This document shows positions 1-64,000 of a stretch of 64,000 bases of DNA, one piece after another. The position numbers and the translations under genes were made by a program. The stretch comes from Aureisphaera galaxeae (GTDB lineage Bacteria > Bacteroidota > Bacteroidia > Flavobacteriales > Flavobacteriaceae). How positions within the stretch are numbered: the stretch's first letter is position 1; each line of letters begins with the position of its first letter. The notes beneath the pieces are model-generated. The model worked only from the letters and a program-made list of their open reading frames with translations. It made no database searches and was not told the origin of the DNA. The stretch spans positions 558,001 through 622,000 of the forward strand of contig NZ_JAQQTF010000004.1 in the NCBI RefSeq assembly GCF_028561275.1. The letters are read 5' to 3'.

Positions 1-975
1 TTCCTCGAAAATGATAGCAGTGACGCCTTTACCTTGGTATTCGGGATCGATCCCAATAAGATAAAAGGCTGCTAAATCATTTTTCTTCTGTGCTTGCAGT
101 ATGTGGTACCATCCTATGGGGAATAACTTTCCGTTGGCTTTCTTCAAAGCTTTGCTAAAGGAAGGCATCACTACCGAGAAGGCAATGAGCTTCCCATTTT
201 CATCCTTAATACAGGTGATATAATCGGGATGGATGAACCCGAAATATTTTTCCTTATAATAGTCTATCTGGTACTGCTGAATAGGAACGAAAGTTTGTAA
301 CGTATTGTAGGTTTTGTTCAACAAATCGAACATACTATCTACGTAGGGCAGGATTTCCTTTTTGTTTTTAAATCGAATCACGGACAGGTTGTACCTCTTC
401 TTCACAAGTCCAGAAAACTTGGCAACTTTTTCTTTAATAGACGGAGGAATACTCATCTTAAACTCTACCCAAGTAGCTTGCTTTTCAAAACCCAATTGCT
501 CAAAATGTTGCGCATAGTAAGGATAGTGATACCAAGTGATCATAGTATTCATTTCATCATATCCACGGGTGAGAATACCGGCTTTTTCCATATTGGAGAA
601 GCCTACAGGACCTTCTACGTATTCCAAATTGTGCTCGCGTCCTTTCTCATAGACCTTTTCCAATAAGGCTTTGGTCACTTCTATATCGTCGATAACATCG
701 AACCATCCGAAGCGCATCTTTTTCTTTTGTTGCTCTTCGATTTCCAAATGGTTTACAATGGCAGCAATTCTTCCAGCCGCCTTACCATCTTTGTAGGCGA
801 TATAATAGGTAGCTTCGGCATTCTTAAACACTGGATTCTTGGAAGCATCCATGGTTTCCAGTTCTTCCTTAATTAGGGGAGGAACCCAATACTCGCAATC
901 TTTGTACAGGGCAAAGGGGAAAGTAACAAATTGCTTTAGTTGTTTTGGTGTGGTTACTTGTTTAATTTCAATCAT
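1..975 (-). CDS. GNAT-like acetyltransferase family protein, 3' end missing
   Basis: Reading from the ATG at 975, 325 codons stay open to the left edge, so the C-terminus is missing. The protein has no signal peptide and looks cytoplasmic. Its last visible residues include DPEYQGKGV, which fits the acetyl-CoA pyrophosphate-binding motif (Q/R-x-x-G-x-G/A) of GNAT N-acetyltransferases. The early residues (TFPFALYKDCEYWVPPL) resemble a Bacteroidota family of about 370-390 residues annotated only as GNAT-like; the substrate is unknown. It lies 12 bp after the outer-membrane protein gene on the same strand, so the two are probably cotranscribed. Family assignment is moderately sure; enzymatic activity is inferred from one motif. 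Confidence 0.75.
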   Translation of the reverse strand, partial: MIEIKQVTTPKQLKQFVTFPFALYKDCEYWVPPLIKEELETMDASKNPVFKNAEATYYIAYKDGKAAGRIAAIVNHLEIEEQQKKKMRFGWFDVIDDIEVTKALLEKVYEKGREHNLEYVEGPVGFSNMEKAGILTRGYDEMNTMITWYHYPYYAQHFEQLGFEKQATWVEFKMSIPPSIKEKVAKFSGLVKKRYNLSVIRFKNKKEILPYVDSMFDLLNKTYNTLQTFVPIQQYQIDYYKEKYFGFIHPDYITCIKDENGKLIAFSVVMPSFSKALKKANGKLFPIGWYHILQAQKKNDLAAFYLIGIDPEYQGKGVTAIIFEE

Positions 976-987
976 AGGCATTCTTCT

Positions 988-2019
988 CTAGTTCAGTCCT
1001 CCAGCGCCGCCGTCATCTTCCAACTCGAAACTGTCCTTTCGCTTTTTATTCTTCTTCGTTTCCTTCTTTTTCTTTTTCAGGGCTCTGTTTTTCTCTTTTT
1101 CGGCTCGTTTTGCTTCTCTTGCAGCCTTTCCTTTTTCTTCAATAAACTCGTCTTCTTTGTGCATATCGAAGCGGTAAGCAAGCCCGACGCGTCCATAGAA
1201 TAGGGAAGGAGTATCCTTAAAGTTAATGGAAAGTGAGAGATCTACATGAAAATCTTCATTAATAAGGGCCGCAGCACCTCCTCTCAGGATATTATCGGCA
1301 TAGAAATCGCTTTTAAAGCCTTGATTCTCCACAAACACCGAAAAGTAATCGTTGGTAGCATGTGTTACTGTAACGATATATCCATACGACGGAAAATCGG
1401 TGGTGATGCGATCGGCAATGATATTGGTAACAATCACAAATCCGCCAATTAGATTATTCTGGGTAGAAACCACAACCTTAGGGCTTATACTACTTTCTTG
1501 CTCTGGTGTGAAGGGATTATCGGCAAAATCGAAATTGGCTCCCGCATAGACCGATACCGCTGGAATAAGATCGGACCACTGAAACTTATTGTTCTTCTTC
1601 CAGCTCAGCAAATTAGGGCCTTCCAATACTTTCTTTCGGTACGGGTCGTACACAAGGTACTTGGCTCCAATAGTGTTGCTCCTGAAATTACTTTCCGTAA
1701 ACTCAAACGGATTTACGCCCCTACTATCGGTTACCTTATTGCTCTGAAAAAGTCCAATAAGACTTATTTCCAGCTCTTCCTTAAAAAACCCATAACGAAC
1801 GCTGTAATCCCAAGCAAAGGCATTAGTTTCGGTTTCCAGTAAGTTGTGTTTTTCCTTGCCCAAAGAAAAACCCGTCTCAAACTGAAGCACATTCTTTCCT
1901 ACCGAGAAGGCTCCTTGAGAGACTCCGGGCCGATTGGTATTGATCATTTCCGTGTATTGGGCCACCGCACTTATAGGGCATAAAAGCGCGATAAATAATA
2001 AGTTTCGTAGGATGCGCAT
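988..2019 (-). CDS. Outer-membrane beta-barrel protein (transporter-like) with Lys-rich tail
   Basis: The 343-residue protein begins with a signal peptide (MRILRNLLFIALLCPISAVA). The body has alternating beta-strand composition with motifs such as INTNRPGVSQGAF and QFETGFSLG, as in the Bacteroidota 'transporter' / phenol-MetA-like outer-membrane family; a barrel in the outer membrane is inferred. The ATG at 2019 is preferred over an in-frame start at 2058 because it places the signal peptide at the N-terminus and lies just downstream of a TATCTTTG promoter box at 2037-2044. The last 50 or so residues are odd: very rich in Lys, Arg and Glu, ending in an acidic, Gly-rich tip. The substrate cannot be told from sequence. 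Confidence 0.8.
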   Translation of the reverse strand: MRILRNLLFIALLCPISAVAQYTEMINTNRPGVSQGAFSVGKNVLQFETGFSLGKEKHNLLETETNAFAWDYSVRYGFFKEELEISLIGLFQSNKVTDSRGVNPFEFTESNFRSNTIGAKYLVYDPYRKKVLEGPNLLSWKKNNKFQWSDLIPAVSVYAGANFDFADNPFTPEQESSISPKVVVSTQNNLIGGFVIVTNIIADRITTDFPSYGYIVTVTHATNDYFSVFVENQGFKSDFYADNILRGGAAALINEDFHVDLSLSINFKDTPSLFYGRVGLAYRFDMHKEDEFIEEKGKAAREAKRAEKEKNRALKKKKKETKKNKKRKDSFELEDDGGAGGLN

Positions 2020-2036
2020 CGCAGATTGGTTTAGGC

Positions 2037-2044
2037 CAAAGATA
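2037..2044 (-). promoter_or_regulatory. Bacteroidota -7 promoter box (TATCTTTG)
   Basis: Reading the minus strand, TATCTTTG matches the TAnnTTTG consensus and lies about 18 nt before the ATG at 2019. It would give a very short leader and supports that start. No clear -33 TTG was found. Confidence 0.55.
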
Positions 2045-2099
2045 TAAGATTTTATCATTTATTTAATAGCTAGTTTTCTTCTTTTTAGAAGGCTTTCTG

Positions 2100-2107
2100 T
2101 ACCTTTG
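2100..2107 (+). promoter_or_regulatory. Bacteroidota -7 promoter box (TACCTTTG)
   Basis: TACCTTTG fits TAnnTTTG and sits 18 nt before the ATG at 2126. Together with the minus-strand box at 2037-2044 it forms a compact divergent promoter region. Confidence 0.55.
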
Positions 2108-2125
2108 AAAATCATAACGAATACT

Positions 2126-2389
2126 ATGATTTCCTTTTTGAAAACGATCTTAATCATCCTCTTGGTATATTTTGGCCTTAAGTTTTTATTTCGCTTATTG
2201 GCTCCCTATGCCATGCGCTATATTGCAAAGAAGGCTGCCCAGCGATTTGAAAATGCTTTTGGACAGGCACCCTTTAATGATGCTGGTGCGACCTATACAC
2301 AACCCAATCCGTCCAAATCGGCGGATGATATCCCAAAATCTAACGGCAAAGTGGTAGGAGAGTATATTGATTTTGAAGAGATTGACTAA
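2126..2389 (+). CDS. DUF4834-type small membrane protein
   Basis: The 87-residue protein has one N-terminal transmembrane helix (MISFLKTILIILLVYFGLKF), then a basic, amphipathic segment and a polar tail ending in VVGEYIDFEEID. This layout matches the Bacteroidota DUF4834 family; its function is unknown and it is expected in the inner membrane. A TTG at 2105 is in frame, but the ATG at 2126 is preferred because the TACCTTTG promoter box overlaps 2105. In this family the gene often precedes yfhO, as it does here (yfhO starts 99 bp downstream). Confidence 0.8.
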   Translation: MISFLKTILIILLVYFGLKFLFRLLAPYAMRYIAKKAAQRFENAFGQAPFNDAGATYTQPNPSKSADDIPKSNGKVVGEYIDFEEID

Positions 2390-2488
2390 TATCCCTTCCT
2401 AAGTGGATGGATGCTTTCAATTACCGTGATACTATAGCAGCTATCTTGCATATTTTTTATAATTTCCCTCGATCTTAATTCCACACAT

Positions 2489-4936
2489 ATGCAGTTCAAT
2501 TTTAAGCGACTCATTCCCCATGTGATCGTATTGGTACTTTTTATCATTGCCTCCTTGGCCTATTTTAATCCGGTACTTCAAGGCAAAGCCATTTATCAGA
2601 GCGATATCGTGCAGTACAACGGAATGGCGAAGCAACAAAACGATTTCCGAAAGAGAACAGGGGAAGAGACCTATTGGACCAACAGTGCATTTGGTGGAAT
2701 GCCTACCTATCAATTAGGAGCTAAATATGCACATAACTACATAAAGAAACTAGACCTCACCCTACGGTTCTTACCCAGACCTGCAGATTACCTATTCCTT
2801 TATTTCATAGGAATGTATATTTTATTTCTGGTACTGAAGGTAGATTACAAACTGGCATTTCTCGGAGCTATTGCCTTCGGGTTCTCCACCTATCTCATGA
2901 TCATTTTGGGCGTTGGGCACAATGCAAAAGCACACGCCATTGCCTATATGCCACTGGTGCTGAGTGGAATCATTCTCACCTTTAGGGGGAAGTACTTCTA
3001 CGGATTCTTGCTTACTACAGTTGCTATGGGATTGGAATTGGTTGCCAATCACTTCCAAATGACCTATTACCTATTATTACTGGTGGTTTGTTTGGGTATT
3101 GCTTACCTCATAGATGCCTATCGAAAGAATATGATTCCGCACTATTTCAAAGCTGTGGGTGTCATGGTACTTGCTGTGGGATTGGCTTTGGGCTTGAACG
3201 CTACCAATATTCTAGCCACTCAGGAGTATGCCGGAGAATCTACCCGTGGAAAAAGTAATATTACCATTAACTCCGATGGTTCGCCTAAGGAAGGTACTAG
3301 TGGACTTAGTTATGAGTACATTACAGAGTATAGTTATGGGAAACTGGAAAGCCTCAACCTGCTTATCCCAAATTTTATGGGCGGTGGTTCTAGCGATGGT
3401 TTTCCTGAAGATTCAGAAGCTGCTGAGCAATTAATGAAGGAGACAGGTGCTACACGGGCGCAGGCACAACAATTTTTGAACCAACAAATCCCCTTTTATT
3501 GGGGAGATCAACGGTTTGTAGCGGCTCCAGCTTATGTAGGAGCGATCATTATTTTCTTAGCCGTATTGGCCTTGTTCTTAGTGCGCGGCCGATTAAAATG
3601 GTGGATTGTGGCTGGATTTGTATTGAGCTTGTTACTCTCATGGGGGCGTAATTTTACATTCCTCACAGAATTCTTTATCGACTATGTTCCCCTCTACGAT
3701 AAATTCCGAGCGGTTTCCTCTATACAGGTGATTATTGAATTGATATTACCCATCTTGGCCGTCGTAGGGCTGCATCAGTTTTTCAATGATTTTCAGGATG
3801 CAAAAACCAAGAAGAAAGCCCTCATCTATTCTGGATCTATTGTAGGGGGACTTATTTTATTATTAATTGTATTCAGTTCTGCTATAGGTTATGTAGGACC
3901 TTATGATAGCCTGATCATCGAGCAGATGGGAGTGCCGTTTATGGATGCCGTTCGTGAAGATCGTGCGTCGGTAATGGTAACCGATGCCTTACGTTCACTC
4001 ATTCTCATATTACTCACCCTTGGTGTGCTTTGGTCGGTATATTCCAAAAAGTTGAAAGAACTGTATGCCATCGGTATTTTGGCCGCATTGATCATTTTCG
4101 ATCTGGTTGGGGTAGATCAACGATACATCAACAGTGACAATTTCGTAAATGCCAAAGTGATGGAGCGTCCTTTCGCACCTACAGAGGCAGATACCCAAAT
4201 TTTAAAGGATGAAGGGCATTATCGAGTGTATGATGCCTATAACGATGCTTTCAATAGTGGTCAGGCGAGTTACTATCACAATGCCTTAGGGGGATATCAC
4301 GCTGCCAAACCAGGGCGCATGAGTGATATTGCAGATTTCTATTTAACTGAAATCAGTCCCGATATCTTGAACATGCTCAATGTAAAGTACATCATTGTAC
4401 CCACAGAAGAAGGAGGGGCAAAAGCCCAGCAAAATCCCTTTGCCAATGGTCCTGCTTGGTTTGTAGAAAATGTTTTGCCTGCGAATAATGCGAACGAAGA
4501 AATCCAATTATTGGATAGTTTGGATACCAAAAAAACGGCTGTAATTCATACCGAATTTTTACCAAAGATTCCAACAAAAGACATACAAAGGGATAGTACG
4601 GCTACCATCGATCTATCGAGCTTTGCTCCCAACAAATTAGTATATGAAACAGCCACCAAGACCGATCAGTTGGCTGTCTTTTCTGAAATGTACTATCCAC
4701 ACGGATGGAATGCTTATATAGATGGTAATCCTGCCGAATACTTTAGGGCTAACTATACCTTGCGAGCTATGGTGGTGCCAAGTGGTATCCACCAGATTGA
4801 ATTTAGATTTGAACCCAAAGTGGTAAAAAAGGGAAGTACTATGGCGTTGGTAAGCAGTATTTTATTCTTGCTTATTATTCTGGGAGGCCTGTATTGGGAA
4901 CAACGAAAAGAAAAAGAGGTTAAGGAGGAAGACTAA
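2489..4936 (+). CDS. YfhO family multi-spanning membrane protein
   Basis: The 815-residue protein has a hydrophobic N-terminal helix (VIVLVLFIIASLAYF), about a dozen further membrane helices, a large extracytoplasmic part and a final helix near residues 785-803. The start (LQGKAIYQSDIVQYNGMAKQ) and the region SYEYITEYSYGKLESLNLLI are typical of YfhO / GT-C-like membrane proteins, which in other bacteria help glycosylate surface polymers or lipids. The exact substrate is unknown. Its stop overlaps the next ATG by one base (TAATG at 4934-4938), so it is translationally coupled to a glycosyltransferase, which supports a role in surface glycan assembly. Confidence 0.88.
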   Translation: MQFNFKRLIPHVIVLVLFIIASLAYFNPVLQGKAIYQSDIVQYNGMAKQQNDFRKRTGEETYWTNSAFGGMPTYQLGAKYAHNYIKKLDLTLRFLPRPADYLFLYFIGMYILFLVLKVDYKLAFLGAIAFGFSTYLMIILGVGHNAKAHAIAYMPLVLSGIILTFRGKYFYGFLLTTVAMGLELVANHFQMTYYLLLLVVCLGIAYLIDAYRKNMIPHYFKAVGVMVLAVGLALGLNATNILATQEYAGESTRGKSNITINSDGSPKEGTSGLSYEYITEYSYGKLESLNLLIPNFMGGGSSDGFPEDSEAAEQLMKETGATRAQAQQFLNQQIPFYWGDQRFVAAPAYVGAIIIFLAVLALFLVRGRLKWWIVAGFVLSLLLSWGRNFTFLTEFFIDYVPLYDKFRAVSSIQVIIELILPILAVVGLHQFFNDFQDAKTKKKALIYSGSIVGGLILLLIVFSSAIGYVGPYDSLIIEQMGVPFMDAVREDRASVMVTDALRSLILILLTLGVLWSVYSKKLKELYAIGILAALIIFDLVGVDQRYINSDNFVNAKVMERPFAPTEADTQILKDEGHYRVYDAYNDAFNSGQASYYHNALGGYHAAKPGRMSDIADFYLTEISPDILNMLNVKYIIVPTEEGGAKAQQNPFANGPAWFVENVLPANNANEEIQLLDSLDTKKTAVIHTEFLPKIPTKDIQRDSTATIDLSSFAPNKLVYETATKTDQLAVFSEMYYPHGWNAYIDGNPAEYFRANYTLRAMVVPSGIHQIEFRFEPKVVKKGSTMALVSSILFLLIILGGLYWEQRKEKEVKEED

Positions 4937-6216
4937 TGAAACGGGTACTCATTATCTGCTATTATTGGCCACCGGCAGGCGGTCCAGGAGTACAACGTTG
5001 GTTAAAATTCGTAAAGTATTTTAAAGAATTCGGGATCGATCCTGTGGTTTTTGTACCCGAAAATGCCCATTATCCCTTGCAAGACGAGAGTTTTGAGTCT
5101 GAAGTTCCCTCGGATATCGAAATCATTAAATTCCCCATTAAAGAGCCCTATCGCTTTGCCAAATGGTTTTCTCGGAAGAAGACCCAACAGATAAGTAGTG
5201 GAATTATTACCGAACGGAATCCTTCTCGACTGGAAAAGTTTTTACTTTATGTTCGAGGCAATCTTTTTATTCCCGACGCACGGGTGGGATGGGTAAAACC
5301 TTCGGTTCGATTTCTGAAAAAACACCTGCCCGAAAATAAGATCGATACCATTATAACCACGGGACCACCTCACAGTTTACATCTCATAGGGTTAAAGCTT
5401 TCGCAACTGATGAAGGTAAAATGGATCGCCGATTTTAGGGATCCTTGGACCACCATTCACTACCATCAATCCCTGCAATTATCGAAGGCGTCTGCGAATA
5501 AACACAAACGTTTGGAAAGCGAGGTTTTAAACACAGCCGATCGGGTAGTGGTGACCAGCTGGAATACCCAAAAGGAGTTTTCTGAAATTACCAACCAACC
5601 CATAGCTGTCGTTACCAATGGTTTCGATGCACAAGAAACCATACAGGGAGATTTGGACAAAAAATTCAGTATTGTTCATGTAGGTTCGTTGTTAAGCAAT
5701 AGAAACCCGGAAGTACTTTGGAAGGTATTGGCCGATTTGGTACAGGAGAATGAAGACTTTAAAAAGGCATTGCAAATAAAATTGATAGGTGCTGTGGGGG
5801 ACGAAATCCGTGAATCCATTCAAAATCATGGATTACGATTATTTACCGAAATTCCAGGTTATGTGTCCCATTCGGAAGCGCTTCAGCTTCAGCACAAAGC
5901 GCAGGTATTGCTGTTGGTTGAAATGGACAAGGAAGAAACCAAGGCCATCATTCCAGGAAAATTATTCGAGTACTTACGAGCGGAACGTCCCATTGTTGCC
6001 TTAGGGCCTGAAGGGAGTGATATAAAACGCATACTGGATGATACGCAAGCGGGTCAATATTTTGGGTACGAAGAAGAACAGGAATTGAAGCAGGAGATAC
6101 TACAATTATTCGATAATTATCAACACAGTACGCTACGTGTAGCTTCTCAGAATATTTCTCAATATAGCAGGAGGGAACTTACCCGTACTATGGCCGATCT
6201 TATAAAAAGCTTATAA
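4936..6216 (+). CDS. GT4-like glycosyltransferase
   Basis: The 426-residue protein has the two-domain layout of GT-B glycosyltransferases. The N-terminus (VLIICYYWPPAGGPGVQRWL) forms the acceptor-side nucleotide-fold start with a Gly-rich loop; the second domain begins near residue 235 at FSIVHVGSLLSNRNPE, and the sugar-nucleotide region KLFEYLRAERPIVALG lies near residues 340-355. It would transfer a sugar from a nucleotide or lipid carrier in the cytoplasm; donor and acceptor are unknown. It is translationally coupled to the yfhO-type gene, so both probably serve the same glycan. The following gene is convergent. Confidence 0.88.
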   Translation: MKRVLIICYYWPPAGGPGVQRWLKFVKYFKEFGIDPVVFVPENAHYPLQDESFESEVPSDIEIIKFPIKEPYRFAKWFSRKKTQQISSGIITERNPSRLEKFLLYVRGNLFIPDARVGWVKPSVRFLKKHLPENKIDTIITTGPPHSLHLIGLKLSQLMKVKWIADFRDPWTTIHYHQSLQLSKASANKHKRLESEVLNTADRVVVTSWNTQKEFSEITNQPIAVVTNGFDAQETIQGDLDKKFSIVHVGSLLSNRNPEVLWKVLADLVQENEDFKKALQIKLIGAVGDEIRESIQNHGLRLFTEIPGYVSHSEALQLQHKAQVLLLVEMDKEETKAIIPGKLFEYLRAERPIVALGPEGSDIKRILDDTQAGQYFGYEEEQELKQEILQLFDNYQHSTLRVASQNISQYSRRELTRTMADLIKSL

Positions 6217-6221
6217 AAATC

Positions 6222-6257
6222 GAAACCCCCGGTCTGCCGAAGCGTCTCGAGGGTTTC
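6222..6257 (-). terminator. Hairpin terminator between convergent genes
   Basis: GAAACCC (6222-6228) pairs with GGGTTTC (6251-6257). On the minus strand the hairpin is followed by GATTTTT, so it probably ends the 6280-7572 gene; on the plus strand there is little T-run. Confidence 0.6.
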
Positions 6258-6279
6258 TCACTAACCAACCAAAAAATTG

Positions 6280-7572
6280 TTACAATCCGCGTCCTCTTCT
6301 TGGAGCGGAACCTCTCGATCTAGATGATGAGCTTTTTTGCTTTGCATTACTTCTAGAGCGATTGGGTGTACTTTTCTTATAACTTCCTCCACGGGACGTA
6401 TTCGCCTTTCTTTTGTTGGAGGGAGCTCCTCTCTGTACAGAAGACTTTCTTTTGTTAGAAGGTGTCCCTCTCTGTACCGATGTGTTCTTTCTTTTCGTAG
6501 CCGATCTTTTCACATTACTTCCCGAACGGTTTCCAGAACGTTGGGTTCTAGTCTGTGTACGGTTCTTGGCTACTTCGCCTCTTCGATTGCTGGGGCGAGT
6601 CGTTGTTGTCCTTTTCTTGCTGTTGTCACCACGGGTTACCGTACCTCGGTTTCCTCTGGATGTTGGACGTGTGGTCGATCTTTCCTTTTTAACATCTCGT
6701 CCAGAACGACTTTGTGTTCCACCACGCGTAACATCTCCTCGTCTGGCGCCATCTCTTCTTTGCGCCACTTCACCACGTCTAGCACCATCTCCTCTTCGGT
6801 TTATATCACCTCTTGAGGTGTTTCCTCGTCCGTTTCTAGCGACAGCTGTATTTCTTCGGTTCGGGTTGTAATCCCTGTTAACAGCGCTTCTACCATTTCT
6901 GTAGTGAATACGGCTTCCTGGGCGATAGAAGTCACGTCTTCCGTTTATATAGGATCTACGTCCGCTACGATAGTATCTTGTGTGATACGCAAAACTGTAT
7001 CGTACAGGAGCATAGTATTGTCTGTAAGGATAGTCGTATACTATACAACTTGTGTACAATGGGCGAGCGTAATATACGTGCCATGGTCTGTAAACATAGG
7101 TTCTATAGAATGGACTTATGAATCCAGTACAATAATCGAAGGCTCCAAACCTGTTGTAGAAAACCCGCAGTCCACCTACGCGAACAATACGGCGGTTTGT
7201 ATACCGAATTTCTACATCTCCAGCCTGAACGATACGTCCAAAGTGGTCATAATAGATAGGAACATCCTCTACTTGGATCACAGCACCGTAGTCGTCATAC
7301 TGTACGTAGGCGTCGTAGTCGTATCCGGAATTGAAGGAAATGCTTACCCCTGGGGTGTTTACATTAACGTTCACGTTGCTTCCTCGGTTTCCTAGGTATA
7401 CGAAGTCGAATTGTCCATCGGGAAAGACAGAGAATTCTACACCACCTTCTACGAAGATGTACGAACTTCCATCATAAAAGTTTCCGAAAGTTTCTACTGG
7501 GGCATTTTCCGAAGCTTTCAAACCGAAGCTTGTTAAAAACAATCCCAAAATGAGTGCTGTTACTTTTTTCAT
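6280..7572 (-). CDS. Exported protein with Arg/Lys/Ser-rich low-complexity tail
   Basis: The 430-residue protein has a signal peptide (MKKVTALILGLFLTSFGLKA) and then about 150 residues rich in Tyr, Gly and Val with motifs FVEGGVEFSVFPDGQFDFV and VGGLRVFYNRFGAFDY. From about residue 200 it becomes strongly basic and low in complexity: RG/RR-rich, with repeats such as RGTPSNKRKSSVQRGAPS, and ends in RRGRGL. Almost no acidic residues occur in the last 120. It shares its N-terminal motifs with the protein at 7775-8425 (VRFVEDGVLFTVYTDGTFDF; VGGMTIEYNRFGE), so the two are paralogues with different tails. It is exported to the periplasm or beyond; function is unknown. A basic tail could bind polysaccharide, nucleic acid or an acidic partner. 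A sigma-54-like promoter lies upstream at 7638-7653. Confidence 0.8.
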   Translation of the reverse strand: MKKVTALILGLFLTSFGLKASENAPVETFGNFYDGSSYIFVEGGVEFSVFPDGQFDFVYLGNRGSNVNVNVNTPGVSISFNSGYDYDAYVQYDDYGAVIQVEDVPIYYDHFGRIVQAGDVEIRYTNRRIVRVGGLRVFYNRFGAFDYCTGFISPFYRTYVYRPWHVYYARPLYTSCIVYDYPYRQYYAPVRYSFAYHTRYYRSGRRSYINGRRDFYRPGSRIHYRNGRSAVNRDYNPNRRNTAVARNGRGNTSRGDINRRGDGARRGEVAQRRDGARRGDVTRGGTQSRSGRDVKKERSTTRPTSRGNRGTVTRGDNSKKRTTTTRPSNRRGEVAKNRTQTRTQRSGNRSGSNVKRSATKRKNTSVQRGTPSNKRKSSVQRGAPSNKRKANTSRGGSYKKSTPNRSRSNAKQKSSSSRSRGSAPRRGRGL

Positions 7573-7637
7573 AATCTTAGATTTTATAGGTTGTACTTGC
7601 CAATTAATTTTGGTTGGGCGTGTACACTTTTTCTAAT

Positions 7638-7653
7638 AACAACCACCGTGCCA
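7638..7653 (-). promoter_or_regulatory. Sigma-54-like promoter
   Basis: On the minus strand, TGGCACG (7653-7647), four bases, then TTGTT (7642-7638) match the -24/-12 consensus TGGCACG-N4-TTGCW except at the -12 C. The expected start point is near 7628, giving a leader of about 56 nt for the gene starting at 7572. The same arrangement precedes the paralogue at 8425. Confidence 0.65.
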
Positions 7654-7659
7654 AAAATT

Positions 7660-7684
7660 AAAAGCCCATATTTTATGGGCTTTT
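7660..7684 (-). terminator. Strong bidirectional hairpin terminator
   Basis: An 11-bp perfect stem, AAAAGCCCATA and TATGGGCTTTT with a 3-nt loop, is flanked by A and T runs on both sides. It lies downstream of the 7775-8425 gene and just before the sigma-54-like promoter of the next gene, insulating the two. Confidence 0.8.
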
Positions 7685-7694
7685 CTAAAAGAAG

Positions 7695-7731
7695 TTACCC
7701 TCCTTCGGCGCGGGGGGCCTCCAGAGGGTAA
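7695..7731 (-). terminator. Second hairpin after the 7775-8425 gene
   Basis: TTACCCTC (7695-7702) pairs with GAGGGTAA (7724-7731), with a GC-rich loop. On the minus strand it is followed by CTTCTTTT. It is the first of two hairpins met by transcription leaving the gene that ends at 7775. Confidence 0.6.
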
Positions 7732-7774
7732 TTCAAAAAAACTAACCAACCAAAAAACTATGTATTAACTTAAC

Positions 7775-8425
7775 TTACTTTGTTACGATTCTACGACCTT
7801 CCCATACATCATCGTCCCAATCATTCCAGTCATCATCCCAATCATTGTCGTAGTCATTATAGGTATACCAATCATCGTGCCAAACATTTCTATTGAATCG
7901 ATTTATGGTTCCGTAGGTTCTTCTAATTTCGCCAAAACGATTGTATTCTATGGTCATTCCACCTACCTGTACCATAAACCCTCTTTGGTGGTAAATTGGT
8001 ACACTTCCAATCTGTTTTACTTTTCCATTTCTTTTGTAACCAATACAGATGTTGTTAACGGCGATGATGTTTCCATACAGATCGGTTTTTACTCGAAGTC
8101 TATTGTAGTTAATATGACCTCTTCGTCCACGTCTGTTATTGGAGTTACCATGGTATACCACATTGCGGTTTTGTCTTTGCCTTTGTCTCTGGTACTGGTA
8201 AGGTGTTCCACAGATGGCGGCTTCTTCGAAATCGAAGGTGCCGTCGGTGTATACTGTGAAGAGAACACCATCTTCTACAAAACGTACGGATTGCGAATTG
8301 TAATAGCGATGCTTCTTCCCTTTTTTGATCGTAGTGTGCCCGCCATGATTTCCATGATGTTGAGCTGTGAGCTGCGTAGTCATTCCTCCTAGGAATAGGG
8401 CTACAAGTAATAGTACTTTTTTCAT
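7775..8425 (-). CDS. Exported protein with acidic Asp/Trp-rich tail
   Basis: The 216-residue protein has a signal peptide (MKKVLLLVALFLGGMTTQLTA) followed by a His-rich stretch (HHGNHGGH). The body carries VRFVEDGVLFTVYTDGTFDF near residues 47-66, a Gln/Arg run, and IGSVPIYHQRGF / MVQVGGMTIEYNRFGE. The C-terminus is dominated by Asp, Trp, Asn and Tyr (DNDWDDDWNDWDDDVWEG). It is a paralogue of the protein encoded at 6280-7572, but its tail has the opposite charge. It is exported; function is unknown. Its leader holds a perfect 7-bp inverted repeat (8446-8467), and a sigma-54-like promoter lies at 8491-8506. Joint action with its basic paralogue is an inference from shared control and complementary charge. 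Confidence 0.8.
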   Translation of the reverse strand: MKKVLLLVALFLGGMTTQLTAQHHGNHGGHTTIKKGKKHRYYNSQSVRFVEDGVLFTVYTDGTFDFEEAAICGTPYQYQRQRQRQNRNVVYHGNSNNRRGRRGHINYNRLRVKTDLYGNIIAVNNICIGYKRNGKVKQIGSVPIYHQRGFMVQVGGMTIEYNRFGEIRRTYGTINRFNRNVWHDDWYTYNDYDNDWDDDWNDWDDDVWEGRRIVTK

Positions 8426-8445
8426 ATCACTAATTTTTAGGGTTA

Positions 8446-8467
8446 GTCACACAATAAGCGGTGTGAC
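8446..8467 (-). promoter_or_regulatory. Inverted repeat in the 5' leader
   Basis: GTCACAC (8446-8452) and GTGTGAC (8461-8467) form a perfect 7-bp stem with an 8-nt loop, inside the predicted leader of the gene starting at 8425. It could be an RNA hairpin or a protein-binding site; no T-run follows. Confidence 0.45.
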
Positions 8468-8490
8468 ATACGCTATTTGATTAGTGACAA

Positions 8491-8506
8491 ACCAAGAGCC
8501 GTGCCA
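8491..8506 (-). promoter_or_regulatory. Sigma-54-like promoter
   Basis: On the minus strand, TGGCACG (8506-8500), four bases, then TTGGT (8495-8491) match the -24/-12 consensus apart from the -12 C. The predicted start point near 8480 gives a leader of about 55 nt before the ATG at 8425, almost the same as for its paralogue. Confidence 0.65.
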
Positions 8507-8564
8507 AACTCACAAGGTATTGTTTAGCAGGTATTTAAGGAGAGTTGTGAAGTGGCTGATTACA

Positions 8565-9482
8565 CTAGCGAATGATAAATTGAGCGGTTTTTAGCAACTT
8601 TTTTTCTGAAAACACCTGATAGAAATACAGTCCAGCCGAGTACTGCATCATGTCCAGTACAAAGTGATTTGAAGAGGGCCTTATTTCGGTAACGAGCTTA
8701 CCTGAAACATTATAGATTTGAATTCGATCTACGGCTCCTTCGGGAAACTGAAGAATGGATTTTGAAGTGACCGGATTGGGGTAGAGGACGATTGCTTCTT
8801 CAGAAAAATCATCTATACCCAAAGTGGTATTGTCGCAAGAGGTGGCCTCGTTGAAGTAATAGGTTCCGGAGCTGTTGGTAAAGCACACTAACGCCTGTCC
8901 TGCCGTAATATCCAGCAGTTCCCAGAAACCATCAAAACCATGAATATTACCAATTCCTTCAATCCATTTAATTTGAGTAAAGCTTGGCTGAGAATAGTTG
9001 CTGAAAGTGATGACCTTTCTTGTTTCTCCTGCTATATCCAGATATTCTACAGTTTCTACTGTCATAGAGGTATATGTCATCCCATTACCCGCTGTGTGGC
9101 ATATAGGGAAGGATACATCGTAAGCACTTCCCAGTAGATTGAAAACTTCTCCCACTTCCAAATTCATATCGATCAATACCTTGTCGGCCTCTTCATTCTC
9201 ATCATATTTATACACAATTCCGTTCTCTTCCCGAAGATCGCATCGCACCGCTCCATCAATATAAAGCTGTGTATAATCCATTCCATTATGGGTTACCGTT
9301 CCGCCTACGGTAAGCTGGTCCGTGATGGTAAAGCAACACGGATTAGGAGGTAGGGGCTCGAAAATGGAATAGTAAATGTCTACGCTCCAGGTATTCTCTT
9401 CATCCAGCATAGGAATGTAGTCCTGGGACCATAGGGAAGTGGATAACGCCAAAAACGTCACCATTAGTAGTTTCTTTTTCAT
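8565..9482 (-). CDS. Secreted protein with T9SS type A sorting domain
   Basis: The 305-residue protein starts with a signal peptide (MKKKLLMVTFLALSTSLWSQ) and ends with a Por secretion-system sorting domain of about 75 residues: IVLYPNPVTSKSILQFPEG, then RIQIYNVSGKLV and SAGLYFYQVF. Type IX secretion carries such proteins across the outer membrane and removes or anchors this domain at the surface. The middle (about residues 20-225) is beta-rich with paired cysteines and has no catalytic motif I recognise. It stands alone on the minus strand, 139 bp from the next gene. The secretion route is well supported; the activity is unknown. Confidence 0.88.
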   Translation of the reverse strand: MKKKLLMVTFLALSTSLWSQDYIPMLDEENTWSVDIYYSIFEPLPPNPCCFTITDQLTVGGTVTHNGMDYTQLYIDGAVRCDLREENGIVYKYDENEEADKVLIDMNLEVGEVFNLLGSAYDVSFPICHTAGNGMTYTSMTVETVEYLDIAGETRKVITFSNYSQPSFTQIKWIEGIGNIHGFDGFWELLDITAGQALVCFTNSSGTYYFNEATSCDNTTLGIDDFSEEAIVLYPNPVTSKSILQFPEGAVDRIQIYNVSGKLVTEIRPSSNHFVLDMMQYSAGLYFYQVFSEKKLLKTAQFIIR

Positions 9483-9571
9483 AGCCGTTGGTTAGATGAT
9501 GAACTTAAATTTAAGAAAAAATCCCAAGGAAATGAGCAAAGGCTATGAACTCAAGGTCTTATTTCGTGAAA

Positions 9572-12388
9572 TTAGAGCTTCTCCCGAAGGTACTCTGCCG
9601 TGAAGGAATCCTTGTTTTCGGAAACCTCTTCCGGAGTTCCTTGTGCCACTACTTCACCTCCTTTTTCACCCCCTTCTTTTCCAAGATCAATGATATGGTC
9701 CGCGCATTTTACCAAGTCCAGATTATGTTCCACGACGATCACCGTGTGGCCATTGTCCATAAGGGCATAAAAAGAAGTAAGTAACTTTTTAATATCGTGG
9801 AAATGCAATCCAGTAGTGGGTTCATCGAAAATGAACAATGCTTTCTCTCGAGAACTTCCCTTTACTAGGAAAGAGGCTAGTTTAATACGTTGGGCTTCCC
9901 CGCCCGAAAGGGTAGAAGAGCTCTGTCCCAATTGTACATATCCTAATCCCACGTCTTGCAACGGCTGCAGTTTGTTGGTGATTTTCTTTTCACCATGCAA
10001 TTGGAAGAAGGCAATGGCATCGTCTACCGTCATGGAAAGAATATCGTGTATGCTCTTTTCGTGAAACTGAACCTCGAGAATCTCCTTTTTAAAACGTCTT
10101 CCTTTACAGGTGTCGCATTCCAAATGCACATCGGCCATGAACTGCATTTCTATAGTCACTTCCCCTTCGCCTTTACAGGTTTCACAGCGCCCTCCATCTA
10201 CATTAAAACTGAAGTGTTTTGCCTTGTATCCGCGGATATCGCTCACTTTTTGCGAAGCAAAGAGATTTCGGATATCATCGTAGGCCTTTATATACGTAAC
10301 GGGATTAGATCTACTGGAACGTCCAATAGGATTCTGATCGATAAATTCCACGCTTTTAATGCTATCGAAGTTTCCTTTCAGTTCCGTAAACTGTCCCGGC
10401 TTTTCTCCATATCCACCAATCTGGCGTAATAGGGCAGGGTAGAGGATCTTCTTTACCAAGGTACTTTTCCCGCTACCGGAAACTCCTGTTACGGCGGTAA
10501 ATGTTCCTAACGGAAAGGTTACGTCGATATTTTTAAGATTGTTATGTCGGGCACCAATAAGTTCAATGACATTTTTAGAGGTTCTCCGTTTTTCTGGGAC
10601 TTCAATCTCTAGGCTGCCATTTAGGTAACGCGCCGTTAGGGAATCGCTTTTCAGAATATCATCAAACGTTCCTGTCGCCACAATTTCCCCTCCAAAGGTT
10701 CCTGCTTCTGGGCCAATATCGATGATCTCATCGGCCGCTTTCATGATTTCTTCATCGTGTTCTACCACGATTACCGTATTCCCCAAGTCCCGTAGGGATT
10801 GTAATACTCCCACCAAACGTTCGGTGTCTTTTGGGTGTAGCCCAATGCTCGGTTCATCCAAAATGTACATGGAACCTACCAAGCTACTTCCTAACGAAGT
10901 GGCCAAATTGATACGTTGTGATTCCCCTCCGGATAGAGTATTGCTTTTTCGGTTCAGGGTAAGGTATCCCAATCCTACGTCCATAAGGAAACGCAGACGG
11001 TTATTGATTTCTATGAGCAATCTCTTGGATACTTGTTGCTCGTATTCGTTCAATTCGATGTTTTTGAAGAACTCCGCTACTTCGGTCAAAGGACGCTCCA
11101 CCAATTCTTGGAGTGACTTACCACTAATCTTTACATAATGGGCTTCAGGTCGAAGTCGCTTTCCAAAACAGGTTCCGCAACGAGTCTTTCCACGATAACG
11201 CGAAAGCATTACTCTATTTTGGATTTTATAGCTTTTGGATTCGAGAAAAGCAAAGAAGTCATTCAGTCCTTCGAAGTGTTCATTTCCTTCCCAAACCAGT
11301 TGTCTTTGCGCTTCGGTAAGTTCGAACCAAGGTTTATGAATGGGGAAATCGAATTTATAGGCACTGTTTACTAATTGGTCCCGATACCATCCCATACTTT
11401 CACCTCTCCACGGGAAAATGGCATTCTCGTAAATGGAAAGGGCAGTATTGGGGATGACCAAGTCTTCATCGATACCAATAACATCGCCATAGCCTTCGCA
11501 AGTAGGACAGGCCCCATAAGGATTGTTGAAACTGAAAAGATGCACATTGGGCTCCATAAAGACCATTCCGTCCTTTTCGAAGCGGTTATTGAACTCTTTT
11601 ATGGTCCCATCGGACAATTGTTCTATATATAAGGTACCCTTTCCTTCAAAAAAGGCCATTTCAACGGCATCTGCCAATCGGTTGAAGAAGTCCTCATCGT
11701 TTTTGGTGATGACCCGATCTACCACCAGCTGTAAGTTTTTGGGAAGTGATCCTTTCAGTTCGTCAATACGGAGCACCGAATCGTCCATCTTCACTCGGGC
11801 ATATCCCTGTTGGGCTAATGCTTGGATCTTATGTTCCATAGTGCGCCCTTCTTCCAAAAGGATAGGGGAGATCAACAACAGTTTTTCACCCTCTGGATAG
11901 GTTTTTATATGGTCAATGACATCGGTTACCCGATCCTTTTTCACTTCCTCACCAGAAATCGGGGAGTAAGTCTTTCCAATTCGGGTATATAATAATTTAA
12001 GGTAGTCGTAGATTTCGGTTGAGGTTCCTACGGTAGAACGCGGATTGGTAGCATTTACCTTTTGTTCTATCGCAATGGCAGGGGCAATTCCTTTAATAGC
12101 ATCTACCTTGGGTTTATTAAGCCGTCCCAAAAACTGACGTGCATACGAAGAAAGACTTTCCACATATCGGCGTTGCCCTTCAGCATACAAAGTGTCGAAG
12201 GCCAAGGATGATTTTCCGCTCCCTGAGAGTCCAGTGATCACTACCAATTTATTCCTTGGTATGGAAACGGTAACATTTTTAAGGTTGTGTAATTTTGCTC
12301 CTTGAATAAGGATTTCCTGCTTGGTATCTACGGCTACTTCTTGCAATTTTACAAAAGAGGTTTTATTAGAATTTTGCAAAGATACCAC
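9572..12388 (-). CDS. uvrA: Excinuclease ABC subunit A
   Basis: The 938-residue protein is the damage-recognition ATPase of nucleotide excision repair, which forms a dimer with UvrB on DNA in the cytoplasm. Both ABC modules are complete: Walker A GLSGSGKS at 53-60, signature LSGGESQR, a second Walker A GVSGSGKS, signature LSGGEAQR and Walker [12 protein letters not shown]. The zinc motifs are visible as ACPTC with RCGTC and RCETC with ECDTC. Length matches the family. No ATG lies before the conserved region; a GTG at 12388 is used here, with a TTG three codons in as an alternative. The neighbouring sigma factor gene is divergent. Confidence 0.97.
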
Positions 12389-12584
12389 TTACTTTTTAAG
12401 ATCGTATCGTTGAGGGAATTATAATTTTTTTGGGAAAAATCTGTCTTTTTTTTGCATTTCTGAAATGAATGTTATTATATTTACCCCTAAGAACACAAAA
12501 ACGTTGCCTATAGCATATTATTACTTTTTTAAATAAACATTAAGACTGAACAACCAAATAGTTGTTTATTTTAAAAAGAATAGT
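12389..12584. promoter_or_regulatory. Divergent uvrA / sigma factor intergenic region
   Basis: This AT-rich, 196-bp gap must hold promoters for both genes. TATATTTA near 12475 resembles the -7 box for the sigma factor gene. I see no clear LexA-type palindrome and no hairpin. Confidence 0.35.
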
Positions 12585-13169
12585 ATGAAAAATAGTACAA
12601 CCCCTGATGGGTTACTTGTAACCCAGTACATGAAAGGTAACGAATCTGCACTTTGTGAATTAATTACCCGACACAAACAACGCATTTACAGTTTCATCTA
12701 CTCGAAGGTATTTGATCGCGATGTTGCTGAAGATATTTTTCAAGACACATTTATTAAAGTTATTAAGACCCTGAAACGCGGGGCCTACAATGAAGAAGGA
12801 AAATTTTTACCCTGGGTAATGCGTATTGCCCACAATCTAGTAATCGACCATTTCCGAAAGAACAACCGCATGCCCAAGTTCGAGAACAATGATGATTTTA
12901 ACATCTTCTCGGTACTGTCCGATGGCGCCTTGAATGCCGAAAAACAATTGGTGAAAGAGCAGGTGGAGAGCGACGTTCGTCGCCTTATTCAGGAATTGCC
13001 GGCAGATCAAAAAGAGGTGCTCATCATGCGCATGTACAAAGAGATGAGCTTTAAGGAAATTAGCGAACAAACAGGAGTGAGCATTAATACCGCATTGGGA
13101 AGAATGCGTTATGCGCTCATCAATTTACGTAAGGTTATTGATAAACATAATATTATCTTAACCAATTGA
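12585..13169 (+). CDS. Sigma-70 family (ECF-type) RNA polymerase sigma factor
   Basis: The 194-residue protein has region 2 at about residues 20-90 (HKQRIYSFIYSKVFDRDVAEDIFQDTF, with the promoter-melting part FLPWVMRIAHNLVIDHFRK) and region 4 at about 130-185 (LPADQKEVLIMRMYKEMSF, helix-turn-helix EISEQTGVSINTALGRMRYA). Regions 1 and 3 are missing, as in ECF factors. No anti-sigma factor gene is adjacent, which suggests control by its own level or a distant partner. It is followed 59 bp later by a 50-residue protein gene. In my recollection this pair usually sits between uvrA and nth in flavobacteria. The target genes are unknown. Confidence 0.93.
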   Translation: MKNSTTPDGLLVTQYMKGNESALCELITRHKQRIYSFIYSKVFDRDVAEDIFQDTFIKVIKTLKRGAYNEEGKFLPWVMRIAHNLVIDHFRKNNRMPKFENNDDFNIFSVLSDGALNAEKQLVKEQVESDVRRLIQELPADQKEVLIMRMYKEMSFKEISEQTGVSINTALGRMRYALINLRKVIDKHNIILTN

Positions 13170-13228
13170 TACAATAAAGTAAAATGGCCGGCGTTATTTA
13201 GGAAACAGCAACCTCAAAATAACGTTCT

Positions 13229-13381
13229 ATGGCAAAATTGTACTCTGAAACTTCACGCAGGGAGCGCGTGAATGAAAACTTGGCTCCGAAAGAAGAAACC
13301 ATAAGATTTCTTCTGGATTACTCGAAGGCTTTAAGTGTTATAGATTATAATAAAATGAAGTTTGAAGCACTTCTAAACTAA
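13229..13381 (+). CDS. Small 50-residue protein downstream of the sigma factor
   Basis: An ATG at 13229 opens 50 codons ending in TAA at 13379-13381. The protein is soluble and helical, with no signal peptide: a charged N-terminus (SETSRRERVNENLAPKEE), then TIRFLLDYSKALSVIDYNKM and FEALLN. The pattern 'PKEETIRFLLDYSKAL' is one I associate with short conserved flavobacterial proteins beside this sigma factor, but I cannot confirm that here. It is followed at once by a strong terminator, so the sigma gene and this gene appear to form one transcript. A regulatory role is possible but not shown. Confidence 0.7.
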   Translation: MAKLYSETSRRERVNENLAPKEETIRFLLDYSKALSVIDYNKMKFEALLN

Positions 13382-13388
13382 ACTTTGG

Positions 13389-13422
13389 CCCTCCTTCGCT
13401 AACCGCTTAGGAGGGTTTTTTT
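13389..13422 (+). terminator. Rho-independent terminator
   Basis: CCCTCCT (13389-13395) pairs with AGGAGGG (13409-13415) and is followed by seven T. It ends the sigma factor / small protein transcript and marks the left boundary of the accessory block. Confidence 0.88.
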
Positions 13423-13477
13423 ATGCCCTTTTTTTAACGATTTACCCTACTGTTACTTTTCTTTACATTCCTAGACA

Positions 13478-13485
13478 TATCTTTG
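13478..13485 (+). promoter_or_regulatory. Bacteroidota -7 promoter box (TATCTTTG)
   Basis: TATCTTTG matches TAnnTTTG and lies 20 nt before the ATG at 13505. A TTA-containing stretch about 20 bp upstream could serve as a weak -33 element. Confidence 0.6.
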
Positions 13486-13504
13486 TACCTCACTGTGAAT
13501 TAGG

Positions 13505-14344
13505 ATGAAGAGTAAATGGACAAGAAGGGAATTTGTGGCTACAGGCTCTGCAGGAGCCATAGGCACCCTGTTACTGGCACATCTATTAAGTGGTGCTACA
13601 GATCCGTCTAGTACCAACAAAGAGCATCGTATCCATGAAATAAAATTACGAACATCCACATCCTTGGATGAAATTAGATCGTTCTACCATTCACTATTGG
13701 GCTTCTCCATTAAATCCCAATCCGAAACCCATTGCTCTTTCATTGCCGGGCTTTCACTTGTTACCTTCTTAAAAACAGATAATGATGCTACTGGCGCTCC
13801 TTTTTACCATTTTGCATTCAATATACCGGAAAACATGATTGGGTTGGTTGAAAAGTGGTTGGCTCCCAAAACTCCAATCATAGAAGCTCCTTCCCATCTA
13901 AGGGATTCCGATTACAGCAATAATATTGTTCATTTTGGACATTGGAATGCCCATTCTGTCTTTTTCTATGATCCTGCTGGAAATGTGGTGGAGTTCATAG
14001 CCCGTCACGACCTGAAAAATCCAAGTAAATCTCAGCGTTTTGAAAGTAAAGATATCCTGTATGTAAGTGAGATAGGATTGGTTACCGATGACGTAAATAA
14101 ACTATATAATGCCATTTCGAAACAATTCGGATTGTATACATATAAGGGAGGTTCGGAACGATTTACCGCTGTTGGCGATGAATATGGCCTCATACTGTTG
14201 ATGAACTCGAATACACGGGCGGCATTTAACCAAGGGAGAAAAAGAGAAACCTATCCTACCCAAATTATTTTGAATGATAATGCTGGTAATGAAATATGGG
14301 AAGCACCGGGACTTCCGTTTACTATAGCTTCCAAAAAAGGATAA
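13505..14344 (+). CDS. VOC (glyoxalase-fold) protein with Tat-type signal
   Basis: The 279-residue protein begins with a twin-arginine-like leader: TRREFVATGSAGAIGTLLLA at residues 6-25. The mature part contains two betaalphabetabetabeta-like halves of the vicinal oxygen chelate fold: IHEIKLRTSTSLDEIRSFYH with HSVFFYDPAGNVVEFIARHD in the first, and VSEIGLVTDDVNKLYNAISK in the second. VOC proteins bind a divalent metal and include dioxygenases, isomerases and resistance proteins; the substrate is not evident. Tat export suggests it is folded, probably metal-loaded, before export to the periplasm, which is unusual for this fold. Next gene: a double-HTH AraC regulator 76 bp on. Confidence 0.82.
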   Translation: MKSKWTRREFVATGSAGAIGTLLLAHLLSGATDPSSTNKEHRIHEIKLRTSTSLDEIRSFYHSLLGFSIKSQSETHCSFIAGLSLVTFLKTDNDATGAPFYHFAFNIPENMIGLVEKWLAPKTPIIEAPSHLRDSDYSNNIVHFGHWNAHSVFFYDPAGNVVEFIARHDLKNPSKSQRFESKDILYVSEIGLVTDDVNKLYNAISKQFGLYTYKGGSERFTAVGDEYGLILLMNSNTRAAFNQGRKRETYPTQIILNDNAGNEIWEAPGLPFTIASKKG

Positions 14345-14420
14345 TCCTATTCCGTTCCTTCTTTTTTGATTTTTGTCCCATTACGACTACCTTCGCCAGT
14401 ACCTATCTACGCTTGCAGTG

Positions 14421-15488
14421 ATGCACCAAAAATTGAATATTGAAAAGTTCACTCCCGAAATCAATAAGGTCTACTTTATTGATAGCTACTCACTCATTCA
14501 TATTTTATCGGGGAAAGGGAGTATTCAGGTAGATTTCAAAAACTATTCAGATTGGCAAGAGAAAGCCATTTTTTTGGAAAAGGGCCAATACATTAAGTTT
14601 TTATCAGACGATTTCGAAGTGCGAAAGATTGTCTTTTCCGATGAGACAAAATTCTACAACAAAGAAGTTCGTGTACTTTTTAAACACCTCATTTCATTAG
14701 GATATATCGACCTTATGGAATGCGAGGAATGCCAGAATTTTCTATCGGAAACTGTCCTTTTTGAAGGTGCTGCCGATATTATTGACATTTCCTCTAAGCA
14801 ATGGTACTGGCAAAACCCATTCAATGCCAACAAAGAGGAATATCAGATCATTTTCGACACCAAAGACATTATAGATCAGGAGTTTGCCAATAACTTGACC
14901 TCTTTAGATCTGGTAGGACTCATTAACGATAGGGGATATGGTGCCCAGACCCTAATTAAAGACAAAATTGGGATTACGGTAAAAAACCTGATGGGAGCGA
15001 AGCGGTTAATGGAGAGTAAAAAGGAAATCGCTTTTACCGATAAGAGCATTCAGGAAGTATCCTATGATATGGGTTATAACGATCCGTCCTATTTTAATCG
15101 GACTTTCAAAAATGCAACGGGACAAACGCCTAAGGAGTTTCGGGAAAACTTTGATTTCGAAAATCGAGACCTTTTTGCACAAACAGTTTTGGAACTCCTT
15201 AAAGAGCATCATCAGGAAGAACGGGCCCTTGCCTTCTATGCAGAAAAAATGAATGTATCGGTAAAGACCTTATCTAAAAAGGTAAAGGCCAAAATGAATA
15301 CGACCATGGGGCAATTAATCCGTTCTGAATTGCTCTACAGTGCCATGCAGCTATTGCAGGAAGGTGAGCGTATTACGAGCGTTTCCGAAAGATTGAGCTT
15401 TGAAGAACCCAATCACTTTTCTAGCTTCTTCAAACATTATTTAGGAATTACCCCCAGCGAGTTTCTTTCCAAAAAGTACCATAAGTAG
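14421..15488 (+). CDS. AraC-type regulator with two C-terminal HTH domains
   Basis: The 355-residue protein has a cupin-like sensing region (about 1-150; YSLIHILSGKGSIQVDF, IFLEKGQYIKFL) followed by two AraC DNA-binding domains. The first (about 165-250) ends in IQEVSYDMGYNDPSYFNRTF and GQTPKEFRENF. The second (about 262-355) ends in FEEPNHFSSFFKHYLGITPS. One such domain is the norm, so the duplication is unusual. The ATG at 14421 is used; a TTG at 14373 is in frame but would add 16 poorly conserved-looking residues. It probably controls the flanking VOC, SnoaL or YHS genes; the effector is unknown. Confidence 0.85.
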   Translation: MHQKLNIEKFTPEINKVYFIDSYSLIHILSGKGSIQVDFKNYSDWQEKAIFLEKGQYIKFLSDDFEVRKIVFSDETKFYNKEVRVLFKHLISLGYIDLMECEECQNFLSETVLFEGAADIIDISSKQWYWQNPFNANKEEYQIIFDTKDIIDQEFANNLTSLDLVGLINDRGYGAQTLIKDKIGITVKNLMGAKRLMESKKEIAFTDKSIQEVSYDMGYNDPSYFNRTFKNATGQTPKEFRENFDFENRDLFAQTVLELLKEHHQEERALAFYAEKMNVSVKTLSKKVKAKMNTTMGQLIRSELLYSAMQLLQEGERITSVSERLSFEEPNHFSSFFKHYLGITPSEFLSKKYHK

Positions 15489-15561
15489 GTCTTTTTTTGT
15501 AGGCCCCAAGGGGCACTTTCATTCCATCTTTGCAGTGTATTAATCAATAAAACTGAAAAAG

Positions 15562-15915
15562 ATGAATATTAAAGATCAAGTAATTAAAATGGATGCCATC
15601 GTTAGCCAGGGAGCTATCGTAGACGCTGTAAAACAATTCTTTGCCGAAGATGCCAGTACTTCCGACTATGGAAACACAAGCACCACAGGAAAAGCGGAAA
15701 TGATTGCCAAGATGGAAGGATTTGCTAATTCCATAGCAAATGTAAACGGAATTCAGCACCATCATTCTATTGTAGATGGAGATGTTTCTGCTTCAGAATT
15801 CACTTTCGATTTCGATATGAAGGACGGAAGCCACATTTACTGGCATGAAATCATTCGTAGGGTTTGGAATGCCGAAGGGAAGGTGATTCAAGAAGAATAC
15901 TTCAATGCTCAATAA
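15562..15915 (+). CDS. SnoaL-like / NTF2-fold protein
   Basis: The 117-residue cytoplasmic protein has the cone-shaped alpha+beta (NTF2/SnoaL) pattern: helices at the start (AIVSQGAIVDAVKQFFAED), then a beta-sheet with IQHHHSIVDGDVSASEFTF and HIYWHEIIRRVWNAEGKVI. Family members are isomerases, cyclases or ligand binders with no shared catalytic residue, so a function cannot be assigned. Its 3' end overlaps an upstream in-frame start of the next ORF, but the true YHS start is 28 bp downstream, so the two are probably one transcript. A CATCTTTG box 30 nt upstream may be its promoter. Confidence 0.8.
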   Translation: MNIKDQVIKMDAIVSQGAIVDAVKQFFAEDASTSDYGNTSTTGKAEMIAKMEGFANSIANVNGIQHHHSIVDGDVSASEFTFDFDMKDGSHIYWHEIIRRVWNAEGKVIQEEYFNAQ

Positions 15916-15943
15916 ATCAAGTTTAATTTTAAATACTATAAAA

Positions 15944-16414
15944 ATGAAAATCATAAAATCAATGATCGTAGTTGCGGTGTGTTTACTTATGACCACTGCT
16001 TATGCCCAGGACAATAAGGCTAATAATATAGACAACAGTAATATCGCTTTGCAAGGATATAGCCCAGTGTCCTATCTGGATTTGAATCTAGCACAAAAAG
16101 GAAACAAGCAATTTAAATCGGAATACCAAAAGGTAGTGTATTACTTTACTTCTAAAGAACAGAAAGCAGCTTTCGATAAGAATCCAAGCCGCTACCTACC
16201 TCAATACGGCGGATTCTGCGCCTTCGGGACCTATGCTGGAGCTAAGTTTAGGGTAGATCCCAACAAGTTTTTGGTAAAGGATGGGAAGTACTATTTGTTT
16301 CTAAATAATGTAGAATTGGATGCCAAGCAGCTTTGGTTGGCAGAAAAGAACCATGGGAAGCTTACACAGGTAGCGAATAAAAACTGGGAGAATTTGAGCA
16401 AGACCCATAATTAA
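15944..16414 (+). CDS. Exported YHS-domain protein
   Basis: The 156-residue protein starts with a signal peptide (MKIIKSMIVVAVCLLMTTAYA). Residues 35-100 contain the YHS-type core: ALQGYSPVSYLDLNLAQKG, then YYFTSKEQKAAFDKNPSRY and PQYGGFCAFGTYAG. YHS domains are linked to metal-binding or redox proteins; here the short family of exported YHS proteins is known mostly by sequence. The ATG at 15944 is preferred to one 13 codons upstream because it starts the signal peptide. Cotranscription with the SnoaL-like gene (28 bp upstream) is likely, and a strong terminator follows. Confidence 0.88.
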   Translation: MKIIKSMIVVAVCLLMTTAYAQDNKANNIDNSNIALQGYSPVSYLDLNLAQKGNKQFKSEYQKVVYYFTSKEQKAAFDKNPSRYLPQYGGFCAFGTYAGAKFRVDPNKFLVKDGKYYLFLNNVELDAKQLWLAEKNHGKLTQVANKNWENLSKTHN

Positions 16415-16436
16415 AATAATTGCTCTCGATTGGCTA

Positions 16437-16467
16437 GGCGTAAGTGATCACCACTTGCGCCTTTTTT
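16437..16467 (+). terminator. Rho-independent terminator
   Basis: GGCGTAAGTG pairs with CACTTGCGCC (one T-G pair) around a 5-nt loop at 16437-16461, followed by six T. It closes the SnoaL / YHS transcript. Confidence 0.88.
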
Positions 16468-16564
16468 ATTGGTTCGAAAAGAAGTATGAAAAACAGTTAA
16501 AACCCCTTTGATATTCAGAAACTTACGGCTTATATTGATCTATTAACTTGAAAATCAGTAGATC

Positions 16565-17059
16565 ATGGAAGAAAATATAATCGCTGCCCTCGTGGGTGGC
16601 ATTACAGGAGCAGTTATAAGTTTGATTTCCTCTTACGTCATCACCAAGCTAAAAATAGAACAGGAAGTGAAGATCTGGAACACAGAATTTGCGGTGAATT
16701 ACTCCAAGTTATTGTTCGAAAGTCCACAAGCCGCACAACAGCTGGCTAGGCAATTTGCCATTGGGCTTATTGTCGTTAGGGATAAAGAGGGCAGAACGGC
16801 TTCAAAACATTTTATACCCTATCAGTGTAAAGTTGCCATAGGGCGTAAATTGGATAATGATATCATTTTAGAAGATCCTTTTGTATCTCGCGACCACGGT
16901 ATTTTCTTTTATCGGGGAAATAAGGTGTTTTTTCAATTGTTATCGCCCTTGAACAAGACATTTTTAAATGAAACGCCTATCGATAAAATCTGCCAATTGC
17001 AGTCCGGGGATAAGCTGATTTTGGGACAGACTTTGGTTGAATTTGAAGAGCTGAAGTAG
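16565..17059 (+). CDS. Membrane-anchored FHA-domain protein
   Basis: The 164-residue protein has one N-terminal membrane helix (about residues 7-27, Gly-rich), a linker, and a complete forkhead-associated domain at about 68-164. The phosphothreonine-binding residues are all present: GR at 93-94, S108-R109, H111 and N135. FHA domains bind phosphothreonine peptides; here the domain would face the cytoplasm or periplasm depending on topology, which I infer to be cytoplasmic. No Ser/Thr kinase, phosphatase or secretion gene is adjacent, so its partner lies elsewhere. The 3' flank is a degenerate octamer repeat tract rather than a hairpin terminator. Confidence 0.88.
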   Translation: MEENIIAALVGGITGAVISLISSYVITKLKIEQEVKIWNTEFAVNYSKLLFESPQAAQQLARQFAIGLIVVRDKEGRTASKHFIPYQCKVAIGRKLDNDIILEDPFVSRDHGIFFYRGNKVFFQLLSPLNKTFLNETPIDKICQLQSGDKLILGQTLVEFEELK

Positions 17060-17064
17060 ATTTT

Positions 17065-17190
17065 GGTTCCGGGTTCAAGGTTGATTTGTTGATGGGTTGA
17101 TTCGTTGAATTGTTTAACCGCTGAATCGTTTAACTGTTTAGTTGACTGGTTTTACATTTGAAATTTTACATTTTTCTGTTTAAAGGTTCT
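17065..17190 (+). repeat. Repeat module A: degenerate 8-bp tandem repeats with conserved flanks
   Basis: Six bases after the FHA stop codon the tract begins with GGTTCCGGGTTCAAGG, then eight consecutive octamers from 17081 to 17144 (TTGATTTG, TTGATGGG, TTGATTCG, TTGAATTG, TTTAACCG, CTGAATCG, TTTAACTG, TTTAGTTG), then GGTTTTACATTTGAAATTTT and GTTTAAAGGTTC. The same left and right flanks recur at 19990-20120 and 21655-21735. It is not coding. Confidence 0.8.
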
Positions 17191-17287
17191 AGGCCCATTT
17201 GTTTCCCTAAATGAAATCACTTCTTCACTCAATTGCGATGGGACGGAATGTTGGAAAGAGGTAGTTTTACTTTGTCAAAGAAAACCA

Positions 17288-18886
17288 ATGAAGGCAGTAG
17301 CATTATTTTCCATTTTACTTAGTGTATCCATTTCTTTCGGTCAAAATCATTTGAGCCGAGAATACTACGTATTCCACGATTCAATTATCACATCCCTAAA
17401 GAAAGAGTTTAAACTTTCTGAACACGATCAACCTTCCGAACTGATCATTTTTAATAACGATACCTTAATTCTTGCTGGGTATTTGGATGATCTTAAGTTG
17501 CACCCAAGTTATGATTACCCCAATAACGTCATCTATAAAACTGAGGATGGAGGTGAAAATTGGAAGAAAATAAAATTCGATGGAGACGCCTGGATATATG
17601 ATGCTTTTTATTTCGAAAATGGATTGATCTGGATGGGAGGGTCGGATCACTATGTTCATTTTTCCGATGATTATGGTGAAACATGGACTAAAAAGCCTAT
17701 ACCCATTACACCTACTGAAAGGGTACATTCCCTATATATGAAAGATTCAATAAGCGGAATAGCTGGAGGACTATCGGGAGGCTTGGCAATTACAGAAAAC
17801 AATTGGAAAACCACAGAACAGATAGAGACTCCGTTAATGCAGCGAAAATATGAATCGACTAAAGAAGCTGCCGGAATTCGTATTGAAAATCTACTATGGC
17901 TTGAGGATATCATTCTTGTGAATCAAGCCGATCGTATTTTCTATACCTACCGAGATAAAATAGAATGGAGAACATTCAATATTCCTGTGAGTTCATTTCA
18001 ATTTATTGAAGAAGAAAAGCATATTAAGATTAGAAGCATTGGCGATAGGGTATTTGTACTTGACGATAAGCTAAATCTTGTTAAAACTTACCCAGAAGAA
18101 CATATCTGGTTTTCAATTAAGGAGAATGAAGGCGAAATTGACTTTGGCAGTTTTAAATCGGATGAGATTGCTTCCCTAAAAATTGAATCGACAGAATGGT
18201 TTTTTGATAGGCCTGGCTATCACATGTCTCCCGATGTATACAAGCCAAAAACGCAATCCATTCTTTTCGAAGACCACAATGGGAAGCTCAAAGTGAAAAC
18301 CAAACGGTATAGAAAGAGCAAGGTTCCTAGTTTTAGTTTTGATAGGGTATCTCAGCTTTTGGTTTCTTCAGAATTGAATTATAGCATCAATAGACTACCA
18401 GTTGATTTGAATTTCAATGACGGAGACTTGAGCGATTATTGGAAATACTTTAATAATGAAAAATCGGAATTGAAAGGTGATTTCTCTTATCATTTAGATA
18501 TAAACAATCCTTCATTTAATCATCCTAAGGAGGTAGTGGATTCACATGACCATAATCATGTCTTAAAGATATTCAGAGATGCCTATATGCCTGGAAATGC
18601 TTTTAGCTTGTTTCCCAACAATCCTGAAATCACGATTACCATTAAAGATACGTATGGACAGGAATTGATTCTTTCCAATAAACATTCTTTCTTGTATTCC
18701 CTTCCCTGGACGGTTTCTTTTCAAAACACAGAGATTACTTTGTATAATCCCAAAATAACGCAGTTTGTGAAGTCGGTACTACCTTCAGATTTCTATAACT
18801 ATGAAAAATTACAAGGAGGTAAGTTGATCTATCTTTTGATTCGGAAAAAAATAATCGACGGATTGAAATATGAGAAAGGAGGATAA
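17288..18886 (+). CDS. Secreted beta-propeller protein with Asp-box repeats
   Basis: The 532-residue protein has a signal peptide (MKAVALFSILLSVSISFG). Two clear BNR/Asp-box motifs, YKTEDGGENWKKI near residue 80 and HFSDDYGETWTKK near 122, mark a sialidase/Ycf48-like propeller covering about the first 280 residues. The C-terminal 180 residues have no recognisable domain. There is no T9SS sorting domain, so it probably stays periplasmic or associates with the outer membrane. No catalytic Arg triad of true sialidases was identified. It is alone between a repeat tract and the next gene. Function unknown. Confidence 0.75.
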   Translation: MKAVALFSILLSVSISFGQNHLSREYYVFHDSIITSLKKEFKLSEHDQPSELIIFNNDTLILAGYLDDLKLHPSYDYPNNVIYKTEDGGENWKKIKFDGDAWIYDAFYFENGLIWMGGSDHYVHFSDDYGETWTKKPIPITPTERVHSLYMKDSISGIAGGLSGGLAITENNWKTTEQIETPLMQRKYESTKEAAGIRIENLLWLEDIILVNQADRIFYTYRDKIEWRTFNIPVSSFQFIEEEKHIKIRSIGDRVFVLDDKLNLVKTYPEEHIWFSIKENEGEIDFGSFKSDEIASLKIESTEWFFDRPGYHMSPDVYKPKTQSILFEDHNGKLKVKTKRYRKSKVPSFSFDRVSQLLVSSELNYSINRLPVDLNFNDGDLSDYWKYFNNEKSELKGDFSYHLDINNPSFNHPKEVVDSHDHNHVLKIFRDAYMPGNAFSLFPNNPEITITIKDTYGQELILSNKHSFLYSLPWTVSFQNTEITLYNPKITQFVKSVLPSDFYNYEKLQGGKLIYLLIRKKIIDGLKYEKGG

Positions 18887-18996
18887 TAGTTTCCATCCAA
18901 CCATCTAGTATTCCTCCTCAAAAATCTGCGGGAAATACGTATTTCGGGTAGCCCCTTTTTTCTATAATTTGGGCATGAATTCAATGCTACAATATT

Positions 18997-19968
18997 ATGA
19001 GTCAACCTACTTACATTTCTTATCATAAAGATTTTCAAAGAGTTATTGGGGATCATTACAGTTATAAGACCCTCGTAAAAACCAACGCCCATGAAGGTCC
19101 GGTATATTTTAGAAATACCAATGAACTGTATTTTACCACAGTTCCGGAAACCATTAATATTCCCATAGAAGGCTATAAAAAAGTATCCATTAAAAAGGTG
19201 TGTCTTGGAGATGGGAACAAAATTGAGACCGTACGGGAAACGAGCAATATGGCCAATGGAATGACCATAGACTTAGCTGGGAATCTTATCATATGCGAAC
19301 AGGGGACCAAAAGTTCCCGGGCAGGGATTAGCAGATTAAAAATAGGGGAGGACACGCCCAAAATGTTGGTGGATGAATGGTTTGGCCTGCCATTGAATTC
19401 TACAAATGACGTGGTCGTGAAAAAAGATGATGGGAGTATTTGGTTCACCGATCCAGCCTATGGCTATGCTCAGGGATTTAAGAATCCGCCGCTTGTAGGT
19501 AATTTTGTATACCGATACGATACACAAAACGATCAACTTGCGGTTGTGGCCGATTCGTTTAAGCGACCTAATGGATTGGCTTTTTCACCCAAACAAGACA
19601 AGCTGTACATAACCGATAGTGGAGCAACTGTGGGAGACGACACGCCTTACGATGTTAATGCGCCACATCACATAAAGGTGTTCGATATCATGGAAGGTAG
19701 ATTTCTTTGTAATGAACGCCTATTTGCTGTGGTTACGCCAGGCATTCCCGACGGGATTAAAGTGGACACTGAGGGAAGGGTATATTCCTCCTCAGCATCG
19801 GGTGTAAAAGTGTATACTGCCGAAGGTACTCTATTAGGTGAGATTTTAGCGAAAGGAGTGGCTAATTTCTGTTTCGGGGGTAAGGATAACAACATATTGT
19901 ACGTCTGTGTGGATACTGCCATTATTGAAGTTCAACTAGCTGCTGTTGGAGCGAATGATTATAATTAG
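18997..19968 (+). CDS. SMP-30 / gluconolactonase-type protein
   Basis: The 323-residue protein has the six-bladed propeller signatures of the SMP-30/gluconolaconase/LRE family: MANGMTIDLAGNLIICEQGT, DVVVKKDDGSIWFTDPAYGY, RPNGLAFSPKQDKLYITDSG and GIPDGIKVDTEGRVYSSSAS. Metal-binding Asn and Asp candidates (N in PLNSTNDVVV, D in ITDSG / GIPDG) are present. It would hydrolyse a sugar lactone in the cytoplasm, since there is no signal peptide; the real substrate is not known. The coding region ends at 19968 and runs straight into a repeat tract of almost 1 kb. Confidence 0.9.
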   Translation: MSQPTYISYHKDFQRVIGDHYSYKTLVKTNAHEGPVYFRNTNELYFTTVPETINIPIEGYKKVSIKKVCLGDGNKIETVRETSNMANGMTIDLAGNLIICEQGTKSSRAGISRLKIGEDTPKMLVDEWFGLPLNSTNDVVVKKDDGSIWFTDPAYGYAQGFKNPPLVGNFVYRYDTQNDQLAVVADSFKRPNGLAFSPKQDKLYITDSGATVGDDTPYDVNAPHHIKVFDIMEGRFLCNERLFAVVTPGIPDGIKVDTEGRVYSSSASGVKVYTAEGTLLGEILAKGVANFCFGGKDNNILYVCVDTAIIEVQLAAVGANDYN

Positions 19969-20175
19969 TAGACAGTGGCAGTAGGCAGTCACAGTTTACA
20001 GTTTCGGTTAGCGGGTTTCGGGTTGAAGGTTGATTGGTTTAGTTGTTGAATCGTTTAATTGATGAGTTCCCCGGTTTTACATTTGAAATTTTGCATTTTT
20101 CGGTTTAAAGGTTCCGGGTTCAAGGTTGATGTGTTCAATTGTTTAATTGTTGAGTTGTTGAATTGATTCTTATTA
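19969..20175 (+). repeat. Repeat module B: mixed 7- and 8-bp period tract
   Basis: Directly after the SMP-30 stop, a heptamer-like stretch (AGTAGAC, AGTGGC, AGTAGGC, AGTCAC, AGTTTAC) leads into the conserved flank GGGTTTCGGGTTGAAGGTTG, degenerate octamers, GGTTTTACATTTGAAATTTT, then a second GGTTCCGGGTTCAAGG with octamers TTGTTTAA, TTGTTGAG, TTGTTGAA. It is therefore one and a half copies of module A, ending where the TCATCAC array begins. Not coding. Confidence 0.8.
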
Positions 20176-20180
20176 CTTTT

Positions 20181-20807
20181 CACTCATCACTCATCACTCA
20201 TCACTCATCACTCATCACTCATCACTCATCACTCATCACTCATCACTCATCACTCATCACTCATCACTCATCACTCATCACTCATCACTCATCACTCATC
20301 ACTCATCACTCATCACTCATCACTCATCACTCATCACTCATCACTCATCACTCATCACTCATCACTCATCACTCATCACTCATCACTCATCACTCATCAC
20401 TCATCACTCATCACTCATCACTCATCACTCATCACTCATCACTCATCACTCATCACTCATCACTCATCACTCATCACTCATCACTCATCACTCATCACTC
20501 ATCACTCATCACTCATCACTCATCACTCATCACTCATCACTCATCACTCATCACTCATCACTCATCACTCATCACTCATCACTCATCACTCATCACTCAT
20601 CACTCATCACTCATCACTCATCACTCATCACTCATCACTCATCACTCATCACTCATCACTCATCACTCATCACTCATCACTCATCACTCATCACTCTTCA
20701 CTCTTCACTCATCACTCATCACTCATCACTCATCACTCATCACTCATCACTCATCACTCATCACTCATCACTCATCACTCATCACTCTTCACCTCTCACT
20801 CTTCACT
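20181..20807 (+). repeat. TCATCAC heptamer array, about 88 copies
   Basis: Over 600 bp consist of head-to-tail TCATCAC units with almost no variation; exceptions are TCTTCAC units near 20695-20708 and in the last 25 bp. As 7 is not a multiple of 3, all three plus-strand frames give the same rotated heptapeptide (LITHHSS) without stops, while all minus frames hit TGA. The long open frame here is thus a by-product of the repeat. It lies between SMP-30 and the exported methyltransferase gene. Copy number is likely unstable. Confidence 0.97.
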
Positions 20808-20929
20808 TTTACAACCTATTTTTCAAGCTGTTCACCTTGCCAGTGATCCCGATAATTCTAAACAATTGGTTAAATATTGTTAATGGCTGCTCGTTTTTTG
20901 TTAAATTACGCTGGAAAAAGAAACACCCC

Positions 20930-21640
20930 ATGAAAAGGATTGCCCCAACCCTGTACTTCATTGTTATTGTTTTATTACCCATTTTAAGCGTTGCCCAAGA
21001 GGATTATGTCCTCCGAGAAGGTGATCCCGATGGTATTGGAAAATGGTATATGCAACGGGAAATAGCCCGGGTTATGGATGCTTCTGCCATGGATTGGCTA
21101 GAACGGCCAGAGCGCTCACGAGAAGAAAATACCGCCTTGTTAATGATGAATTTAAGGATTCGTCCAGATGATACTATTGCCGATATTGGTGCTGGTTCGG
21201 GCTATCATGTTTTTAGAATGGCTCCACGGGCCACAAACGGACATGTATACGCTGTGGACATTCAGGATGAGATGCTTCAGGCGATCAAAGAAAAGCAAGA
21301 GAATGGTGATGTGACGAATGTATCGACCGTAAAGGGGACAGAGAAAAGCGTGAATCTACCTGAAAATTCGGTGGATAAAATACTCATGGTCGATGTGTAT
21401 CATGAATTCAGTTTTCCGAAAGAGATGATGGCTTCCATACAAAAGGCCTTACGTCCCAACGGTAAAATATATCTTATCGAATACCGTGAAGAAGATCCCT
21501 ATGTTCCTATTAAAAAACTACACAAAATGAGCGAGGAGCAAGCAGTTGCAGAAATGGAAGCTGCAGGATTTCAGTTGCTAAGAAATATCAATAACCTACC
21601 ATGGCAACACTGTATGATCTTTGTGAAAGAGCGCTTTTAA
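20930..21640 (+). CDS. Exported class I SAM-dependent methyltransferase
   Basis: The 236-residue protein starts with a signal peptide-like segment (about residues 1-24, ending ILSVAQ), followed by a class I methyltransferase fold. Motif I is IADIGAGSGYHVFRMA at about 83-98, an acidic residue ends strand 2 (HVYAVDIQDEM), and motif IV is ILMVDVYHEF. The ATG at 20930 is chosen because it starts the hydrophobic segment; an ATG-less upstream extension is in the repeat. Methyltransferases need cytoplasmic SAM, so export is puzzling: the segment may instead be a membrane anchor. Substrate unknown. The 3' flank again carries module-A-like repeats. Confidence 0.82.
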   Translation: MKRIAPTLYFIVIVLLPILSVAQEDYVLREGDPDGIGKWYMQREIARVMDASAMDWLERPERSREENTALLMMNLRIRPDDTIADIGAGSGYHVFRMAPRATNGHVYAVDIQDEMLQAIKEKQENGDVTNVSTVKGTEKSVNLPENSVDKILMVDVYHEFSFPKEMMASIQKALRPNGKIYLIEYREEDPYVPIKKLHKMSEEQAVAEMEAAGFQLLRNINNLPWQHCMIFVKERF

Positions 21641-21650
21641 TAACAGCTTA

Positions 21651-21740
21651 GCGGGTTCTGGGTTCAAGGTTAATGAGTTGATTCGTTGAGTTGTTTAATC
21701 GTTGAGTTGACCAGTTTCACATTTTTTGGTTTAGATTTTC
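21651..21740 (+). repeat. Repeat module C: degenerate 8-bp tandem repeats
   Basis: Ten bases after the methyltransferase stop, GCGGGTTCTGGGTTCAAGG leads into TTAATGAG, TTGATTCG, TTGAGTTG, TTTAATCG, TTGAGTTG, then a shortened right flank (AGTTTCACATTTTTTGGTTTAG). It is the third diverged copy of module A. Confidence 0.75.
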
Positions 21741-21814
21741 ATAGCATGGACTCCGAGTGAGCCGACTGAAAGGAGGATTGCATCGAGGAGTCAATTTAGG
21801 TTTTCGGGTATTTT

Positions 21815-21867
21815 CAGTTAGCAATTAGCAATTAGCAGTTAGCAGTTAGCAGTGACAGTTTTCAGTC
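21815..21867 (+). repeat. Degenerate AGCAGTT/AGCAATT heptamer tract
   Basis: Units CAGTTAG, CAATTAG, CAATTAG, CAGTTAG, CAGTTAG, CAGTGAC follow each other with a 7-bp period and fade into GGGTTTCGGTTAGC, a phrase also found at 20003-20013. The rest of the 361-bp gap (21641-22001) contains no gene or hairpin terminator. Confidence 0.75.
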
Positions 21868-21976
21868 ATTAGGGTTTCGGTTAGCACATTCCTTATAGCT
21901 CGCCACCTTCAATACCAAATCATCAATCTGCAATCGTAAATGATCGATCAAAAACTGTAACATTTCCTAAATAGGG

Positions 21977-22000
21977 AGGTCTTTTTTCAAAAGCAGACCT
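21977..22000 (+). promoter_or_regulatory. Inverted repeat next to the S41 peptidase start
   Basis: AGGTCT (21977-21982) and AGACCT (21995-22000) form a 6-bp stem whose 3' arm ends one base before the ATG at 22002. It could restrict ribosome access or bind a regulator. Confidence 0.35.
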
Positions 22001-22001
22001 G

Positions 22002-23432
22002 ATGAAAACTAAGCTGGCCCTTCTCATGATCGTTTCGATCGTATTTGCTTCTTGTCAAGAAAAAAATCCAGAAAACAATTCTATCAATGGCGTATGGGAA
22101 TCTGTAGGATCGGGTTGGGTCCTTCAAATACAGGATAGCACCCAATATTCGTTATATGATATTACGGCAATATCATGTTTACCCTCGCGCAGTGCTGGAT
22201 TGAATGAAATTGAATCGGCCATATCCTTAGAAAACGATACACTTTCCTTTAAAAAGGGAGTGATGGAATATCAATTTACGCGTGCCGAAGATCTTCCCGA
22301 ATTGTGTGCCATATCCCTTTCCCCAACTCAAAAAATAGATCCCTTGTACAATTTCGAAGTGTTCGCTGCCACCGTAAAGGAGCACTATGCTTTTATGGAA
22401 CTCAACTCTTTGAATTGGGATGCCCTGTACCTTCAACAAAAAACGAAATTAAGTGAGGAATCCACCATGGCCGAGTTGTACACGGTTATAGAGGAAACAT
22501 TAGAACTTCTTAATGATAATCATGCATATTTGGAAGCTACCGATGAAGTTTATGAAATGTTAGCGGAGGAGGAAGAAGAGGAGGATAACGGCGAAGCGCC
22601 CTTAGAATATGGGGATTTCCAAGTAGCCAATTTGGTGGCAGGCCATCATATAGACGAGGACATGACCCAAGATTCTTGGTTAATGAAATGGGGCATTATG
22701 GACGATGATACGGGTTATGTCGTAGTAAAGGCGATGTGGTTATATGCCGATCTCAATATTCCGCAATCCCTTATAGATGAGGTAGGTTTTGTAGATGCTT
22801 ATGTGGAAACCTTTCATAAGATGGATGAAGGGAGTTATATAAAAAAGGAAGTCCAAGGAGTGACAAGTATTCTTGATAGGGCTATGAATGACCTTAAAGA
22901 CACGGAACAGATAATCATCGATATGCGCTTTAATGGCGGCGGGCAGGATGCCGTAAGCTTCGAAATTTTAAAGCGATTCAATCCAGAGAGAAGGCATGTA
23001 GTGACCACAAAACTTAAAACGGAGCAGGGGTATTCTTCAGAACAAAGGCTTTATTTAGACTCGACACCTAAAGCCTATACAAACCCAGTATTCGTATTAA
23101 CTTCCCAACAAACTGGAAGTGCAGCCGAAGCCTTTTCCATTTGCTCTATGGCGGTGCCTCATATGAAGCGCATAGGGACTCACACACAAGGTGCATTGTC
23201 CACTGCTCTGGAGAAGGCTTTGCCCAACGGATGGGTATTCTCAATTTCCAACGAGGTGTATATGGATACCAAAAACAATTCCTATGAAAACGTGGGCGTT
23301 CCCGTAGACTACGAAATCCCTTTCCCTAAAGATCGGCAATCTTTCTTCCGAAGTGTAGCGAACGATCTTGAGGAAGACAAAAAAAGGATTTTAAAGGCGA
23401 TTCGCCATGTAGGCCTCCAAGAACAAATCTGA
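22002..23432 (+). CDS. S41 family peptidase lipoprotein
   Basis: The 476-residue protein is a predicted lipoprotein: the signal ends in IVFASC, with Cys18 as lipid-attachment site. Residues about 120-470 match C-terminal-processing (S41) peptidases: helical cap region (FEVFAATVKEHYAFME), IIDMRFNGGGQDA, the nucleophile region TSQQTGSAAEAFS and IGTHTQGALSTALE. The Ser in TGSAA is the likely nucleophile. No PDZ domain is apparent, so it is closer to the tricorn/IRBP-like branch. An acidic run (EEEEEED) lies near residue 190. It would sit in the periplasm or on the outer membrane and cut unknown substrates. Confidence 0.9.
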   Translation: MKTKLALLMIVSIVFASCQEKNPENNSINGVWESVGSGWVLQIQDSTQYSLYDITAISCLPSRSAGLNEIESAISLENDTLSFKKGVMEYQFTRAEDLPELCAISLSPTQKIDPLYNFEVFAATVKEHYAFMELNSLNWDALYLQQKTKLSEESTMAELYTVIEETLELLNDNHAYLEATDEVYEMLAEEEEEEDNGEAPLEYGDFQVANLVAGHHIDEDMTQDSWLMKWGIMDDDTGYVVVKAMWLYADLNIPQSLIDEVGFVDAYVETFHKMDEGSYIKKEVQGVTSILDRAMNDLKDTEQIIIDMRFNGGGQDAVSFEILKRFNPERRHVVTTKLKTEQGYSSEQRLYLDSTPKAYTNPVFVLTSQQTGSAAEAFSICSMAVPHMKRIGTHTQGALSTALEKALPNGWVFSISNEVYMDTKNNSYENVGVPVDYEIPFPKDRQSFFRSVANDLEEDKKRILKAIRHVGLQEQI

Positions 23433-23505
23433 AGCCCTATTTTGTGAAATCTTAGGGAAAGAAAGCCTTGCGATATTGGTATCTTGTTTGGCCTAAGATA
23501 GTTCA

Positions 23506-24528
23506 GTGTTAAAACGTATCTTCATAATAGTTTGCTGTTTTTGTATGCCTGTATTACTGTGGGCACATCCATCATGGGGCATTGTGGTTGATGATGAGGG
23601 GAATATTTACTTTACAGATATTACCCATAACGAGAGAGGTTCTGTTTGGAAGTTAACCTCCGAAGGAGAACTTATACTGTTACTAGGCGATTTTCATGCC
23701 CATAATGTAAGTCTGGATGGCAATGGTAATTTGATTACAGCACATGGAGAAGGGACCCATACAATGGTTCGACTTTCTAAAACAGGAGAGATGGACACAT
23801 TGTACCATACCTTGGACCATAAAACTTTTTTTGGAGGCAATTGTGCGTATTCAAATAGTGAAGGAATTGTCTTTGGTATCGAAAAACGATTTTGGAAGAT
23901 TGACAAAGATGGCAACCGACAATCGGTAAGTGATCATGTTTTTGAATGGAATCAATCCATTTATGTAGACGATGACGGCAATTATTATGGTCCAGATATA
24001 GGTAAGGGCAATAGTAGTATTGTGAAGATAGAAGCATCCGGAAATGCCAAAACGATAGCCACAAACCTTATTTCTAAACAACCTTTTGACCCGCATAGTG
24101 ATGTATTATTGGGAATTACCAAAGATGATAAGGGTACTATATATGTTGCCGAGACCGCTGGACAGCGAATCCTGAAAATTGGGGAAGATACCTTAGTAGA
24201 AACCTTTTATGTTTCAGAAGCAGATTGGTTCCCAACGGGAATCGATTTTCATAACGGAAATGCTTTTATACTCGAATTCAAAACAAAAAACGGTCGGGCA
24301 GGTCCGAGGATTACCAAAGTAGGAGCCTCTGGAGAAGTGATAAGAATATTTGATTATGGCTCCTACGAAAAAAACAGGTCGAAACCCGTAGGCACACGTC
24401 ATGAAAAGAATAGAAATGGCTTTTGGCTTTATGTTGTTTTTGGTAGTTTTATATTCCTATTGTTATTTATTTGGGTTCGGGTTGCACGTTTTAAAAAACT
24501 TCGTTCCCTCCATGATGGTAACTATTAA
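23506..24528 (+). CDS. Exported NHL-type beta-propeller with C-terminal membrane helix
   Basis: The 340-residue protein has a signal peptide (residues 1-20, ending LLWA), then NHL/SMP-30-like propeller repeats: GIVVDDEGNIYFTDITHN, DGNGNLITAHGEGTH, YVDDDGNYYGPDIG and GITKDDKGTIYVAETAGQ. A membrane helix (WLYVVFGSFIFLLLFIWV) at about 309-326 is followed by a short basic tail, so the propeller is tethered in the periplasm. Only a GTG start (23506) fits the signal peptide. Enzyme or binding function is unknown. It follows the S41 peptidase by 73 bp on the same strand. Confidence 0.78.
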   Translation: MLKRIFIIVCCFCMPVLLWAHPSWGIVVDDEGNIYFTDITHNERGSVWKLTSEGELILLLGDFHAHNVSLDGNGNLITAHGEGTHTMVRLSKTGEMDTLYHTLDHKTFFGGNCAYSNSEGIVFGIEKRFWKIDKDGNRQSVSDHVFEWNQSIYVDDDGNYYGPDIGKGNSSIVKIEASGNAKTIATNLISKQPFDPHSDVLLGITKDDKGTIYVAETAGQRILKIGEDTLVETFYVSEADWFPTGIDFHNGNAFILEFKTKNGRAGPRITKVGASGEVIRIFDYGSYEKNRSKPVGTRHEKNRNGFWLYVVFGSFIFLLLFIWVRVARFKKLRSLHDGNY

Positions 24529-24548
24529 CTTTAAGTGTTTTTAAGTAG

Positions 24549-24950
24549 ATGAAGTATTTCATTTCGTTTCTTTTCCTACTATTGCTTGTCTCATGTAAAC
24601 CCAAGCATGTAGAGATAAAACTCTCTGCTTTTGAGACTTCGGAGTGTAAGAAAGAATACAATTTTGATCTACAGGGAACTGCAAAGAGCACAGTATTGAA
24701 TTCCGGAAATTATCAGGTTTCTGTTTTTGGAGTAGCGAATTGCTGTTCCGATTTTGAACCTGTATTTGAAATAAAGAATGATACACTCCACCTTGGATTT
24801 AAGGAGGGAGGAAACATCTGTAGCTGCTTCTGTTGTTATGATTTTATATACGAGGTTGAAGGAATTGAAGACATTTCTAACTATACCATTCATTACACAA
24901 ATCCCATTATAGAAATTGTAGAAACGGAAGTTATTCCTGAAATCGATTAA
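24549..24950 (+). CDS. Small Cys-rich lipoprotein
   Basis: The 133-residue protein has a lipoprotein signal (MKYFISFLFLLLLVSC; lipid-anchored Cys16). The mature part is acidic and beta-rich, with cysteine groups NCC near residue 60 and CSCFCC near 94-99 that could bind metal or form disulphides. I recognise no family. It starts 20 bp after the propeller gene, so it is likely in the same transcript and at the same cell-envelope location. Confidence 0.75.
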   Translation: MKYFISFLFLLLLVSCKPKHVEIKLSAFETSECKKEYNFDLQGTAKSTVLNSGNYQVSVFGVANCCSDFEPVFEIKNDTLHLGFKEGGNICSCFCCYDFIYEVEGIEDISNYTIHYTNPIIEIVETEVIPEID

Positions 24951-25102
24951 TTTCCCCCTTCAGGTTAACGCGTTGTTACTGAGTTCATAATATTTATCTA
25001 TAGTACTCCTATAGAGTAATAGACAAATATTGTGCGGTAAAACCGTAACAAAATCTCCACGCTTTTGGGTAACTTGGGTATGTAATTGAAAAATTATGTG
25101 TT

Positions 25103-25621
25103 ATGAACTTTCTAAGACGCATGGAAAATGGGATTAGGGCATTAAAGAAAGAGATAACCAAGCCAGATTCTTTTAGTAAGGGGGAGGAATTTGAAGAATA
25201 CGTTAGGAAGGTGCTTTTTCCGCAGGCCCGATTCCAATTAATTGACAAAACACACGGTTATAACACTAATCGTGAGGATTTTGTGGAGTCGAGTTTAAAA
25301 CCTGATTTTAAATTCAGGGACACCAAAAATGGCCAAGAATTTTACGTTGAGGCCAAATGGAGAAATGGATCCTATAATCGGGACAATAAGCTCCAATGGT
25401 GTAATAAAAATCAATTGAGACGCTACAAGGACATCGATCAATACGAATCGAAGGTATTCGTTGTTTTAGGGTTAGGTAATAGTCCTAAACGCCCTGAAGA
25501 AGTGGTATTGTTTCCAATGTCTTCGTGTAATTTCAATTCACTGTACGACTCTTTTCTCAGCAAATATTCATTCTACCTCGGAAGGCCTGTATTTTCAGGG
25601 TATCTGTGGAATTTGAGATAA
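25103..25621 (+). CDS. Stand-alone PD-(D/E)XK nuclease-like protein
   Basis: The 172-residue cytoplasmic protein shows the core of restriction-endonuclease-like nucleases: helix SKGEEFEEYVRKVLFP at about 32-47, KPDFKFRD near 73-80 supplying the Asp, and FYVEAKWR near 87-94 supplying E-x-K, followed by a helix with NKNQLRRYKDI and a strand KVFVVLGLG. Such proteins cut DNA with Mg ions; some members are restriction enzymes, repair or defence nucleases. No methyltransferase, helicase or other defence gene is next to it. It ends 10 bp before the convergent nth gene, at the right edge of the accessory block. Confidence 0.72.
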   Translation: MNFLRRMENGIRALKKEITKPDSFSKGEEFEEYVRKVLFPQARFQLIDKTHGYNTNREDFVESSLKPDFKFRDTKNGQEFYVEAKWRNGSYNRDNKLQWCNKNQLRRYKDIDQYESKVFVVLGLGNSPKRPEEVVLFPMSSCNFNSLYDSFLSKYSFYLGRPVFSGYLWNLR

Positions 25622-25631
25622 GCCTTTTTCC

Positions 25632-26288
25632 TTACTTTCGCTTTTTCTCGTACTCCGCGATCACACTTTTGCGACCAATTGTTTTGGTAATGATGTCTTT
25701 GTCCAAGTCCCAGCCGCGGGCAGGGGAGTACTGTCGTCCGTACCAAATGATCTGTAAGTGCAAGTCGTTCCATAAGTGTTCTGGAAAGAGACGTTTTGCA
25801 TCTCTTTCCGTCTGAACCACATTTTTTCCATTGCTCAGACCCCAACGGTACATCAATCTATGAATATGGGTATCTACGGGAAAAGCCGGAATACCAAAGG
25901 CCTGACTCACAACAACACTGGCCGTTTTATGTCCCACTGCGGGAAGTTCTTCTAGAAGATCAATATCTTCGGGCACCTTGCCGTCGTATTTATCGATGAG
26001 TATATGGGAAAGCCCATGAATTCCCTTCGATTTCATGGGAGATAACCCCACAGGTTTTATGATCTCCCTTATTTCGTCTACGGTAAGCTTTACCATGTCG
26101 TAGGGATTATCGGCCACCTCAAACAATAGGGGAGTGATTTGGTTCACTCTCACATCTGTACTCTGTGCAGAGAGCAATACGGCTATCAACAAAGTATAGG
26201 GATCTTTATGATCTAAAGGAATCGGTATTTGGGGATATAACTTTTTTAACGTATCAATAACAAAGTCTACCTTTTCCTGTTTGGTCAT
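25632..26288 (-). CDS. nth: Endonuclease III, form without Fe-S cluster
   Basis: The 218-residue protein is a bifunctional DNA glycosylase/AP lyase that removes oxidised pyrimidines. The helix-hairpin-helix motif LPAVGHKTASVV spans about 115-126, with catalytic Lys121 and Asp139 (PVDTHIHR). The four cysteines that bind [4Fe-4S] in the E. coli enzyme are absent: the region reads WYGRQYSPARGWDLDKDIIT. This variant is, as I recall, common in Bacteroidota. The ATG at 26288 starts the usual N-terminus; upstream in-frame codons run through a REP-like hairpin and are unlikely to be translated. bcp is divergent. Confidence 0.95.
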   Translation of the reverse strand: MTKQEKVDFVIDTLKKLYPQIPIPLDHKDPYTLLIAVLLSAQSTDVRVNQITPLLFEVADNPYDMVKLTVDEIREIIKPVGLSPMKSKGIHGLSHILIDKYDGKVPEDIDLLEELPAVGHKTASVVVSQAFGIPAFPVDTHIHRLMYRWGLSNGKNVVQTERDAKRLFPEHLWNDLHLQIIWYGRQYSPARGWDLDKDIITKTIGRKSVIAEYEKKRK

Positions 26289-26349
26289 TTTGTGTAATTT
26301 TATACTCTGTTTGTTAAACAAAATTATTGTGCTGCATGTTGCACAGTCT

Positions 26350-26414
26350 GGTCGAGCGCAGTAGAGACCTTTATGAGGAAAGCTATCCAAAATAGTTCTC
26401 GACTGCGCTGGAAC
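26350..26414. repeat. REP-like inverted repeat
   Basis: GGTCGAGCGCAGTAGAGACC (26350-26369) and GTTCTCGACTGCGCTGGAAC (26395-26414) are imperfect inverted copies around a 25-nt loop. The sequence is of a type I recall as widely dispersed between genes in Bacteroidota. It lies in the nth/bcp divergent region. Confidence 0.75.
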
Positions 26415-26458
26415 GGACGGACCGATAATTGAACCGATTTAAAAACAAAAATACATCA

Positions 26459-26914
26459 ATGAATACACTTAAAGAAGGGGACAAGGTTCCAAATTTCACA
26501 GCCATCGATCAAAATGGGGTTACCCGTTCATTAACCGACTACAATGGAAAGAAACTAGTGGTTTTTTTCTATCCAGCAGCTAACACACCCACTTGTACTG
26601 TAGAAGCCTGTAACATTCGCGATCATTATCAAGATTTACAGGACGCAGGTTACGAGATCCTTGGGGTAAGTGCCGATACACAACGTAAGCAAAGTAATTT
26701 CAGTAAGAAATTCGATTTTCAATATCCTTTATTGGCCGATATCGAAAAGGAAGTCATCAACGCCTTCGGGGTATGGGGGCCTAAGAAATTCATGGGACGT
26801 GAATTTGACGGTATTCACCGTAAAACCTTTGTCATCAATGAAGAAGGAGTGGTAGATCGTGTTATTGATAAAGTGAAAAGCAAAGAGCACGCGGCTCAGA
26901 TTCTCGGCGCTTAA
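26459..26914 (+). CDS. bcp: Thioredoxin-dependent thiol peroxidase (Bcp/PrxQ)
   Basis: The 151-residue cytoplasmic peroxiredoxin reduces hydrogen peroxide and organic peroxides with electrons from thioredoxin. The active-site stretch FFYPAANTPTCTVEACNIRD contains the peroxidatic Cys46 and a resolving Cys51, the PrxQ arrangement. GVSADTQRKQSNF and FVINEEGVVDRVI are also typical. The ATG at 26459 is chosen; a TTG at 26429 would add a non-conserved leader. Its stop codon overlaps that of the convergent next gene (TTAA at 26911-26914). Confidence 0.95.
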   Translation: MNTLKEGDKVPNFTAIDQNGVTRSLTDYNGKKLVVFFYPAANTPTCTVEACNIRDHYQDLQDAGYEILGVSADTQRKQSNFSKKFDFQYPLLADIEKEVINAFGVWGPKKFMGREFDGIHRKTFVINEEGVVDRVIDKVKSKEHAAQILGA

Positions 26915-28362
26915 TTCGCTACTTTTTCCTTGGTTTTACAACCAAATAGGGATTTTTCCTTGATAATCTCGGCAACACCAGGTGGGAGCATTTTTTCCCA
27001 TCCAGATTCGCCTTGCTCAATCATGCGAAGTACTTCCCTAGAGAAAATCGTAAGGATATCACGGTTAAAGTTTTCGATGTCGACTACTTTACCATTGTAT
27101 TTAAAGAACTTGTAAAGCTCTTTCATACGTGGATGCACCTTTAGGTTATCGCTGGTTACATACGTGCCATCCTCATTGCGCATTGGATATAGATATACCT
27201 TAAGGTCCTTGAAAAACAGCTTTCCGAAGGCTTCCAAAATACCACCACTTAGGTGACGGTAGTATTTTTCATCAAAAATATCTACGAGGTTGTTTACTCC
27301 CATGGTAAGCCCCATACGGTTACGGGTATAGTTGGAGAAGTATTCTACCAATTTGTAGTATTCCTGGAAGTTGGAAATCATTACGGTATATCCCAAGGAA
27401 CAGAGTAAACGGGCTCGGTCCATAAAGTCCTGTTCGTCAATTTCCCCCTCAGCACGAAGATTGGAAAGGGTAATCTCGAATATGGTCAAGGTCTTTTCGG
27501 GATCCACGCGATTTTCCTTTTGGAACATCTCATAGGACTTCTCGAACATATCGATATTTACCTTGGTCACAGGACGGAAACTTCCACGCAATGCCAGTAC
27601 ATTCTTTTTGTAAAGGATACGGGCTGGAAGAATATTATTACCATCGGGACCAAAAATAACCGCTTCTGTCATTCCGTTCCTAATCAGCTGTAAGCTCATT
27701 AATCGATTGTCTACCGTCTTTTCAAATTTAGGACCAGAGAAGTTAATCGTGTCAATTTCTATCTTGTCCTTATCAATATGATCGTATAGATAGCGTAATA
27801 GCTTCCTAGGTTGATCATGTTTATAGAAAGCTCCATATACCAAATTAACCCCTAAAATACCTAAGGTTTGCTGCTGTAATACCGCTTCATTTTCTTTAAA
27901 ACGGATATGGAGAATTATTTCACTGTATTCCTCGTCCGGCTTGGTTTGAAATTTAATTCCTATCCATCCATGCCCCTTGTACTTCTTGGCAAAGTCGATA
28001 GTAGCCACAGTATTGGCATAGGCAAAGAACATTTTGTCTGGGTGGTTTTCGCGAACGATACGTTCTTCAATAAGATTGATTTCGTGCGTAAGCATTTTCT
28101 TAAGACGGGATTCGGTAACGTATCTACCGTCTTTCTCCACACCATAAATGGCATCACTAAAGTCTTTATCGTAAGCAGAGATGGTCTTGGCTATGGTTCC
28201 AGAAGCGCCTCCGGCACGGAAGAAATTACGAACGGTTTCCTGACCGGCTCCAATTTCTGCAAAAGTCCCATAGATGTTTTCGTTCAGATTTATTCGTAAG
28301 GCCTTGTCCTTTATGGAGGGAATGGTTTCAAACTCCTTATCTCCTGGAATGATTTCTGGCAT
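26911..28362 (-). CDS. Large conserved protein of unknown function
   Basis: The 483-residue protein has no signal peptide or membrane helix. Strongly patterned stretches such as LRINLNENIYGTFAEIGAGQ, RAGGASGTIAKTISAYDKD and KMFFAYANTVATIDFAKKY suggest a conserved soluble protein that I associate with a widespread bacterial family with inconsistent database names. It does not look like a TonB receptor or a nucleotidyltransferase. A full promoter (TTG at 28415-28417 on the plus-strand complement, TACCTTTG at 28389-28396) precedes it, and it is probably monocistronic. No function can be assigned from sequence. Confidence 0.85.
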   Translation of the reverse strand: MPEIIPGDKEFETIPSIKDKALRINLNENIYGTFAEIGAGQETVRNFFRAGGASGTIAKTISAYDKDFSDAIYGVEKDGRYVTESRLKKMLTHEINLIEERIVRENHPDKMFFAYANTVATIDFAKKYKGHGWIGIKFQTKPDEEYSEIILHIRFKENEAVLQQQTLGILGVNLVYGAFYKHDQPRKLLRYLYDHIDKDKIEIDTINFSGPKFEKTVDNRLMSLQLIRNGMTEAVIFGPDGNNILPARILYKKNVLALRGSFRPVTKVNIDMFEKSYEMFQKENRVDPEKTLTIFEITLSNLRAEGEIDEQDFMDRARLLCSLGYTVMISNFQEYYKLVEYFSNYTRNRMGLTMGVNNLVDIFDEKYYRHLSGGILEAFGKLFFKDLKVYLYPMRNEDGTYVTSDNLKVHPRMKELYKFFKYNGKVVDIENFNRDILTIFSREVLRMIEQGESGWEKMLPPGVAEIIKEKSLFGCKTKEKVAN

Positions 28363-28388
28363 AGCAATAGATTCTTTTCCTCGTATTA

Positions 28389-28417
28389 CAAAGGTAGCAA
28401 AACCTCTAGCTAAACAA
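28389..28417 (-). promoter_or_regulatory. Complete Bacteroidota promoter
   Basis: On the minus strand, TTG (28417-28415) is followed after 18 bp by TACCTTTG (28396-28389), matching the TTG / TAnnTTTG consensus with near-ideal spacing. The gene starts 26 nt downstream at 28362. Confidence 0.7.
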
Positions 28418-28479
28418 AAAAACTCAAGTTAAAAAACAATAGGTTGTAAGTGATTTCGACGTACGACCTTTTTTTTCGA

Positions 28480-29535
28480 TTAGTTCTTAATGAATTGGGT
28501 AGTAATTGATGTGCCTTTCCCAAAAGCCTTAACAAAATAAACTCCAGATGTTAAGGTACTTACATCTATTTCAGTTTTCTTGGTTTCCATCAATAAGTTA
28601 CCCTGTATAGAATAAATAAACAGCGTCTCGTATGGGTTGTCTCCACCGAGATATAGGGTTTCCGACACGGGATTGGGATATAACACGATCTTGCTTATGG
28701 TGTTTTCATCAATACTGAGTCCGCAGGTTGCATCATAGACCGCAGTGTCATCCTTGCACCAACCAGAAGGAAAACCACAGGGTTGACTATTTGAATAGTC
28801 GACATCATCGACAGCAATACATGTGAGATTGGGATTGCCATCGGCCAGCATGGCAAACATCGTACTGTTACTTCCGCTACGAACATCGAGGAATTCCAGA
28901 TTATTGTTATAACACCATACAAGATTGATTATGGGGTTCTGCCTAAAATCTAAACTTATTAGTTGGTTCTCTTGTATATAGGCGCCTAGAAGGTTAGGGT
29001 TTTGTGAAGTGTCCAATTCAGTAATTCCAGTATTGCTGCACCATAAGCCAAATAGATTTGGGTTTTGGGAAATATCCAAACTGGTTATTGGATTGAAACC
29101 ACAGAATAAAGATTCGAGATTTTCATTGTGCGTAACATTTACCACCGAAAGCATATTGCTCTCACAATTCAAGCTTGTAAGACTGTCATTCTGTGAAACA
29201 TCTAAACTCGTAAGCTCATTGGCATCACAACGAAAATCTTCCAATTGGTTTAGTGCCGTAATATCCAACTCGGTCAAATTATTGAAACTGCAATTTAAAA
29301 TCACCAAATTAACAAAGCTTTCTATCCCAACTAAGGAATTGATGTTTTTGGAGAATACTTGAAGATGTGTAACGGCTTCTGCTTCACTTACCTGTATTTC
29401 ACCGTCACTATTGGTGTCAATTACAGGATCATGCCCTAAAAGAGCATTTTTAAAATTGCTATCAGGGATGGTTACAATTTGAGCATAAATACCTGAAATA
29501 GAAAAAATAAAGAAGAATACAGCAATCTTTTTCAT
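28480..29535 (-). CDS. Secreted LRR protein with T9SS type A sorting domain
   Basis: The 351-residue protein has a signal peptide (MKKIAVFFFIFSISGIYA), an N-terminal cap with a calcium-loop-like DTNSDGEIQVSE near residues 40-51, about eight leucine-rich repeats of about 21 residues (for example LTSLDVSQNDSLTSLNCESN), and a C-terminal Por sorting domain (IVLYPNPVSETLYLGG ... TSGVYFVKAF). It is predicted to be secreted by the type IX system and kept at the surface. LRRs usually bind protein partners; this one could serve adhesion. Partner unknown. Confidence 0.9.
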   Translation of the reverse strand: MKKIAVFFFIFSISGIYAQIVTIPDSNFKNALLGHDPVIDTNSDGEIQVSEAEAVTHLQVFSKNINSLVGIESFVNLVILNCSFNNLTELDITALNQLEDFRCDANELTSLDVSQNDSLTSLNCESNMLSVVNVTHNENLESLFCGFNPITSLDISQNPNLFGLWCSNTGITELDTSQNPNLLGAYIQENQLISLDFRQNPIINLVWCYNNNLEFLDVRSGSNSTMFAMLADGNPNLTCIAVDDVDYSNSQPCGFPSGWCKDDTAVYDATCGLSIDENTISKIVLYPNPVSETLYLGGDNPYETLFIYSIQGNLLMETKKTEIDVSTLTSGVYFVKAFGKGTSITTQFIKN

Positions 29536-29637
29536 GGCATGATTGGTTATGGTTACCTAAAGTTAAACAAAAAATAAATTCATGCGATCCAAGACTGTTA
29601 TTTCCACAAAAATGATAAATGAAACTAAAATTACCTG

Positions 29638-29645
29638 TATTTTTG
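29638..29645 (+). promoter_or_regulatory. Bacteroidota -7 promoter box (TATTTTTG)
   Basis: TATTTTTG fits TAnnTTTG and ends 5 nt before the ATG at 29651, implying a nearly leaderless transcript and ruling out the longer in-frame start at 29582. Confidence 0.6.
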
Positions 29646-29650
29646 TACGA

Positions 29651-30427
29651 ATGAAATCGCCGCTCACCGTTACTTTTTTGGGCACAGGAACTTCACAGGG
29701 AATCCCTGTCATTGGGAGCACCCATCCTGTATGCTTAAGTAAAGATCCAAAAGACAAACGCCTCCGGGTTTCGGTGCTTATTCAGTGGGATGATCACACC
29801 ATAGTAGTCGATTGTGGTCCCGACTTTCGCCAACAGATGTTGCGTGAAAATGTGAACAAGATAGAAGCGGTTTTAATCACTCATGAGCATAATGACCACG
29901 TTGCCGGAATTGACGATATACGTCCCTTTTACTTTCGGCAGGGGGATATTCCATTTTATGCCGAAGATCGGGTGTTCAAGGCACTACACAAGCGTTTCGC
30001 CTATGTTTTTGAAGTAGAGAATAAATATCCGGGAGCGCCTACGATTACCGAACATACCATTTCTAAAGAACAAACGTTTCAGGTATTGGACAGGGAAGTA
30101 ATTCCTATTGAAGTTATGCATGGATCGTTACCGGTTTTGGGATTCCGCATCGATGGATTTGCTTACCTCACCGACGTAAAAACCATTGCCGAAGAGGAAA
30201 TGGAAAAATTAAAGGGAACTGAGGTATTGGTTTTGAATGCCCTAAGGGAAGAACCCCACAATACCCATCTCAATATAGAAGAAGCACTGGAAATCGTACA
30301 AAAGATACAACCCAAGAAGGCCTATTTTACCCATATAAGCCACCTTATGGGATTTCATGAAGAAGTGGAAGCACGATTGCCCGAAAACGTACACTTGGCC
30401 TACGATACCCTTACAATAACCATTTAA
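29651..30427 (+). CDS. MBL-fold metal-dependent hydrolase (PhnP-like)
   Basis: The 258-residue cytoplasmic protein has the metallo-beta-lactamase fold: FLGTGTSQGIPVIG at the start, VDCGPDFRQQM, the zinc motif THEHNDHVAGID (H-x-H-x-D-H), later ligands in VMHGSLPVLGFRI and YLTDVKTI, and THISHLMGFHEEV. It resembles PhnP/phosphodiesterase members; the substrate is uncertain. Two small membrane protein genes follow at 9 bp and with a 1-bp overlap, forming a three-gene operon. Confidence 0.92.
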   Translation: MKSPLTVTFLGTGTSQGIPVIGSTHPVCLSKDPKDKRLRVSVLIQWDDHTIVVDCGPDFRQQMLRENVNKIEAVLITHEHNDHVAGIDDIRPFYFRQGDIPFYAEDRVFKALHKRFAYVFEVENKYPGAPTITEHTISKEQTFQVLDREVIPIEVMHGSLPVLGFRIDGFAYLTDVKTIAEEEMEKLKGTEVLVLNALREEPHNTHLNIEEALEIVQKIQPKKAYFTHISHLMGFHEEVEARLPENVHLAYDTLTITI

Positions 30428-30436
30428 ACACTCGCT

Positions 30437-30928
30437 ATGAAGTCCAAAATATTCATGTACCTATTTTTCTTTTCCATTTTACTGGTACTGTTCATGTACA
30501 TGAACCAGAAATCCATTTACGAAAGTCAGGAAAAGAAAATAACCTCATTAAACAGTTCCTTGGAAAAGAAAACCGATTCCATTGCGAAGATGGCCGAAAT
30601 TTTGGAAGATGCAGACTATTTCAAACTTCAGGGGAACGATAATGCCATGACCTACTTGGAGAATCTTGGGCTGGAACCTGCTGCTGTCGAAAATGAAATT
30701 CGTGAATTGATCTTGGAAAAAAACCTCGAAAAAGGAGGGAACCCATTAGTAGATTACGAAGGGTATGGGGAATTTAGGATCAATCACATGAAGTTTTTAA
30801 ACCACCGCTGGATTCAGGCAGAGTTTAGTGATGGGAGTACTTGGGGTGAGATGATTGTGGAGTATTTTTATGACCACAACATGCAATTGGAATTAACCCC
30901 TGTGTCCTCGATACTCTATCCCAATTAA
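30437..30928 (+). CDS. Membrane-anchored coiled-coil protein of unknown function
   Basis: The 163-residue protein has an N-terminal membrane helix (about 4-21), a coiled-coil stretch at about 28-60 (YESQEKKITSLNSSLEKKTD), and a C-terminal soluble domain (about 80-163; DYEGYGEFRINHMKFLNHRW). No family was recognised with certainty. The stop overlaps the next ATG by one base (TAATG), so the two are translationally coupled. Topology suggests an outward-facing C-terminal domain. Confidence 0.78.
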   Translation: MKSKIFMYLFFFSILLVLFMYMNQKSIYESQEKKITSLNSSLEKKTDSIAKMAEILEDADYFKLQGNDNAMTYLENLGLEPAAVENEIRELILEKNLEKGGNPLVDYEGYGEFRINHMKFLNHRWIQAEFSDGSTWGEMIVEYFYDHNMQLELTPVSSILYPN

Positions 30929-31344
30929 TGGAAATTAGGCCCGGGAAATCCATATTTTACTTCGGTTTTGTATTTTGTGTATTGGGAATACTGCTTTTAA
31001 TTCCATTACTGGCGGTTCCCTCCTTAGAAAGTTCAGCCGTTCCTATTATTATTTTGTTGTTTTTATTCTTCACAGGAATAGGCGGTTATTTGTTACTGCA
31101 TTACTACAATTACAAATTGGTTTTGGATACTTCAAAAATGGAAGTCAAAAACGCACTTGGAAAGGAGCGTGTCGTATACATGGAACGTATTGAAAGAGTA
31201 GGCTATAGACGCATTTTCCCTGTTATTGTGGTACATGCCGAAGGAAAGAAGATTCATGTGGACCCTATGTACGGGTATTTTTTGGAAGCCATTCCTAAAC
31301 ACAAGTATTCGGATGAGTTAAAGAAGTTTTTGAGCATCAAATAA
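30928..31344 (+). CDS. Two-helix membrane protein with PH-like domain
   Basis: The 138-residue protein has two membrane helices (about 8-28 and 37-56) and then a small beta-rich domain (KLVLDTSKMEVKNALGKERV, VVYMERIERVGYRRIFPVIV) resembling bacterial PH-like modules. It is coupled to the preceding gene. The function is unknown. Downstream there is no hairpin; an octamer array fills the gap to the convergent esterase gene. Confidence 0.78.
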   Translation: MEIRPGKSIFYFGFVFCVLGILLLIPLLAVPSLESSAVPIIILLFLFFTGIGGYLLLHYYNYKLVLDTSKMEVKNALGKERVVYMERIERVGYRRIFPVIVVHAEGKKIHVDPMYGYFLEAIPKHKYSDELKKFLSIK

Positions 31345-31380
31345 ACCTAAGAATCGGCCTTTCTAAACATCGATTGCACC

Positions 31381-31440
31381 ATTAATTCATTATCTCATTC
31401 AATCATTATCTCATTCAATCATTAACTCATTAAATCATTG
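31381..31440. repeat. Octamer tandem array overlapping the esterase stop codon
   Basis: Seven consecutive 8-bp units (ATTAATTC, ATTATCTC, ATTCAATC, ATTATCTC, ATTCAATC, ATTAACTC, ATTAAATC) and ATTG run up to the end of the convergent esterase gene; the esterase stop (31435-31437) lies inside the last unit. The period matches modules A-C, but the sequence differs. Confidence 0.85.
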
Positions 31441-32085
31441 CCTTCCCAGCCATTCCTTAAACTCATAAAAGTTTTGTGGTGCCACGCCGTGGCCTACGGG
31501 GAATTCAGAATAGTGACAATCGATACCCAGTGTCTTTAAAAAAGGCTGTGTGTTTCGGGCCCAATCCACTGGGATGACCATATCCACACTTCCGTGAGAG
31601 CTATAGACATTGAGATGGGAGAAATCATTGTCTTTGTACCCTTCTTTCAGAATGCCTTCGTTAATGTAACCACTTAAACCAATGACATTCTTTACTTTTT
31701 GTGGATAGCTCAAGGCTACGGAAAAGCTTAAAATGGTTCCTTGGCTAAATCCCAATAACGTTAGATTGTTCACATCCACAGGATACTGTTCACCAATTTC
31801 GTCAATCACCTTAGCTATCAGCTCCCTAGATTCCCTAGCCTGTTCGTCATCACTGAATTTCCCATCATTAGCATCGAAATAAATCTGATACCAAGCATTG
31901 CCGAAGGGTTGCATGGGTATGGGTGCCTTAAGGGAAATAATGGCATATGCTTCGGGAAGTTCGGAAGCGAAAGAAAATAGATCGTTTTCATCACTACCAT
32001 ATCCGTGTAGCATCACAATAGCGGGTGCATTTTCAGCTAGCGAACTAGGGCGGTAATTGTGTTCTAGGGAAAGGGTTTTCTTCAT
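31435..32085 (-). CDS. Phospholipase/carboxylesterase-type alpha/beta hydrolase
   Basis: The 216-residue cytoplasmic protein has the carboxylesterase/lysophospholipase layout: oxyanion HGYGSDENDL near 27-36, nucleophile elbow GFSQG with Ser114, acid in HGSVDMVIPV and the histidine in PVGHGVAP. It would hydrolyse short esters or lysolipids. The ATG at 32085 is preferred over one nine codons upstream, which falls within a terminator's T-run. The arrangement is odd: a hairpin terminator ends only 7 nt before this start. Confidence 0.9.
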   Translation of the reverse strand: MKKTLSLEHNYRPSSLAENAPAIVMLHGYGSDENDLFSFASELPEAYAIISLKAPIPMQPFGNAWYQIYFDANDGKFSDDEQARESRELIAKVIDEIGEQYPVDVNNLTLLGFSQGTILSFSVALSYPQKVKNVIGLSGYINEGILKEGYKDNDFSHLNVYSSHGSVDMVIPVDWARNTQPFLKTLGIDCHYSEFPVGHGVAPQNFYEFKEWLGRQ

Positions 32086-32092
32086 GGTATAT

Positions 32093-32127
32093 AAAAAAAG
32101 ATGCCGCAAGGTACGATCCTTACGGCA
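32093..32127 (-). terminator. Rho-independent terminator abutting the esterase start
   Basis: On the minus strand TGCCGTAAGG and CCTTGCGGCA (one G-T pair) form a 10-bp stem with a 6-nt loop, followed by TCTTTTTTT. It lies 24 bp after the gene ending at 32152 and 7 nt before the esterase ATG. Confidence 0.85.
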
Positions 32128-32151
32128 TTTGCAAAAGTATTTATATGCTGT

Positions 32152-32493
32152 TTATCCTATTCCTTTGAACCACTGCTGAAATTGCTCACCCAATACAGGA
32201 ATGGGCTTCTTTTCTCCCTGCACGGCACCTATAAAACCAAGTAGCCAAATCACGAACATTAGGATTTGGATGGTCCAGCTGAGGATAACACTTCCAACAG
32301 CTATAGCAAGCATAAAATTAAGAATGTACAATGCGAGTCCAAGAATCATGATCCCGAGCATCTGACGGATGTGGAAGGAACCAAATTCCGATTTTTCATT
32401 ATTGTTCATTACAAGGGCAATGATCCATCCAATAAGGGTCAAGTAAGCGACAATTCCAATAGTTTTCGAATTGTCCGTAGAAGATGTTGACAT
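32152..32493 (-). CDS. Small multi-helix membrane protein (DUF4870-like)
   Basis: The 113-residue protein has three hydrophobic helices: IGIVAYLTLIGWIIALVM, MLGIMILGLALYILNFML and an IQILMFVIWLLGFIGAVQ segment. Between helices 1 and 2 is EFGSFHIRQMLGI, the hallmark of DUF4870/Tic20-like proteins. It is a diverged tandem paralogue of the next-upstream gene (EFATWHIKNMFGL in the same place). Inner membrane; function unknown. A strong terminator follows. Confidence 0.82.
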   Translation of the reverse strand: MSTSSTDNSKTIGIVAYLTLIGWIIALVMNNNEKSEFGSFHIRQMLGIMILGLALYILNFMLAIAVGSVILSWTIQILMFVIWLLGFIGAVQGEKKPIPVLGEQFQQWFKGIG

Positions 32494-32542
32494 AGTATAT
32501 GTGATTTTTGGTTAGCGATTTATCTCCTTAAATATAAAGAGT

Positions 32543-32851
32543 CTAATCCAAAAACCGAAACCACGACTGAAATTTCTCACTTAAAAAGGGGATGCCTACC
32601 TTCTGTTTAAAGATAGCCATGAGGAAGCAAAATAGCCAAAGACAGACCGCTGTCCAATACACATAAAAGCCGAACTCATAGCCCTGTAGGGCCACTGAAG
32701 CAAAAAGTAAAATGACCAGTCCAAACATATTCTTAATATGCCAAGTGGCGAATTCATGCTTATCGTCCTTATTCAAGAAGTAGGCTATGATCATTCCAAT
32801 AAAAGTACAGTAGGCAATGATCGCCTTCGTATGTCCGGATATATTATTCAT
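32543..32851 (-). CDS. Small multi-helix membrane protein, paralogue of the next gene
   Basis: The 102-residue protein has three predicted membrane helices and the motif EFATWHIKNMFGLVI, aligned with EFGSFHIRQMLGIMI in the 32152-32493 product; both end with a Phe/Trp-rich amphipathic tail (FQSWFRF, FQQWFKG). A local duplication is likely. Its ATG overlaps the end of the dihydroorotase-like gene by 8 bp, so it is translated from the same mRNA. Confidence 0.8.
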   Translation of the reverse strand: MNNISGHTKAIIAYCTFIGMIIAYFLNKDDKHEFATWHIKNMFGLVILLFASVALQGYEFGFYVYWTAVCLWLFCFLMAIFKQKVGIPFLSEKFQSWFRFLD

Positions 32852-34097
32852 TTACAACCCATTGATTTTGATTCACGATCCCGTAGACATTTCCTTGCAT
32901 AGGATACCCTACAAGCGACGCATTTTTGGAAGTGGACAGGATACTTTCTTCAGAAAAGACCCAATCGCCCTTCGGACTAAACAACGTAAGATTTGCTTTC
33001 TGTCCCTCTTCAATAGGGTGTTCTTCGACACCAAAGACCTTTTTAAGTCCTGTAAGGCCTTTAATTGCTGTTTCTAGGTCGGTTTCGCTAAGAATAGCCC
33101 CGAAGCAGCTTTCCAGTCCAATACTGCCAAAATAGGCATGATCGAACTCCGTACGCTTGTTTTCTACATCAATCGGGTTGTGATCACTGGTAATACCATC
33201 TATGATGCCATCGGCCAGTCCTTTCAACAATGCTTTGCGATCCTTTTGGGTTCTTAATGGAGGAAGCAGTTTATAGCTCGTATCGAAGGAATCCAATACA
33301 TCATCCGTAAGGCATAGATTATGAACAGCCACACTACAGGTCACTTCCAAACCTTTCTTCTTGGCTTCTTTAATGAGCTTTACACTTTTTTCGGTTGAAA
33401 TGGTCGGGATATGCAACTTACCTCCTGTATATTCCAGTAAATAGAGGTCCCGGGTAATCTGTAGTTCTTCCGATAGGGCCGGAATACCTTTTAATCCTAA
33501 TTTGGTACTGTTTTCCTCTTCATTAACCACTCCCTTAGTGGCTACTGCCTTTTCAAAAGGAAAGGATTGCACCAATCCATCGAAGTTTTGGGCGTATTGC
33601 AAGGCGATTTTCAGCAGATTCGGATTTTGTACAGGCTTTTTGTAGTCGTAAAAGGCAATGGCTCCTTCACTATGCATATCGTATAACTCTGCCAAATCTA
33701 CTCCTTCGCTCTTGGTGGTTAAGGCTCCAATAGGATACACGGTTACTGGACTGTGGTATGCTTTGGTTTTTAGGAATTTCACCTGCGATTTCGAATCGGT
33801 AACAGGTTGGGTATTGGCATTAACTGCAACTGCTGTATATCCGCTCTGTGCAGCGGTTTGCAATCCGTTTTCCAAGGTTTCCCTTTCTTCATATCCAGGT
33901 TCTCCAAAGCTCACACTAGGATCGAACCATCCTTGCGAAACATGTAGGTTTTTGAAAGATAGGGTAGTGCTCTTGGTATCGGAAATAGAAGTTGCAATTT
34001 TCTGAATAACACCATCTTTAATGAGGATGTCCCGCTTTTTGCCATGATGCTTGCTCGCAGGATCTATGATGGTGGCCGATTTTAGGAGTATGTCCAT
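32844..34097 (-). CDS. Dihydroorotase-like protein lacking metal-binding residues
   Basis: The 417-residue protein has the amidohydrolase fold of class I dihydroorotases, the third step of pyrimidine synthesis. However, the canonical D-x-H-x-H-x-R-E-P-G is DPSVSFGEPG at residues 59-68: both zinc histidines are Ser (61, 63) and the substrate Arg is Gly (65). The next His pair is reduced to HIPTIST, while the catalytic-type Asp in ITSDHNPID is kept. It is therefore probably catalytically inactive or altered, like the pseudo-dihydroorotase that scaffolds aspartate transcarbamoylase in pseudomonads. Overlaps and close spacing link it with the BatA gene upstream (3 bp) and two membrane proteins downstream. 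Confidence 0.9.
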   Translation of the reverse strand: MDILLKSATIIDPASKHHGKKRDILIKDGVIQKIATSISDTKSTTLSFKNLHVSQGWFDPSVSFGEPGYEERETLENGLQTAAQSGYTAVAVNANTQPVTDSKSQVKFLKTKAYHSPVTVYPIGALTTKSEGVDLAELYDMHSEGAIAFYDYKKPVQNPNLLKIALQYAQNFDGLVQSFPFEKAVATKGVVNEEENSTKLGLKGIPALSEELQITRDLYLLEYTGGKLHIPTISTEKSVKLIKEAKKKGLEVTCSVAVHNLCLTDDVLDSFDTSYKLLPPLRTQKDRKALLKGLADGIIDGITSDHNPIDVENKRTEFDHAYFGSIGLESCFGAILSETDLETAIKGLTGLKKVFGVEEHPIEEGQKANLTLFSPKGDWVFSEESILSTSKNASLVGYPMQGNVYGIVNQNQWVVNE

Positions 34098-34100
34098 ACG

Positions 34101-36026
34101 TTAGTTCTTCATGAATTTTAAGATCAACATTTCCCCCAACAGAAAAACTAGGGCAAAAATAACAAACCATTTCCAAAAGGAGTTGATTTTGTTGTCCGAA
34201 GCGATCGTATCGAACAATTGTGCTACCGAACTGTGCACAGTAACTCCTTCCCAATCCTCCACATCACCATACTGTAGTTGACTTTCGCCACGGGGATAGT
34301 TGTATGCTACATATTCCAAAAAGGTTTCCCCATTTTCGGCGGTGTAGTTTCCAGAAACCCCAGGATCATCTGTGGTGGTAATCTCCACACTATTGGCTTT
34401 GGTTTGCTGTAAAGGAATAAAACTGCTAATGCTATCTTTTAAACTGATGATCTCATCCTGTGTTAAGGAGATGGGAATCGCATAGGTGTTCTGTCGTCCA
34501 ATTTCATAGTACAATTCTGGCAATGGTAGACTTTGCTGCGCCATATTGATCAAGGTAGGCACAATAAGCGGTGAGCTCTTAAAATTCGAATTTTCGCTCG
34601 AGAAGGCCGCTGTACCTACATAACTCTTTGCCTGTTGTAATAAGAAGGGCTTATTATCATCGAATCGAAGCAGCGGGGTTGCATTGGTACTAACTTCTAA
34701 ATAAGAGTTCACCTTCGGAAATTGAAAGTTGGTCACCTGCTTTTCGAAGACGCTAGCATACAAAGGATGGGAAAAGTTGATTTTTGAAATATTCTTTTCC
34801 GAATTTACTTCTGAAGAGAAACTACCAATTCCCAAGGCATTCAAAAGGGTGTTGTAAGCGCTTAGATCGCTATTGCTCGATGGGATTACCAATAGACTTC
34901 CACCACCATCGCTAAATGCCTTTAAACTATTAATTAGGGAAACTGGAATGGTTTCCAGCTCATTCAAGACAATGAAGTCTTGTGCTGGGATATCGTTGTA
35001 ATTAACGGCATCGTGGCTCTGTTGAAGGTATTCGTAGCCTGCCTGATCGAACAGGCGTTGTAAGAAATTGGGATCTGCCTGATTAATGGATAATACTTTG
35101 ATGCTCTTGGGAGTGTTCACACTAAAGTAAAGGCTGTTATCGTAAGGCAGGTCTGCATCGGTGATGCGTAATTCTCCCTGAAGTCCTTCTACATTTTCCA
35201 GTGTAAAGGAAACTGTGTTCACACGGCTATTTGAAAAATCGACCGCTGTTTTTGCAATTAAGGACCCTTTGCTCAAGAGCGAAATGGGAATGCTTGGTGG
35301 TACCTCTCCTTCGGCAGAAACCCTAACTTCTAATTGAAGACTGTTTCCTGAGGCGCCACTAATATAAGCGGTGTCGATAGAAACATTATTAGTCGTAACT
35401 GGGCTTAGGGTTACTACATCGGTAGTGATGCCTTCTTTCACTTCGGGAAAGGATAGTGTATTTTGAAGATCGGTGATGAGGATGAGTCGCTTTTCAGAAG
35501 CTGGGTTGTCGGTAAATAATTGATTCCCCTTCAACAATACTTCATCCAAATTCAATTGCGCATGTGAGGGTTGAATGGATAGAATTTCTCCTTTCAGGTC
35601 GTTCTGTGAAACATTTCTTTGCGTATCGTCATTGGTAAACCAGCTTAGTTTATCGTTACCATTCAATAATTCGAATAATTGCTGTTTCGCTCTTGCCAAT
35701 AACGGACCGTTGGGACCTTTGGCCTGCATGCTAAAAGAATTATCCAAGTACAGAACCGTTTCTTTTTCCGTATTCAGGGCCGTTTTCGAAGCAGAGAAAG
35801 GCTGTGCGAAGGCTAGGATGATACAAGCCAAGGCAAGGAGTCGCATGAGCAACGTAAGCCATTTTTTAAGGCGTGAACTCTTTCGGGTTTGTAGGGTAAC
35901 TTTTTTCAGAAAGGCAACATTGGTAAATTCTACTTTCTGAAAGCGTCGTAACTGAAAAAGATGAATTAAAATAGGGATAAGGAGCAGCAATAAAGCATAA
36001 AGTAGTTCCGGGTGTTTAAACTGCAT
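34101..36026 (-). CDS. BatA-type membrane protein with VWA-like domain
   Basis: The 641-residue protein starts with the BatA N-terminal module: ELLYALLLLLIPILIHLFQL, a basic linker (KKVTLQTRKSSRLKKWLTLL) and a second helix (LALACIILAFAQPFSA). A von Willebrand A-like domain follows (about 85-210; VLYLDNSFSMQAKG, with the DxSxS metal site), then a beta-rich part and a Rossmann-like GATase-type domain (DFIVLNELETI, GGGSLLVIPSS). A final helix lies at about 617-637. Bacteroidota Bat proteins are tied to stress tolerance; this one is not in the usual bat operon. It is 3 bp upstream of the dihydroorotase-like gene. Confidence 0.9.
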   Translation of the reverse strand: MQFKHPELLYALLLLLIPILIHLFQLRRFQKVEFTNVAFLKKVTLQTRKSSRLKKWLTLLMRLLALACIILAFAQPFSASKTALNTEKETVLYLDNSFSMQAKGPNGPLLARAKQQLFELLNGNDKLSWFTNDDTQRNVSQNDLKGEILSIQPSHAQLNLDEVLLKGNQLFTDNPASEKRLILITDLQNTLSFPEVKEGITTDVVTLSPVTTNNVSIDTAYISGASGNSLQLEVRVSAEGEVPPSIPISLLSKGSLIAKTAVDFSNSRVNTVSFTLENVEGLQGELRITDADLPYDNSLYFSVNTPKSIKVLSINQADPNFLQRLFDQAGYEYLQQSHDAVNYNDIPAQDFIVLNELETIPVSLINSLKAFSDGGGSLLVIPSSNSDLSAYNTLLNALGIGSFSSEVNSEKNISKINFSHPLYASVFEKQVTNFQFPKVNSYLEVSTNATPLLRFDDNKPFLLQQAKSYVGTAAFSSENSNFKSSPLIVPTLINMAQQSLPLPELYYEIGRQNTYAIPISLTQDEIISLKDSISSFIPLQQTKANSVEITTTDDPGVSGNYTAENGETFLEYVAYNYPRGESQLQYGDVEDWEGVTVHSSVAQLFDTIASDNKINSFWKWFVIFALVFLLGEMLILKFMKN

Positions 36027-36063
36027 TCCTTTAAAATTGGCGTCAAAGATATGAAATGGAATA

Positions 36064-36095
36064 TAAAAATAAACGCTTCCCGGTTGGAAAGCGTT
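36064..36095 (-). terminator. Rho-independent terminator
   Basis: On the minus strand AACGCTT and AAGCGTT (36095-36089 with 36078-36072), extended by CC/GG, are followed by TATTTTTAT. It ends the transcript of the gene at 36118-36618. Confidence 0.75.
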
Positions 36096-36117
36096 AAATT
36101 CTTGGTAAAAGAACTAT

Positions 36118-36618
36118 TTAGGTTTTCTTTAGTTTGATTTCGGGCTTTTTCTCTTCCACCGGTTCTTCATCGCCACCACCGCCTCCAAACAATAGGGGAG
36201 TACTTGTATATGTAGTGCCAAAATTAATGGCGGCATAATATACTTGGTCTACGGCACTGTTCAGCTCTTTGTCTGAAAGTGGACTTAAGGGGTGAATGAA
36301 CACCGACCACATAATATCGTTGGATAGGGCATACTTCACGTCGAGAGCTGTGTGAAAATTGGCCGCCAGGCAATCCAACAGAATTTCTTCGTTCAATTTG
36401 TCTACTTCTACAATGGGAGCAATGATACGCATGCGGTCATTGGTTTCATCGGTAATGACCATCATGGGCAATTCGTTGTACACCAATTGCCATCTACCGG
36501 ATATTCCATCAATGGAATCCACTTTTTCTGTAAGTAGGGTTTCCAACCGATCATTATTCATTTGCGAAAAGGAGATCGTAGATAGGAGCAGGGCGAAAAG
36601 TAAAAGAATCCGTTTCAT
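36118..36618 (-). CDS. Exported protein of unknown function with chaperone-like fold
   Basis: The 166-residue protein has a signal peptide (MKRILLLFALLLSTISFS), then an alpha+beta region of about 110 residues (RLETLLTEKVDSIDGISGRW, MMVITDETNDRMRIIAPIVE, FHTALDVKYALSNDIMWSVF) that resembles the YbjN / type III chaperone-like fold, and a Gly- and Glu/Lys-rich tail ending EIKLKKT. The fold call is tentative. The ATG at 36618 starts the signal peptide. Terminators flank it on both sides, so it is monocistronic. Confidence 0.72.
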   Translation of the reverse strand: MKRILLLFALLLSTISFSQMNNDRLETLLTEKVDSIDGISGRWQLVYNELPMMVITDETNDRMRIIAPIVEVDKLNEEILLDCLAANFHTALDVKYALSNDIMWSVFIHPLSPLSDKELNSAVDQVYYAAINFGTTYTSTPLLFGGGGGDEEPVEEKKPEIKLKKT

Positions 36619-36685
36619 GTACAGCAATTTAAGAGGTAGTCGAGCCTCACTGGCTTTACTAACACAATATAATCAATATATTGAG

Positions 36686-36719
36686 AAAAAGCCCCGAATG
36701 GCTGGATTCGAGGCTTTTT
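36686..36719 (-). terminator. Rho-independent terminator
   Basis: A 14-bp stem with one mismatch (AAAAAGCCCCGAAT / ATTCGAGGCTTTTT) and a 6-nt loop lies between the 173-residue gene and the next gene on the minus strand. A and T runs on both sides make it potentially bidirectional. Confidence 0.85.
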
Positions 36720-36751
36720 GGTTGGCTATCAAAAAAATCAGTTGGGGTCAT

Positions 36752-37273
36752 TTATTCAATAGCACACGCATCAAGATCGAACTCATAATAAGTCGCTCCC
36801 GCGGAGTCACTCAATGCGATATTCCCAACCCAAGCGGTCTCATAGGTGATCCCTTTTAATATGCTGTAGGCAGCAATGGCTATTTTCTTGAATTTTAGGT
36901 TGGAAATATCGATATCGTAAGAAACAATGGTCGTTCCCTTGGCATGGTTGGCTCCATGGGGAAATGCTTCAATATTGGGGCTACCATTCAAGTTTGTTGG
37001 AAGGTCCGAGACGTCTCCTACGAATAAATTGGTGGCATTTAGGGTATAATTTCCCTTAGCTTCATATTTTACGGTAAGGGTATTATCGGCAATATACACC
37101 GATACAATTCCCATAATTTGGTCGGGGCCAGCAATGAGTTCGGTTTCCGAACACAAAACAGGCTTTCCGTCTGTGGGAGGACATTCATTCAGCGCCGGGG
37201 AAGGACTTGATGCAATAGCTGGGCTTGCAATCAGGGCAAACAAATAAAATAAACATAAGTAGGCCTTTTTCAT
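36752..37273 (-). CDS. Exported beta-rich protein of unknown function
   Basis: The 173-residue protein has a signal peptide (MKKAYLCLFYLFALIASPA) and a mature part rich in short strands: IMGIVSVYIADNTLTVKYEA, YTLNATNLFVGDVSDLPTN and GTTIVSYDIDISNLKFKKI. Two early cysteines (NECPPT, VLCSE) and one near the end may form disulphides. The layout resembles secreted beta-sandwich proteins of Bacteroidota, but no family is certain. It has its own terminator. Confidence 0.75.
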   Translation of the reverse strand: MKKAYLCLFYLFALIASPAIASSPSPALNECPPTDGKPVLCSETELIAGPDQIMGIVSVYIADNTLTVKYEAKGNYTLNATNLFVGDVSDLPTNLNGSPNIEAFPHGANHAKGTTIVSYDIDISNLKFKKIAIAAYSILKGITYETAWVGNIALSDSAGATYYEFDLDACAIE

Positions 37274-37404
37274 GACATTAAGATTTTAGGTTTGTTATTC
37301 CTAAAATAAGAAATACACTTTAAAATATCGATTAAAAGCATATTTATTCGATAAAATACCTAAATTTTGTAAGAATTTACGGATTTACCGCAGACGGGAA
37401 AGGG

Positions 37405-38169
37405 CTAAAACTTCTCAAAAACACCCAATCCGAATAATGCGAAGTCGTACTTCACCGGATCCACCGGATCCAATCTTCTGAGGTTGGCATCCAATTCGGC
37501 CACAGCCTTGGCATCGTTCTGCTTTCGTTTCAGCAGTCCTAGCTTACGGGCCACATTACCTGAGTGTACATCTAAGGGACAGGACAATAGGGAAGGAGGA
37601 AGGGATTTCCAAAGACCAAAGTCGACCCCAGTAGTATTGGGCCGTACCATCCATCTCAAATACATGTTTAGGCGTTTGGCAGCGCTGTTTTTTAAGGGAT
37701 CGCTTACGTGTTTTTCCGTTCTGCTTTTATGAGGTAATTCAAAAAAATCCTTTTTGAAAAGGGATAGCGCCTGTTGCAGTGAGTGCTCCTTTGCATGGGA
37801 TGAAATCGCCGTTTCCAACCCTCCCTTGTTTTGATATAGGTGTCGTAAGGCGGTTACGAAGTAAGTTAGGTCGTCCCCATTAAAGGTACGATGTACAAAA
37901 GGGGAGAGGCGCTCCAAGTCTTCGTTAGTATGATTCATAATGAAATCATGCGGAGCATTTCCCATAAGTTCAATGAGCTTATGTCCATTATTGATGATGC
38001 TCTTTCGATTTCCCCAAGCGATGGTAGCTACCAAAAAGCCTATAATTTCAATATCCTCTTTTTTCTGAAATAGATGTGGAATCTGAATGGGATCCGTACC
38101 AATAAAAGATGTGCTATTATAAAGCGCTACCTTTTCGTCCAGGAATTCTTTGAGTTCTTTTCGGTTCAC
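37405..38169 (-). CDS. TIGR02757/DUF2400 family protein
   Basis: The 254-residue soluble protein matches the TIGR02757 (DUF2400) family: HLFQKKEDIEIIGFLVATIA, WGNRKSIINNGHKLIELMGN and the C-terminal PPSLLSCPLDVHSGNVARKL followed by DPVDPVKYDFALFGLGV. The fold is thought to be related to HhH DNA glycosylases, so a nucleic-acid role is possible, but no activity is known. It lies 3 bp after the LolD-like gene on the same strand and is cotranscribed with it. Confidence 0.9.
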   Translation of the reverse strand: MNRKELKEFLDEKVALYNSTSFIGTDPIQIPHLFQKKEDIEIIGFLVATIAWGNRKSIINNGHKLIELMGNAPHDFIMNHTNEDLERLSPFVHRTFNGDDLTYFVTALRHLYQNKGGLETAISSHAKEHSLQQALSLFKKDFFELPHKSRTEKHVSDPLKNSAAKRLNMYLRWMVRPNTTGVDFGLWKSLPPSLLSCPLDVHSGNVARKLGLLKRKQNDAKAVAELDANLRRLDPVDPVKYDFALFGLGVFEKF

Positions 38170-38172
38170 TGC

Positions 38173-38826
38173 TTAGGAAACAATTCGGCCATCTTGCATA
38201 ACCAATTTGCGATCGGCCATCTCTGCCAGTTCTTCGTTGTGGGTTACAATGACAAAGGTATGTCCAAATTCGTCCCGTAGCTTAAAGAATAGGTTATGCA
38301 GCTTTTCGGCACTTTCCGTGTCTAGGTTACCACTAGGTTCATCGGCCAATATCACCAAAGGATGGTTCATTAGGGCGCGTGCTACGGCTACTCGCTGTTG
38401 TTCCCCACCAGACAGTTCATTGGGCTTATGGTGTGTCCTGTGATCCAATCCTAGAAAGTCCAATAACTCCTCCGCCCGTTTTTCGGCTTCGTTCTTGGAA
38501 ATTTTCTTGATGAAAGCCGGAATACAAACATTCTCAAGAGCCGAGAATTCAGGCAATAATTGATGGAACTGAAAAATGAAGCCCAAATGCTCATTTCTAA
38601 ATTTGGCCAAGTTCTTTCGGTTCAGCTGCGCTACTTTGGTATTGTCTATAGTCAAATCCCCTTCGCTTGCCGTATCCAAAGTTCCCAAGATTTGAAGTAG
38701 GGTGGTCTTTCCAGCCCCCGAAGCCCCAACGATGGAGACGATCTCGCCTTTTTTAATTTCTATATCTACACCTTTCAGTACGTGTAGATCGCCATAATAT
38801 TTGTGAATGTTCTTCGCAGAGATCAT
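38173..38826 (-). CDS. LolD-like ABC transporter ATPase
   Basis: The 217-residue ATPase has Walker [10 protein letters not shown] near 37-45, Q-loop [12 protein letters not shown], signature [15 protein letters not shown], Walker [15 protein letters not shown] and the switch His in IVTHNEEL. Sequence and length fit the MacB/LolD family, which powers extraction of lipoproteins or substrates from the inner membrane. No permease gene is adjacent. The ATG at 38826 is preferred; an in-frame start 12 codons upstream overlaps nothing conserved. Confidence 0.92.
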
Positions 38827-38867
38827 CGTTGATGAATAATGCGTGAAAATACTACTTTCCAAATGAT

Positions 38868-41297
38868 CTACAAAGCAGGATCACTCTTACTGAAAAGATA
38901 TTTTACATTGTTGTAATCGATGAAATAAGTAATGCGCAGGGAAACGGTATGCTGTGTTGGCTCATTAAAAAGATTGCTCAAACTTTCAGTATAATTAAGT
39001 GTGGATTGTTCGTCCAGTTTAAAAATCTGATTTCGGTATAAGAGCGTCGCTTCACTTCCCGGAGCAAAACGCCAACGGAAACTTAAATCCAAATTCCAAA
39101 TATTAAAGTTTCTGTTGGGATCGTTTTCTTCCACATCGTAATCGGTAAGGGAGCGGCTTCCATCTTCATTTAGTGTCCAAAAAATATCATCGCTATAATC
39201 GGCGATACTCCAGAAGTTTCGGAAGCGAAGATCGATGGCTTTGTAAGGATCGAAATTGTAGCTCGCCGTGATCTGGTTTTCCAAACTGCGAACATCCCGT
39301 TGCCCAAAGAAGATGTTTTCATCGTCGTTATCTATCCAACCGAACATATTGTTGCGAATGGATAGATCGGTGGAGAGGATGACCAAAAACCTATCGGAAA
39401 AACGATAGCGTGGCGAAATATCCATAAAATATTGCCTTTGCGGTTCATCGAACGCCTGTCTGTGTCCTACGCCAATGTCGTAGGCAAACTTTTTCCGGTA
39501 ATCTGAAGAGCACCACAATCTTCCTCCTAAGTTACGAGGAAACTCTACAAAGCGTCCTTCTACACGGGGCTCGAAATAATCCTTGTTCTTGGAATTGTAC
39601 CCCAGAAATCCACCAAAAGCAAAGCGCTCTTTGGTTGCAAAAAACCAATTGGCGTTTATATTGTTCCCGGTTTCTACACTAGGTTGATATAAACGTCTAT
39701 GGCGCACCGTAATTCCCACACGATAGGTGTTAAACCACTCGGTGGGTTCAAAGATTTGGTAGGAAGCACCCGCTACAAAATTGTTGAAGTTGTTTCGAAA
39801 GTTAAGTCCAAGGTCATTAATGTCGAGAGTGGTATTGGCAAAGTCATGTCCCACACGGTATCTAAAATTCCCTTTGATTCTAAAAATGTCCAATTCCGAC
39901 TGAAAACCAGTTTCCCATCCTTCGGCTCTATGGACATTGCTTACAATCGCCCGTCCCGATGAACGAAAGTTATTGCCCTTATCGGCCACGTCGAATACAA
40001 AGGCAGAGGTATTGGCATCGCGGAAATGTCCGTCACGTGTTACATTGGTGTTTATAAGGGATATGGAGGAGTTTCCATTAAACTGTTGGTCCAACACAAA
40101 GATATTGTAATTGGCCAGAGGCTCTACCAAAACGTCCCTTACATTGCCAGAAATGGTATCGGTAACCTTAGCATAGGTCTTTTCGGTCACAGCGTTAAAG
40201 AATCCGATGCCCAGTTTGTCCTTGGTCCTTCCAGAAATCTTAAGGGCATTCAACAAGTTTACTTTTGAAGGGTATTCTGAAACCTCTTCGTTTTCTGCCA
40301 ATTCACCTACATCACCAGTAGGTGCATTGCCCACCCTTCGTGAAAAGAAGATACGTCCTTTGTTGAAGAGATCGATTCCTTCCGTAAAAAACTGTCGTTG
40401 CTCCGAAAAGGTCTGCTCAAAAGGTCCTAGGTTCAACCGGACTTCGTCAAAAGCCGCTTGTCCAAAGTCTGGGATAAGCGTCGCATCCAATGTAAAACTA
40501 TCGCTCAATCCATACTTAATGTCCATTCCGGCAGTAAAGTCGGTTTCGGTCTCTCCGTCGATACTCGTCACTACACCTTGTGCAAAAGGGAAGAGGGTTA
40601 GTCGAACTGGAGGATCAATATTGCTTACCCCAGTGACATTTCCACTGTATTGGGATTCGTTTCCTTGGGTATTATCGATAAAGTTCCAGGTGTGGGTTTC
40701 GTTCTTTGTATTGATACGTCGGTAAAAGTTCACACCCCAATCCTGTACGTCTACTTCTGGGAATCGAAGGGCATTGTAGGGAATCCTAAATTCTGCATAC
40801 CAGCCTTTGTCATCTTGCGATACACGGCATTCGAACACCACGTTATAGCTAAAATCGAAATCGTTCTGGGTAGAAAGGGCATCGCCAATGGTCCCCGCGC
40901 TGGTCACAAAAAAATGGGTTTCATTAATCCCATCGTTGTATGTATTGAGTGCTACGGCAAAATGATCGGCTTGCACAAATACTTCATCCCGTTGGGAAAA
41001 CTGTCTTAGGATGTTTTCTGGGTCGGGATCGTACATATAGGCAGCAACATAGACGTTCTTATCATCATATGCCATTTTCACCTCGGTCTGATACGCTGAA
41101 TCTACCGTTCCTTCATTACCGGGCTGATACATATTGAAATCACCATAAGCCGTTAAGGATTGCCAAACTTCATCGTCTAATTCACCGTCTATTTTGGGAG
41201 GATTGGATATACGCTTGGCTTCTAGAGTTTTCTTTTCCTGTGAGTAGTTGATGGTAGACACAAAAAGAAAGGGCAATAGCAGGAAAAGATATTTCAT
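38868..41297 (-). CDS. DUF5916 outer-membrane protein with CBM9-like domain
   Basis: The 809-residue protein has a signal peptide ([19 protein letters not shown]), an N-terminal carbohydrate-binding family-9-like domain (about 28-215; [49 protein letters not shown]) and a long C-terminal part with alternating strands expected to form an outer-membrane barrel (DUF5916; [29 protein letters not shown]). It ends in strand-like [13 protein letters not shown]. It may bind or import glycans; the ligand is unknown. It probably heads the lolD/TIGR02757 transcript. Confidence 0.92.
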
Positions 41298-41413
41298 ATA
41301 TTGGTAGTAAGCTGTTAGTGTTTCGGCGGTAAAAGTAAAAGTCTCCCAAAAGGCGCGGTATTAACGAAAAGTTAAATACATGGGAGAATGTTAAATCCGT
41401 GATTTTTTAACAT

Positions 41414-41421
41414 TAACTTTG
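41414..41421 (+). promoter_or_regulatory. Bacteroidota -7 promoter box (TAACTTTG)
   Basis: TAACTTTG matches TAnnTTTG, 11 nt before the msrA start at 41432; GTTAAAT about 20 bp upstream is a weak -33 candidate. Confidence 0.6.
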
Positions 41422-41431
41422 GATTATCTTA

Positions 41432-41974
41432 ATGAAAAGCACAGAAAAAATTGTATTCGCAGGCGGGTGTTTTTGGTGCACCGAAGCCGTTTTCCAGAGA
41501 ATAGAAGGAGTAGAAACAGTGGTTTCCGGATATACCGGAGGCACGATCAAGAATCCAGCTTACCGAGAGGTCTGTACGGGTAGAACCGGGCATGCCGAAG
41601 GAATCCTTCTCACCTACGATCCCAATGTGGTCGATATCAATACTTTATTGGAAGTACACTTTGCCACACACGATCCAACGACTTTAAATAGACAGGGGAA
41701 CGATGTGGGAACGCAATATCGTAGTGAAATTTTCTATACCACCAAGGAACAAAAAGAAGCTTCGGAAGCTTTCATAAAATTACTTACCGATAACAAGGTA
41801 TTTAAAGATCCTATTGTTACACCAGTGACCCCATTGGATGTGTTTTATGAAGCCGAAGAGGACCATCAGAATTACTACAACGGGAATAAAGACCAACCGT
41901 ACTGTAGTTTTATCATTACACCAAAGGTGGAAAAGATCAAAAAATATTATTCAGAAAAATTAAAAACCAATTAA
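41432..41974 (+). CDS. msrA: Peptide-methionine (S)-S-oxide reductase
   Basis: The 180-residue cytoplasmic enzyme repairs oxidised methionine (S-epimer) using thioredoxin. The active-site motif [11 protein letters not shown] gives catalytic Cys13 and Cys16. [31 protein letters not shown] and YHQ-like EEDHQNYY further on are all typical. Length is normal for MsrA without an MsrB domain. The stop codon overlaps the folE ATG by one base (TAATG), indicating translational coupling. Confidence 0.96.
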
Positions 41975-42573
41975 TGGGATCATATCGTTTTTATGAGGAA
42001 TATAATGAAGAGGTTACCGACGACCTTAAGGAGAAATATCTCGAAATCCTGAAAGATGTAGGGGAGGATGTAGAGCGCGAAGGGATTGTAAAAACCCCAG
42101 AGCGTGCGGCCAAGGCCATTCAGTTTCTTACGTCGGGACATTGTCAGGATCCAGCAGAAATCTTGAAAGGAGCCATGTTTGCCGAAGATTATAATGACAT
42201 GGTAATTGTAAAGGATATCGAACTGTATTCCCTTTGCGAACATCATATATTACCGTTCTTCGGAAAGGCGCATATTGCTTACATTCCCGATGGACATATC
42301 GTAGGGCTTAGCAAAATCCCAAGGGTGGTAGATGTATTTGCCAGAAGACTCCAGGTGCAGGAACGATTAACACATGACATACTAGAATGCATAAATGACA
42401 CGTTAAAACCTAAAGGCGTGGCAGTTGTGATCGAAGCTTCACACATGTGTATGATGATGCGTGGGGTTCAGAAACAGAATAGTGTGACTACAACATCTGG
42501 ATTTCGAGGGCAATTTGAGAAGATTGAAACCCGAAATGAGTTCCTAAAATTGATAAGCACGGACCTCGCCTAA
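41974..42573 (+). CDS. folE: GTP cyclohydrolase I
   Basis: The 199-residue enzyme converts GTP to 7,8-dihydroneopterin triphosphate, the first step of folate (and pterin) synthesis, as a homodecamer. Zinc ligands are in place: Cys88 and His91 in [12 protein letters not shown] and Cys159 in [28 protein letters not shown] and [20 protein letters not shown] are the classic signatures. It is the zinc-dependent IA type. It is coupled to msrA and followed 52 bp later by a small membrane protein gene. Confidence 0.97.
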
Positions 42574-42625
42574 ACTTGGCAAGCTTATTGCTTATATTTA
42601 GAAGAAATTAAACCTGCTTAATTAG

Positions 42626-42931
42626 ATGAAAAAAGACAAATACAAATTATTAAGAAGAGGAGTCCTTTACGATCTTGTAGGTGCTGCTACCTACTTTATT
42701 CCTGTAGTGGGACCTTTTCTAGACATCGTCTGGGCCCCTTATGCTGCTAAAAAGATGAGTGAAATGTATGAAGGCAATACGGGAAAAATCGCCTCGGTGA
42801 TTGTATTCTTGGAAGAGATCCTTCCTTTTACGGATTTCATTCCGACCTTTACGCTCATGTGGCTATACACCTTCGTGTTTGCCAAGGCAGATAAGGCCGT
42901 ACAAACGATTGAAGTAGAAGTAAACGAATAA
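42626..42931 (+). CDS. Small membrane protein of unknown function
   Basis: The 101-residue protein is basic at the N-terminus (KKDKYKLLRRG) and has two or three hydrophobic segments: YDLVGAATYFIPVVGPFLDI, IASVIVFLEEILPFTDFIPT and FTLMWLYTFVFA. The acidic tail is VQTIEVEVNE. It is expected in the inner membrane. No domain was recognised. It probably belongs to the msrA-folE transcript, which a strong terminator ends directly afterwards. Confidence 0.75.
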   Translation: MKKDKYKLLRRGVLYDLVGAATYFIPVVGPFLDIVWAPYAAKKMSEMYEGNTGKIASVIVFLEEILPFTDFIPTFTLMWLYTFVFAKADKAVQTIEVEVNE

Positions 42932-42936
42932 AAAAT

Positions 42937-42964
42937 AGCCCCGAATATCGGGGCTTTTCTTTTT
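42937..42964 (+). terminator. Rho-independent terminator
   Basis: A perfect 8-bp stem AGCCCCGA / TCGGGGCT with a 3-nt loop (42937-42955) is followed by TTTCTTTTTT. It lies 6 bp after the small membrane protein gene and before a convergent gene. Confidence 0.9.
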
Positions 42965-42993
42965 TATATTCCTTATTGCAGTTCGCGAAAAAA

Positions 42994-43302
42994 TTATTGG
43001 GCTTTTCTTACCAAGAATCCCAATCCCATACCGCGTAGCATCTTTTTTTCAAAGTTCCAAAAGAAAGCATACTCTCCAAAGAGCCAACCAAAGAACACCA
43101 ATAGCACTTGATAAATGGGAAGAATGATAAGAATCCTAACGGGCCAATAGATATACCAACCCATTTCCCTGGTAATACCAACGGCATCGGTTAAGGGACC
43201 TGCAAACTTTGCTGAGGTACTTCCTGTGATGGCAAAAACAATAAAAATGACCGTAAGTTGCCAGTTGGAGGTAATGCCCCAACGTTGTTTGAGTTTATTC
43301 AT
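42994..43302 (-). CDS. DUF6787-like membrane protein
   Basis: The 102-residue protein has two membrane helices (about 16-35 and 49-75), with conserved-looking RWGITSNWQLTVIFIVFAIT, GSTSAKFAGPLTDAVGI and a final FWNFEKKMLRGMG. The family is known only by sequence in Bacteroidota. It follows the DUF6146-like lipoprotein gene by 6 bp on the same strand, an association I recall as common in flavobacteria. No function is known. Confidence 0.78.
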   Translation of the reverse strand: MNKLKQRWGITSNWQLTVIFIVFAITGSTSAKFAGPLTDAVGITREMGWYIYWPVRILIILPIYQVLLVFFGWLFGEYAFFWNFEKKMLRGMGLGFLVRKAQ

Positions 43303-43308
43303 AGTTTG

Positions 43309-43746
43309 TTATCCTCTGCTAATTCCCCGACTTCCCGGGAGGTTTTGATTGTACCGTTGTTGAAAATAAAGGAAGTAATTGTACAGTAGGTAATTTACTT
43401 CGTATCCATAATCGATATTGAACTCATAGTTAATCTCCTGCTGGTACAGATTTCTGTCGAACTGCTGGAAATTCATGACTCTTCGGTTGTATTCGATCAC
43501 GAACTGTTGATTTTTACGTTCCAAAAAGTCTTGCCCGTAATACCCTCTAGGGTATTGAGTAACTAACCAGGAATTAAATCCGGGATCAATGATAATGATT
43601 TCATATTCCAACTCATCGTTGGCAATTCTAACGGTATCATTGGCAGCTTCGGCGACGGCTTCACTATCTTTCTGTACGACCGATTTAGAACTATCGCAGC
43701 TGGCAAAGGTGAGGATACAAATGAGAATGATTGCAAAATACTTCAT
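43309..43746 (-). CDS. DUF6146-like lipoprotein
   Basis: The 145-residue protein is a predicted lipoprotein (signal ILICILTFASC, Cys17). The conserved-looking domain has IIDPGFNSWLVTQYPRGYYG near 53-72, then RKNQQFVIEYNRRVMN and a Tyr/Asn-rich strand region ending in FQQRYNQNLPGSRGISRG. It likely sits in the periplasmic face of a membrane. Cotranscribed with the DUF6787-like gene. Function unknown. Confidence 0.8.
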   Translation of the reverse strand: MKYFAIILICILTFASCDSSKSVVQKDSEAVAEAANDTVRIANDELEYEIIIIDPGFNSWLVTQYPRGYYGQDFLERKNQQFVIEYNRRVMNFQQFDRNLYQQEINYEFNIDYGYEVNYLLYNYFLYFQQRYNQNLPGSRGISRG

Positions 43747-43820
43747 AGCTCACGTTTTATGTTATAAAGTTATGAAAACGCCCTGTTTTTGAGCGTGTTT
43801 TAACTGTGTTTAACAAAAAA

Positions 43821-43848
43821 TGTGCCTTAAACTCGCGTCTAAGGCACA
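43821..43848 (-). terminator. Rho-independent terminator
   Basis: A perfect 9-bp stem TGTGCCTTA / TAAGGCACA is followed on the minus strand by TTTTTTG. It ends the DUF937 gene transcript. Confidence 0.85.
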
Positions 43849-43873
43849 TCATTATACTTCGCAATGTATAATG

Positions 43874-44512
43874 TTATCTTCCAAAGAGTCCGCCTAGCAG
43901 TCCGCCAAGGCCTCCGCTCTTTTTATTGCCGCTTAATAGCATTCCTGCCACATCATCGATCACACTACCATCGTTGTCACCATCTAAGAGGGACTCAATT
44001 AAGCTTTGTTGTTTGGGTTGGTTTCTTCCGCCACCCATAAGTCCGCCGAGTAAATCACCAATACCCGCCTGACTATTCACATTCTGTTGTCTTTGTTGTT
44101 TTCCTAAATACCCAAGTAGGATAGGGGCGGCTACCTTTAAAATATTCATGACCGCTCCAGAATCCATCCCCGATTTATTGGAAAGGGCATTGGCTACATT
44201 GTTTTGTGAACCGCCCAAAACATGTCCTAATATCCCCATTCCATCATCCTTAACGGCTTGGTCTACACCGCCTCCAAAAAGGCCACCAAGGTTGTCTAAA
44301 ATGCTTCCGTCGTGCTTTCCATTAAGGGCTCCTAAAAGTCCAGCAGCACCTTCCGGAGTAGAGGCGTTACGCTTCATGGCTCCCATAAGAATGGGAAGCC
44401 CCATTTGTAATACCGAAGCTGTTTTATCTACGGGCTGATTGGTTTCACTACTAACACCACTAATAATTTGGCGTCCTGCTTCACTGTTCAATAAATCAAG
44501 TATACCTGACAT
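43874..44512 (-). CDS. DUF937 family protein
   Basis: The 212-residue protein matches DUF937 (YidB-like): LLNSEAGRQIISGVSSETNQ, then VLQMGLPILMGAMKRNASTP, a Gly-rich linker (GGLFGGGVDQAVKDDGMGIL), VLGGSQNNVANALSNKSGMD and KVAAPILLGYLGKQQRQ, with a Gly/Leu-rich C-terminus (GGLGGLLGGLFGR). No signal peptide is present. The fold is helical with two similar halves. Function is unknown. It lies 52 bp downstream of serA. Confidence 0.9.
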   Translation of the reverse strand: MSGILDLLNSEAGRQIISGVSSETNQPVDKTASVLQMGLPILMGAMKRNASTPEGAAGLLGALNGKHDGSILDNLGGLFGGGVDQAVKDDGMGILGHVLGGSQNNVANALSNKSGMDSGAVMNILKVAAPILLGYLGKQQRQQNVNSQAGIGDLLGGLMGGGRNQPKQQSLIESLLDGDNDGSVIDDVAGMLLSGNKKSGGLGGLLGGLFGR

Positions 44513-44564
44513 GCTCTTTACGTTTTTTGGTTATTTCCTAAAGGTAGGAAAAGTTAGAAACAAT

Positions 44565-45515
44565 TTAGCTGAGCAAAGAAATTATTTGACTCGCCAATTC
44601 GGTTCCAATTCGGTCTTGTGCCTCTTTGGTAGCAGCACCAATATGAGGGCTTAAGGAAACCTTTCCGTTCATAAGTACTTTAATAGCTGGAGTGGGTTCC
44701 GCTTCAAAAACGTCCAATCCAGCAAAGGATAGTTTGCCGTCTTCCAATGCATCCAATAGAGCCACTTCATCGATCACGCCACCTCGTGCCGCATTGATCA
44801 AAGCCGCACCTGGCTTCATTTGCCCTAGTTCGCTTTTTCCAATCACATAATCCTTTTGGGCAGGGACGTGTAGCGTTACGAAATCACTCTGTTTCAACAA
44901 TTCGTTCAGTTCCATGTGCTGGAAAGAGAAAGACACCTGCTGTCCGTCGAAGAATTGTACATCGATGCTCGCATTTTCCACATAGCTATCGCTATAAATA
45001 ACTCGCATTCCAACTCCCAATGCAATTTTGGCTACTTCTTGTCCAATACGGCCAAAACCAATAATACCCATGGTTTTTCCACGAAGTTCTACACCACCGG
45101 CATAGCTTTTCTTTAAGTCTTTAAATTTGGTATCTCCTTCTAAGGGCATGTTGCGGTTGGCATCGAACAAAAACCGAACACCACCATACAAGTGGGCAAA
45201 TACCAATTCGGCCACAGATGCAGAAGATGCAGCTGGAGTATTAATTACATGCAATCCTTTTTCGCGTGCGTAGTCCACATCTATATTATCCATTCCTACA
45301 CCTCCACGTCCGATCAATTTTAGATTGGGACATGCATCGATGATATCCTTTCTCACTTTGGTAGCACTGCGTACCAAGATTCCATCAATGTTTTCGTCAT
45401 TGATGTAATTGATTAATTGCTCTTGAGCTACTTTCGTTGTAATCACTTCGAAACCACCAGTGGTAAGGGCATCAACTCCGCTTTGTGAGATTCCGTCGTT
45501 TGCTAGTATTTTCAT
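44565..45515 (-). CDS. serA: D-3-phosphoglycerate dehydrogenase-type 2-hydroxyacid dehydrogenase
   Basis: The 316-residue enzyme has the D-2-hydroxyacid dehydrogenase fold. The NAD-binding motif is MGIIGFGRIGQEVAKIALGV, with Arg/Glu/His catalytic residues in LINAARGGVIDE, AGLDVFEAEP and LSPHIGAATKEA. Its position beside serC, and its short form without ACT domains, point to phosphoglycerate oxidation, the first step of serine synthesis. A broken four-helix-bundle gene and repeat tracts separate it from serC. Confidence 0.93.
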   Translation of the reverse strand: MKILANDGISQSGVDALTTGGFEVITTKVAQEQLINYINDENIDGILVRSATKVRKDIIDACPNLKLIGRGGVGMDNIDVDYAREKGLHVINTPAASSASVAELVFAHLYGGVRFLFDANRNMPLEGDTKFKDLKKSYAGGVELRGKTMGIIGFGRIGQEVAKIALGVGMRVIYSDSYVENASIDVQFFDGQQVSFSFQHMELNELLKQSDFVTLHVPAQKDYVIGKSELGQMKPGAALINAARGGVIDEVALLDALEDGKLSFAGLDVFEAEPTPAIKVLMNGKVSLSPHIGAATKEAQDRIGTELASQIISLLS

Positions 45516-45520
45516 TGTCA

Positions 45521-45569
45521 GTTTTAAGTTTTAAGTGCTAAATTTTAAGTTATAAGTACTTGGTTCAAC
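45521..45569. repeat. Heptamer tract GTTTTAA-type, seven units
   Basis: Consecutive 7-bp units GTTTTAA, GTTTTAA, GTGCTAA, ATTTTAA, GTTATAA, GTACTTG, GTTCAAC fill the gap between the serA start and the broken four-helix-bundle gene. Period is exact, sequence degenerate. Confidence 0.75.
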
Positions 45570-45610
45570 TTATTGGTCTTGATTCTTACATTCTCCAAAA
45601 GTCTTTATAA

Positions 45611-45948
45611 CTAAAGATTTTGTTGACTTGTTTTTACAATTTTTGTCAATATTTTTATGATCTGTTCTATTTCGTTTAGATATGGCTTCATATCTGCTCG
45701 AATTATCTTTCCTTTTTCAATCAATCGTAACCAGTATCCGGTTTCTCGAGCTTCCTTTGAAGCAATCGCCATTTTGGCAATAAAATCTTTTTTGTTTTGT
45801 CCCGCACCTGCTTCATCACATACGTTGGCTCCAATACTAGTAGCAGATCTTAGAAGCTGATCAGCAAAGACGTATTCTTTATGTTCTCTAAGCAGTTTTA
45901 CCAGTTTAATTACGCTAAGTGAAAATTCAAAGCTATTTCCTCAATCAT
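45611..45948 (-). pseudogene. Four-helix-bundle (S23/bAvd-like) protein gene with a frameshift
   Basis: Reading the minus strand from 45931, 106 open codons end at TAG 45611: FEFSLSVIKLVKLLREHKEY, FADQLLRSATSIGANV, CDEAGAGQNKKDFIAKMAIA and SKEARETGYWLRLI are diagnostic of the PF05635 four-helix-bundle family (23S rRNA intervening-sequence protein / bAvd). The natural start ATG at 45948 with MIEE is in another frame; one extra A in the AAA at 45938-45936 would restore MIEENSFEFSL. Without it no ATG, GTG or TTG opens the frame before residue 50. Either the gene is dead, or the assembly has an indel. It is bracketed by two different heptamer arrays. Confidence 0.8.
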
Positions 45949-45970
45949 TTATCCTAATTCAACATTTTAA

Positions 45971-46030
45971 CACTCAACACTCAACACTCAATACTCAACA
46001 CTCAACACTCAACACTCAACACTCAACACT
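45971..46030. repeat. CACTCAA heptamer array, 8.6 copies
   Basis: Eight units of CACTCAA (one reads TACTCAA) plus CACT run without a break and stop 4 bp before the serC stop codon. The unit differs by one base from the CACTCAT rotation of the large array at 20181. Confidence 0.95.
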
Positions 46031-46034
46031 TAGA

Positions 46035-47099
46035 TCACGATTTCCTCTCAAACTCCTGCATCACATCTACCAATACCTGAACACTTTCCAATGGCAGGGC
46101 GTTGTACATAGAGGCGCGGTATCCACCTACACTTCTGTGTCCGTTCAATCCATTAATTCCCGCTTCCTGCCACATGGAGTTGAATAATTCTCCATTAGCT
46201 CCTTCAGCCAAATTGAAGGTAGCATTCATCTTAGATCGGTCTTCCTTGGCAGCGAAACCTACAAATAATGGGTTTCTGTCAATTTCATTGTATAATAAAG
46301 ACGCCTTGTTGTTATTTACTTTTTCAATAGCAGCAATGCCTCCTAGGTCCTTCAACCATTGTAGGGTAAGCATAGAAGTATACACCGCAAAAACAGGAGG
46401 GGTATTGAACATACTGTCCTTTCCTATGTGTACTTTATAATCCAACATAGAAGGAATGGTACGATCTACTTTTCCGAGTACATCTTCCTTCACCACTACC
46501 AAGGTAGTTCCTGCTGGTCCCATGTTTTTCTGGGCACCCGCATAGATGATATCGAATTTAGAGAAGTCCATTTCACGGGAGAAAATATCGCTGCTCATAT
46601 CACATACCAAAGGAACATTCACTTCTGGAAAATCGGTAATCTGTGTTCCGAAAATGGTATTATTACTGGTACAGTGAAAATAATCTGCATCGCTAGGTAC
46701 TTCATATCCTTTTGGGATATAGTTGAAGTTTCCATCCTTGGAGGAAGCTACTTCGACCAATTCCCCAAACATTTTTGCTTCTTTAATCGCTTTGGTAGAC
46801 CATGTACCAGTGTTTAGGTAGGCTGCCTTATTTTGAAGCAGATTGTGGGCTACCATTAAGAACTCCATGCTCGCTCCTCCTTGCAGGAACAAAGCCTTGT
46901 ATCCCTTATCCTGAAGTCCCAAAAGCTCCAATGAAAGGCTTTGCGCCTGTTCCATGATCGAAACAAATTCCTTGCTTCGGTGGGAGATTTCAATAAGGGA
47001 AAGACCGATGTTGTCTAATTCGACTACAGCTTCGGATGCTTTTTTCATTACTTCCTGTGGCAAAATACATGGGCCAGCACTAAAATTATGTTTCTTCAC
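46035..47099 (-). CDS. serC: Phosphoserine aminotransferase
   Basis: The 354-residue PLP enzyme makes phosphoserine from 3-phosphohydroxypyruvate and glutamate. Typical motifs: NFSAGPCILPQEVM at the start, EISHRSKEF, FLQGGASMEFLMV, FHCTSNNTIFGTQI, and IIYAGAQKNMGPAGTTLVVV containing the PLP lysine. C-terminal NGLNGHRSVGGYRASMYNAL is also standard. With serA it supplies serine from glycolysis. Its 3' flank is the CACTCAA array, not a hairpin terminator. Confidence 0.97.
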   Translation of the reverse strand: MKKHNFSAGPCILPQEVMKKASEAVVELDNIGLSLIEISHRSKEFVSIMEQAQSLSLELLGLQDKGYKALFLQGGASMEFLMVAHNLLQNKAAYLNTGTWSTKAIKEAKMFGELVEVASSKDGNFNYIPKGYEVPSDADYFHCTSNNTIFGTQITDFPEVNVPLVCDMSSDIFSREMDFSKFDIIYAGAQKNMGPAGTTLVVVKEDVLGKVDRTIPSMLDYKVHIGKDSMFNTPPVFAVYTSMLTLQWLKDLGGIAAIEKVNNNKASLLYNEIDRNPLFVGFAAKEDRSKMNATFNLAEGANGELFNSMWQEAGINGLNGHRSVGGYRASMYNALPLESVQVLVDVMQEFERKS

Positions 47100-47246
47100 A
47101 ATGAGGTGATTTATAGAGTTATTTGGTTTAAAATTTTGCAGCTACAAAGATGAGAAATATGGAAGGAATACAGGTTAAAAAATCAACAAATTATCAATAC
47201 AATGTCAACAAATATCAGCTTTTGAAAGCTTCTGAAAATTGAGGAC

Positions 47247-47264
47247 CGAAATCTGAGGATTTCG
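47247..47264 (-). terminator. Hairpin, possible weak terminator
   Basis: CGAAATC and GATTTCG form a 7-bp stem with a 4-nt loop, 10 bp after the acyl-CoA reductase gene on the minus strand. No strong T-run follows. Confidence 0.45.
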
Positions 47265-47273
47265 AAATCTATG

Positions 47274-48287
47274 CTACAATTCCAGCAAGAATTTTAAGGT
47301 ATCCACACCATCGGCATAATCCCAAAGCTTTGGCGATTGTGCTTCCCCGAAAGGAATTTCGCCTTCCCATCCCGTTTGCCCCACAATACATTGTATGTTT
47401 TCCTGGTTTTCAGAAAGATGATCTTTCAGGTGATCCAAGTCCTTATATCGCTCATAAAACACGACCGAAATAGGAGAAGAGAACTGTGTGTCTTCTTTCA
47501 GCAACATGAACTCATTGTCCAATAAGGAAACATCGCTCATTAAGTACACCGCCTTGTTATAATCGTAGTTGTTGATGTACTTGTCGTTGTAAATGATTTC
47601 CTTCCAAGCATACATGCCATTGAAGAAGGCGTCGAAGTCATAATCTTCTGGGAGGTATACTTTAGAAACATTACGGCATCCCAAACCGAAATACTGAAAC
47701 ACATCACCGGCAAGTGCTTCCATTTGTGCTTTGGACTCATTCCCCGTAAGCACCGCTACCGAGTTTCGGTTTTTCCGAATGATGTTGGGATATTTCCCAA
47801 AGTAGTAATCGAAATAACGTGCCGTATTGTTACTTCCCGTAGCGATCACAGCATCGAAGCCTTCCAGTTTGTCTTCAGTAAAGCGTATGTAGGATGCAAA
47901 GGCCGGTTCTATGGTTATGAGTTCTTTGGCCAAATAGGGCAACAATACCCGATCATTGGAAGAAAGCTTGGCCAACACCTTATGGCCGCTCATTAATACC
48001 GAAAGGAAATCGTGAAAACCCACCAAGGGAATATTTCCCGCCATCACGATTGCGATGGTTTTGGAAGCGGTGTTTTCCGAAAAAGAATAATTCGCCGTCC
48101 AAGACTCCAAATTCGTTTGTTGCAAAGCTTTCCCCCAACTTTCTAAAGCAAATTGTAGATTGTCTGGAGTAAACCAACCGTTTTGGGCTTTTGCCTGTAG
48201 TAGTGCCGCATTATCGGTGTCTTGGGACCATTCTGAAAGAAACGTCCCGAGCTTAGTAAATGCGTTAATTCTTTGTTGTAATTGCAT
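47274..48287 (-). CDS. LuxC-like acyl-CoA reductase
   Basis: The 337-residue protein belongs to the LuxC/acyl-CoA reductase family (aldehyde dehydrogenase fold). It shows [20 protein letters not shown] near 91-110, [38 protein letters not shown] and [17 protein letters not shown], whose Cys is the likely nucleophile. It would reduce an acyl-CoA or acyl-enzyme to an aldehyde. The ATG at 48287 is used; an upstream in-frame start at 48413 would overlap the divergent ferredoxin gene and its promoters. Physiological substrate unknown. Confidence 0.88.
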
Positions 48288-48294
48288 GCGGTGT

Positions 48295-48325
48295 TTGGAG
48301 AAGCCCTTTTTCAGTGTTAAATTTG
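48295..48325 (+). promoter_or_regulatory. Promoter of the ferredoxin gene
   Basis: TTG at 48295-48297, 20 bp, then TAAATTTG at 48318-48325 match the Bacteroidota promoter consensus. The ferredoxin ATG is 26 nt downstream. Confidence 0.65.
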
Positions 48326-48328
48326 CGG

Positions 48329-48336
48329 CAAAGTTA
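48329..48336 (-). promoter_or_regulatory. -7 box of the acyl-CoA reductase gene (TAACTTTG)
   Basis: On the minus strand TAACTTTG lies 41 nt before the ATG at 48287. It is interleaved with the plus-strand ferredoxin promoter. Confidence 0.6.
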
Positions 48337-48351
48337 GAAAAAGAAATCGCT

Positions 48352-48702
48352 ATGGCCATTATCATCACAGACGAATGTATTAATTGCGGGGCTTGCGAAC
48401 CAGAATGCCCCAATACTGCTATTTATGAAGGAGCGGACGATTGGCGTTATGCCGACGGTACCGATCTGGAGGGCGATTTGGTATTGCCCAATGGTAAGTC
48501 TGTGAATGCCGAGGAAACCCAAGAGCCTGTTAGCGATGAAATCTACTACATCGTTCCCGATAAGTGTACGGAGTGCAAAGGCTTCCACGAAGAGCCTCAA
48601 TGTGCTGCTGTTTGTCCCGTAGATTGCTGCGTTCCCGACGAAGACAATGTAGAGTCGGACGAAGTACTACTCGGTAAGCAGTCGTTTATGCATTTTAAGT
48701 AG
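48352..48702 (+). CDS. Ferredoxin with two 4Fe-4S sites
   Basis: The 116-residue soluble protein has Cys9, Cys12, Cys15 and Cys19 in the classic C-x2-C-x2-C-x3-C-P pattern and a second set, [18 protein letters not shown] (C-x2-C-x8-C-x3-C-P). It is very acidic and binds two [4Fe-4S] clusters, carrying electrons to unknown partners. The start at 48352 is set by the promoter and by the family's usual MAI-type N-terminus. It is divergent from the acyl-CoA reductase gene. Confidence 0.94.
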
Positions 48703-48717
48703 GGTTTTATTACTGAA

Positions 48718-49425
48718 TTATACTTTTAGTTTTACTTTTTGAGGCTTTGTTGTATTTGACCATGATATAAGCCCTCCAGCCACAAGTATGGCTCCACCAA
48801 TGAAAGGGAATCCTGCACCCACTAAATCTGCCATATTCGAAGAAAACAAAAAGGGTAGACAAAATAGCATACCCGAAATCCCTGCTGTTATAGCACCTAA
48901 CGCGCCAATTTTAATAAATGAGCTTGGCTTATAAACAACGTCTAGGGTCTCTTTAGAAGGCAATACAATTTCTTTCCTGAGTTCTTCTAGATTTCTATGG
49001 CCACAGGCGTCTAGGGTCCAATGGGAAATAGGTAAGGTTCGTTTTCCGTGTATGTAATCCTCATAAAAAGTACGCCAGCGATCAGGAAGTAGAAGCGCTC
49101 CAAAAACAAAGATCAGGTAACTGGGAATTGAATGATTCCCATTTCCGATCATAAAAGCCTGTAGTCTAATCTCTTCTTCCGGAGTCATTTCATAATCCAA
49201 TAGTATATGTTTAAGATCGTGACTTTCAAAACCAGGGACGAAATGAAGTTTACGAGAGCGCAAACAATTTGCAATTTCGGCTCCTAAGGTTCCTTCTGGG
49301 AGTTTGTTCAATGCTTCCAATTTGGAGTGATAGGTAGACATTTCACTAAAAAATGTGATGACTTTTACTGCAAAATCAAAGGAGATCTTGATAATCTTAC
49401 GGGCGGCTTTCTGGAATAAATTCAT
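48718..49425 (-). CDS. Coq4-like protein
   Basis: The 235-residue protein contains the metal motif of Coq4, H-D-x2-H-x11-E: His69-Asp70, His73 and Glu85 (SHDLKHILLDYEMTPEEE), followed by IRLQAFMIGNGNHSIPSYL. Coq4 acts in ubiquinone assembly in mitochondria; in Bacteroidota, which use menaquinone, the role is unclear. Two membrane helices near the C-terminus (about 165-185 and 195-215) are extra relative to classical Coq4. Convergent with the ferredoxin gene, 15 bp apart. Confidence 0.82.
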   Translation of the reverse strand: MNLFQKAARKIIKISFDFAVKVITFFSEMSTYHSKLEALNKLPEGTLGAEIANCLRSRKLHFVPGFESHDLKHILLDYEMTPEEEIRLQAFMIGNGNHSIPSYLIFVFGALLLPDRWRTFYEDYIHGKRTLPISHWTLDACGHRNLEELRKEIVLPSKETLDVVYKPSSFIKIGALGAITAGISGMLFCLPFLFSSNMADLVGAGFPFIGGAILVAGGLISWSNTTKPQKVKLKV

Positions 49426-49577
49426 TTTTTGAGCACTTTGTTATAAAACTAGATGTATTTACTATTTGGGTAAACGCAGAATTAGGGAAGCGCATTGTTG
49501 AATGAAAGAAATAGAGCACCGTTTTAATGAATAACGATTTTTCGTTTTTCATCAATGGAAAAAGAGCATCAGAACAA

Positions 49578-49603
49578 GAAACTCCCACCGAAGCGGGAGT
49601 TTC
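49578..49603 (-). terminator. Hairpin terminator
   Basis: A perfect 9-bp stem GAAACTCCC / GGGAGTTTC with an 8-nt loop, 27 bp after the lipoprotein gene ending at 49630. On the minus strand a modest T-rich stretch (TTGTTCT) follows. Confidence 0.75.
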
Positions 49604-49629
49604 TACTATTTTCAAGGTTTTATATTGCA

Positions 49630-50385
49630 TTAGTCCCAAAGGCTTCCTACAGCAGATGACCATCCCGCTGCAAAGGCAACACTACCAGCAATAGCTACGT
49701 TTGCCCCAGGAACGGTAAGACCAACTCCTACTGCCATGAAATACCCAGCAGCACCAGCAATATCATTTCTCACGGCCTTTTTCCACCATGGAATTCTTGA
49801 AAAGCCAGTAGTACCACAAGGAGCCAATCCCATTCCGCCAGCGGCAACGGGAGTCCATAGTTGCGCAGATTTTCTAGCAACGCTTATGGAAGTCATCATA
49901 AAGCTCCAGTCGAAGCAATCCAAATTGGAATCTACTTGGCTTTGTAACGCTGTTAGGCCGGCAACGAAACTTGCATAATCGTTACTCTGGTCAATTAGAT
50001 TCATCAATTGGTTATAGTAGCCCACAGTAGCGGGATTGTTGAATTGTTGGGCATAATCCTCGGCAGCAAAGGTTACCCTTGGATCGTTAGTCATTTCCTT
50101 GATATGATTATCATTAAATTCTCCTTTACCCAGGGACCTGTATGTAGCCATTGCATCCTCCATGAAATCGGGGGAGTTACAATCCAATTGCTGCAACCAA
50201 TCTATTACGTATTCGTTGTGTTTTTCCCCTATTAAATTAATTTCTTCGATGGAAAAAGAACCGCAACTTCTATCCGATAGGTTAAGCTGATCTGGAGCTT
50301 TACTCTCTCCGTTATCGAGTTTACTTTCTGAGGTGCAACTAACTACCAATAGGCTAAAAAGGACTAAATGAAATACATTTTTCAT
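49630..50385 (-). CDS. Lipoprotein with Gly/Ala-rich hydrophobic C-terminus
   Basis: The 251-residue protein is a predicted lipoprotein (LVLFSLLVVSC, Cys17). A helical middle (about 45-165) contains INLIGEKHNEYVIDWLQQL and YAQQFNNPATVGYYNQLMNL. The last 45 residues are a Gly/Ala-rich hydrophobic segment (GAAGYFMAVGVGLTVPG and VAIAGSVAFAAGWSSAVGS), similar in style to membrane-active bacteriocin peptides. I do not recognise the family; no leader-peptidase or immunity gene is near, so a bacteriocin role is only a thought. It has its own terminator. Confidence 0.75.
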   Translation of the reverse strand: MKNVFHLVLFSLLVVSCTSESKLDNGESKAPDQLNLSDRSCGSFSIEEINLIGEKHNEYVIDWLQQLDCNSPDFMEDAMATYRSLGKGEFNDNHIKEMTNDPRVTFAAEDYAQQFNNPATVGYYNQLMNLIDQSNDYASFVAGLTALQSQVDSNLDCFDWSFMMTSISVARKSAQLWTPVAAGGMGLAPCGTTGFSRIPWWKKAVRNDIAGAAGYFMAVGVGLTVPGANVAIAGSVAFAAGWSSAVGSLWD

Positions 50386-50561
50386 ACTTATAAAATTAAA
50401 TTGATTCCTACTCTATTATAGCTTTTCGGATACCGCTAATGGTAGATAGAGGGTAAAAGGAATTTTTGTTACCCAGTGGTTGTGAAAAATGATCGGATAA
50501 GAACTTTTTAACCATGACACTTCATATAATCCTAAGGCTAGCGAGCAGCTTTTCGCATCAT

Positions 50562-50692
50562 TCGGCGTTCGAACAGTATTCCAAATTACAGTCCGCCGAG
50601 TGTTCTTCGAAGAAGAATGTATCGAGGTGCCTGTAATAAGTGCCCCTCGATACCAGAAACCAAAAAATCACCCTTCAACAGGCTCAGGGTGA
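50562..50692. repeat. Mosaic of REP-like inverted repeats
   Basis: Four palindromic elements lie in a row: TCGGCG / CGCCGA (50562-50599) enclosing GTTCGAAC; TTCTTCGAAGAA (50603-50614); TATCGAGG / CCTCGATA (50620-50652); TCACCCT / AGGGTGA (50668-50692). The last is of a type I recall as common between genes in Bacteroidota. The remaining part of the 388-bp gap (50386-50773) has no gene that I can see. Confidence 0.75.
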
Positions 50693-50773
50693 CAAAAAAA
50701 TCCACTTCCTCGGTTACAATCCCTTTTCGAGAATTGACATAAGAGTGATTGTTAAACCATTAATCCTATAATC

Positions 50774-52018
50774 ATGAAGCACTTAGTATTAATAATGATC
50801 GCCTTATTTGCCTTTCAAACCCCGGCAGAGGCACAGTTATTCGAAAAAATTAAAAGGAAAGTAAAGAACAAAAAAGAACAGAAAGAGAACGAAACTATCG
50901 ATGAAGGCATCGAAAAAGTAGAAAACATCTTTAAAAAGAAAGACAAAAAGAAGAAAAAGAGAAACGGAGATGGCGAAGGAGAAGACGAAGGCGCTTCCAC
51001 AGAAAGCGGTCCGGTAGTGACTCCAGACATGTCCGAAAAGAAAGAGAAAGAAATCTGGATGAAACGCTACGATTTCAAACCTGGACGTGACATCATCTTT
51101 TTCGACGATTTCGAAAACGAAGACATTGGGGAAATCCCAAGTAAGTGGTATTACAACAAAGGTCTTATGGAAGTGGTCAAAGTAAATTCCGAACAGAACC
51201 ACGTTATGAGTGGCGATCTGGGTTATGGCCATCCCAATTGGGAAGAAGGCTTTACCCTGCCCGAAGCCTACACCATCGAATTCGACATATTCGTAGCCGA
51301 TCCAGCCGCCGAAAATAAGGGTTACGGGAGTTACGGATACACGCTGTATTTCTACGATGGCAATAAAAAACAAGTAGCTACCATCGGTATTGGACATGCC
51401 ACTATGGCCCTACGAGGGAAGGTTGGAGGTGAATTGCCCGATGTAACCGCCTATGACCTTGGAGGAACCTGGAACCATATCTCTATTTCAGTGAATGGCA
51501 ATAGTTTTAAAGGCTATTTCAACGATTACCGAATGTTCAACACACGCATCGACCCGGGAGCTAAACCAGTGTTCTTTACGATGTGGAATTGTTGTCAGAC
51601 TACCGAGAAGCCCGTATTCCTTATCGATAATTTTAAAGTTGCCGCAGGAGCACATCCCAAATACAAAGAAGAAATTTTGGAAGGGAAGATCGTTACCCAG
51701 AATATCCTATTCGAAACAGGAAGTTCGGAGATCATTCCAAGATCCTATGCCGAAGTACAGCGTATTGCCGATGTGATGAAGGCCAATGCCGATAAGACGT
51801 TTAGCATCGAAGGGCATACCGACAATGTGGGAGCCGATGAGTACAATCTTAACCTTTCTAACGAACGTGCTAAATCGGTGAAAAAGGCTTTGGAAGACAT
51901 GGGAATCGATGCCGATAGACTCACAGCCATCGGATTTGGGGAAGCCATTCCATTGGAATCCAACGATACCCCAGAAGGACGTGCGATGAACCGCCGTGTG
52001 GAGTTCGTGGTACAATAA
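50774..52018 (+). CDS. OmpA-domain outer-membrane protein
   Basis: The 414-residue protein has a signal peptide (residues 1-21, ending AEA), a strongly basic Lys-rich stretch (about 24-75), a jelly-roll (LamG-like) domain at about 115-300 (IIFFDDFENEDIGEIPSKWY, YTIEFDIFVADP, WNHISISVNGNSFKGYFND), and a C-terminal OmpA domain at about 310-414. The latter has FETGSSEIIPRSYAEV and IEGHTDNVGADEYNLNLSNE, which bind peptidoglycan. It may link the cell wall to an extracellular or envelope ligand. The next gene follows with 10 bp between and is probably cotranscribed. Confidence 0.92.
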   Translation: MKHLVLIMIALFAFQTPAEAQLFEKIKRKVKNKKEQKENETIDEGIEKVENIFKKKDKKKKKRNGDGEGEDEGASTESGPVVTPDMSEKKEKEIWMKRYDFKPGRDIIFFDDFENEDIGEIPSKWYYNKGLMEVVKVNSEQNHVMSGDLGYGHPNWEEGFTLPEAYTIEFDIFVADPAAENKGYGSYGYTLYFYDGNKKQVATIGIGHATMALRGKVGGELPDVTAYDLGGTWNHISISVNGNSFKGYFNDYRMFNTRIDPGAKPVFFTMWNCCQTTEKPVFLIDNFKVAAGAHPKYKEEILEGKIVTQNILFETGSSEIIPRSYAEVQRIADVMKANADKTFSIEGHTDNVGADEYNLNLSNERAKSVKKALEDMGIDADRLTAIGFGEAIPLESNDTPEGRAMNRRVEFVVQ

Positions 52019-52028
52019 AACGGGAGCC

Positions 52029-54332
52029 ATGAAAAGATATATGTTATACTGTTTTCTATTGCTCTTTGCGGGAGGCGTGCTGCAGGCCCAGGATATTTGG
52101 GACCTAGAGGAGCAATATAAAACCAAGGAAGCCAAAAAGGATAAGCAATTGATCGACCTTATTAGTTTGCATCAGTTGGGGCATCGTATAGGAGAGAAGG
52201 CGGATGAGTTGGCTTTTGCCGCTCCCAAAGGCTCTTCCACTCAAGGAGTATACCTTCGGAAGGCCTTGTTGTACTATTCCCTCTCTGCAAACTATGCGCA
52301 GATTGCGGTAGATCAATTCAATAGTAAGTCCATGGGGCAGCAGAAAGTGAAATCCTGCGAGAAAGCCACTTTTTACTACCGAGCCCTAGGGAAACCCAAG
52401 ATCATTCACGAGAAGCGATTTATCGATGCCTGTGACTTGCTGAAAACAGCTGGAGAGGATGATCCGGCTGGTGATGACGAAGATACTTCCGATCAGGGAA
52501 AAGGAGACCCTTCAGGACCCTTGTACGACTATGAGGAGTTCGAGAAGACCTTAATTGGAAAACGATTGTTTTTTAAGACGCCGAAGCAGACCTTCTCCAT
52601 GATGGTATACGAGCCTTTTGTCATTACCGAAGAACAGTCCATTCAACAGGCCATGGTGAAGAAGCAATTTGAACAAGTGATAAAGATGCTTCCCAAAGAA
52701 CAACGAGCTGCACAGCGAAAGGAAACATACGACAAGTTGGGAAGGGCTCATTGGTATAACTTCGGAAAGGACCTTGGAGGTGTTATCTTCTTTGCTGAAG
52801 ATCAAGGCGGAAAGGATATAAAATTGCTTTGCGATGAAACCGATTCCAAAACTGGAATCGCCTATAAAACTTCAGTAAGTGGAGCGAGAGCGTGCATTGC
52901 TAGCATTTACAAGCACCCCAAAACAGGGGAACGGTTGAAGGGTGGTTCTACCATTGTACAGGTAGAACACAAAGGCGATTTGTTTCAATTGCTTTTGGTG
53001 GCTGGAAAGAACTACAACACCTCAAAGCACGAAAAGATTTTAAGGGTTATGGCACGTTCCCTTCGTATGGAAGGGGTAACCGAGTTGCCCACCATAACCG
53101 TAAAGAAGTGCAAGGAAGATGCGGTAATGCCATTGGCTAAAGGAATTCCTGTATCATGGACGATGTTCGATCGTAAGCGTAAAGCCATTGTGGTGCAACA
53201 ACCCGTAATGGCCCGTGATGCTGGAATTGGCGATGCGGTATCCAATTACTTCGGATTGGTCTTAAAAGTCATTAACTGGACCAAGGATGCACGGCAAATC
53301 ATGAATTTTACCAAAGGTTTGGTGGTAGATAGGGATCTTAAGAAGTCATTACTTACGACCGGGCAATGGCAATTGGAACACCATGTGACCAAAATGGAAT
53401 TTATTCCAACGGAGATTGAAGACTATTCCTCCTTCAATTATGATGGACTCCTTACGAATGCTGCTATCTTTTATCTGGAGGCGCTTCAAAAAGTGAGCAC
53501 AGGAATCTCAGGACTTGGTCGAAAGCTGAATAAAAAATCCATGCGATTGTACTATGAAATTCCAACGGTAACTGTGGAAGCCGAATGCATTCCCCAAATG
53601 ATCTGTAAAAATGGAAAGTGGGTACCCGATTGGAATAACTTGACGTATAGACGCATAAAAACCACGTATGGCAAGATCACTTCCCCCAATAAGGATTTTA
53701 TGAGCATACGGGATGTAGAAAGGGATTTGCAGCGTTATTTCAAAGATAAAATTTATGAATTGGAGCAGTCGGAAAGGGACTATGCCAGGATATTGAACCG
53801 ATGCGATGATTCAAAAGGGCAGTTGTATAAAATCGATTTTCCGGTACATATTGACAAGTGTCCAGTGCTTGAAGGTAAGATACAAATCGTTCAATATGAA
53901 ACCTTGTTCAAAGAAAAGGTTCAGAATGCCCGAAAAGAAGAAATGCGACGCTGGCTTACCGTGCTGAAACCGGCAGAGAAATCGAAATACACGGGAAGGT
54001 TGCTTGAATTAAAAACGCAAAAGGATGCTATGAACGTAGATCTTAATAAGAAGATCAAACTCAGGGAAGGTCATATTACCAATGGCAATGAAGGGGAGGC
54101 AGCCCGATTGGAAGTGGAAATTGGGTTTCTACGGGAAGATATCGCCTTGATAGAGTCCTTTGAGACCAAAACCCAGGCAGCTTTAGGTGTGGTGAATTCA
54201 GGAAGTAGGGAGCGTGCCATGAGTCAAGAGTTATCCGCAATAAGCACCGAAATTTCCAATTTGAAAAAACAAAAAGAAGCATTGAAAAAGCAATTGCAAC
54301 AATGCGTTAAGGATTATGATAAACTTCGATAA
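52029..54332 (+). CDS. Large exported protein of unknown function with coiled-coil end
   Basis: The 767-residue protein has a signal peptide (MKRYMLYCFLLLFAGGVLQA). An N-terminal helical part (about 20-140) is followed by an acidic linker (PAGDDEDTSDQGKGDP), a mixed central region with repeated Lys-rich segments, and a long coiled coil near the C-terminus (about 590-767; EARLEVEIGFLREDIALIES, ISNLKKQKEALKKQLQQ). No known domain was found. The ATG at 52029 is chosen for the signal peptide. Linkage to the OmpA-domain gene suggests an envelope complex. Confidence 0.82.
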   Translation: MKRYMLYCFLLLFAGGVLQAQDIWDLEEQYKTKEAKKDKQLIDLISLHQLGHRIGEKADELAFAAPKGSSTQGVYLRKALLYYSLSANYAQIAVDQFNSKSMGQQKVKSCEKATFYYRALGKPKIIHEKRFIDACDLLKTAGEDDPAGDDEDTSDQGKGDPSGPLYDYEEFEKTLIGKRLFFKTPKQTFSMMVYEPFVITEEQSIQQAMVKKQFEQVIKMLPKEQRAAQRKETYDKLGRAHWYNFGKDLGGVIFFAEDQGGKDIKLLCDETDSKTGIAYKTSVSGARACIASIYKHPKTGERLKGGSTIVQVEHKGDLFQLLLVAGKNYNTSKHEKILRVMARSLRMEGVTELPTITVKKCKEDAVMPLAKGIPVSWTMFDRKRKAIVVQQPVMARDAGIGDAVSNYFGLVLKVINWTKDARQIMNFTKGLVVDRDLKKSLLTTGQWQLEHHVTKMEFIPTEIEDYSSFNYDGLLTNAAIFYLEALQKVSTGISGLGRKLNKKSMRLYYEIPTVTVEAECIPQMICKNGKWVPDWNNLTYRRIKTTYGKITSPNKDFMSIRDVERDLQRYFKDKIYELEQSERDYARILNRCDDSKGQLYKIDFPVHIDKCPVLEGKIQIVQYETLFKEKVQNARKEEMRRWLTVLKPAEKSKYTGRLLELKTQKDAMNVDLNKKIKLREGHITNGNEGEAARLEVEIGFLREDIALIESFETKTQAALGVVNSGSRERAMSQELSAISTEISNLKKQKEALKKQLQQCVKDYDKLR

Positions 54333-54366
54333 GTGCTTCTAATTATCGGAAGGCCATAATGGCCAG

Positions 54367-54392
54367 AAAAGGGGGAGAATGCTTCCCCTTTT
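54367..54392. terminator. Bidirectional hairpin terminator
   Basis: AAAAGGGG (54367-54374) pairs with CCCCTTTT (54385-54392). It lies between convergent genes and can serve both; GGCCATAATGGCC just before it is another small palindrome. Confidence 0.75.
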
Positions 54393-54406
54393 CTTATGCC
54401 ATGGGT

Positions 54407-56458
54407 TTATAAGGAGTAATTGTATTTGTACAACAGCCCAACGGCTTTATTGATAATTTGCTGACTTCTAAAATAGTAAGACGACTCTGGATACTTTTGC
54501 ACGATGATATCGGCATATTTCACAGCCGTACGGCAGCTGTAAGCCATATTGCTGCTCTCATAATAACTACAGCAACATTCCTTGTTATAAAAGTCGGCTA
54601 TGTGATAAATGACATTATCCACCGCATTGGTATTGTTGTAATTAAGCAATAGGGTATTGAATAGATTCAATCCTTTATTCGGATCTTCAAGGTTTTTGAA
54701 AAAATTATAGATTCCTTCTGCTAAAGCGTCATCTGCGAGATCAGAATCGGGATAGTTATCCATAAACTCGGCTACCTTGGCTTCTACTTTTGTAGGATCG
54801 GCCACCACCAATTTTCGAATGAGCAAATAGTGGAGGTAATCCATTTTATTGGAATTGGAAAACCGCTGCATGCCGTTTTCAATCTCCTCAGCTAAAGTGG
54901 AAGGGGAGATATTGTAGGTGAGCTCTTTCTGAAGGGCCAAAAACCGATTCACATCGTTGGTCGTCTTTAATTCTCCCAATAATACCCCTTGCTCAGCAGT
55001 TTTTCGGATTTCTTCAGAAATACGATAATTTCCGCTTAGCAAAGAATTACAGAGTTGGAGGGTATTTTCATCGAACCAATTTTTGTTCATTTTTTCCTTG
55101 AGAAAATAATTGACTCCATGGGAAGCCTTTTCCGGATATTCCTGAATAATGGCAAGTATGGCACTATTGTCCATTCTAGAAATAAGAGTTCTAAAATTTC
55201 GGGTGTCCCAATGGAAGCCTCTCGAATTAAGCACATTTCCCAGCACGTAATCCAGGTTTTCCCGGCTTACATTATTTCCCATACGAGAAATGAGCACCGG
55301 TTCTAGGGAAGTTTTTTGTCGGACGTAATCTCCCTCATTAAGCCCTCTTAATACCTCAAGGGCCCTTTCGTTATCGTCCATTTGGGCATAACACCATGCC
55401 ATCCAATACAGGCTGTCATCGTAGTGAGGAAGCTCCGAATAGCTGGGATTATTGGCATACTGGCTAAAAAATTGAATGGCTTCCTGTAACAAGGACTTCT
55501 CCCTTCGGGTAACATCGTTCTCTCCAGACATAAAAGAAATCACCGCCAGACTAAAATCCTTCTCAGACTTTTGCTCATAGAATTGTTTTACCTTCTCATA
55601 TCCTGATGCATATATAAGGATGTCCTTGATTCTCGAATTTGGATTGCAGGATAACGCCTTTTCGTAGTCACCGATGAGGTAGTAACCATAAGAACAATAA
55701 GGGTCATTATCGTCAATAACTTCCCGTAAACGGTCACGGGATGCATCAGAAACATATTGGGTGAGCAAATAACGCGGATGGATTCCCTTTTCCATTAAAG
55801 TGGCTATAGAATAGGGGGTATGTGCCCATACATTCGTAATGATCTTATTTCCGTATTCACCCTTAAGGCTGTCCGCTAAATTTTCGGCGTATTCTGCTCC
55901 ATGACGAAGCCGAGCATTCCTAAGACAGTAAATGATATCCAACTTTAGGCTATGATTATATTCAGGGAGCGACTTGTCCCGTTCGAGCACCATCTTGGTT
56001 GCATTCGCATAGTCTTTGAGACCTACATATCCCGCCACCACATACCCTAACATTTCATCATAATCAAGGGAATCTACCTCAAAGGCCTCTTTAATGGACT
56101 CTCTAAGCTTGGTCATGTTCTCGTATTCAAATGCCTCTACAACATTATGGTATAGCGAGTCATTGCCTTGTAGATTGTAGCGTTCGGTAAGGGTAGGCTC
56201 TATTTTTTCAATGACTGAAATGGTGGTTCTCAATAAGGAATCCTGAGCCTTTTGATCTTCCAAAAGCTCGTCTACTTTTAAATAATTTGAAACCTCGTTA
56301 GCCCTTGTGTACTGGTAGATTTCGTAATAACTCAAAAGAATGGAAGGTAGGGTAATGATCAAGAAAATGATCAACTGTACCCTATGGTGCCTACAAACGA
56401 GAAATTTGCAGTTATTCTTGCACCGCTTAAACCCTGCTGTTCTCCCCAAACAACGCAT
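54407..56458 (-). CDS. Membrane TPR-like protein with N-terminal zinc motif
   Basis: The 683-residue protein starts with MRCLGRTAGFKRCKNNC and FLVCRHH: Cys3, Cys13, Cys17/Cys22 and His25 form a zinc-binding pattern (C-x-G-x-T-x2-G-x2-C ... C-x2-H) that I associate with short DUF5763-like modules. A membrane helix follows (about 29-47), then roughly 620 residues of helical, TPR-like repeats (for example YDDSLYWMAWCYAQMDDNER, YLIGDYEKALSCNPNSR). The zinc module would be cytoplasmic and the TPRs periplasmic. A cluster CCCSYY lies near 628. No partner genes are obvious. Confidence 0.82.
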   Translation of the reverse strand: MRCLGRTAGFKRCKNNCKFLVCRHHRVQLIIFLIITLPSILLSYYEIYQYTRANEVSNYLKVDELLEDQKAQDSLLRTTISVIEKIEPTLTERYNLQGNDSLYHNVVEAFEYENMTKLRESIKEAFEVDSLDYDEMLGYVVAGYVGLKDYANATKMVLERDKSLPEYNHSLKLDIIYCLRNARLRHGAEYAENLADSLKGEYGNKIITNVWAHTPYSIATLMEKGIHPRYLLTQYVSDASRDRLREVIDDNDPYCSYGYYLIGDYEKALSCNPNSRIKDILIYASGYEKVKQFYEQKSEKDFSLAVISFMSGENDVTRREKSLLQEAIQFFSQYANNPSYSELPHYDDSLYWMAWCYAQMDDNERALEVLRGLNEGDYVRQKTSLEPVLISRMGNNVSRENLDYVLGNVLNSRGFHWDTRNFRTLISRMDNSAILAIIQEYPEKASHGVNYFLKEKMNKNWFDENTLQLCNSLLSGNYRISEEIRKTAEQGVLLGELKTTNDVNRFLALQKELTYNISPSTLAEEIENGMQRFSNSNKMDYLHYLLIRKLVVADPTKVEAKVAEFMDNYPDSDLADDALAEGIYNFFKNLEDPNKGLNLFNTLLLNYNNTNAVDNVIYHIADFYNKECCCSYYESSNMAYSCRTAVKYADIIVQKYPESSYYFRSQQIINKAVGLLYKYNYSL

Positions 56459-56555
56459 CGCACATTATATTTTAAGAGCAAACTGAATCAGAATGCATCA
56501 ATTATAATGTAAATATACTGATAATCAGAAAGTTATTTATGTAAGAATCTTCAGA

Positions 56556-57383
56556 TTACTTTTCGAATCGCAACAACCACTTATAAAAGTTGGACGCTCC
56601 ATACATCTCTGTCCAAGCATTATGGCTATCACTTTCACGGGAGGTGAAAATATAATTATGGTTTTCATAATCGGCGCTGGCGATGGAACTGGAGTGATGA
56701 AAACGGACTTCGGATTGCGATTCCAACTGATTTACACCACGTTCGCTACGATGATACCTAACCACAGCGTCTTCGGTATTGTGCGACACCCAAATAGGCA
56801 TACTTGCCAAGGCTTCGTAATCGCCCACACCTCTAGGACCACCACAGATAGGAGCTACTGCGGCAAATACATCACTCATACTACTGGCCAATCCCCAGGC
56901 GCCGAATCCACCACGGCTTAGACCAGTAAGGTAAATGCGGTCGGGATCCACATTTTCGGAAGCCATCACATCCTTTAATATTTGGCGCATGGTGTCTTCA
57001 TTATTGAAGAACTCACCACCATCTATATGAGGCATAACTACAATAAATGTATCCCTTAGGTAGCGGTCTAATTCAGTCTTCAGGGAACTATCTTCCATGA
57101 TCATTTGGGGTAGTGCCCATTGCAATAGCTTGTCAACGTCACCGCCAACTCCTAGACCTCCTTGCAGAAAGACCAAGACAGGATATTTTTCCGATTGGGT
57201 ATGGCAAGAATTGGGTACGTAGAGGTTGTAACCATCCATAGTTCCGCTTTCAAAGTCTTGGGTAATCGTAATAAGTGAACCCGGATGTCCCTTGGGAAGG
57301 GGCTGGGGCTTAATACTTTTGTTTTGGGCGAAGACAATAAAAGGAACAAATAGGAAGAGGAGGGTTAATTTTGAAGATTTCAT
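56556..57383 (-). CDS. Exported alpha/beta-hydrolase (esterase/depolymerase type)
   Basis: The 275-residue protein has a signal peptide (MKSSKLTLLFLFVPFIVFA). The hydrolase core has YPVLVFLQGGLGVGGDVDKL (oxyanion region), nucleophile elbow GLSRGGFGAWGLA with the Ser near residue 164, and an Asp in VSHNTEDAVVRYHRSE; a His lies in SDSHNAWTEMY. It resembles secreted feruloyl-esterase / PHB-depolymerase-like enzymes, so it may cut ester bonds in polymers in the periplasm. Substrate unknown; monocistronic and divergent from the next gene pair. Confidence 0.9.
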   Translation of the reverse strand: MKSSKLTLLFLFVPFIVFAQNKSIKPQPLPKGHPGSLITITQDFESGTMDGYNLYVPNSCHTQSEKYPVLVFLQGGLGVGGDVDKLLQWALPQMIMEDSSLKTELDRYLRDTFIVVMPHIDGGEFFNNEDTMRQILKDVMASENVDPDRIYLTGLSRGGFGAWGLASSMSDVFAAVAPICGGPRGVGDYEALASMPIWVSHNTEDAVVRYHRSERGVNQLESQSEVRFHHSSSIASADYENHNYIFTSRESDSHNAWTEMYGASNFYKWLLRFEK

Positions 57384-57459
57384 GAAGGTGAATTTAATAC
57401 GGTAAATGAATTGCTAGTGCATACATAACGTTGAAAATCCATTTTTTGTACCTTAGAGC

Positions 57460-58326
57460 ATGCCCATTTGGTTACATACACTGATTTGGATTCTGGCGAT
57501 CTACATCGTCATAAGCGTACTCCTGTATTATCTTCAGGAATACTTTCTGTTTAAACCCGAAAAGCTACCCAAGGAGTTTCAGTTCGCTTACGAAAACCAG
57601 ATTGTAGAAGAATACAACGTGGAAACCAGGGATGGAGCTGTGATCAACGGACTTCATTTCAAGTCGGAAAATCCAAGGGGTGTGGTGCTTTATCTGAAGG
57701 GAAACTCCAAAAGCATAAAAGGATGGGGGAAGTTCGCGGTCGATTTCACCCGGCATAATTACGATGTGATTATGGTCGATTACCGAGGCTTCGGGAAGAG
57801 TACGGGACGACGTACCCAAAAGGCTATAAAACATGATTTGCAGTACATATATAACAAAATGAGGGAACGGGTTCGAGAGGATTTCATCATCCTTTACGGC
57901 CGATCATTGGGATCTGGTTTTGCCACCAAGCTGGCCTCGACCAACAATCCGAAAATGCTTATTTTGGACGCTCCCTATTACAGCCTTACGAAGGTGACGA
58001 AGCGATACATTCCCTTCATGCCACTGTCGTTGATTTTGCGTTTCCCCATGCCTACCTATAAATGGCTCAAATATGTGAATTGTCCCGTGCATATCATTCA
58101 CGGTACCAATGATAAGCTTATTCCCTTTAAAAGCAGTGTAAAACTCTCTAAAATAAAGCCTGAGCTTACCCGTTTATGGCCTGTGATAGGAGGGGGACAC
58201 AAGAACCTCAATAATTTTGAAGAGTACCACAGAATGCTAGGGGAGATCATCAATTTCAAGAAAGAAGAAATTGATTTGAAAACGACCAGCCACAAAGTGA
58301 TTCATACGTCTAAAAAGGCCAAATGA
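57460..58326 (+). CDS. Membrane-anchored alpha/beta hydrolase, copy 1
   Basis: The 288-residue protein has an N-terminal membrane helix (about 5-25) and a BEM46/ABHD13-like hydrolase domain: GVVLYLKGNSKSIKGWGKFA, VIMVDYRGFGKSTGRRTQKA, nucleophile elbow YGRSLGSGFATKLA, acid in HGTNDKLIPF and His in IGGGHKNLNNFEEYH. The catalytic domain probably faces the cytoplasm. Its last four bases overlap the start of a paralogue (ATGA), so they are translated together. Substrate unknown. Confidence 0.9.
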   Translation: MPIWLHTLIWILAIYIVISVLLYYLQEYFLFKPEKLPKEFQFAYENQIVEEYNVETRDGAVINGLHFKSENPRGVVLYLKGNSKSIKGWGKFAVDFTRHNYDVIMVDYRGFGKSTGRRTQKAIKHDLQYIYNKMRERVREDFIILYGRSLGSGFATKLASTNNPKMLILDAPYYSLTKVTKRYIPFMPLSLILRFPMPTYKWLKYVNCPVHIIHGTNDKLIPFKSSVKLSKIKPELTRLWPVIGGGHKNLNNFEEYHRMLGEIINFKKEEIDLKTTSHKVIHTSKKAK

Positions 58327-59126
58327 AACGATTGAAAAAGATTTTAGGGACCTTTTTGGGTCTTTACCTAATTATAACCATACTTATGTTTTTGCTCCAA
58401 GAAAAACTCATTTTTTTACCCTCTACCTTGCCTCAGGACTATGCGTATACGTTTCAGGAGGAATTTGAAGAGCTTTTTTTGGAAGCCGAAGACGGTGCCC
58501 GTCTCAATGCGCTTCACTTCAAAGTAGACAATCCCAAAGGCTTAATTCTCTACTTTCATGGCAATGCTGGGGATCTTTCCCGCTGGGGAGTCATTACTTC
58601 AGAATTCACCAAATACGGATATGATGTATTGGTTATGGACTATAGGACCTATGGAAAGAGTACCGGAAAACTCTCGGAAATGGCACTGTATGGGGACGCT
58701 AAAATGTTTTATAAGAAGGCGATGGAATTGTTTCCTGAGGACCAGATAATCGTGTATGGAAGATCTTTGGGCACGACCTTCGCTACCGCAGTCGCTTCAC
58801 ATCATCACCCCCAAAAGTTATTGTTGGAAACCCCGTTTTACGGACTTGAGGAACTGGCCAAGGAACGTTATTGGTTTCTGCCTGTTTCGGCTTTTCTAAA
58901 ATATCAATTTCCTACCTGGTTTTATGCAGAAAATGTGAAATGTCCTATCACCATTTTTCATGGAACAGAAGATGAGGTTGTTCCTTATCACAGTGGGAAG
59001 CAATTATACGAAACCCTCCCCAAGGACCAAGCGAACTTGGTTACCATATCGGGAGGGTCTCATAACGACTTGATAGCCTTTCCGGCGTATCATGAAGCAA
59101 TTCGCAAGGAATTGCAGGTCGATTAG
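58323..59126 (+). CDS. Membrane-anchored alpha/beta hydrolase, copy 2
   Basis: The 267-residue protein is a close tandem paralogue of the preceding one: N-terminal membrane helix (about 9-26), FEELFLEAEDGARLNALHFK, LILYFHGNAGDLSRWGVI, nucleophile elbow YGRSLGTTFATAVA, acid in HGTEDEVVPYHSG and His in ISGGSHNDLIAF. The oxyanion sequence HGN is canonical here but KGN in copy 1. The stop codon directly abuts the stop of the convergent gene on the other strand. Substrate unknown. Confidence 0.91.
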   Translation: MKRLKKILGTFLGLYLIITILMFLLQEKLIFLPSTLPQDYAYTFQEEFEELFLEAEDGARLNALHFKVDNPKGLILYFHGNAGDLSRWGVITSEFTKYGYDVLVMDYRTYGKSTGKLSEMALYGDAKMFYKKAMELFPEDQIIVYGRSLGTTFATAVASHHHPQKLLLETPFYGLEELAKERYWFLPVSAFLKYQFPTWFYAENVKCPITIFHGTEDEVVPYHSGKQLYETLPKDQANLVTISGGSHNDLIAFPAYHEAIRKELQVD

Positions 59127-59417
59127 TTAATATTTTGGCTTATTGTCTTTTTGCTTCTTTTTTTCCTTCTTTACAGCAGCCTTTCTTCTTTCTAAAGCTC
59201 TCTTCTTTTCATCTGTAGCTTTCTTGTCGTCAGTTTGAGCTTTGTTTGCGCTAGCATCCTTTAATGTAGCCGATTTTAATGTAGCAGGCTTCTTTTTGGT
59301 TTCTGCCTTTTGCTCTACTTTGTCCGCTTTATCCTCAGCTTTCTCTGTTGCTTTATCCTGCGCCTGAAGGGTCATGGCAAACGCAAATGCACAAACGGTT
59401 AAAAGTACTTTTTTCAT
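59127..59417 (-). CDS. Small exported Lys/Ala-rich protein
   Basis: The 96-residue protein has a signal peptide (MKKVLLTVCAFAFAMTLQA); the mature part is almost wholly Lys, Ala, Asp, Glu and Thr (KATEKAEDKADKVEQKAET, ALERRKAAVKKEKKKQKD). It is predicted disordered or helical with no domain. It could act as a polycationic or charge-buffering envelope protein. It lies 67 bp after another Lys/Glu-rich exported gene on the same strand. Confidence 0.72.
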   Translation of the reverse strand: MKKVLLTVCAFAFAMTLQAQDKATEKAEDKADKVEQKAETKKKPATLKSATLKDASANKAQTDDKKATDEKKRALERRKAAVKKEKKKQKDNKPKY

Positions 59418-59484
59418 AAATAGATATTTTAAGTAATTAATTTAGTTAGTATCCTTTCAAATATACCTTTTTTAAATAGAAAAA

Positions 59485-59967
59485 CTAGTTCCTTTTTTTA
59501 CGATCTAGCTTTCCCACACCTTTTCCTCTGCGTTCCAATCGTTTACGATTGGCTTTCAAGGCTTCTTGTCTTTCTTTTTCCTTTTGTGCCAGGAGCTTTT
59601 TTTGAGCTGCAGCTCGGGCCATGGCCTCTTCTTTGGACTTTTTCAGTTCTTCCTCTTGTTGTCTTTTACGTTCGGCAATAAGAGCCTCATTGTTTTCGTC
59701 CACGTTGGTTTCGTCTACCAAGACATTTTTTTGATTGATGGTATCCGATTTTTCAGCGAATACCTGATTCTCCTCCTCGTCATCGGCAACCACCACGGCA
59801 CCTTTCTGTCCTTCGATGGTTTCTACCTCTTGGACAGTTACTTTACTGCCCTCTTTGGTAACGATTCGCTTTACGGTTTTTACTTCGGTAATAGTCTTAT
59901 TTTCCTGCGCTAAGGAAGGCCCAATAATAAGAACTATAAAGAATAGGGTAAGGGTAAAGTTCTTCAT
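59485..59967 (-). CDS. Exported charged coiled-coil protein
   Basis: The 160-residue protein has a signal peptide (MKNFTLTLFFIVLIIGPSLA), a beta-prone part (ITEVKTVKRIVTKEGSKVTV and QEVETIEGQKGAVVVADDEE), an acidic patch and a Glu/Lys/Arg-rich helix (about 95-150; ERKRQQEEELKKSKEEAMAR) ending in GKGVGKLDRKKRN. No family is recognised. Together with the next gene it forms a pair of small exported charged proteins. Confidence 0.72.
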   Translation of the reverse strand: MKNFTLTLFFIVLIIGPSLAQENKTITEVKTVKRIVTKEGSKVTVQEVETIEGQKGAVVVADDEEENQVFAEKSDTINQKNVLVDETNVDENNEALIAERKRQQEEELKKSKEEAMARAAAQKKLLAQKEKERQEALKANRKRLERRGKGVGKLDRKKRN

Positions 59968-60068
59968 AATAACAGCATTTTAGTGATTTGGGGTGGGGTA
60001 AATGTAAGGATTCTTGGGGATTTCTGTACAAAGACACCTGAAATGGGTCGATTCTTTGGTCGAAAACG

Positions 60069-60076
60069 TATATTTG
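60069..60076 (+). promoter_or_regulatory. Bacteroidota -7 promoter box (TATATTTG)
   Basis: TATATTTG matches TAnnTTTG, 22 nt before the ychF start at 60099. No clear -33 element was found. Confidence 0.55.
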
Positions 60077-60098
60077 CACTCTCAAAAATGAAAACCGA

Positions 60099-61193
60099 AT
60101 GAAAGCAGGAATTGTAGGCCTTCCCAACGTAGGAAAATCTACCCTTTTTAATTGTTTATCCAACGCAAAGGCACAGAGTGCCAATTTCCCTTTTTGTACC
60201 ATCGAACCAAACATTGGAGTAGTAAACGTACCCGACAATCGTTTAGTGAAACTGGAAGAGTTGGTGAATCCGGAACGTGTGGTTCCCGCAACCGTAGAAA
60301 TCGTAGATATCGCCGGATTGGTGAAAGGAGCGAGCAAAGGAGAAGGACTCGGAAATCAATTCTTGGGGAACATTAGAGAAACCGATGCTATTCTTCACGT
60401 TTTGCGCTGTTTTGATAATGATAATATCGTACACGTAGATGGGAGCGTGGATCCTGTTCGTGATAAGGAGACGATTGATATCGAGTTACAGTTGAAGGAC
60501 CTTGAAACGGTCGAAAAGAGAATTGAAAAGGTATTCCGTGCTGCCCGGACAGGAAATAAAGAGGCTCAGAAAGAGCTGGAAGCCTTGGAAAAAGTGAAGG
60601 CTGGACTGGAAAGTGGAATTTCTGTGCGTGCCATCGATCTTACCGAAAAAGAACGCGAAGAGTATACCGATCAGGTGCAGTTCATTACCGACAAACCAGT
60701 GATGTACGTTTGTAATGTAGATGAATCTGCAGCAGCCAGTGGTAATGCCTATGTGGAAAAAGTAAGGGAAGCTGTGGCCCATGAAAATGCCGAGGTATTG
60801 GTGTTGGCCGTTGGTACCGAAGCCGATATCACCGAATTGGACACGTTTGAAGAGCGCCAAATGTTCTTGGAAGATTTGGGATTGGAAGAGCCCGGTTCTG
60901 CCAAATTGATTCGCAGTGCCTACAAACTATTAAATCTACAAACATATTTCACTGCTGGAGAGAAGGAAGTGCGTGCTTGGACGGTATTCGTTGGAGCTAC
61001 TGCACCACAGGCTGCAGGGGTCATCCACACCGATTTTGAAAAAGGGTTTATCCGAGCAGAAGTAATTAAATACGATGATTACGCACAATACGGAAGCGAA
61101 GCTAAAGTACGCGAAGCCGGAAAGATGGGCGTAGAAGGTAAAGAATACATCGTACAGGATGGCGATGTGATGCATTTCCGATTTAACGTGTAA
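60099..61193 (+). CDS. ychF: Redox-regulated ATPase YchF
   Basis: The 364-residue OBG-family P-loop protein has G1 [20 protein letters not shown]3-like [26 protein letters not shown] in place of the usual NKxD, and a C-terminal TGS-type domain ([20 protein letters not shown]). The altered specificity motif is why YchF prefers ATP to GTP. It binds ribosomes and is linked to stress responses. Length is standard. It is monocistronic. Confidence 0.97.
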
Positions 61194-61208
61194 CTTTATT
61201 CAGAATTT

Positions 61209-61235
61209 GTAAGATTCCCAAATGGGAATTCTTAC
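61209..61235 (+). terminator. Hairpin after ychF
   Basis: GTAAGATTCCCA pairs with TGGGAATTCTTAC (one bulged T) around AA. There is no long T-run, so termination strength is uncertain. Confidence 0.5.
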
Positions 61236-61249
61236 TTACTGAATCTATT

Positions 61250-61272
61250 TTGGAAGAAGGCCTTTTTTCCAA
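61250..61272. repeat. Near-perfect palindrome
   Basis: TTGGAAGAAGG followed by CCTTTTTTCCAA forms a palindrome over 23 bp with one G/T mismatch. It could be a binding site or part of the ychF 3' end. Confidence 0.5.
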
Positions 61273-61721
61273 GTAATCCCCGAAGTACCCTAAACATAGG
61301 TGTTAAACAAGTTATAGGACTTTTTTACACTTACAGATTTGTTGTTGGAGACTGGGTGATTTTTGGCTATATCATTCTGCTTTCTAAATTGCCAATCAAT
61401 TCAACGAAACCAGTCTACTCAGTCGAGGATTTACACCAAAAAAGTTCGGTTTTATGAACCTAGACTACAATCACATCTTATAGAACACCCTTACCTTCGC
61501 TATCAGATAGATTTACCGCTAGAAATTAAAAAATGTAAATCTTCTTAGAAACAACGTAGGATACCTTTATCCTTCTATCAAATGACAATCGTCACCTAGT
61601 TAAAAGCCCGTTAAATGGTGTTCTAATTCATAACCCCGAACAAGGCTAAATCCCTAATGATATATGTTTAGACGGAAAATCAATACTAAATAGTTTCAAA
61701 AAATATATCTCCACAAAAACA

Positions 61722-62588
61722 ATGGCAAAACCCAAATTTAAATTTCATAGATTCAATAGAAGGATTCACCTTTATACGGGATTGTTCATGATACCCTATA
61801 TTTTCATTTTTGGTCTTTCCGGATTTCTGTTCAATCATCCTACCGCTTTGATAAACCGCACGTCGCATTCCTTTAAGCTAGAGAATGAAGAAAGTTTTGC
61901 ACCTCTCTTCCCGGATATCGATGCTTTGGCTTTATCCGTGACGGATTCCCTGATATTTGATGGAGTAATTACAAGCCCAGACATAAAAGACATAAGATAC
62001 AGCAGCACCATGATTTTACGGAATTTCAATGATGTTGCAGACTACCGGATTAATGCAGACATTCCTTCCTCGAAGGTTCAATTATTAACCTTGCCCGATT
62101 TTGCTGAAAACATAACAGTTGCTCGTGGAAGCTATTTGTTTCCCTCTATGTTAGATTCTGAGGCATTATTAACTAAGGCAGAAGAATTATTAGTTACCCA
62201 AGGCATAACACCTGGAGCATCTCGAGTACAGCGCATCCCCAATCTAGTATTCGACCTGAGTGATGCTAATAAGAATTATCGCGTAAGTTATAATCTAACT
62301 AACGGCAATTATAGGATAGATGACCTCGACAAGCGAAAATTTAAGATTAATTATTTGTTTACCAATCTTCATGAACAACATGGATATCCCGTATCCGGAT
62401 TATCAATACGATGGTTGTGGGTGTTTTTTGCTGATACGTTGGCCATCTTAATGATTGTGTGGGCCGTTTCGGGCTTAATTATGTGGTTTCAAATGAAGCG
62501 TCTCCTCACTATAGGAACTGTTTTGTTGGCTATTTCAGGATTCATTTTTATATTGATATTACTAGATAATTACGAACTAGGATTTTAA
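61722..62588 (+). CDS. PepSY-associated membrane protein
   Basis: The 288-residue protein begins with a basic segment and helix (RRIHLYTGLFMIPYIFIFGL, SGFLFNHP), as in PepSY-TM proteins. A periplasmic domain of about 170 residues follows; two more helices lie at about 227-247 and 258-278, after LFTNLHEQHGYPVSGLSIRW. In other bacteria such proteins accompany siderophore or heme uptake or iron reduction, but no iron gene is visible here. The next gene starts 3 bp later, so the two form an operon. Confidence 0.85.
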   Translation: MAKPKFKFHRFNRRIHLYTGLFMIPYIFIFGLSGFLFNHPTALINRTSHSFKLENEESFAPLFPDIDALALSVTDSLIFDGVITSPDIKDIRYSSTMILRNFNDVADYRINADIPSSKVQLLTLPDFAENITVARGSYLFPSMLDSEALLTKAEELLVTQGITPGASRVQRIPNLVFDLSDANKNYRVSYNLTNGNYRIDDLDKRKFKINYLFTNLHEQHGYPVSGLSIRWLWVFFADTLAILMIVWAVSGLIMWFQMKRLLTIGTVLLAISGFIFILILLDNYELGF

Positions 62589-62591
62589 AAC

Positions 62592-63779
62592 ATGACAATG
62601 AGATACAAGTTGATGAAAATACATTTGGTTGTTACGTTAGCCTGCATACTCTGTTTTGTAAGCTGTAAGAAAAAGGAAGTAAGTGCGAATATGCTTCAAA
62701 CCGCTCATACGTTAGAAACGACGGCATATCCAATTCAAGATAACTATGATGCCATACTTAAAAAGATGGGTTTGGCAAACCGAATGGAGGCATATGGAGT
62801 CCCTGGTATAAGTATGGCGATCATTAAAAATGGCTCATTAGACTGGACCATGGGTTACGGTAAACTCCAAGCGAATTCTCCCAATGATGTAGATGTTGAA
62901 ACATTGTTTTCTGTTGGTTCGATAAGTAAGGTTGGAACCGCTTTAATGGTATTAAAGTTAGTCAAGGAAGGAAAATTGGATTTGGATACCGATGTTAACA
63001 TCTATTTAAAGTCATGGAAAGTCGAAACGAACCGTTTTACACAGGAACACCCCGTTACTCTACGCAATATCCTTTCCCATACAGCCGGATTTACAGTGCA
63101 TGGCTTTGCAGACTATATGCCAGAAGAATCATTGCCCACTACGCGTCAAATATTGGATGGAGATTATCCCGCTAAAAACAGTAGGGTCTATATAAACCTT
63201 CCGGTTGGTTCCCGTTACCGATATTCAGGTGGAGGAACGACAGTAGTCCAACAAATTATAGAAGAAATAACTGGGAAATCCTTTCATGAAGCTGCGGATG
63301 ACTTATTGTTTTCCCAATTAAACATGAATAGGAGCAGCTATGAGAATCCACTTCCTGAAACTTTGGGAAACATTGCCAAGGCCCATAATAGGAATGGTAA
63401 ACCTGTGGCTTTACCCAGGGGATATCAGGCAATGCCAGAAGCAGCTGCTTCTGGGTTATGGACAACTCCTACGGATTTCTCCGAAGTCATTCTAATGCTT
63501 TTGAGTATGTACCATGAAGAGGGTGCAGGTTACTTAACACAGGTTCTTGTTAAGGATATGATGCGTCCTGTGCGCCCTAGTGAATATGGTCTTGGGCCTA
63601 GAATAAAGGTCGATGGTGATAATATATATTTTGAGCATGGGGGAGCTAATGACTCTTACCGAGCCAAGTTTATTGCCAGCCTTAAAAACAAAAGTGGGAT
63701 TATCCTATTTACCAATGGAACCAACGGATCTAATTTAATTGATGAAATCATTCCAGAGTTCGACTTCATATTGCAATGA
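62592..63779 (+). CDS. Serine hydrolase lipoprotein (class C beta-lactamase fold)
   Basis: The 395-residue protein has a lipoprotein signal (ACILCFVSC; Cys26 with the start at 62592). The hydrolase domain has YGVPGISMAIIKNGSLDW, S-x-x-K in SVGSISKVGTALM, RNILSHTAGFTVHGF, the Tyr motif YRYSGGGTTVVQQI (Y-S-G for Y-x-N) and HGGAN in place of KTG. These fit the esterase/DD-peptidase-like family. An internal ATG at 62613 is an alternative start. It lies 3 bp after the PepSY-type gene. Substrate unknown. Confidence 0.9.
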   Translation: MTMRYKLMKIHLVVTLACILCFVSCKKKEVSANMLQTAHTLETTAYPIQDNYDAILKKMGLANRMEAYGVPGISMAIIKNGSLDWTMGYGKLQANSPNDVDVETLFSVGSISKVGTALMVLKLVKEGKLDLDTDVNIYLKSWKVETNRFTQEHPVTLRNILSHTAGFTVHGFADYMPEESLPTTRQILDGDYPAKNSRVYINLPVGSRYRYSGGGTTVVQQIIEEITGKSFHEAADDLLFSQLNMNRSSYENPLPETLGNIAKAHNRNGKPVALPRGYQAMPEAAASGLWTTPTDFSEVILMLLSMYHEEGAGYLTQVLVKDMMRPVRPSEYGLGPRIKVDGDNIYFEHGGANDSYRAKFIASLKNKSGIILFTNGTNGSNLIDEIIPEFDFILQ

Positions 63780-63820
63780 TCTGAAGATTGTTCAATTAAT
63801 GCGCAAAAGCTAAGAATAGG

Positions 63821-64000
63821 ATGATATACAAGCATATTGTTCTGTGTTCTTTTTTACTACTACTATCTACGCAAGGTTGTAAGATTAAACGAAATGTGGC
63901 TCATAAAAATGCACCGCTACATGGGATTTGGAATCTAGTAAATGTAAAAGGCGGGTTTGAAGCTATTGACGTTAGTTATGAAGAAAGGGAGATAACTTGG
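63821..64000 (+). CDS. Lipocalin-like lipoprotein, 3' end missing
   Basis: From the ATG at 63821, 60 codons stay open to the right edge. The N-terminus is a lipoprotein signal (LLLLSTQGC, Cys18), and the mature part begins PLHGIWNLVNVKGGF, a G-x-W start typical of lipocalin-like domains. It lies 41 bp after the serine hydrolase gene on the same strand and is probably cotranscribed. Family assignment is tentative because only the first 40 mature residues are seen. Confidence 0.65.
   Translation, partial: MIYKHIVLCSFLLLLSTQGCKIKRNVAHKNAPLHGIWNLVNVKGGFEAIDVSYEEREITW

Follow-up and report, generated by a model that had tools for sequence, protein, structure and literature searches.

Open reading frames of the S23/IVP family are known mainly from the intervening sequences (IVSs) of 23S rRNA, which are described in the available text of PMC4990558 as stem-loop inserts in a transcribed region with a sporadic distribution. 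Heptamer arrays are reported to be over-represented among the long simple repeats of many bacteria and have no accepted origin or role. Their units include GGGAATC in Xanthomonas and GGGGA(C/T)T in Nostoc (available text of PMC4692102), and TAACTGA is the heptamer of Beggiatoaceae, Cyanobacteria and Bacteroidetes (available text of PMC4679880). As far as the text of PMC4692102 is available, the repeats lie closer to the 5' neighbouring ORF whatever the ORF orientation, and convergent (inverted) heptamer pairs number 70 and 75 in two Xanthomonas genomes and are few in Nostoc PCC 7120.

The window analysed here is a stretch of 64,000 nucleotides from Aureisphaera galaxeae (NZ_JAQQTF010000004.1, positions 558,001 to 622,000). 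Similar to the rRNA IVS as given in the available text of PMC4990558, it carries a PF05635-type ORF between complementary ends, with a predicted stem and a sporadic distribution. Unlike the rRNA IVS, cassettes of the window type lie at protein-gene junctions, and their stems consist of 7/8-bp arrays whose units differ per copy. As the S23 copies of this genome lie outside rRNA genes (at serC-PGDH, after clpP, and between ffh and folD; none inside an rRNA gene), the cassette was not classed as an rRNA IVS, and by analogy it may only work like one.

The tracts resemble STRR and other heptamer repeats in being intergenic tandem 7-bp units of variable copy number, with period 8 also present. They share the polarity, the inverted pairing and the rarity between divergent ORFs described in the available text of PMC4692102, but here many different units occur and matched pairs flank an S23 gene. 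The main text of PMC4692102 mentions neither S23 nor four helix nor intervening sequence, and PMC4679880 contains neither of the first two terms. Xanthomonas was known to have inverted heptamer pairs (PMC4692102), while a link to S23 was not found in the available text of these papers. Putative hairpin cores in intergenic DNA recall those of REP/RAYT elements (available text of PMC3733652), but the genome has no match to the RAYT-type profile PF01797, and the core occurs with or without tracts. PF05635 also resembles Avd of diversity-generating retroelements (available text of PMC10053308), but the genome has no reverse transcriptase match.

The S23 cassette between serC and a serA-like gene

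At the level of sequence, two of the tracts in the window can be identified as a pair of arms enclosing a PF05635 (S23/IVP) gene in one cassette:

45521..45569, no strand assigned: cassette arm beside the phosphoglycerate-dehydrogenase-like (serA-like) gene, 3' arm in the S23 sense; AGTTTTA/AGTGCTA-type on the plus strand
45611..45937, minus strand: S23 / 23S rRNA intervening-sequence protein gene, four-helix bundle (TIGR02436, E 7e-27; PF05635, E 6e-21)
45971..46030, no strand assigned: cassette arm beside serC, 5' arm in the S23 sense; AACACTC on the plus strand

The lag-7 identity was 0.64 in 45521-45569 and 0.96 in 45971-46030, and the two arms paired with each other in the predicted minimum-free-energy fold of the minus-strand RNA. 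The former arm is separated by 41 bp from the four-helix-bundle stop and by 5 bp from the start of the phosphoglycerate-dehydrogenase-like coding sequence (44565..45515, minus strand). The S23 gene has no in-frame ATG, GTG or TTG upstream of the profile match, and near the N-terminus its frame, read by eye, is shifted relative to the copy in genome G008. Therefore, this S23 gene is probably decayed.

In five relatives, S23-less serC-serA loci (L137, L114, L150, L136 and L153) matched the S23 3' end and/or the right arm, with scar scores of 40.5, 39.0, 28.5, 26.5 and 22.5 and shuffled maxima of 17.5, 19.5, 18.5, 16.0 and 16.0, respectively. Judging from these matches, S23 loss at serC-serA can leave a solo tract made up of the right arm, together with the gene's 3' end.

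Arms of S23 genes in relatives and other phyla

The flanks (80 bp) of 74 Flavobacteriaceae S23 genes, namely, 4 from this genome, 30 from loci and the first 40 listed matches without a locus, were compared with those of 194 co-directional control genes with similar gaps. A lag of 7 or 8 was the best in at least one flank of 70/74 S23 genes and 29/194 controls (Fisher 1e-35), and in both flanks of 29/74 and 2/194, respectively (Fisher 2e-16). Another lag was the best in 3/74 flanks on either side, none passed in 21 upstream and 22 downstream flanks, and four of the 74 genes had no 7/8 tract on either side.

The inverted match between the arms of a cassette scored 14.57 in the 74 cassettes, compared with a permuted mean of 9.32 and a maximum of 10.51 in 5000 permutations. 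The arm layout around S23 was also found elsewhere in Bacteroidota; for 29 phylum-wide loci (3 from the same family), the score was 13.29 against 8.29, with a permutation maximum of 10.17. In the case of cyanobacterial plasmid S23 loci, the arms matched as inverted repeats in 7/10, and the other three had no inverted match, L270 looking direct. The upstream arms contained G at 0.243 and C at 0.058 and the downstream arms C at 0.216 and G at 0.065, with a background of 0.13–0.15 each in intergenic and flanking DNA. The gene upstream of S23 was co-directional in 97/103 cases, opposite in 4 and not called in 2. On sequence grounds, S23 cassettes appear mostly at co-directional gene junctions, with S23 oriented as the upstream gene, and combine a G-rich, C-poor 7/8-bp array upstream with a C-rich, G-poor array downstream, the arms matching as inverted repeats and the units varying by cassette.

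In the 20 genomes that had at least two cassettes in the sample (47 cassettes), the arms within a cassette scored 15.59, and those compared with other copies of the same genome scored 9.99. As the cross-copy score was the lower, one terminal repeat in every copy, as in a classical transposon, was not found. A constant period with changing sequence had been read as a sign that a period is maintained rather than one element copied, and this agrees with arms that match per cassette and units that differ between cassettes. At the acyltransferase site, the own-arm match was 14.5, compared with 12.1 for other species' arms, and was the row maximum in 2/25; with so modest an advantage, much of the arm sequence there is inherited. 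Moreover, S23 identity averaged 0.42 within a genome and 0.53–0.76 at the same site across genomes (eight largest site clusters), indicating old residents rather than recent jumps. The S23 family was present in 113/149 sampled family genomes, which suggests that S23/IVP genes are common at protein-gene junctions. Some S23 genes were located within cas operons.

Predicted pairing of the arms as RNA or DNA

The best explanation, held with moderate confidence and resting on predicted pairing, is that the arms of S23 cassettes form an RNA stem and that the S23-less tracts of the window are relics or relatives of such cassettes. The arms would form a long stem enclosing S23 in the operon transcript, as in an rRNA IVS, and this stem would let the insert be cut out (RNase III-like) or insulated. 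Pairing under selection would keep both arms complementary, the skewed composition would stop each arm from folding on itself, and the tandem units would permit re-pairing after slippage, so that sequence could drift while period and complementarity stay.

The arms of a cassette had a predicted RNA duplex energy of −31.3 kcal/mol, and duplexes with random partners (20 per cassette) gave −22.3 kcal/mol; own arms were lower in 66/74. At least 10 arm-arm pairs were predicted in 53/74 cassettes and in 61/231 genes of similar size; a stricter control with S23-size genes and matched gaps comprised 17 genes only, 4 of which had at least 10 pairs. As antisense-strand pairing was slightly stronger than sense pairing (−35.3 versus −31.3), the energies favour neither RNA nor DNA.

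This lack of strand preference also suits a DNA-level element, whose arms would be degenerate terminal inverted repeats equalised by hairpin extrusion and template switching, with units made by slippage and RNA pairing as a by-product. Quasi-palindrome correction is template switching in replication that equalises imperfect inverted repeats. Such an element would account for arms that match inside but not between the cassettes of one genome, for S23-less hairpins of similar style (L352 466-593, by eye), and for the region equivalent to 21641-22001 in the same-genus genome G003, which is short and tract-free. However, a symmetric element should insert both ways unless orientation is selected afterwards, while S23 followed the upstream gene as a transcript constraint predicts. 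S23 copies are also old residents, and neither PF01797 (Y1 REP-associated transposase) nor PF00078 (reverse transcriptase) gave a match in this genome, with control searches positive in 5/14 and 3/14 genomes, respectively. A DNA-level element was considered unlikely, but far from negligible. The choice of 7–8 bp falls outside what the RNA-stem model explains.

Tracts without S23 and their period

The sequence-only reading had listed six tracts with an exact period of 7 or 8 bp. All were located, but their exactness was uneven, with lag identities of 0.40–0.98. The gene names given with them (FHA, SMP-30, methyltransferase, esterase (Abhydrolase_2), four-helix bundle and serC) agreed with Pfam/NCBIfam. 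The features outside the cassette are as follows:

17080..17151, no strand assigned: octamer-type tract, G/T-rich, units GTTGAATC/GTTTAACT, without S23
19969..20175, no strand assigned: left tract, G/T-rich, mixed 7/8 period, CAGTAGG and GTTGAATT types, without S23
20176..20807, no strand assigned: A/C-rich TCACTCA array (~90 copies), the tract to the right in the intergenic region of the preceding one
21651..21720, no strand assigned: left part of region 21641-22001, G/T-rich, weak periodicity (by eye, not a scan hit)
21748..21792, plus strand: REP-like hairpin core GGACTCCGAG..ATCGAGGAGTC between tracts
21811..21855, no strand assigned: heptamer tract CAGTTAG/CAATTAG
31380..31439, no strand assigned: octamer tract CATTAACT/CATTATCT in a convergent intergenic region, without S23

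Lag-7 identity was 0.98 in 20176-20807 and 0.40 in 21651-21867, which is clean only at about 21811-21855. Tract 17065-17190 reached only 0.55 at lag 8, 19969-20165 gave 0.46 at lag 7 and 0.49 at lag 8, and tract 31381-31440 gave 0.71 at lag 8 and 0.89 at lag 16. Of the six tracts, two are S23 arms; the other four share period and composition with them, and only possibly an origin.

Across 1.6 Mb of the genome, 29 period-7 and 14 period-8 intergenic tracts were found, compared with 0–4 at other non-harmonic periods (14 and 16 were treated as harmonics). Thus, 7 and 8 dominated, and an even spread from 5 to 12 bp, named beforehand as contrary evidence, was not seen. On contig C14 (782 kb, within the 1.6 Mb), 23 period-7 and 12 period-8 tracts occurred, with 0–2 at periods 4–6 and 9–13 and 0–0.4 in order-3 Markov simulations of its intergenic DNA. 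The loci of 80 relatives (1.5 Mb around serC) showed a weaker excess, 12 and 5 against 0–4.

The tracts had been described as always just 3' of a gene, which does not hold: of the co-directional tracts, 17/37 were no more than 45 bp away from the stop codon upstream of them and 10/37 equally close to the start codon downstream, so that placement upstream of genes, also named as contrary evidence, applied in part. A left/right polarity was present in 27/31 intergenic tract regions (p 3e-5), and G/T-type preceded A/C-type in 10/10 regions holding both; since these classes are set by base composition in S23-less tracts, the quoted skew is partly built in. Counted by tract, 12/44 were on the "wrong" side; solo-tract polarity was 5/5 in two sets of relatives.

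Terminators or mRNA-end stabilisers for the upstream gene would explain the 17/37 tracts near stop codons and the scarcity of divergent regions, which made up 2/31 tract-bearing regions and, at 150 bp or longer, held tracts in 2/121 cases versus 18/234 co-directional ones; heptamer repeats are likewise few between divergent ORFs in the available text of PMC4692102. However, such signals fit poorly with the tracts near start codons, with a polarity independent of gene direction, and with a downstream gene that must still be expressed at the co-directional junction of an S23 cassette, and we consider them very improbable. What the tracts have in common is polarity, skewed composition and, for 2/6, the flanking of S23, rather than a 3'-end role; they lie largely at 3' ends because arms occupy the gap between one gene and the next.

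Independent simple-sequence repeats may also arise by slippage of a polymerase biased to 7 nt, a preference proposed by Mrazek and co-workers as cited in the available texts of PMC4679880 and PMC4692102, with S23 cassettes landing in or near them. The long SSRs of many genomes are reported to include an excess of heptamers (same sources), and S23-less tracts outnumber the S23 cassettes here, 29/31 tract regions neither containing nor adjoining (300 bp) a PF05635 match. However, insertion into a single array predicts units that run the same way in both flanks, whereas matched inverted arms are the rule, and slippage leaves polarity and order unexplained. This origin is quite unlikely.

That the four S23-less tracts of the window are relics or S23-less relatives of cassettes is the weakest step of the RNA-stem reading. 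In 23 tract regions of this genome, one being the S23 cassette, the left half did not match the right (self 10.6 versus cross 11.7), and tblastn for S23 remnants in the 22 regions without S23 found none convincing (best E 0.012). Tract-bearing intergenic regions numbered 1/192 in S23-free and 4/211 in S23-rich genomes, numbers too small to tell the two groups apart. Linking part of the heptamer arrays to matched arms around the genes of one defined family provides a testable frame. More speculatively, and with little confidence, the heptamer/octamer arrays (STRR, TAACTGA and GGGNATC types) dispersed through Bacteroidota and Cyanobacteria, and perhaps Xanthomonas, could as a class be live, solo or decayed S23/IVP arms, regenerated in place by copying with a 7–8-nt step that keeps complementarity but not sequence, the S23 protein possibly guiding it.

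Several S23-less tract regions contained a REP-like hairpin core. Such regions may instead be a REP/RAYT-type palindromic element, in which a core and its flanking tracts would form a separate miniature element with no relation to S23, an alternative considered less likely than not. With cores called by a fuzzy pattern and their complementarity judged by eye, intergenic regions of at least 150 bp held both core and tract in 10 cases, tract only in 12, core only in 12 and neither in 350 (OR 24, p 2e-8), and cores on C14 were strand-biased (21 plus, 5 minus). Against this, PF01797 is unmatched in the genome, cores and tracts each occur alone, and at serC-serA the repeats enclose S23 in L131 and a different hairpin-like core in L118 (by eye).

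S23 genes between inverted repeat arms

The PF05635 gene of the window belongs to the S23 (IVP) four-helix-bundle family of 23S rRNA intervening sequences (IVSs) and is enclosed by two tracts of 7- or 8-bp tandem repeats. An S23 gene lying between two such arms, upstream and downstream in the S23 sense, is referred to here as a cassette. All six tracts marked by the sequence-only reading were present in the window:

17065-17190, tract not flanking S23
19969-20807, tract not flanking S23
21651-21867, tract not flanking S23
31381-31440, tract not flanking S23
45521-45569, tract on one side of the PF05635 gene
45971-46030, tract on the other side of the PF05635 gene

In the case of A. galaxeae itself, 4/4 PF05635 matches had, by eye, G/T-type repeats on one flank and A/C-type repeats on the opposite flank; one of the four (L166) lay below the family cut-off and failed the automatic arm match. 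The S23 sample (n = 74) comprised these four, 30 loci from a family-wide search, and the first 40 listed matches without a locus, the S23 matches being picked by score. Within 80 bp, lag 7 or 8 was best on at least one flank in 70/74 S23 genes versus 29/194 controls, namely, co-directional genes with gaps of similar size, and on both flanks in 29/74 versus 2/194. With a looser control of 1337 genes and 150-bp flanks, 175 were periodic on either flank and 6 on both, while the S23 numbers were 70 and 31.

The inverted match between the two arms of the same cassette scored 14.57; the permuted mean was 9.32, and all 5000 permutations fell below the observed score (n = 74). Among phylum-wide loci (n = 29, three from the same family), the inverted match was 13.29 versus 8.29, and either flank was periodic in 24. 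Arms taken from different cassettes of the same genome did not match, scoring 9.99 versus 15.59 for self-comparison (47 cassettes, 20 genomes). The flank length used for arm scores was 150, 100, or 80 bp depending on the analysis, and start sites were set to the nearest in-frame ATG or otherwise to the match start, which affected L165 and L166. At three loci (L239, L250, and L262), arm-like repeats beside S23 genes apparently continued into the coding sequence by eye; thus, cassettes may sit within or lengthen reading frames.

The composition of the arms was skewed, with 5.8% C and 24.3% G upstream and 6.5% G and 21.6% C downstream. Self-folding of the arms was poor, at means of -2.7 (upstream, n = 26) and -1.4 (downstream, n = 22) kcal/mol per 40 nt, compared with -4.1 kcal/mol per 40 nt for 300 random intergenic pieces. 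In the fold predicted for the cassette of the window, the two arms pair as a single stem enclosing the gene. At least 10 arm-arm pairs were predicted in 53/74 cassettes versus 61/231 genes of similar size, and in 4 of the gap-matched size controls, which numbered only 17 genes. The upstream gene was co-directional with S23 in 97 of 103 cassettes (the 74 and the 29), opposite in 4, and without a called gene in 2; the median gap next to S23 was 52 bp on the upstream side and 44 bp on the downstream side.

The complementary ends, the skewed composition, and the co-directionality of the upstream gene best support a predicted IVS-like stem in the operon RNA. The complementary ends would pair into this stem, and the skewed composition would prevent each arm from folding on itself. 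According to PMC4990558, rRNA IVSs can hold an S23 ORF lying between complementary sequences, and RNase III cuts them; an S23 ORF flanked by complementary ends is common to rRNA IVSs and cassettes. A DNA hairpin whose arms are equalised by template switching is a live rival, because pairing energies (-35.3 kcal/mol antisense and -31.3 kcal/mol sense) do not distinguish RNA from DNA.

Sites, age, and relics of cassettes

The S23 sites of A. galaxeae included serC-PGDH, the junction after clpP (L163), and ffh-folD (L164). The serC label of the sequence-only reading was supported by NCBIfam, and the phosphoglycerate-dehydrogenase (serA-like) label also had NCBIfam support, below curated cut-offs. 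The closest named serC relatives found were from Flavobacteriaceae or unclassified Bacteroidetes. The largest site cluster was the fadB-like/acyltransferase junction, named after the genes of L169, with 32 of the 81 cassettes having a called downstream gene, although such site frequencies are biased because the S23 matches were selected on score.

S23 copies at the same site in different genomes were 0.53-0.76 identical in the eight largest site clusters, compared with 0.42 within one genome and 0.44 between different sites overall; one within-genome pair reached 0.81. Same-site copies being closer than within-genome copies indicates that the cassettes are mostly old residents. The S23 copy of the window had no in-frame start codon upstream of the profile match, and by eye its frame around the N-terminus did not agree with that of the copy in genome G008; the window copy is probably decayed. 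Relatives with a structure were 2gsc (E 1e-29) and 2rld (E 9e-5), and two designed proteins with E >0.003 were likely chance matches. A search of phages and viral contigs with one query protein gave zero S23 matches.

At serC-serA loci, S23 was found in 4/92 and absent from 88/92. The S23-less regions of at least 40 bp (54 in total) were compared with the S23 3' end and right arm. Five of them (L137, L114, L150, L136, and L153) scored 40.5, 39.0, 28.5, 26.5, and 22.5, against maxima of 60 shuffles of 17.5, 19.5, 18.5, 16.0, and 16.0, respectively; in L153, the arm sequence alone was recognisable. L118, L148, and L072 exceeded their shuffle maxima by 0.5-1.5, which is about the chance yield of 54 regions, and were left uncounted. 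In L118, repeats surround a hairpin-like core. A solo tract can thus be what is left of a cassette.

Period, placement, and polarity of the tracts

The period of 7 or 8 bp, described as exact in the sequence-only reading, held closely at 20176-20807 (lag 7: 0.98) and 45971-46030 (0.96) and was loose at 21651-21867 (lag 7: 0.40). As a property of the genome (4.59 Mb), it was borne out by sampling. In a 782-kb scan of contig C14, which carries the window at 558001-622000, 23 period-7 tracts were found, all intergenic, together with 15 period-8 tracts (12 intergenic, 1 coding, and 2 mixed), compared with 0-2 intergenic tracts at periods 4-6 and 9-13 and 0-0.4 tracts in Markov simulations. Over 1.6 Mb including that scan, the intergenic numbers were 29 and 14, and 0-4 at the remaining non-harmonic periods. 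The same scan of 80 loci from relatives gave 12 and 5 versus 0-4, an excess weaker than that of A. galaxeae, with tracts in 11/80 loci. Tract density varied by contig, with 23 regions in C14 1-782 kb and 3 in the 400 kb of C12 100-500 kb. A putative AGTNNNN grammar was noticed among the units.

The tracts were not always 3' of a gene as had been claimed: among 37 tracts between co-directional genes, a start codon lay no more than 45 bp away in 10 and a stop codon in 17, and 2/31 tract regions were divergent. Read on the plus strand for any gene direction, the left half was G/T-richer than the right in 27/31 tract regions (p 3e-5), compared with 198/362 tract-free intergenic regions of at least 150 bp, and the G/T tract came first in 10/10 regions with both kinds. 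Single tracts fitted this polarity in 32/44 cases (20 A/C right and 12 G/T left) and departed from it in 12 (7 G/T right and 5 A/C left). In the C12 100-500 kb hold-out, whose 3 tract regions are counted within the 31, the left half was richer in 2/3 and equal at two decimals in the third; S23-free regions from other genomes showed the same polarity in 5/5. Therefore, tracts tend to occur as inverted halves. Neither polarity nor inverted pairing is new in itself, because PMC4692102 reports that G-rich heptamers of Xanthomonas and Nostoc lie nearer to the neighbouring ORF on their 5' side, and counts 70 and 75 convergent heptamer pairs in two genomes of Xanthomonas. Not found in print were the link to S23, the variety of units, and the scars; no description of the S23/heptamer link turned up among the open-access papers searched.

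The other four window tracts have this period too and, taken as a class, the polarity. G/T tracts of the genome had 8.5% C and 28.0% G, and A/C tracts 8.5% G and 23.2% C (long array excluded), a skew partly built in because the classes were defined by G+T content. No convincing S23 remnants were found in the S23-less tract regions of A. galaxeae, and comparing the halves of its tract regions left the arms unmatched. Tract regions numbered 1/192 in S23-free genomes (three, 400 kb) versus 4/211 in S23-rich ones (four, 400 kb), counts too small to tell the two groups apart. The four tracts may be relics or S23-less relatives of cassettes. The 21641-22001 region, which has tracts and a REP-like core and no S23, spans 361 bp; its equivalent in G003, of the same genus, was short and tract-free in one comparison with divergent flanks. 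By eye, only G003 kept the downstream gene among the same-genus methyltransferase loci (1/4). For the FHA neighbour, nine related genomes gave no homologue, a negative that carries no weight.

The REP-like core (GGACTCCGAG..TCGAGGAGTC) lies at window 21748-21792 and had 32 intergenic matches to a fuzzy pattern in 1.6 Mb, some possibly by chance. Cores and tracts co-occurred (OR 24, p 2e-8), and on C14 the cores were biased to the plus strand (21 versus 5). Y1 transposase (PF01797) and reverse transcriptase (PF00078) were rejected as drivers, each having zero matches in the genome.

Three side observations concern individual repeats. At window 20163-20846, a listed 227-aa ORF overlies the TCACTCA array and is probably its artefact. 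Irregular purine-rich repeats (AAAGAACAAA, AAAGAGAA) occur at window 50863-50991, close to where a + strand ORF (50774..52018) begins. By eye, L352 466-593, an S23-less intergenic region, holds inverted heptamer arms (TAGCCTTTAGC / GCTAAAGGC).

Cassettes in other phyla

Among 35 matching cyanobacterial plasmid records, 10 S23 loci were examined, and the inverted score was at least 15 in 7/10 and below 15 in L266, L270, and L272. Arm units in the seven include GGGAACA/TGTTCCC and AAAAGGG/CCCTTTT. Stop codons in all frames, considered as the reason for the period, were set aside on inspection of the sequences, since GGGAACA and similar cyanobacterial units contain none. PMC4679880 reports TAACTGA heptamers in Bacteroidetes and Cyanobacteria. 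In 3/10 plasmid loci (L267, L270, and L273), S23 sits within cas operons, twice as cas6-S23-cas4 and once between cas10 and a Cmr3-family gene, with gaps of 35-36 bp; a figure legend in PMC10910872, a CRISPR survey, includes 23S rRNA IVP among its domains. In Gemmatimonadota (L276), a C-rich heptamer array lay downstream with an inverted score of 29, the upstream side being unclean by eye. In Azospirillum (L277), GAGGACG-type units were inverted by eye only, the score of 7.0 being uninformative owing to a misplaced automatic start.
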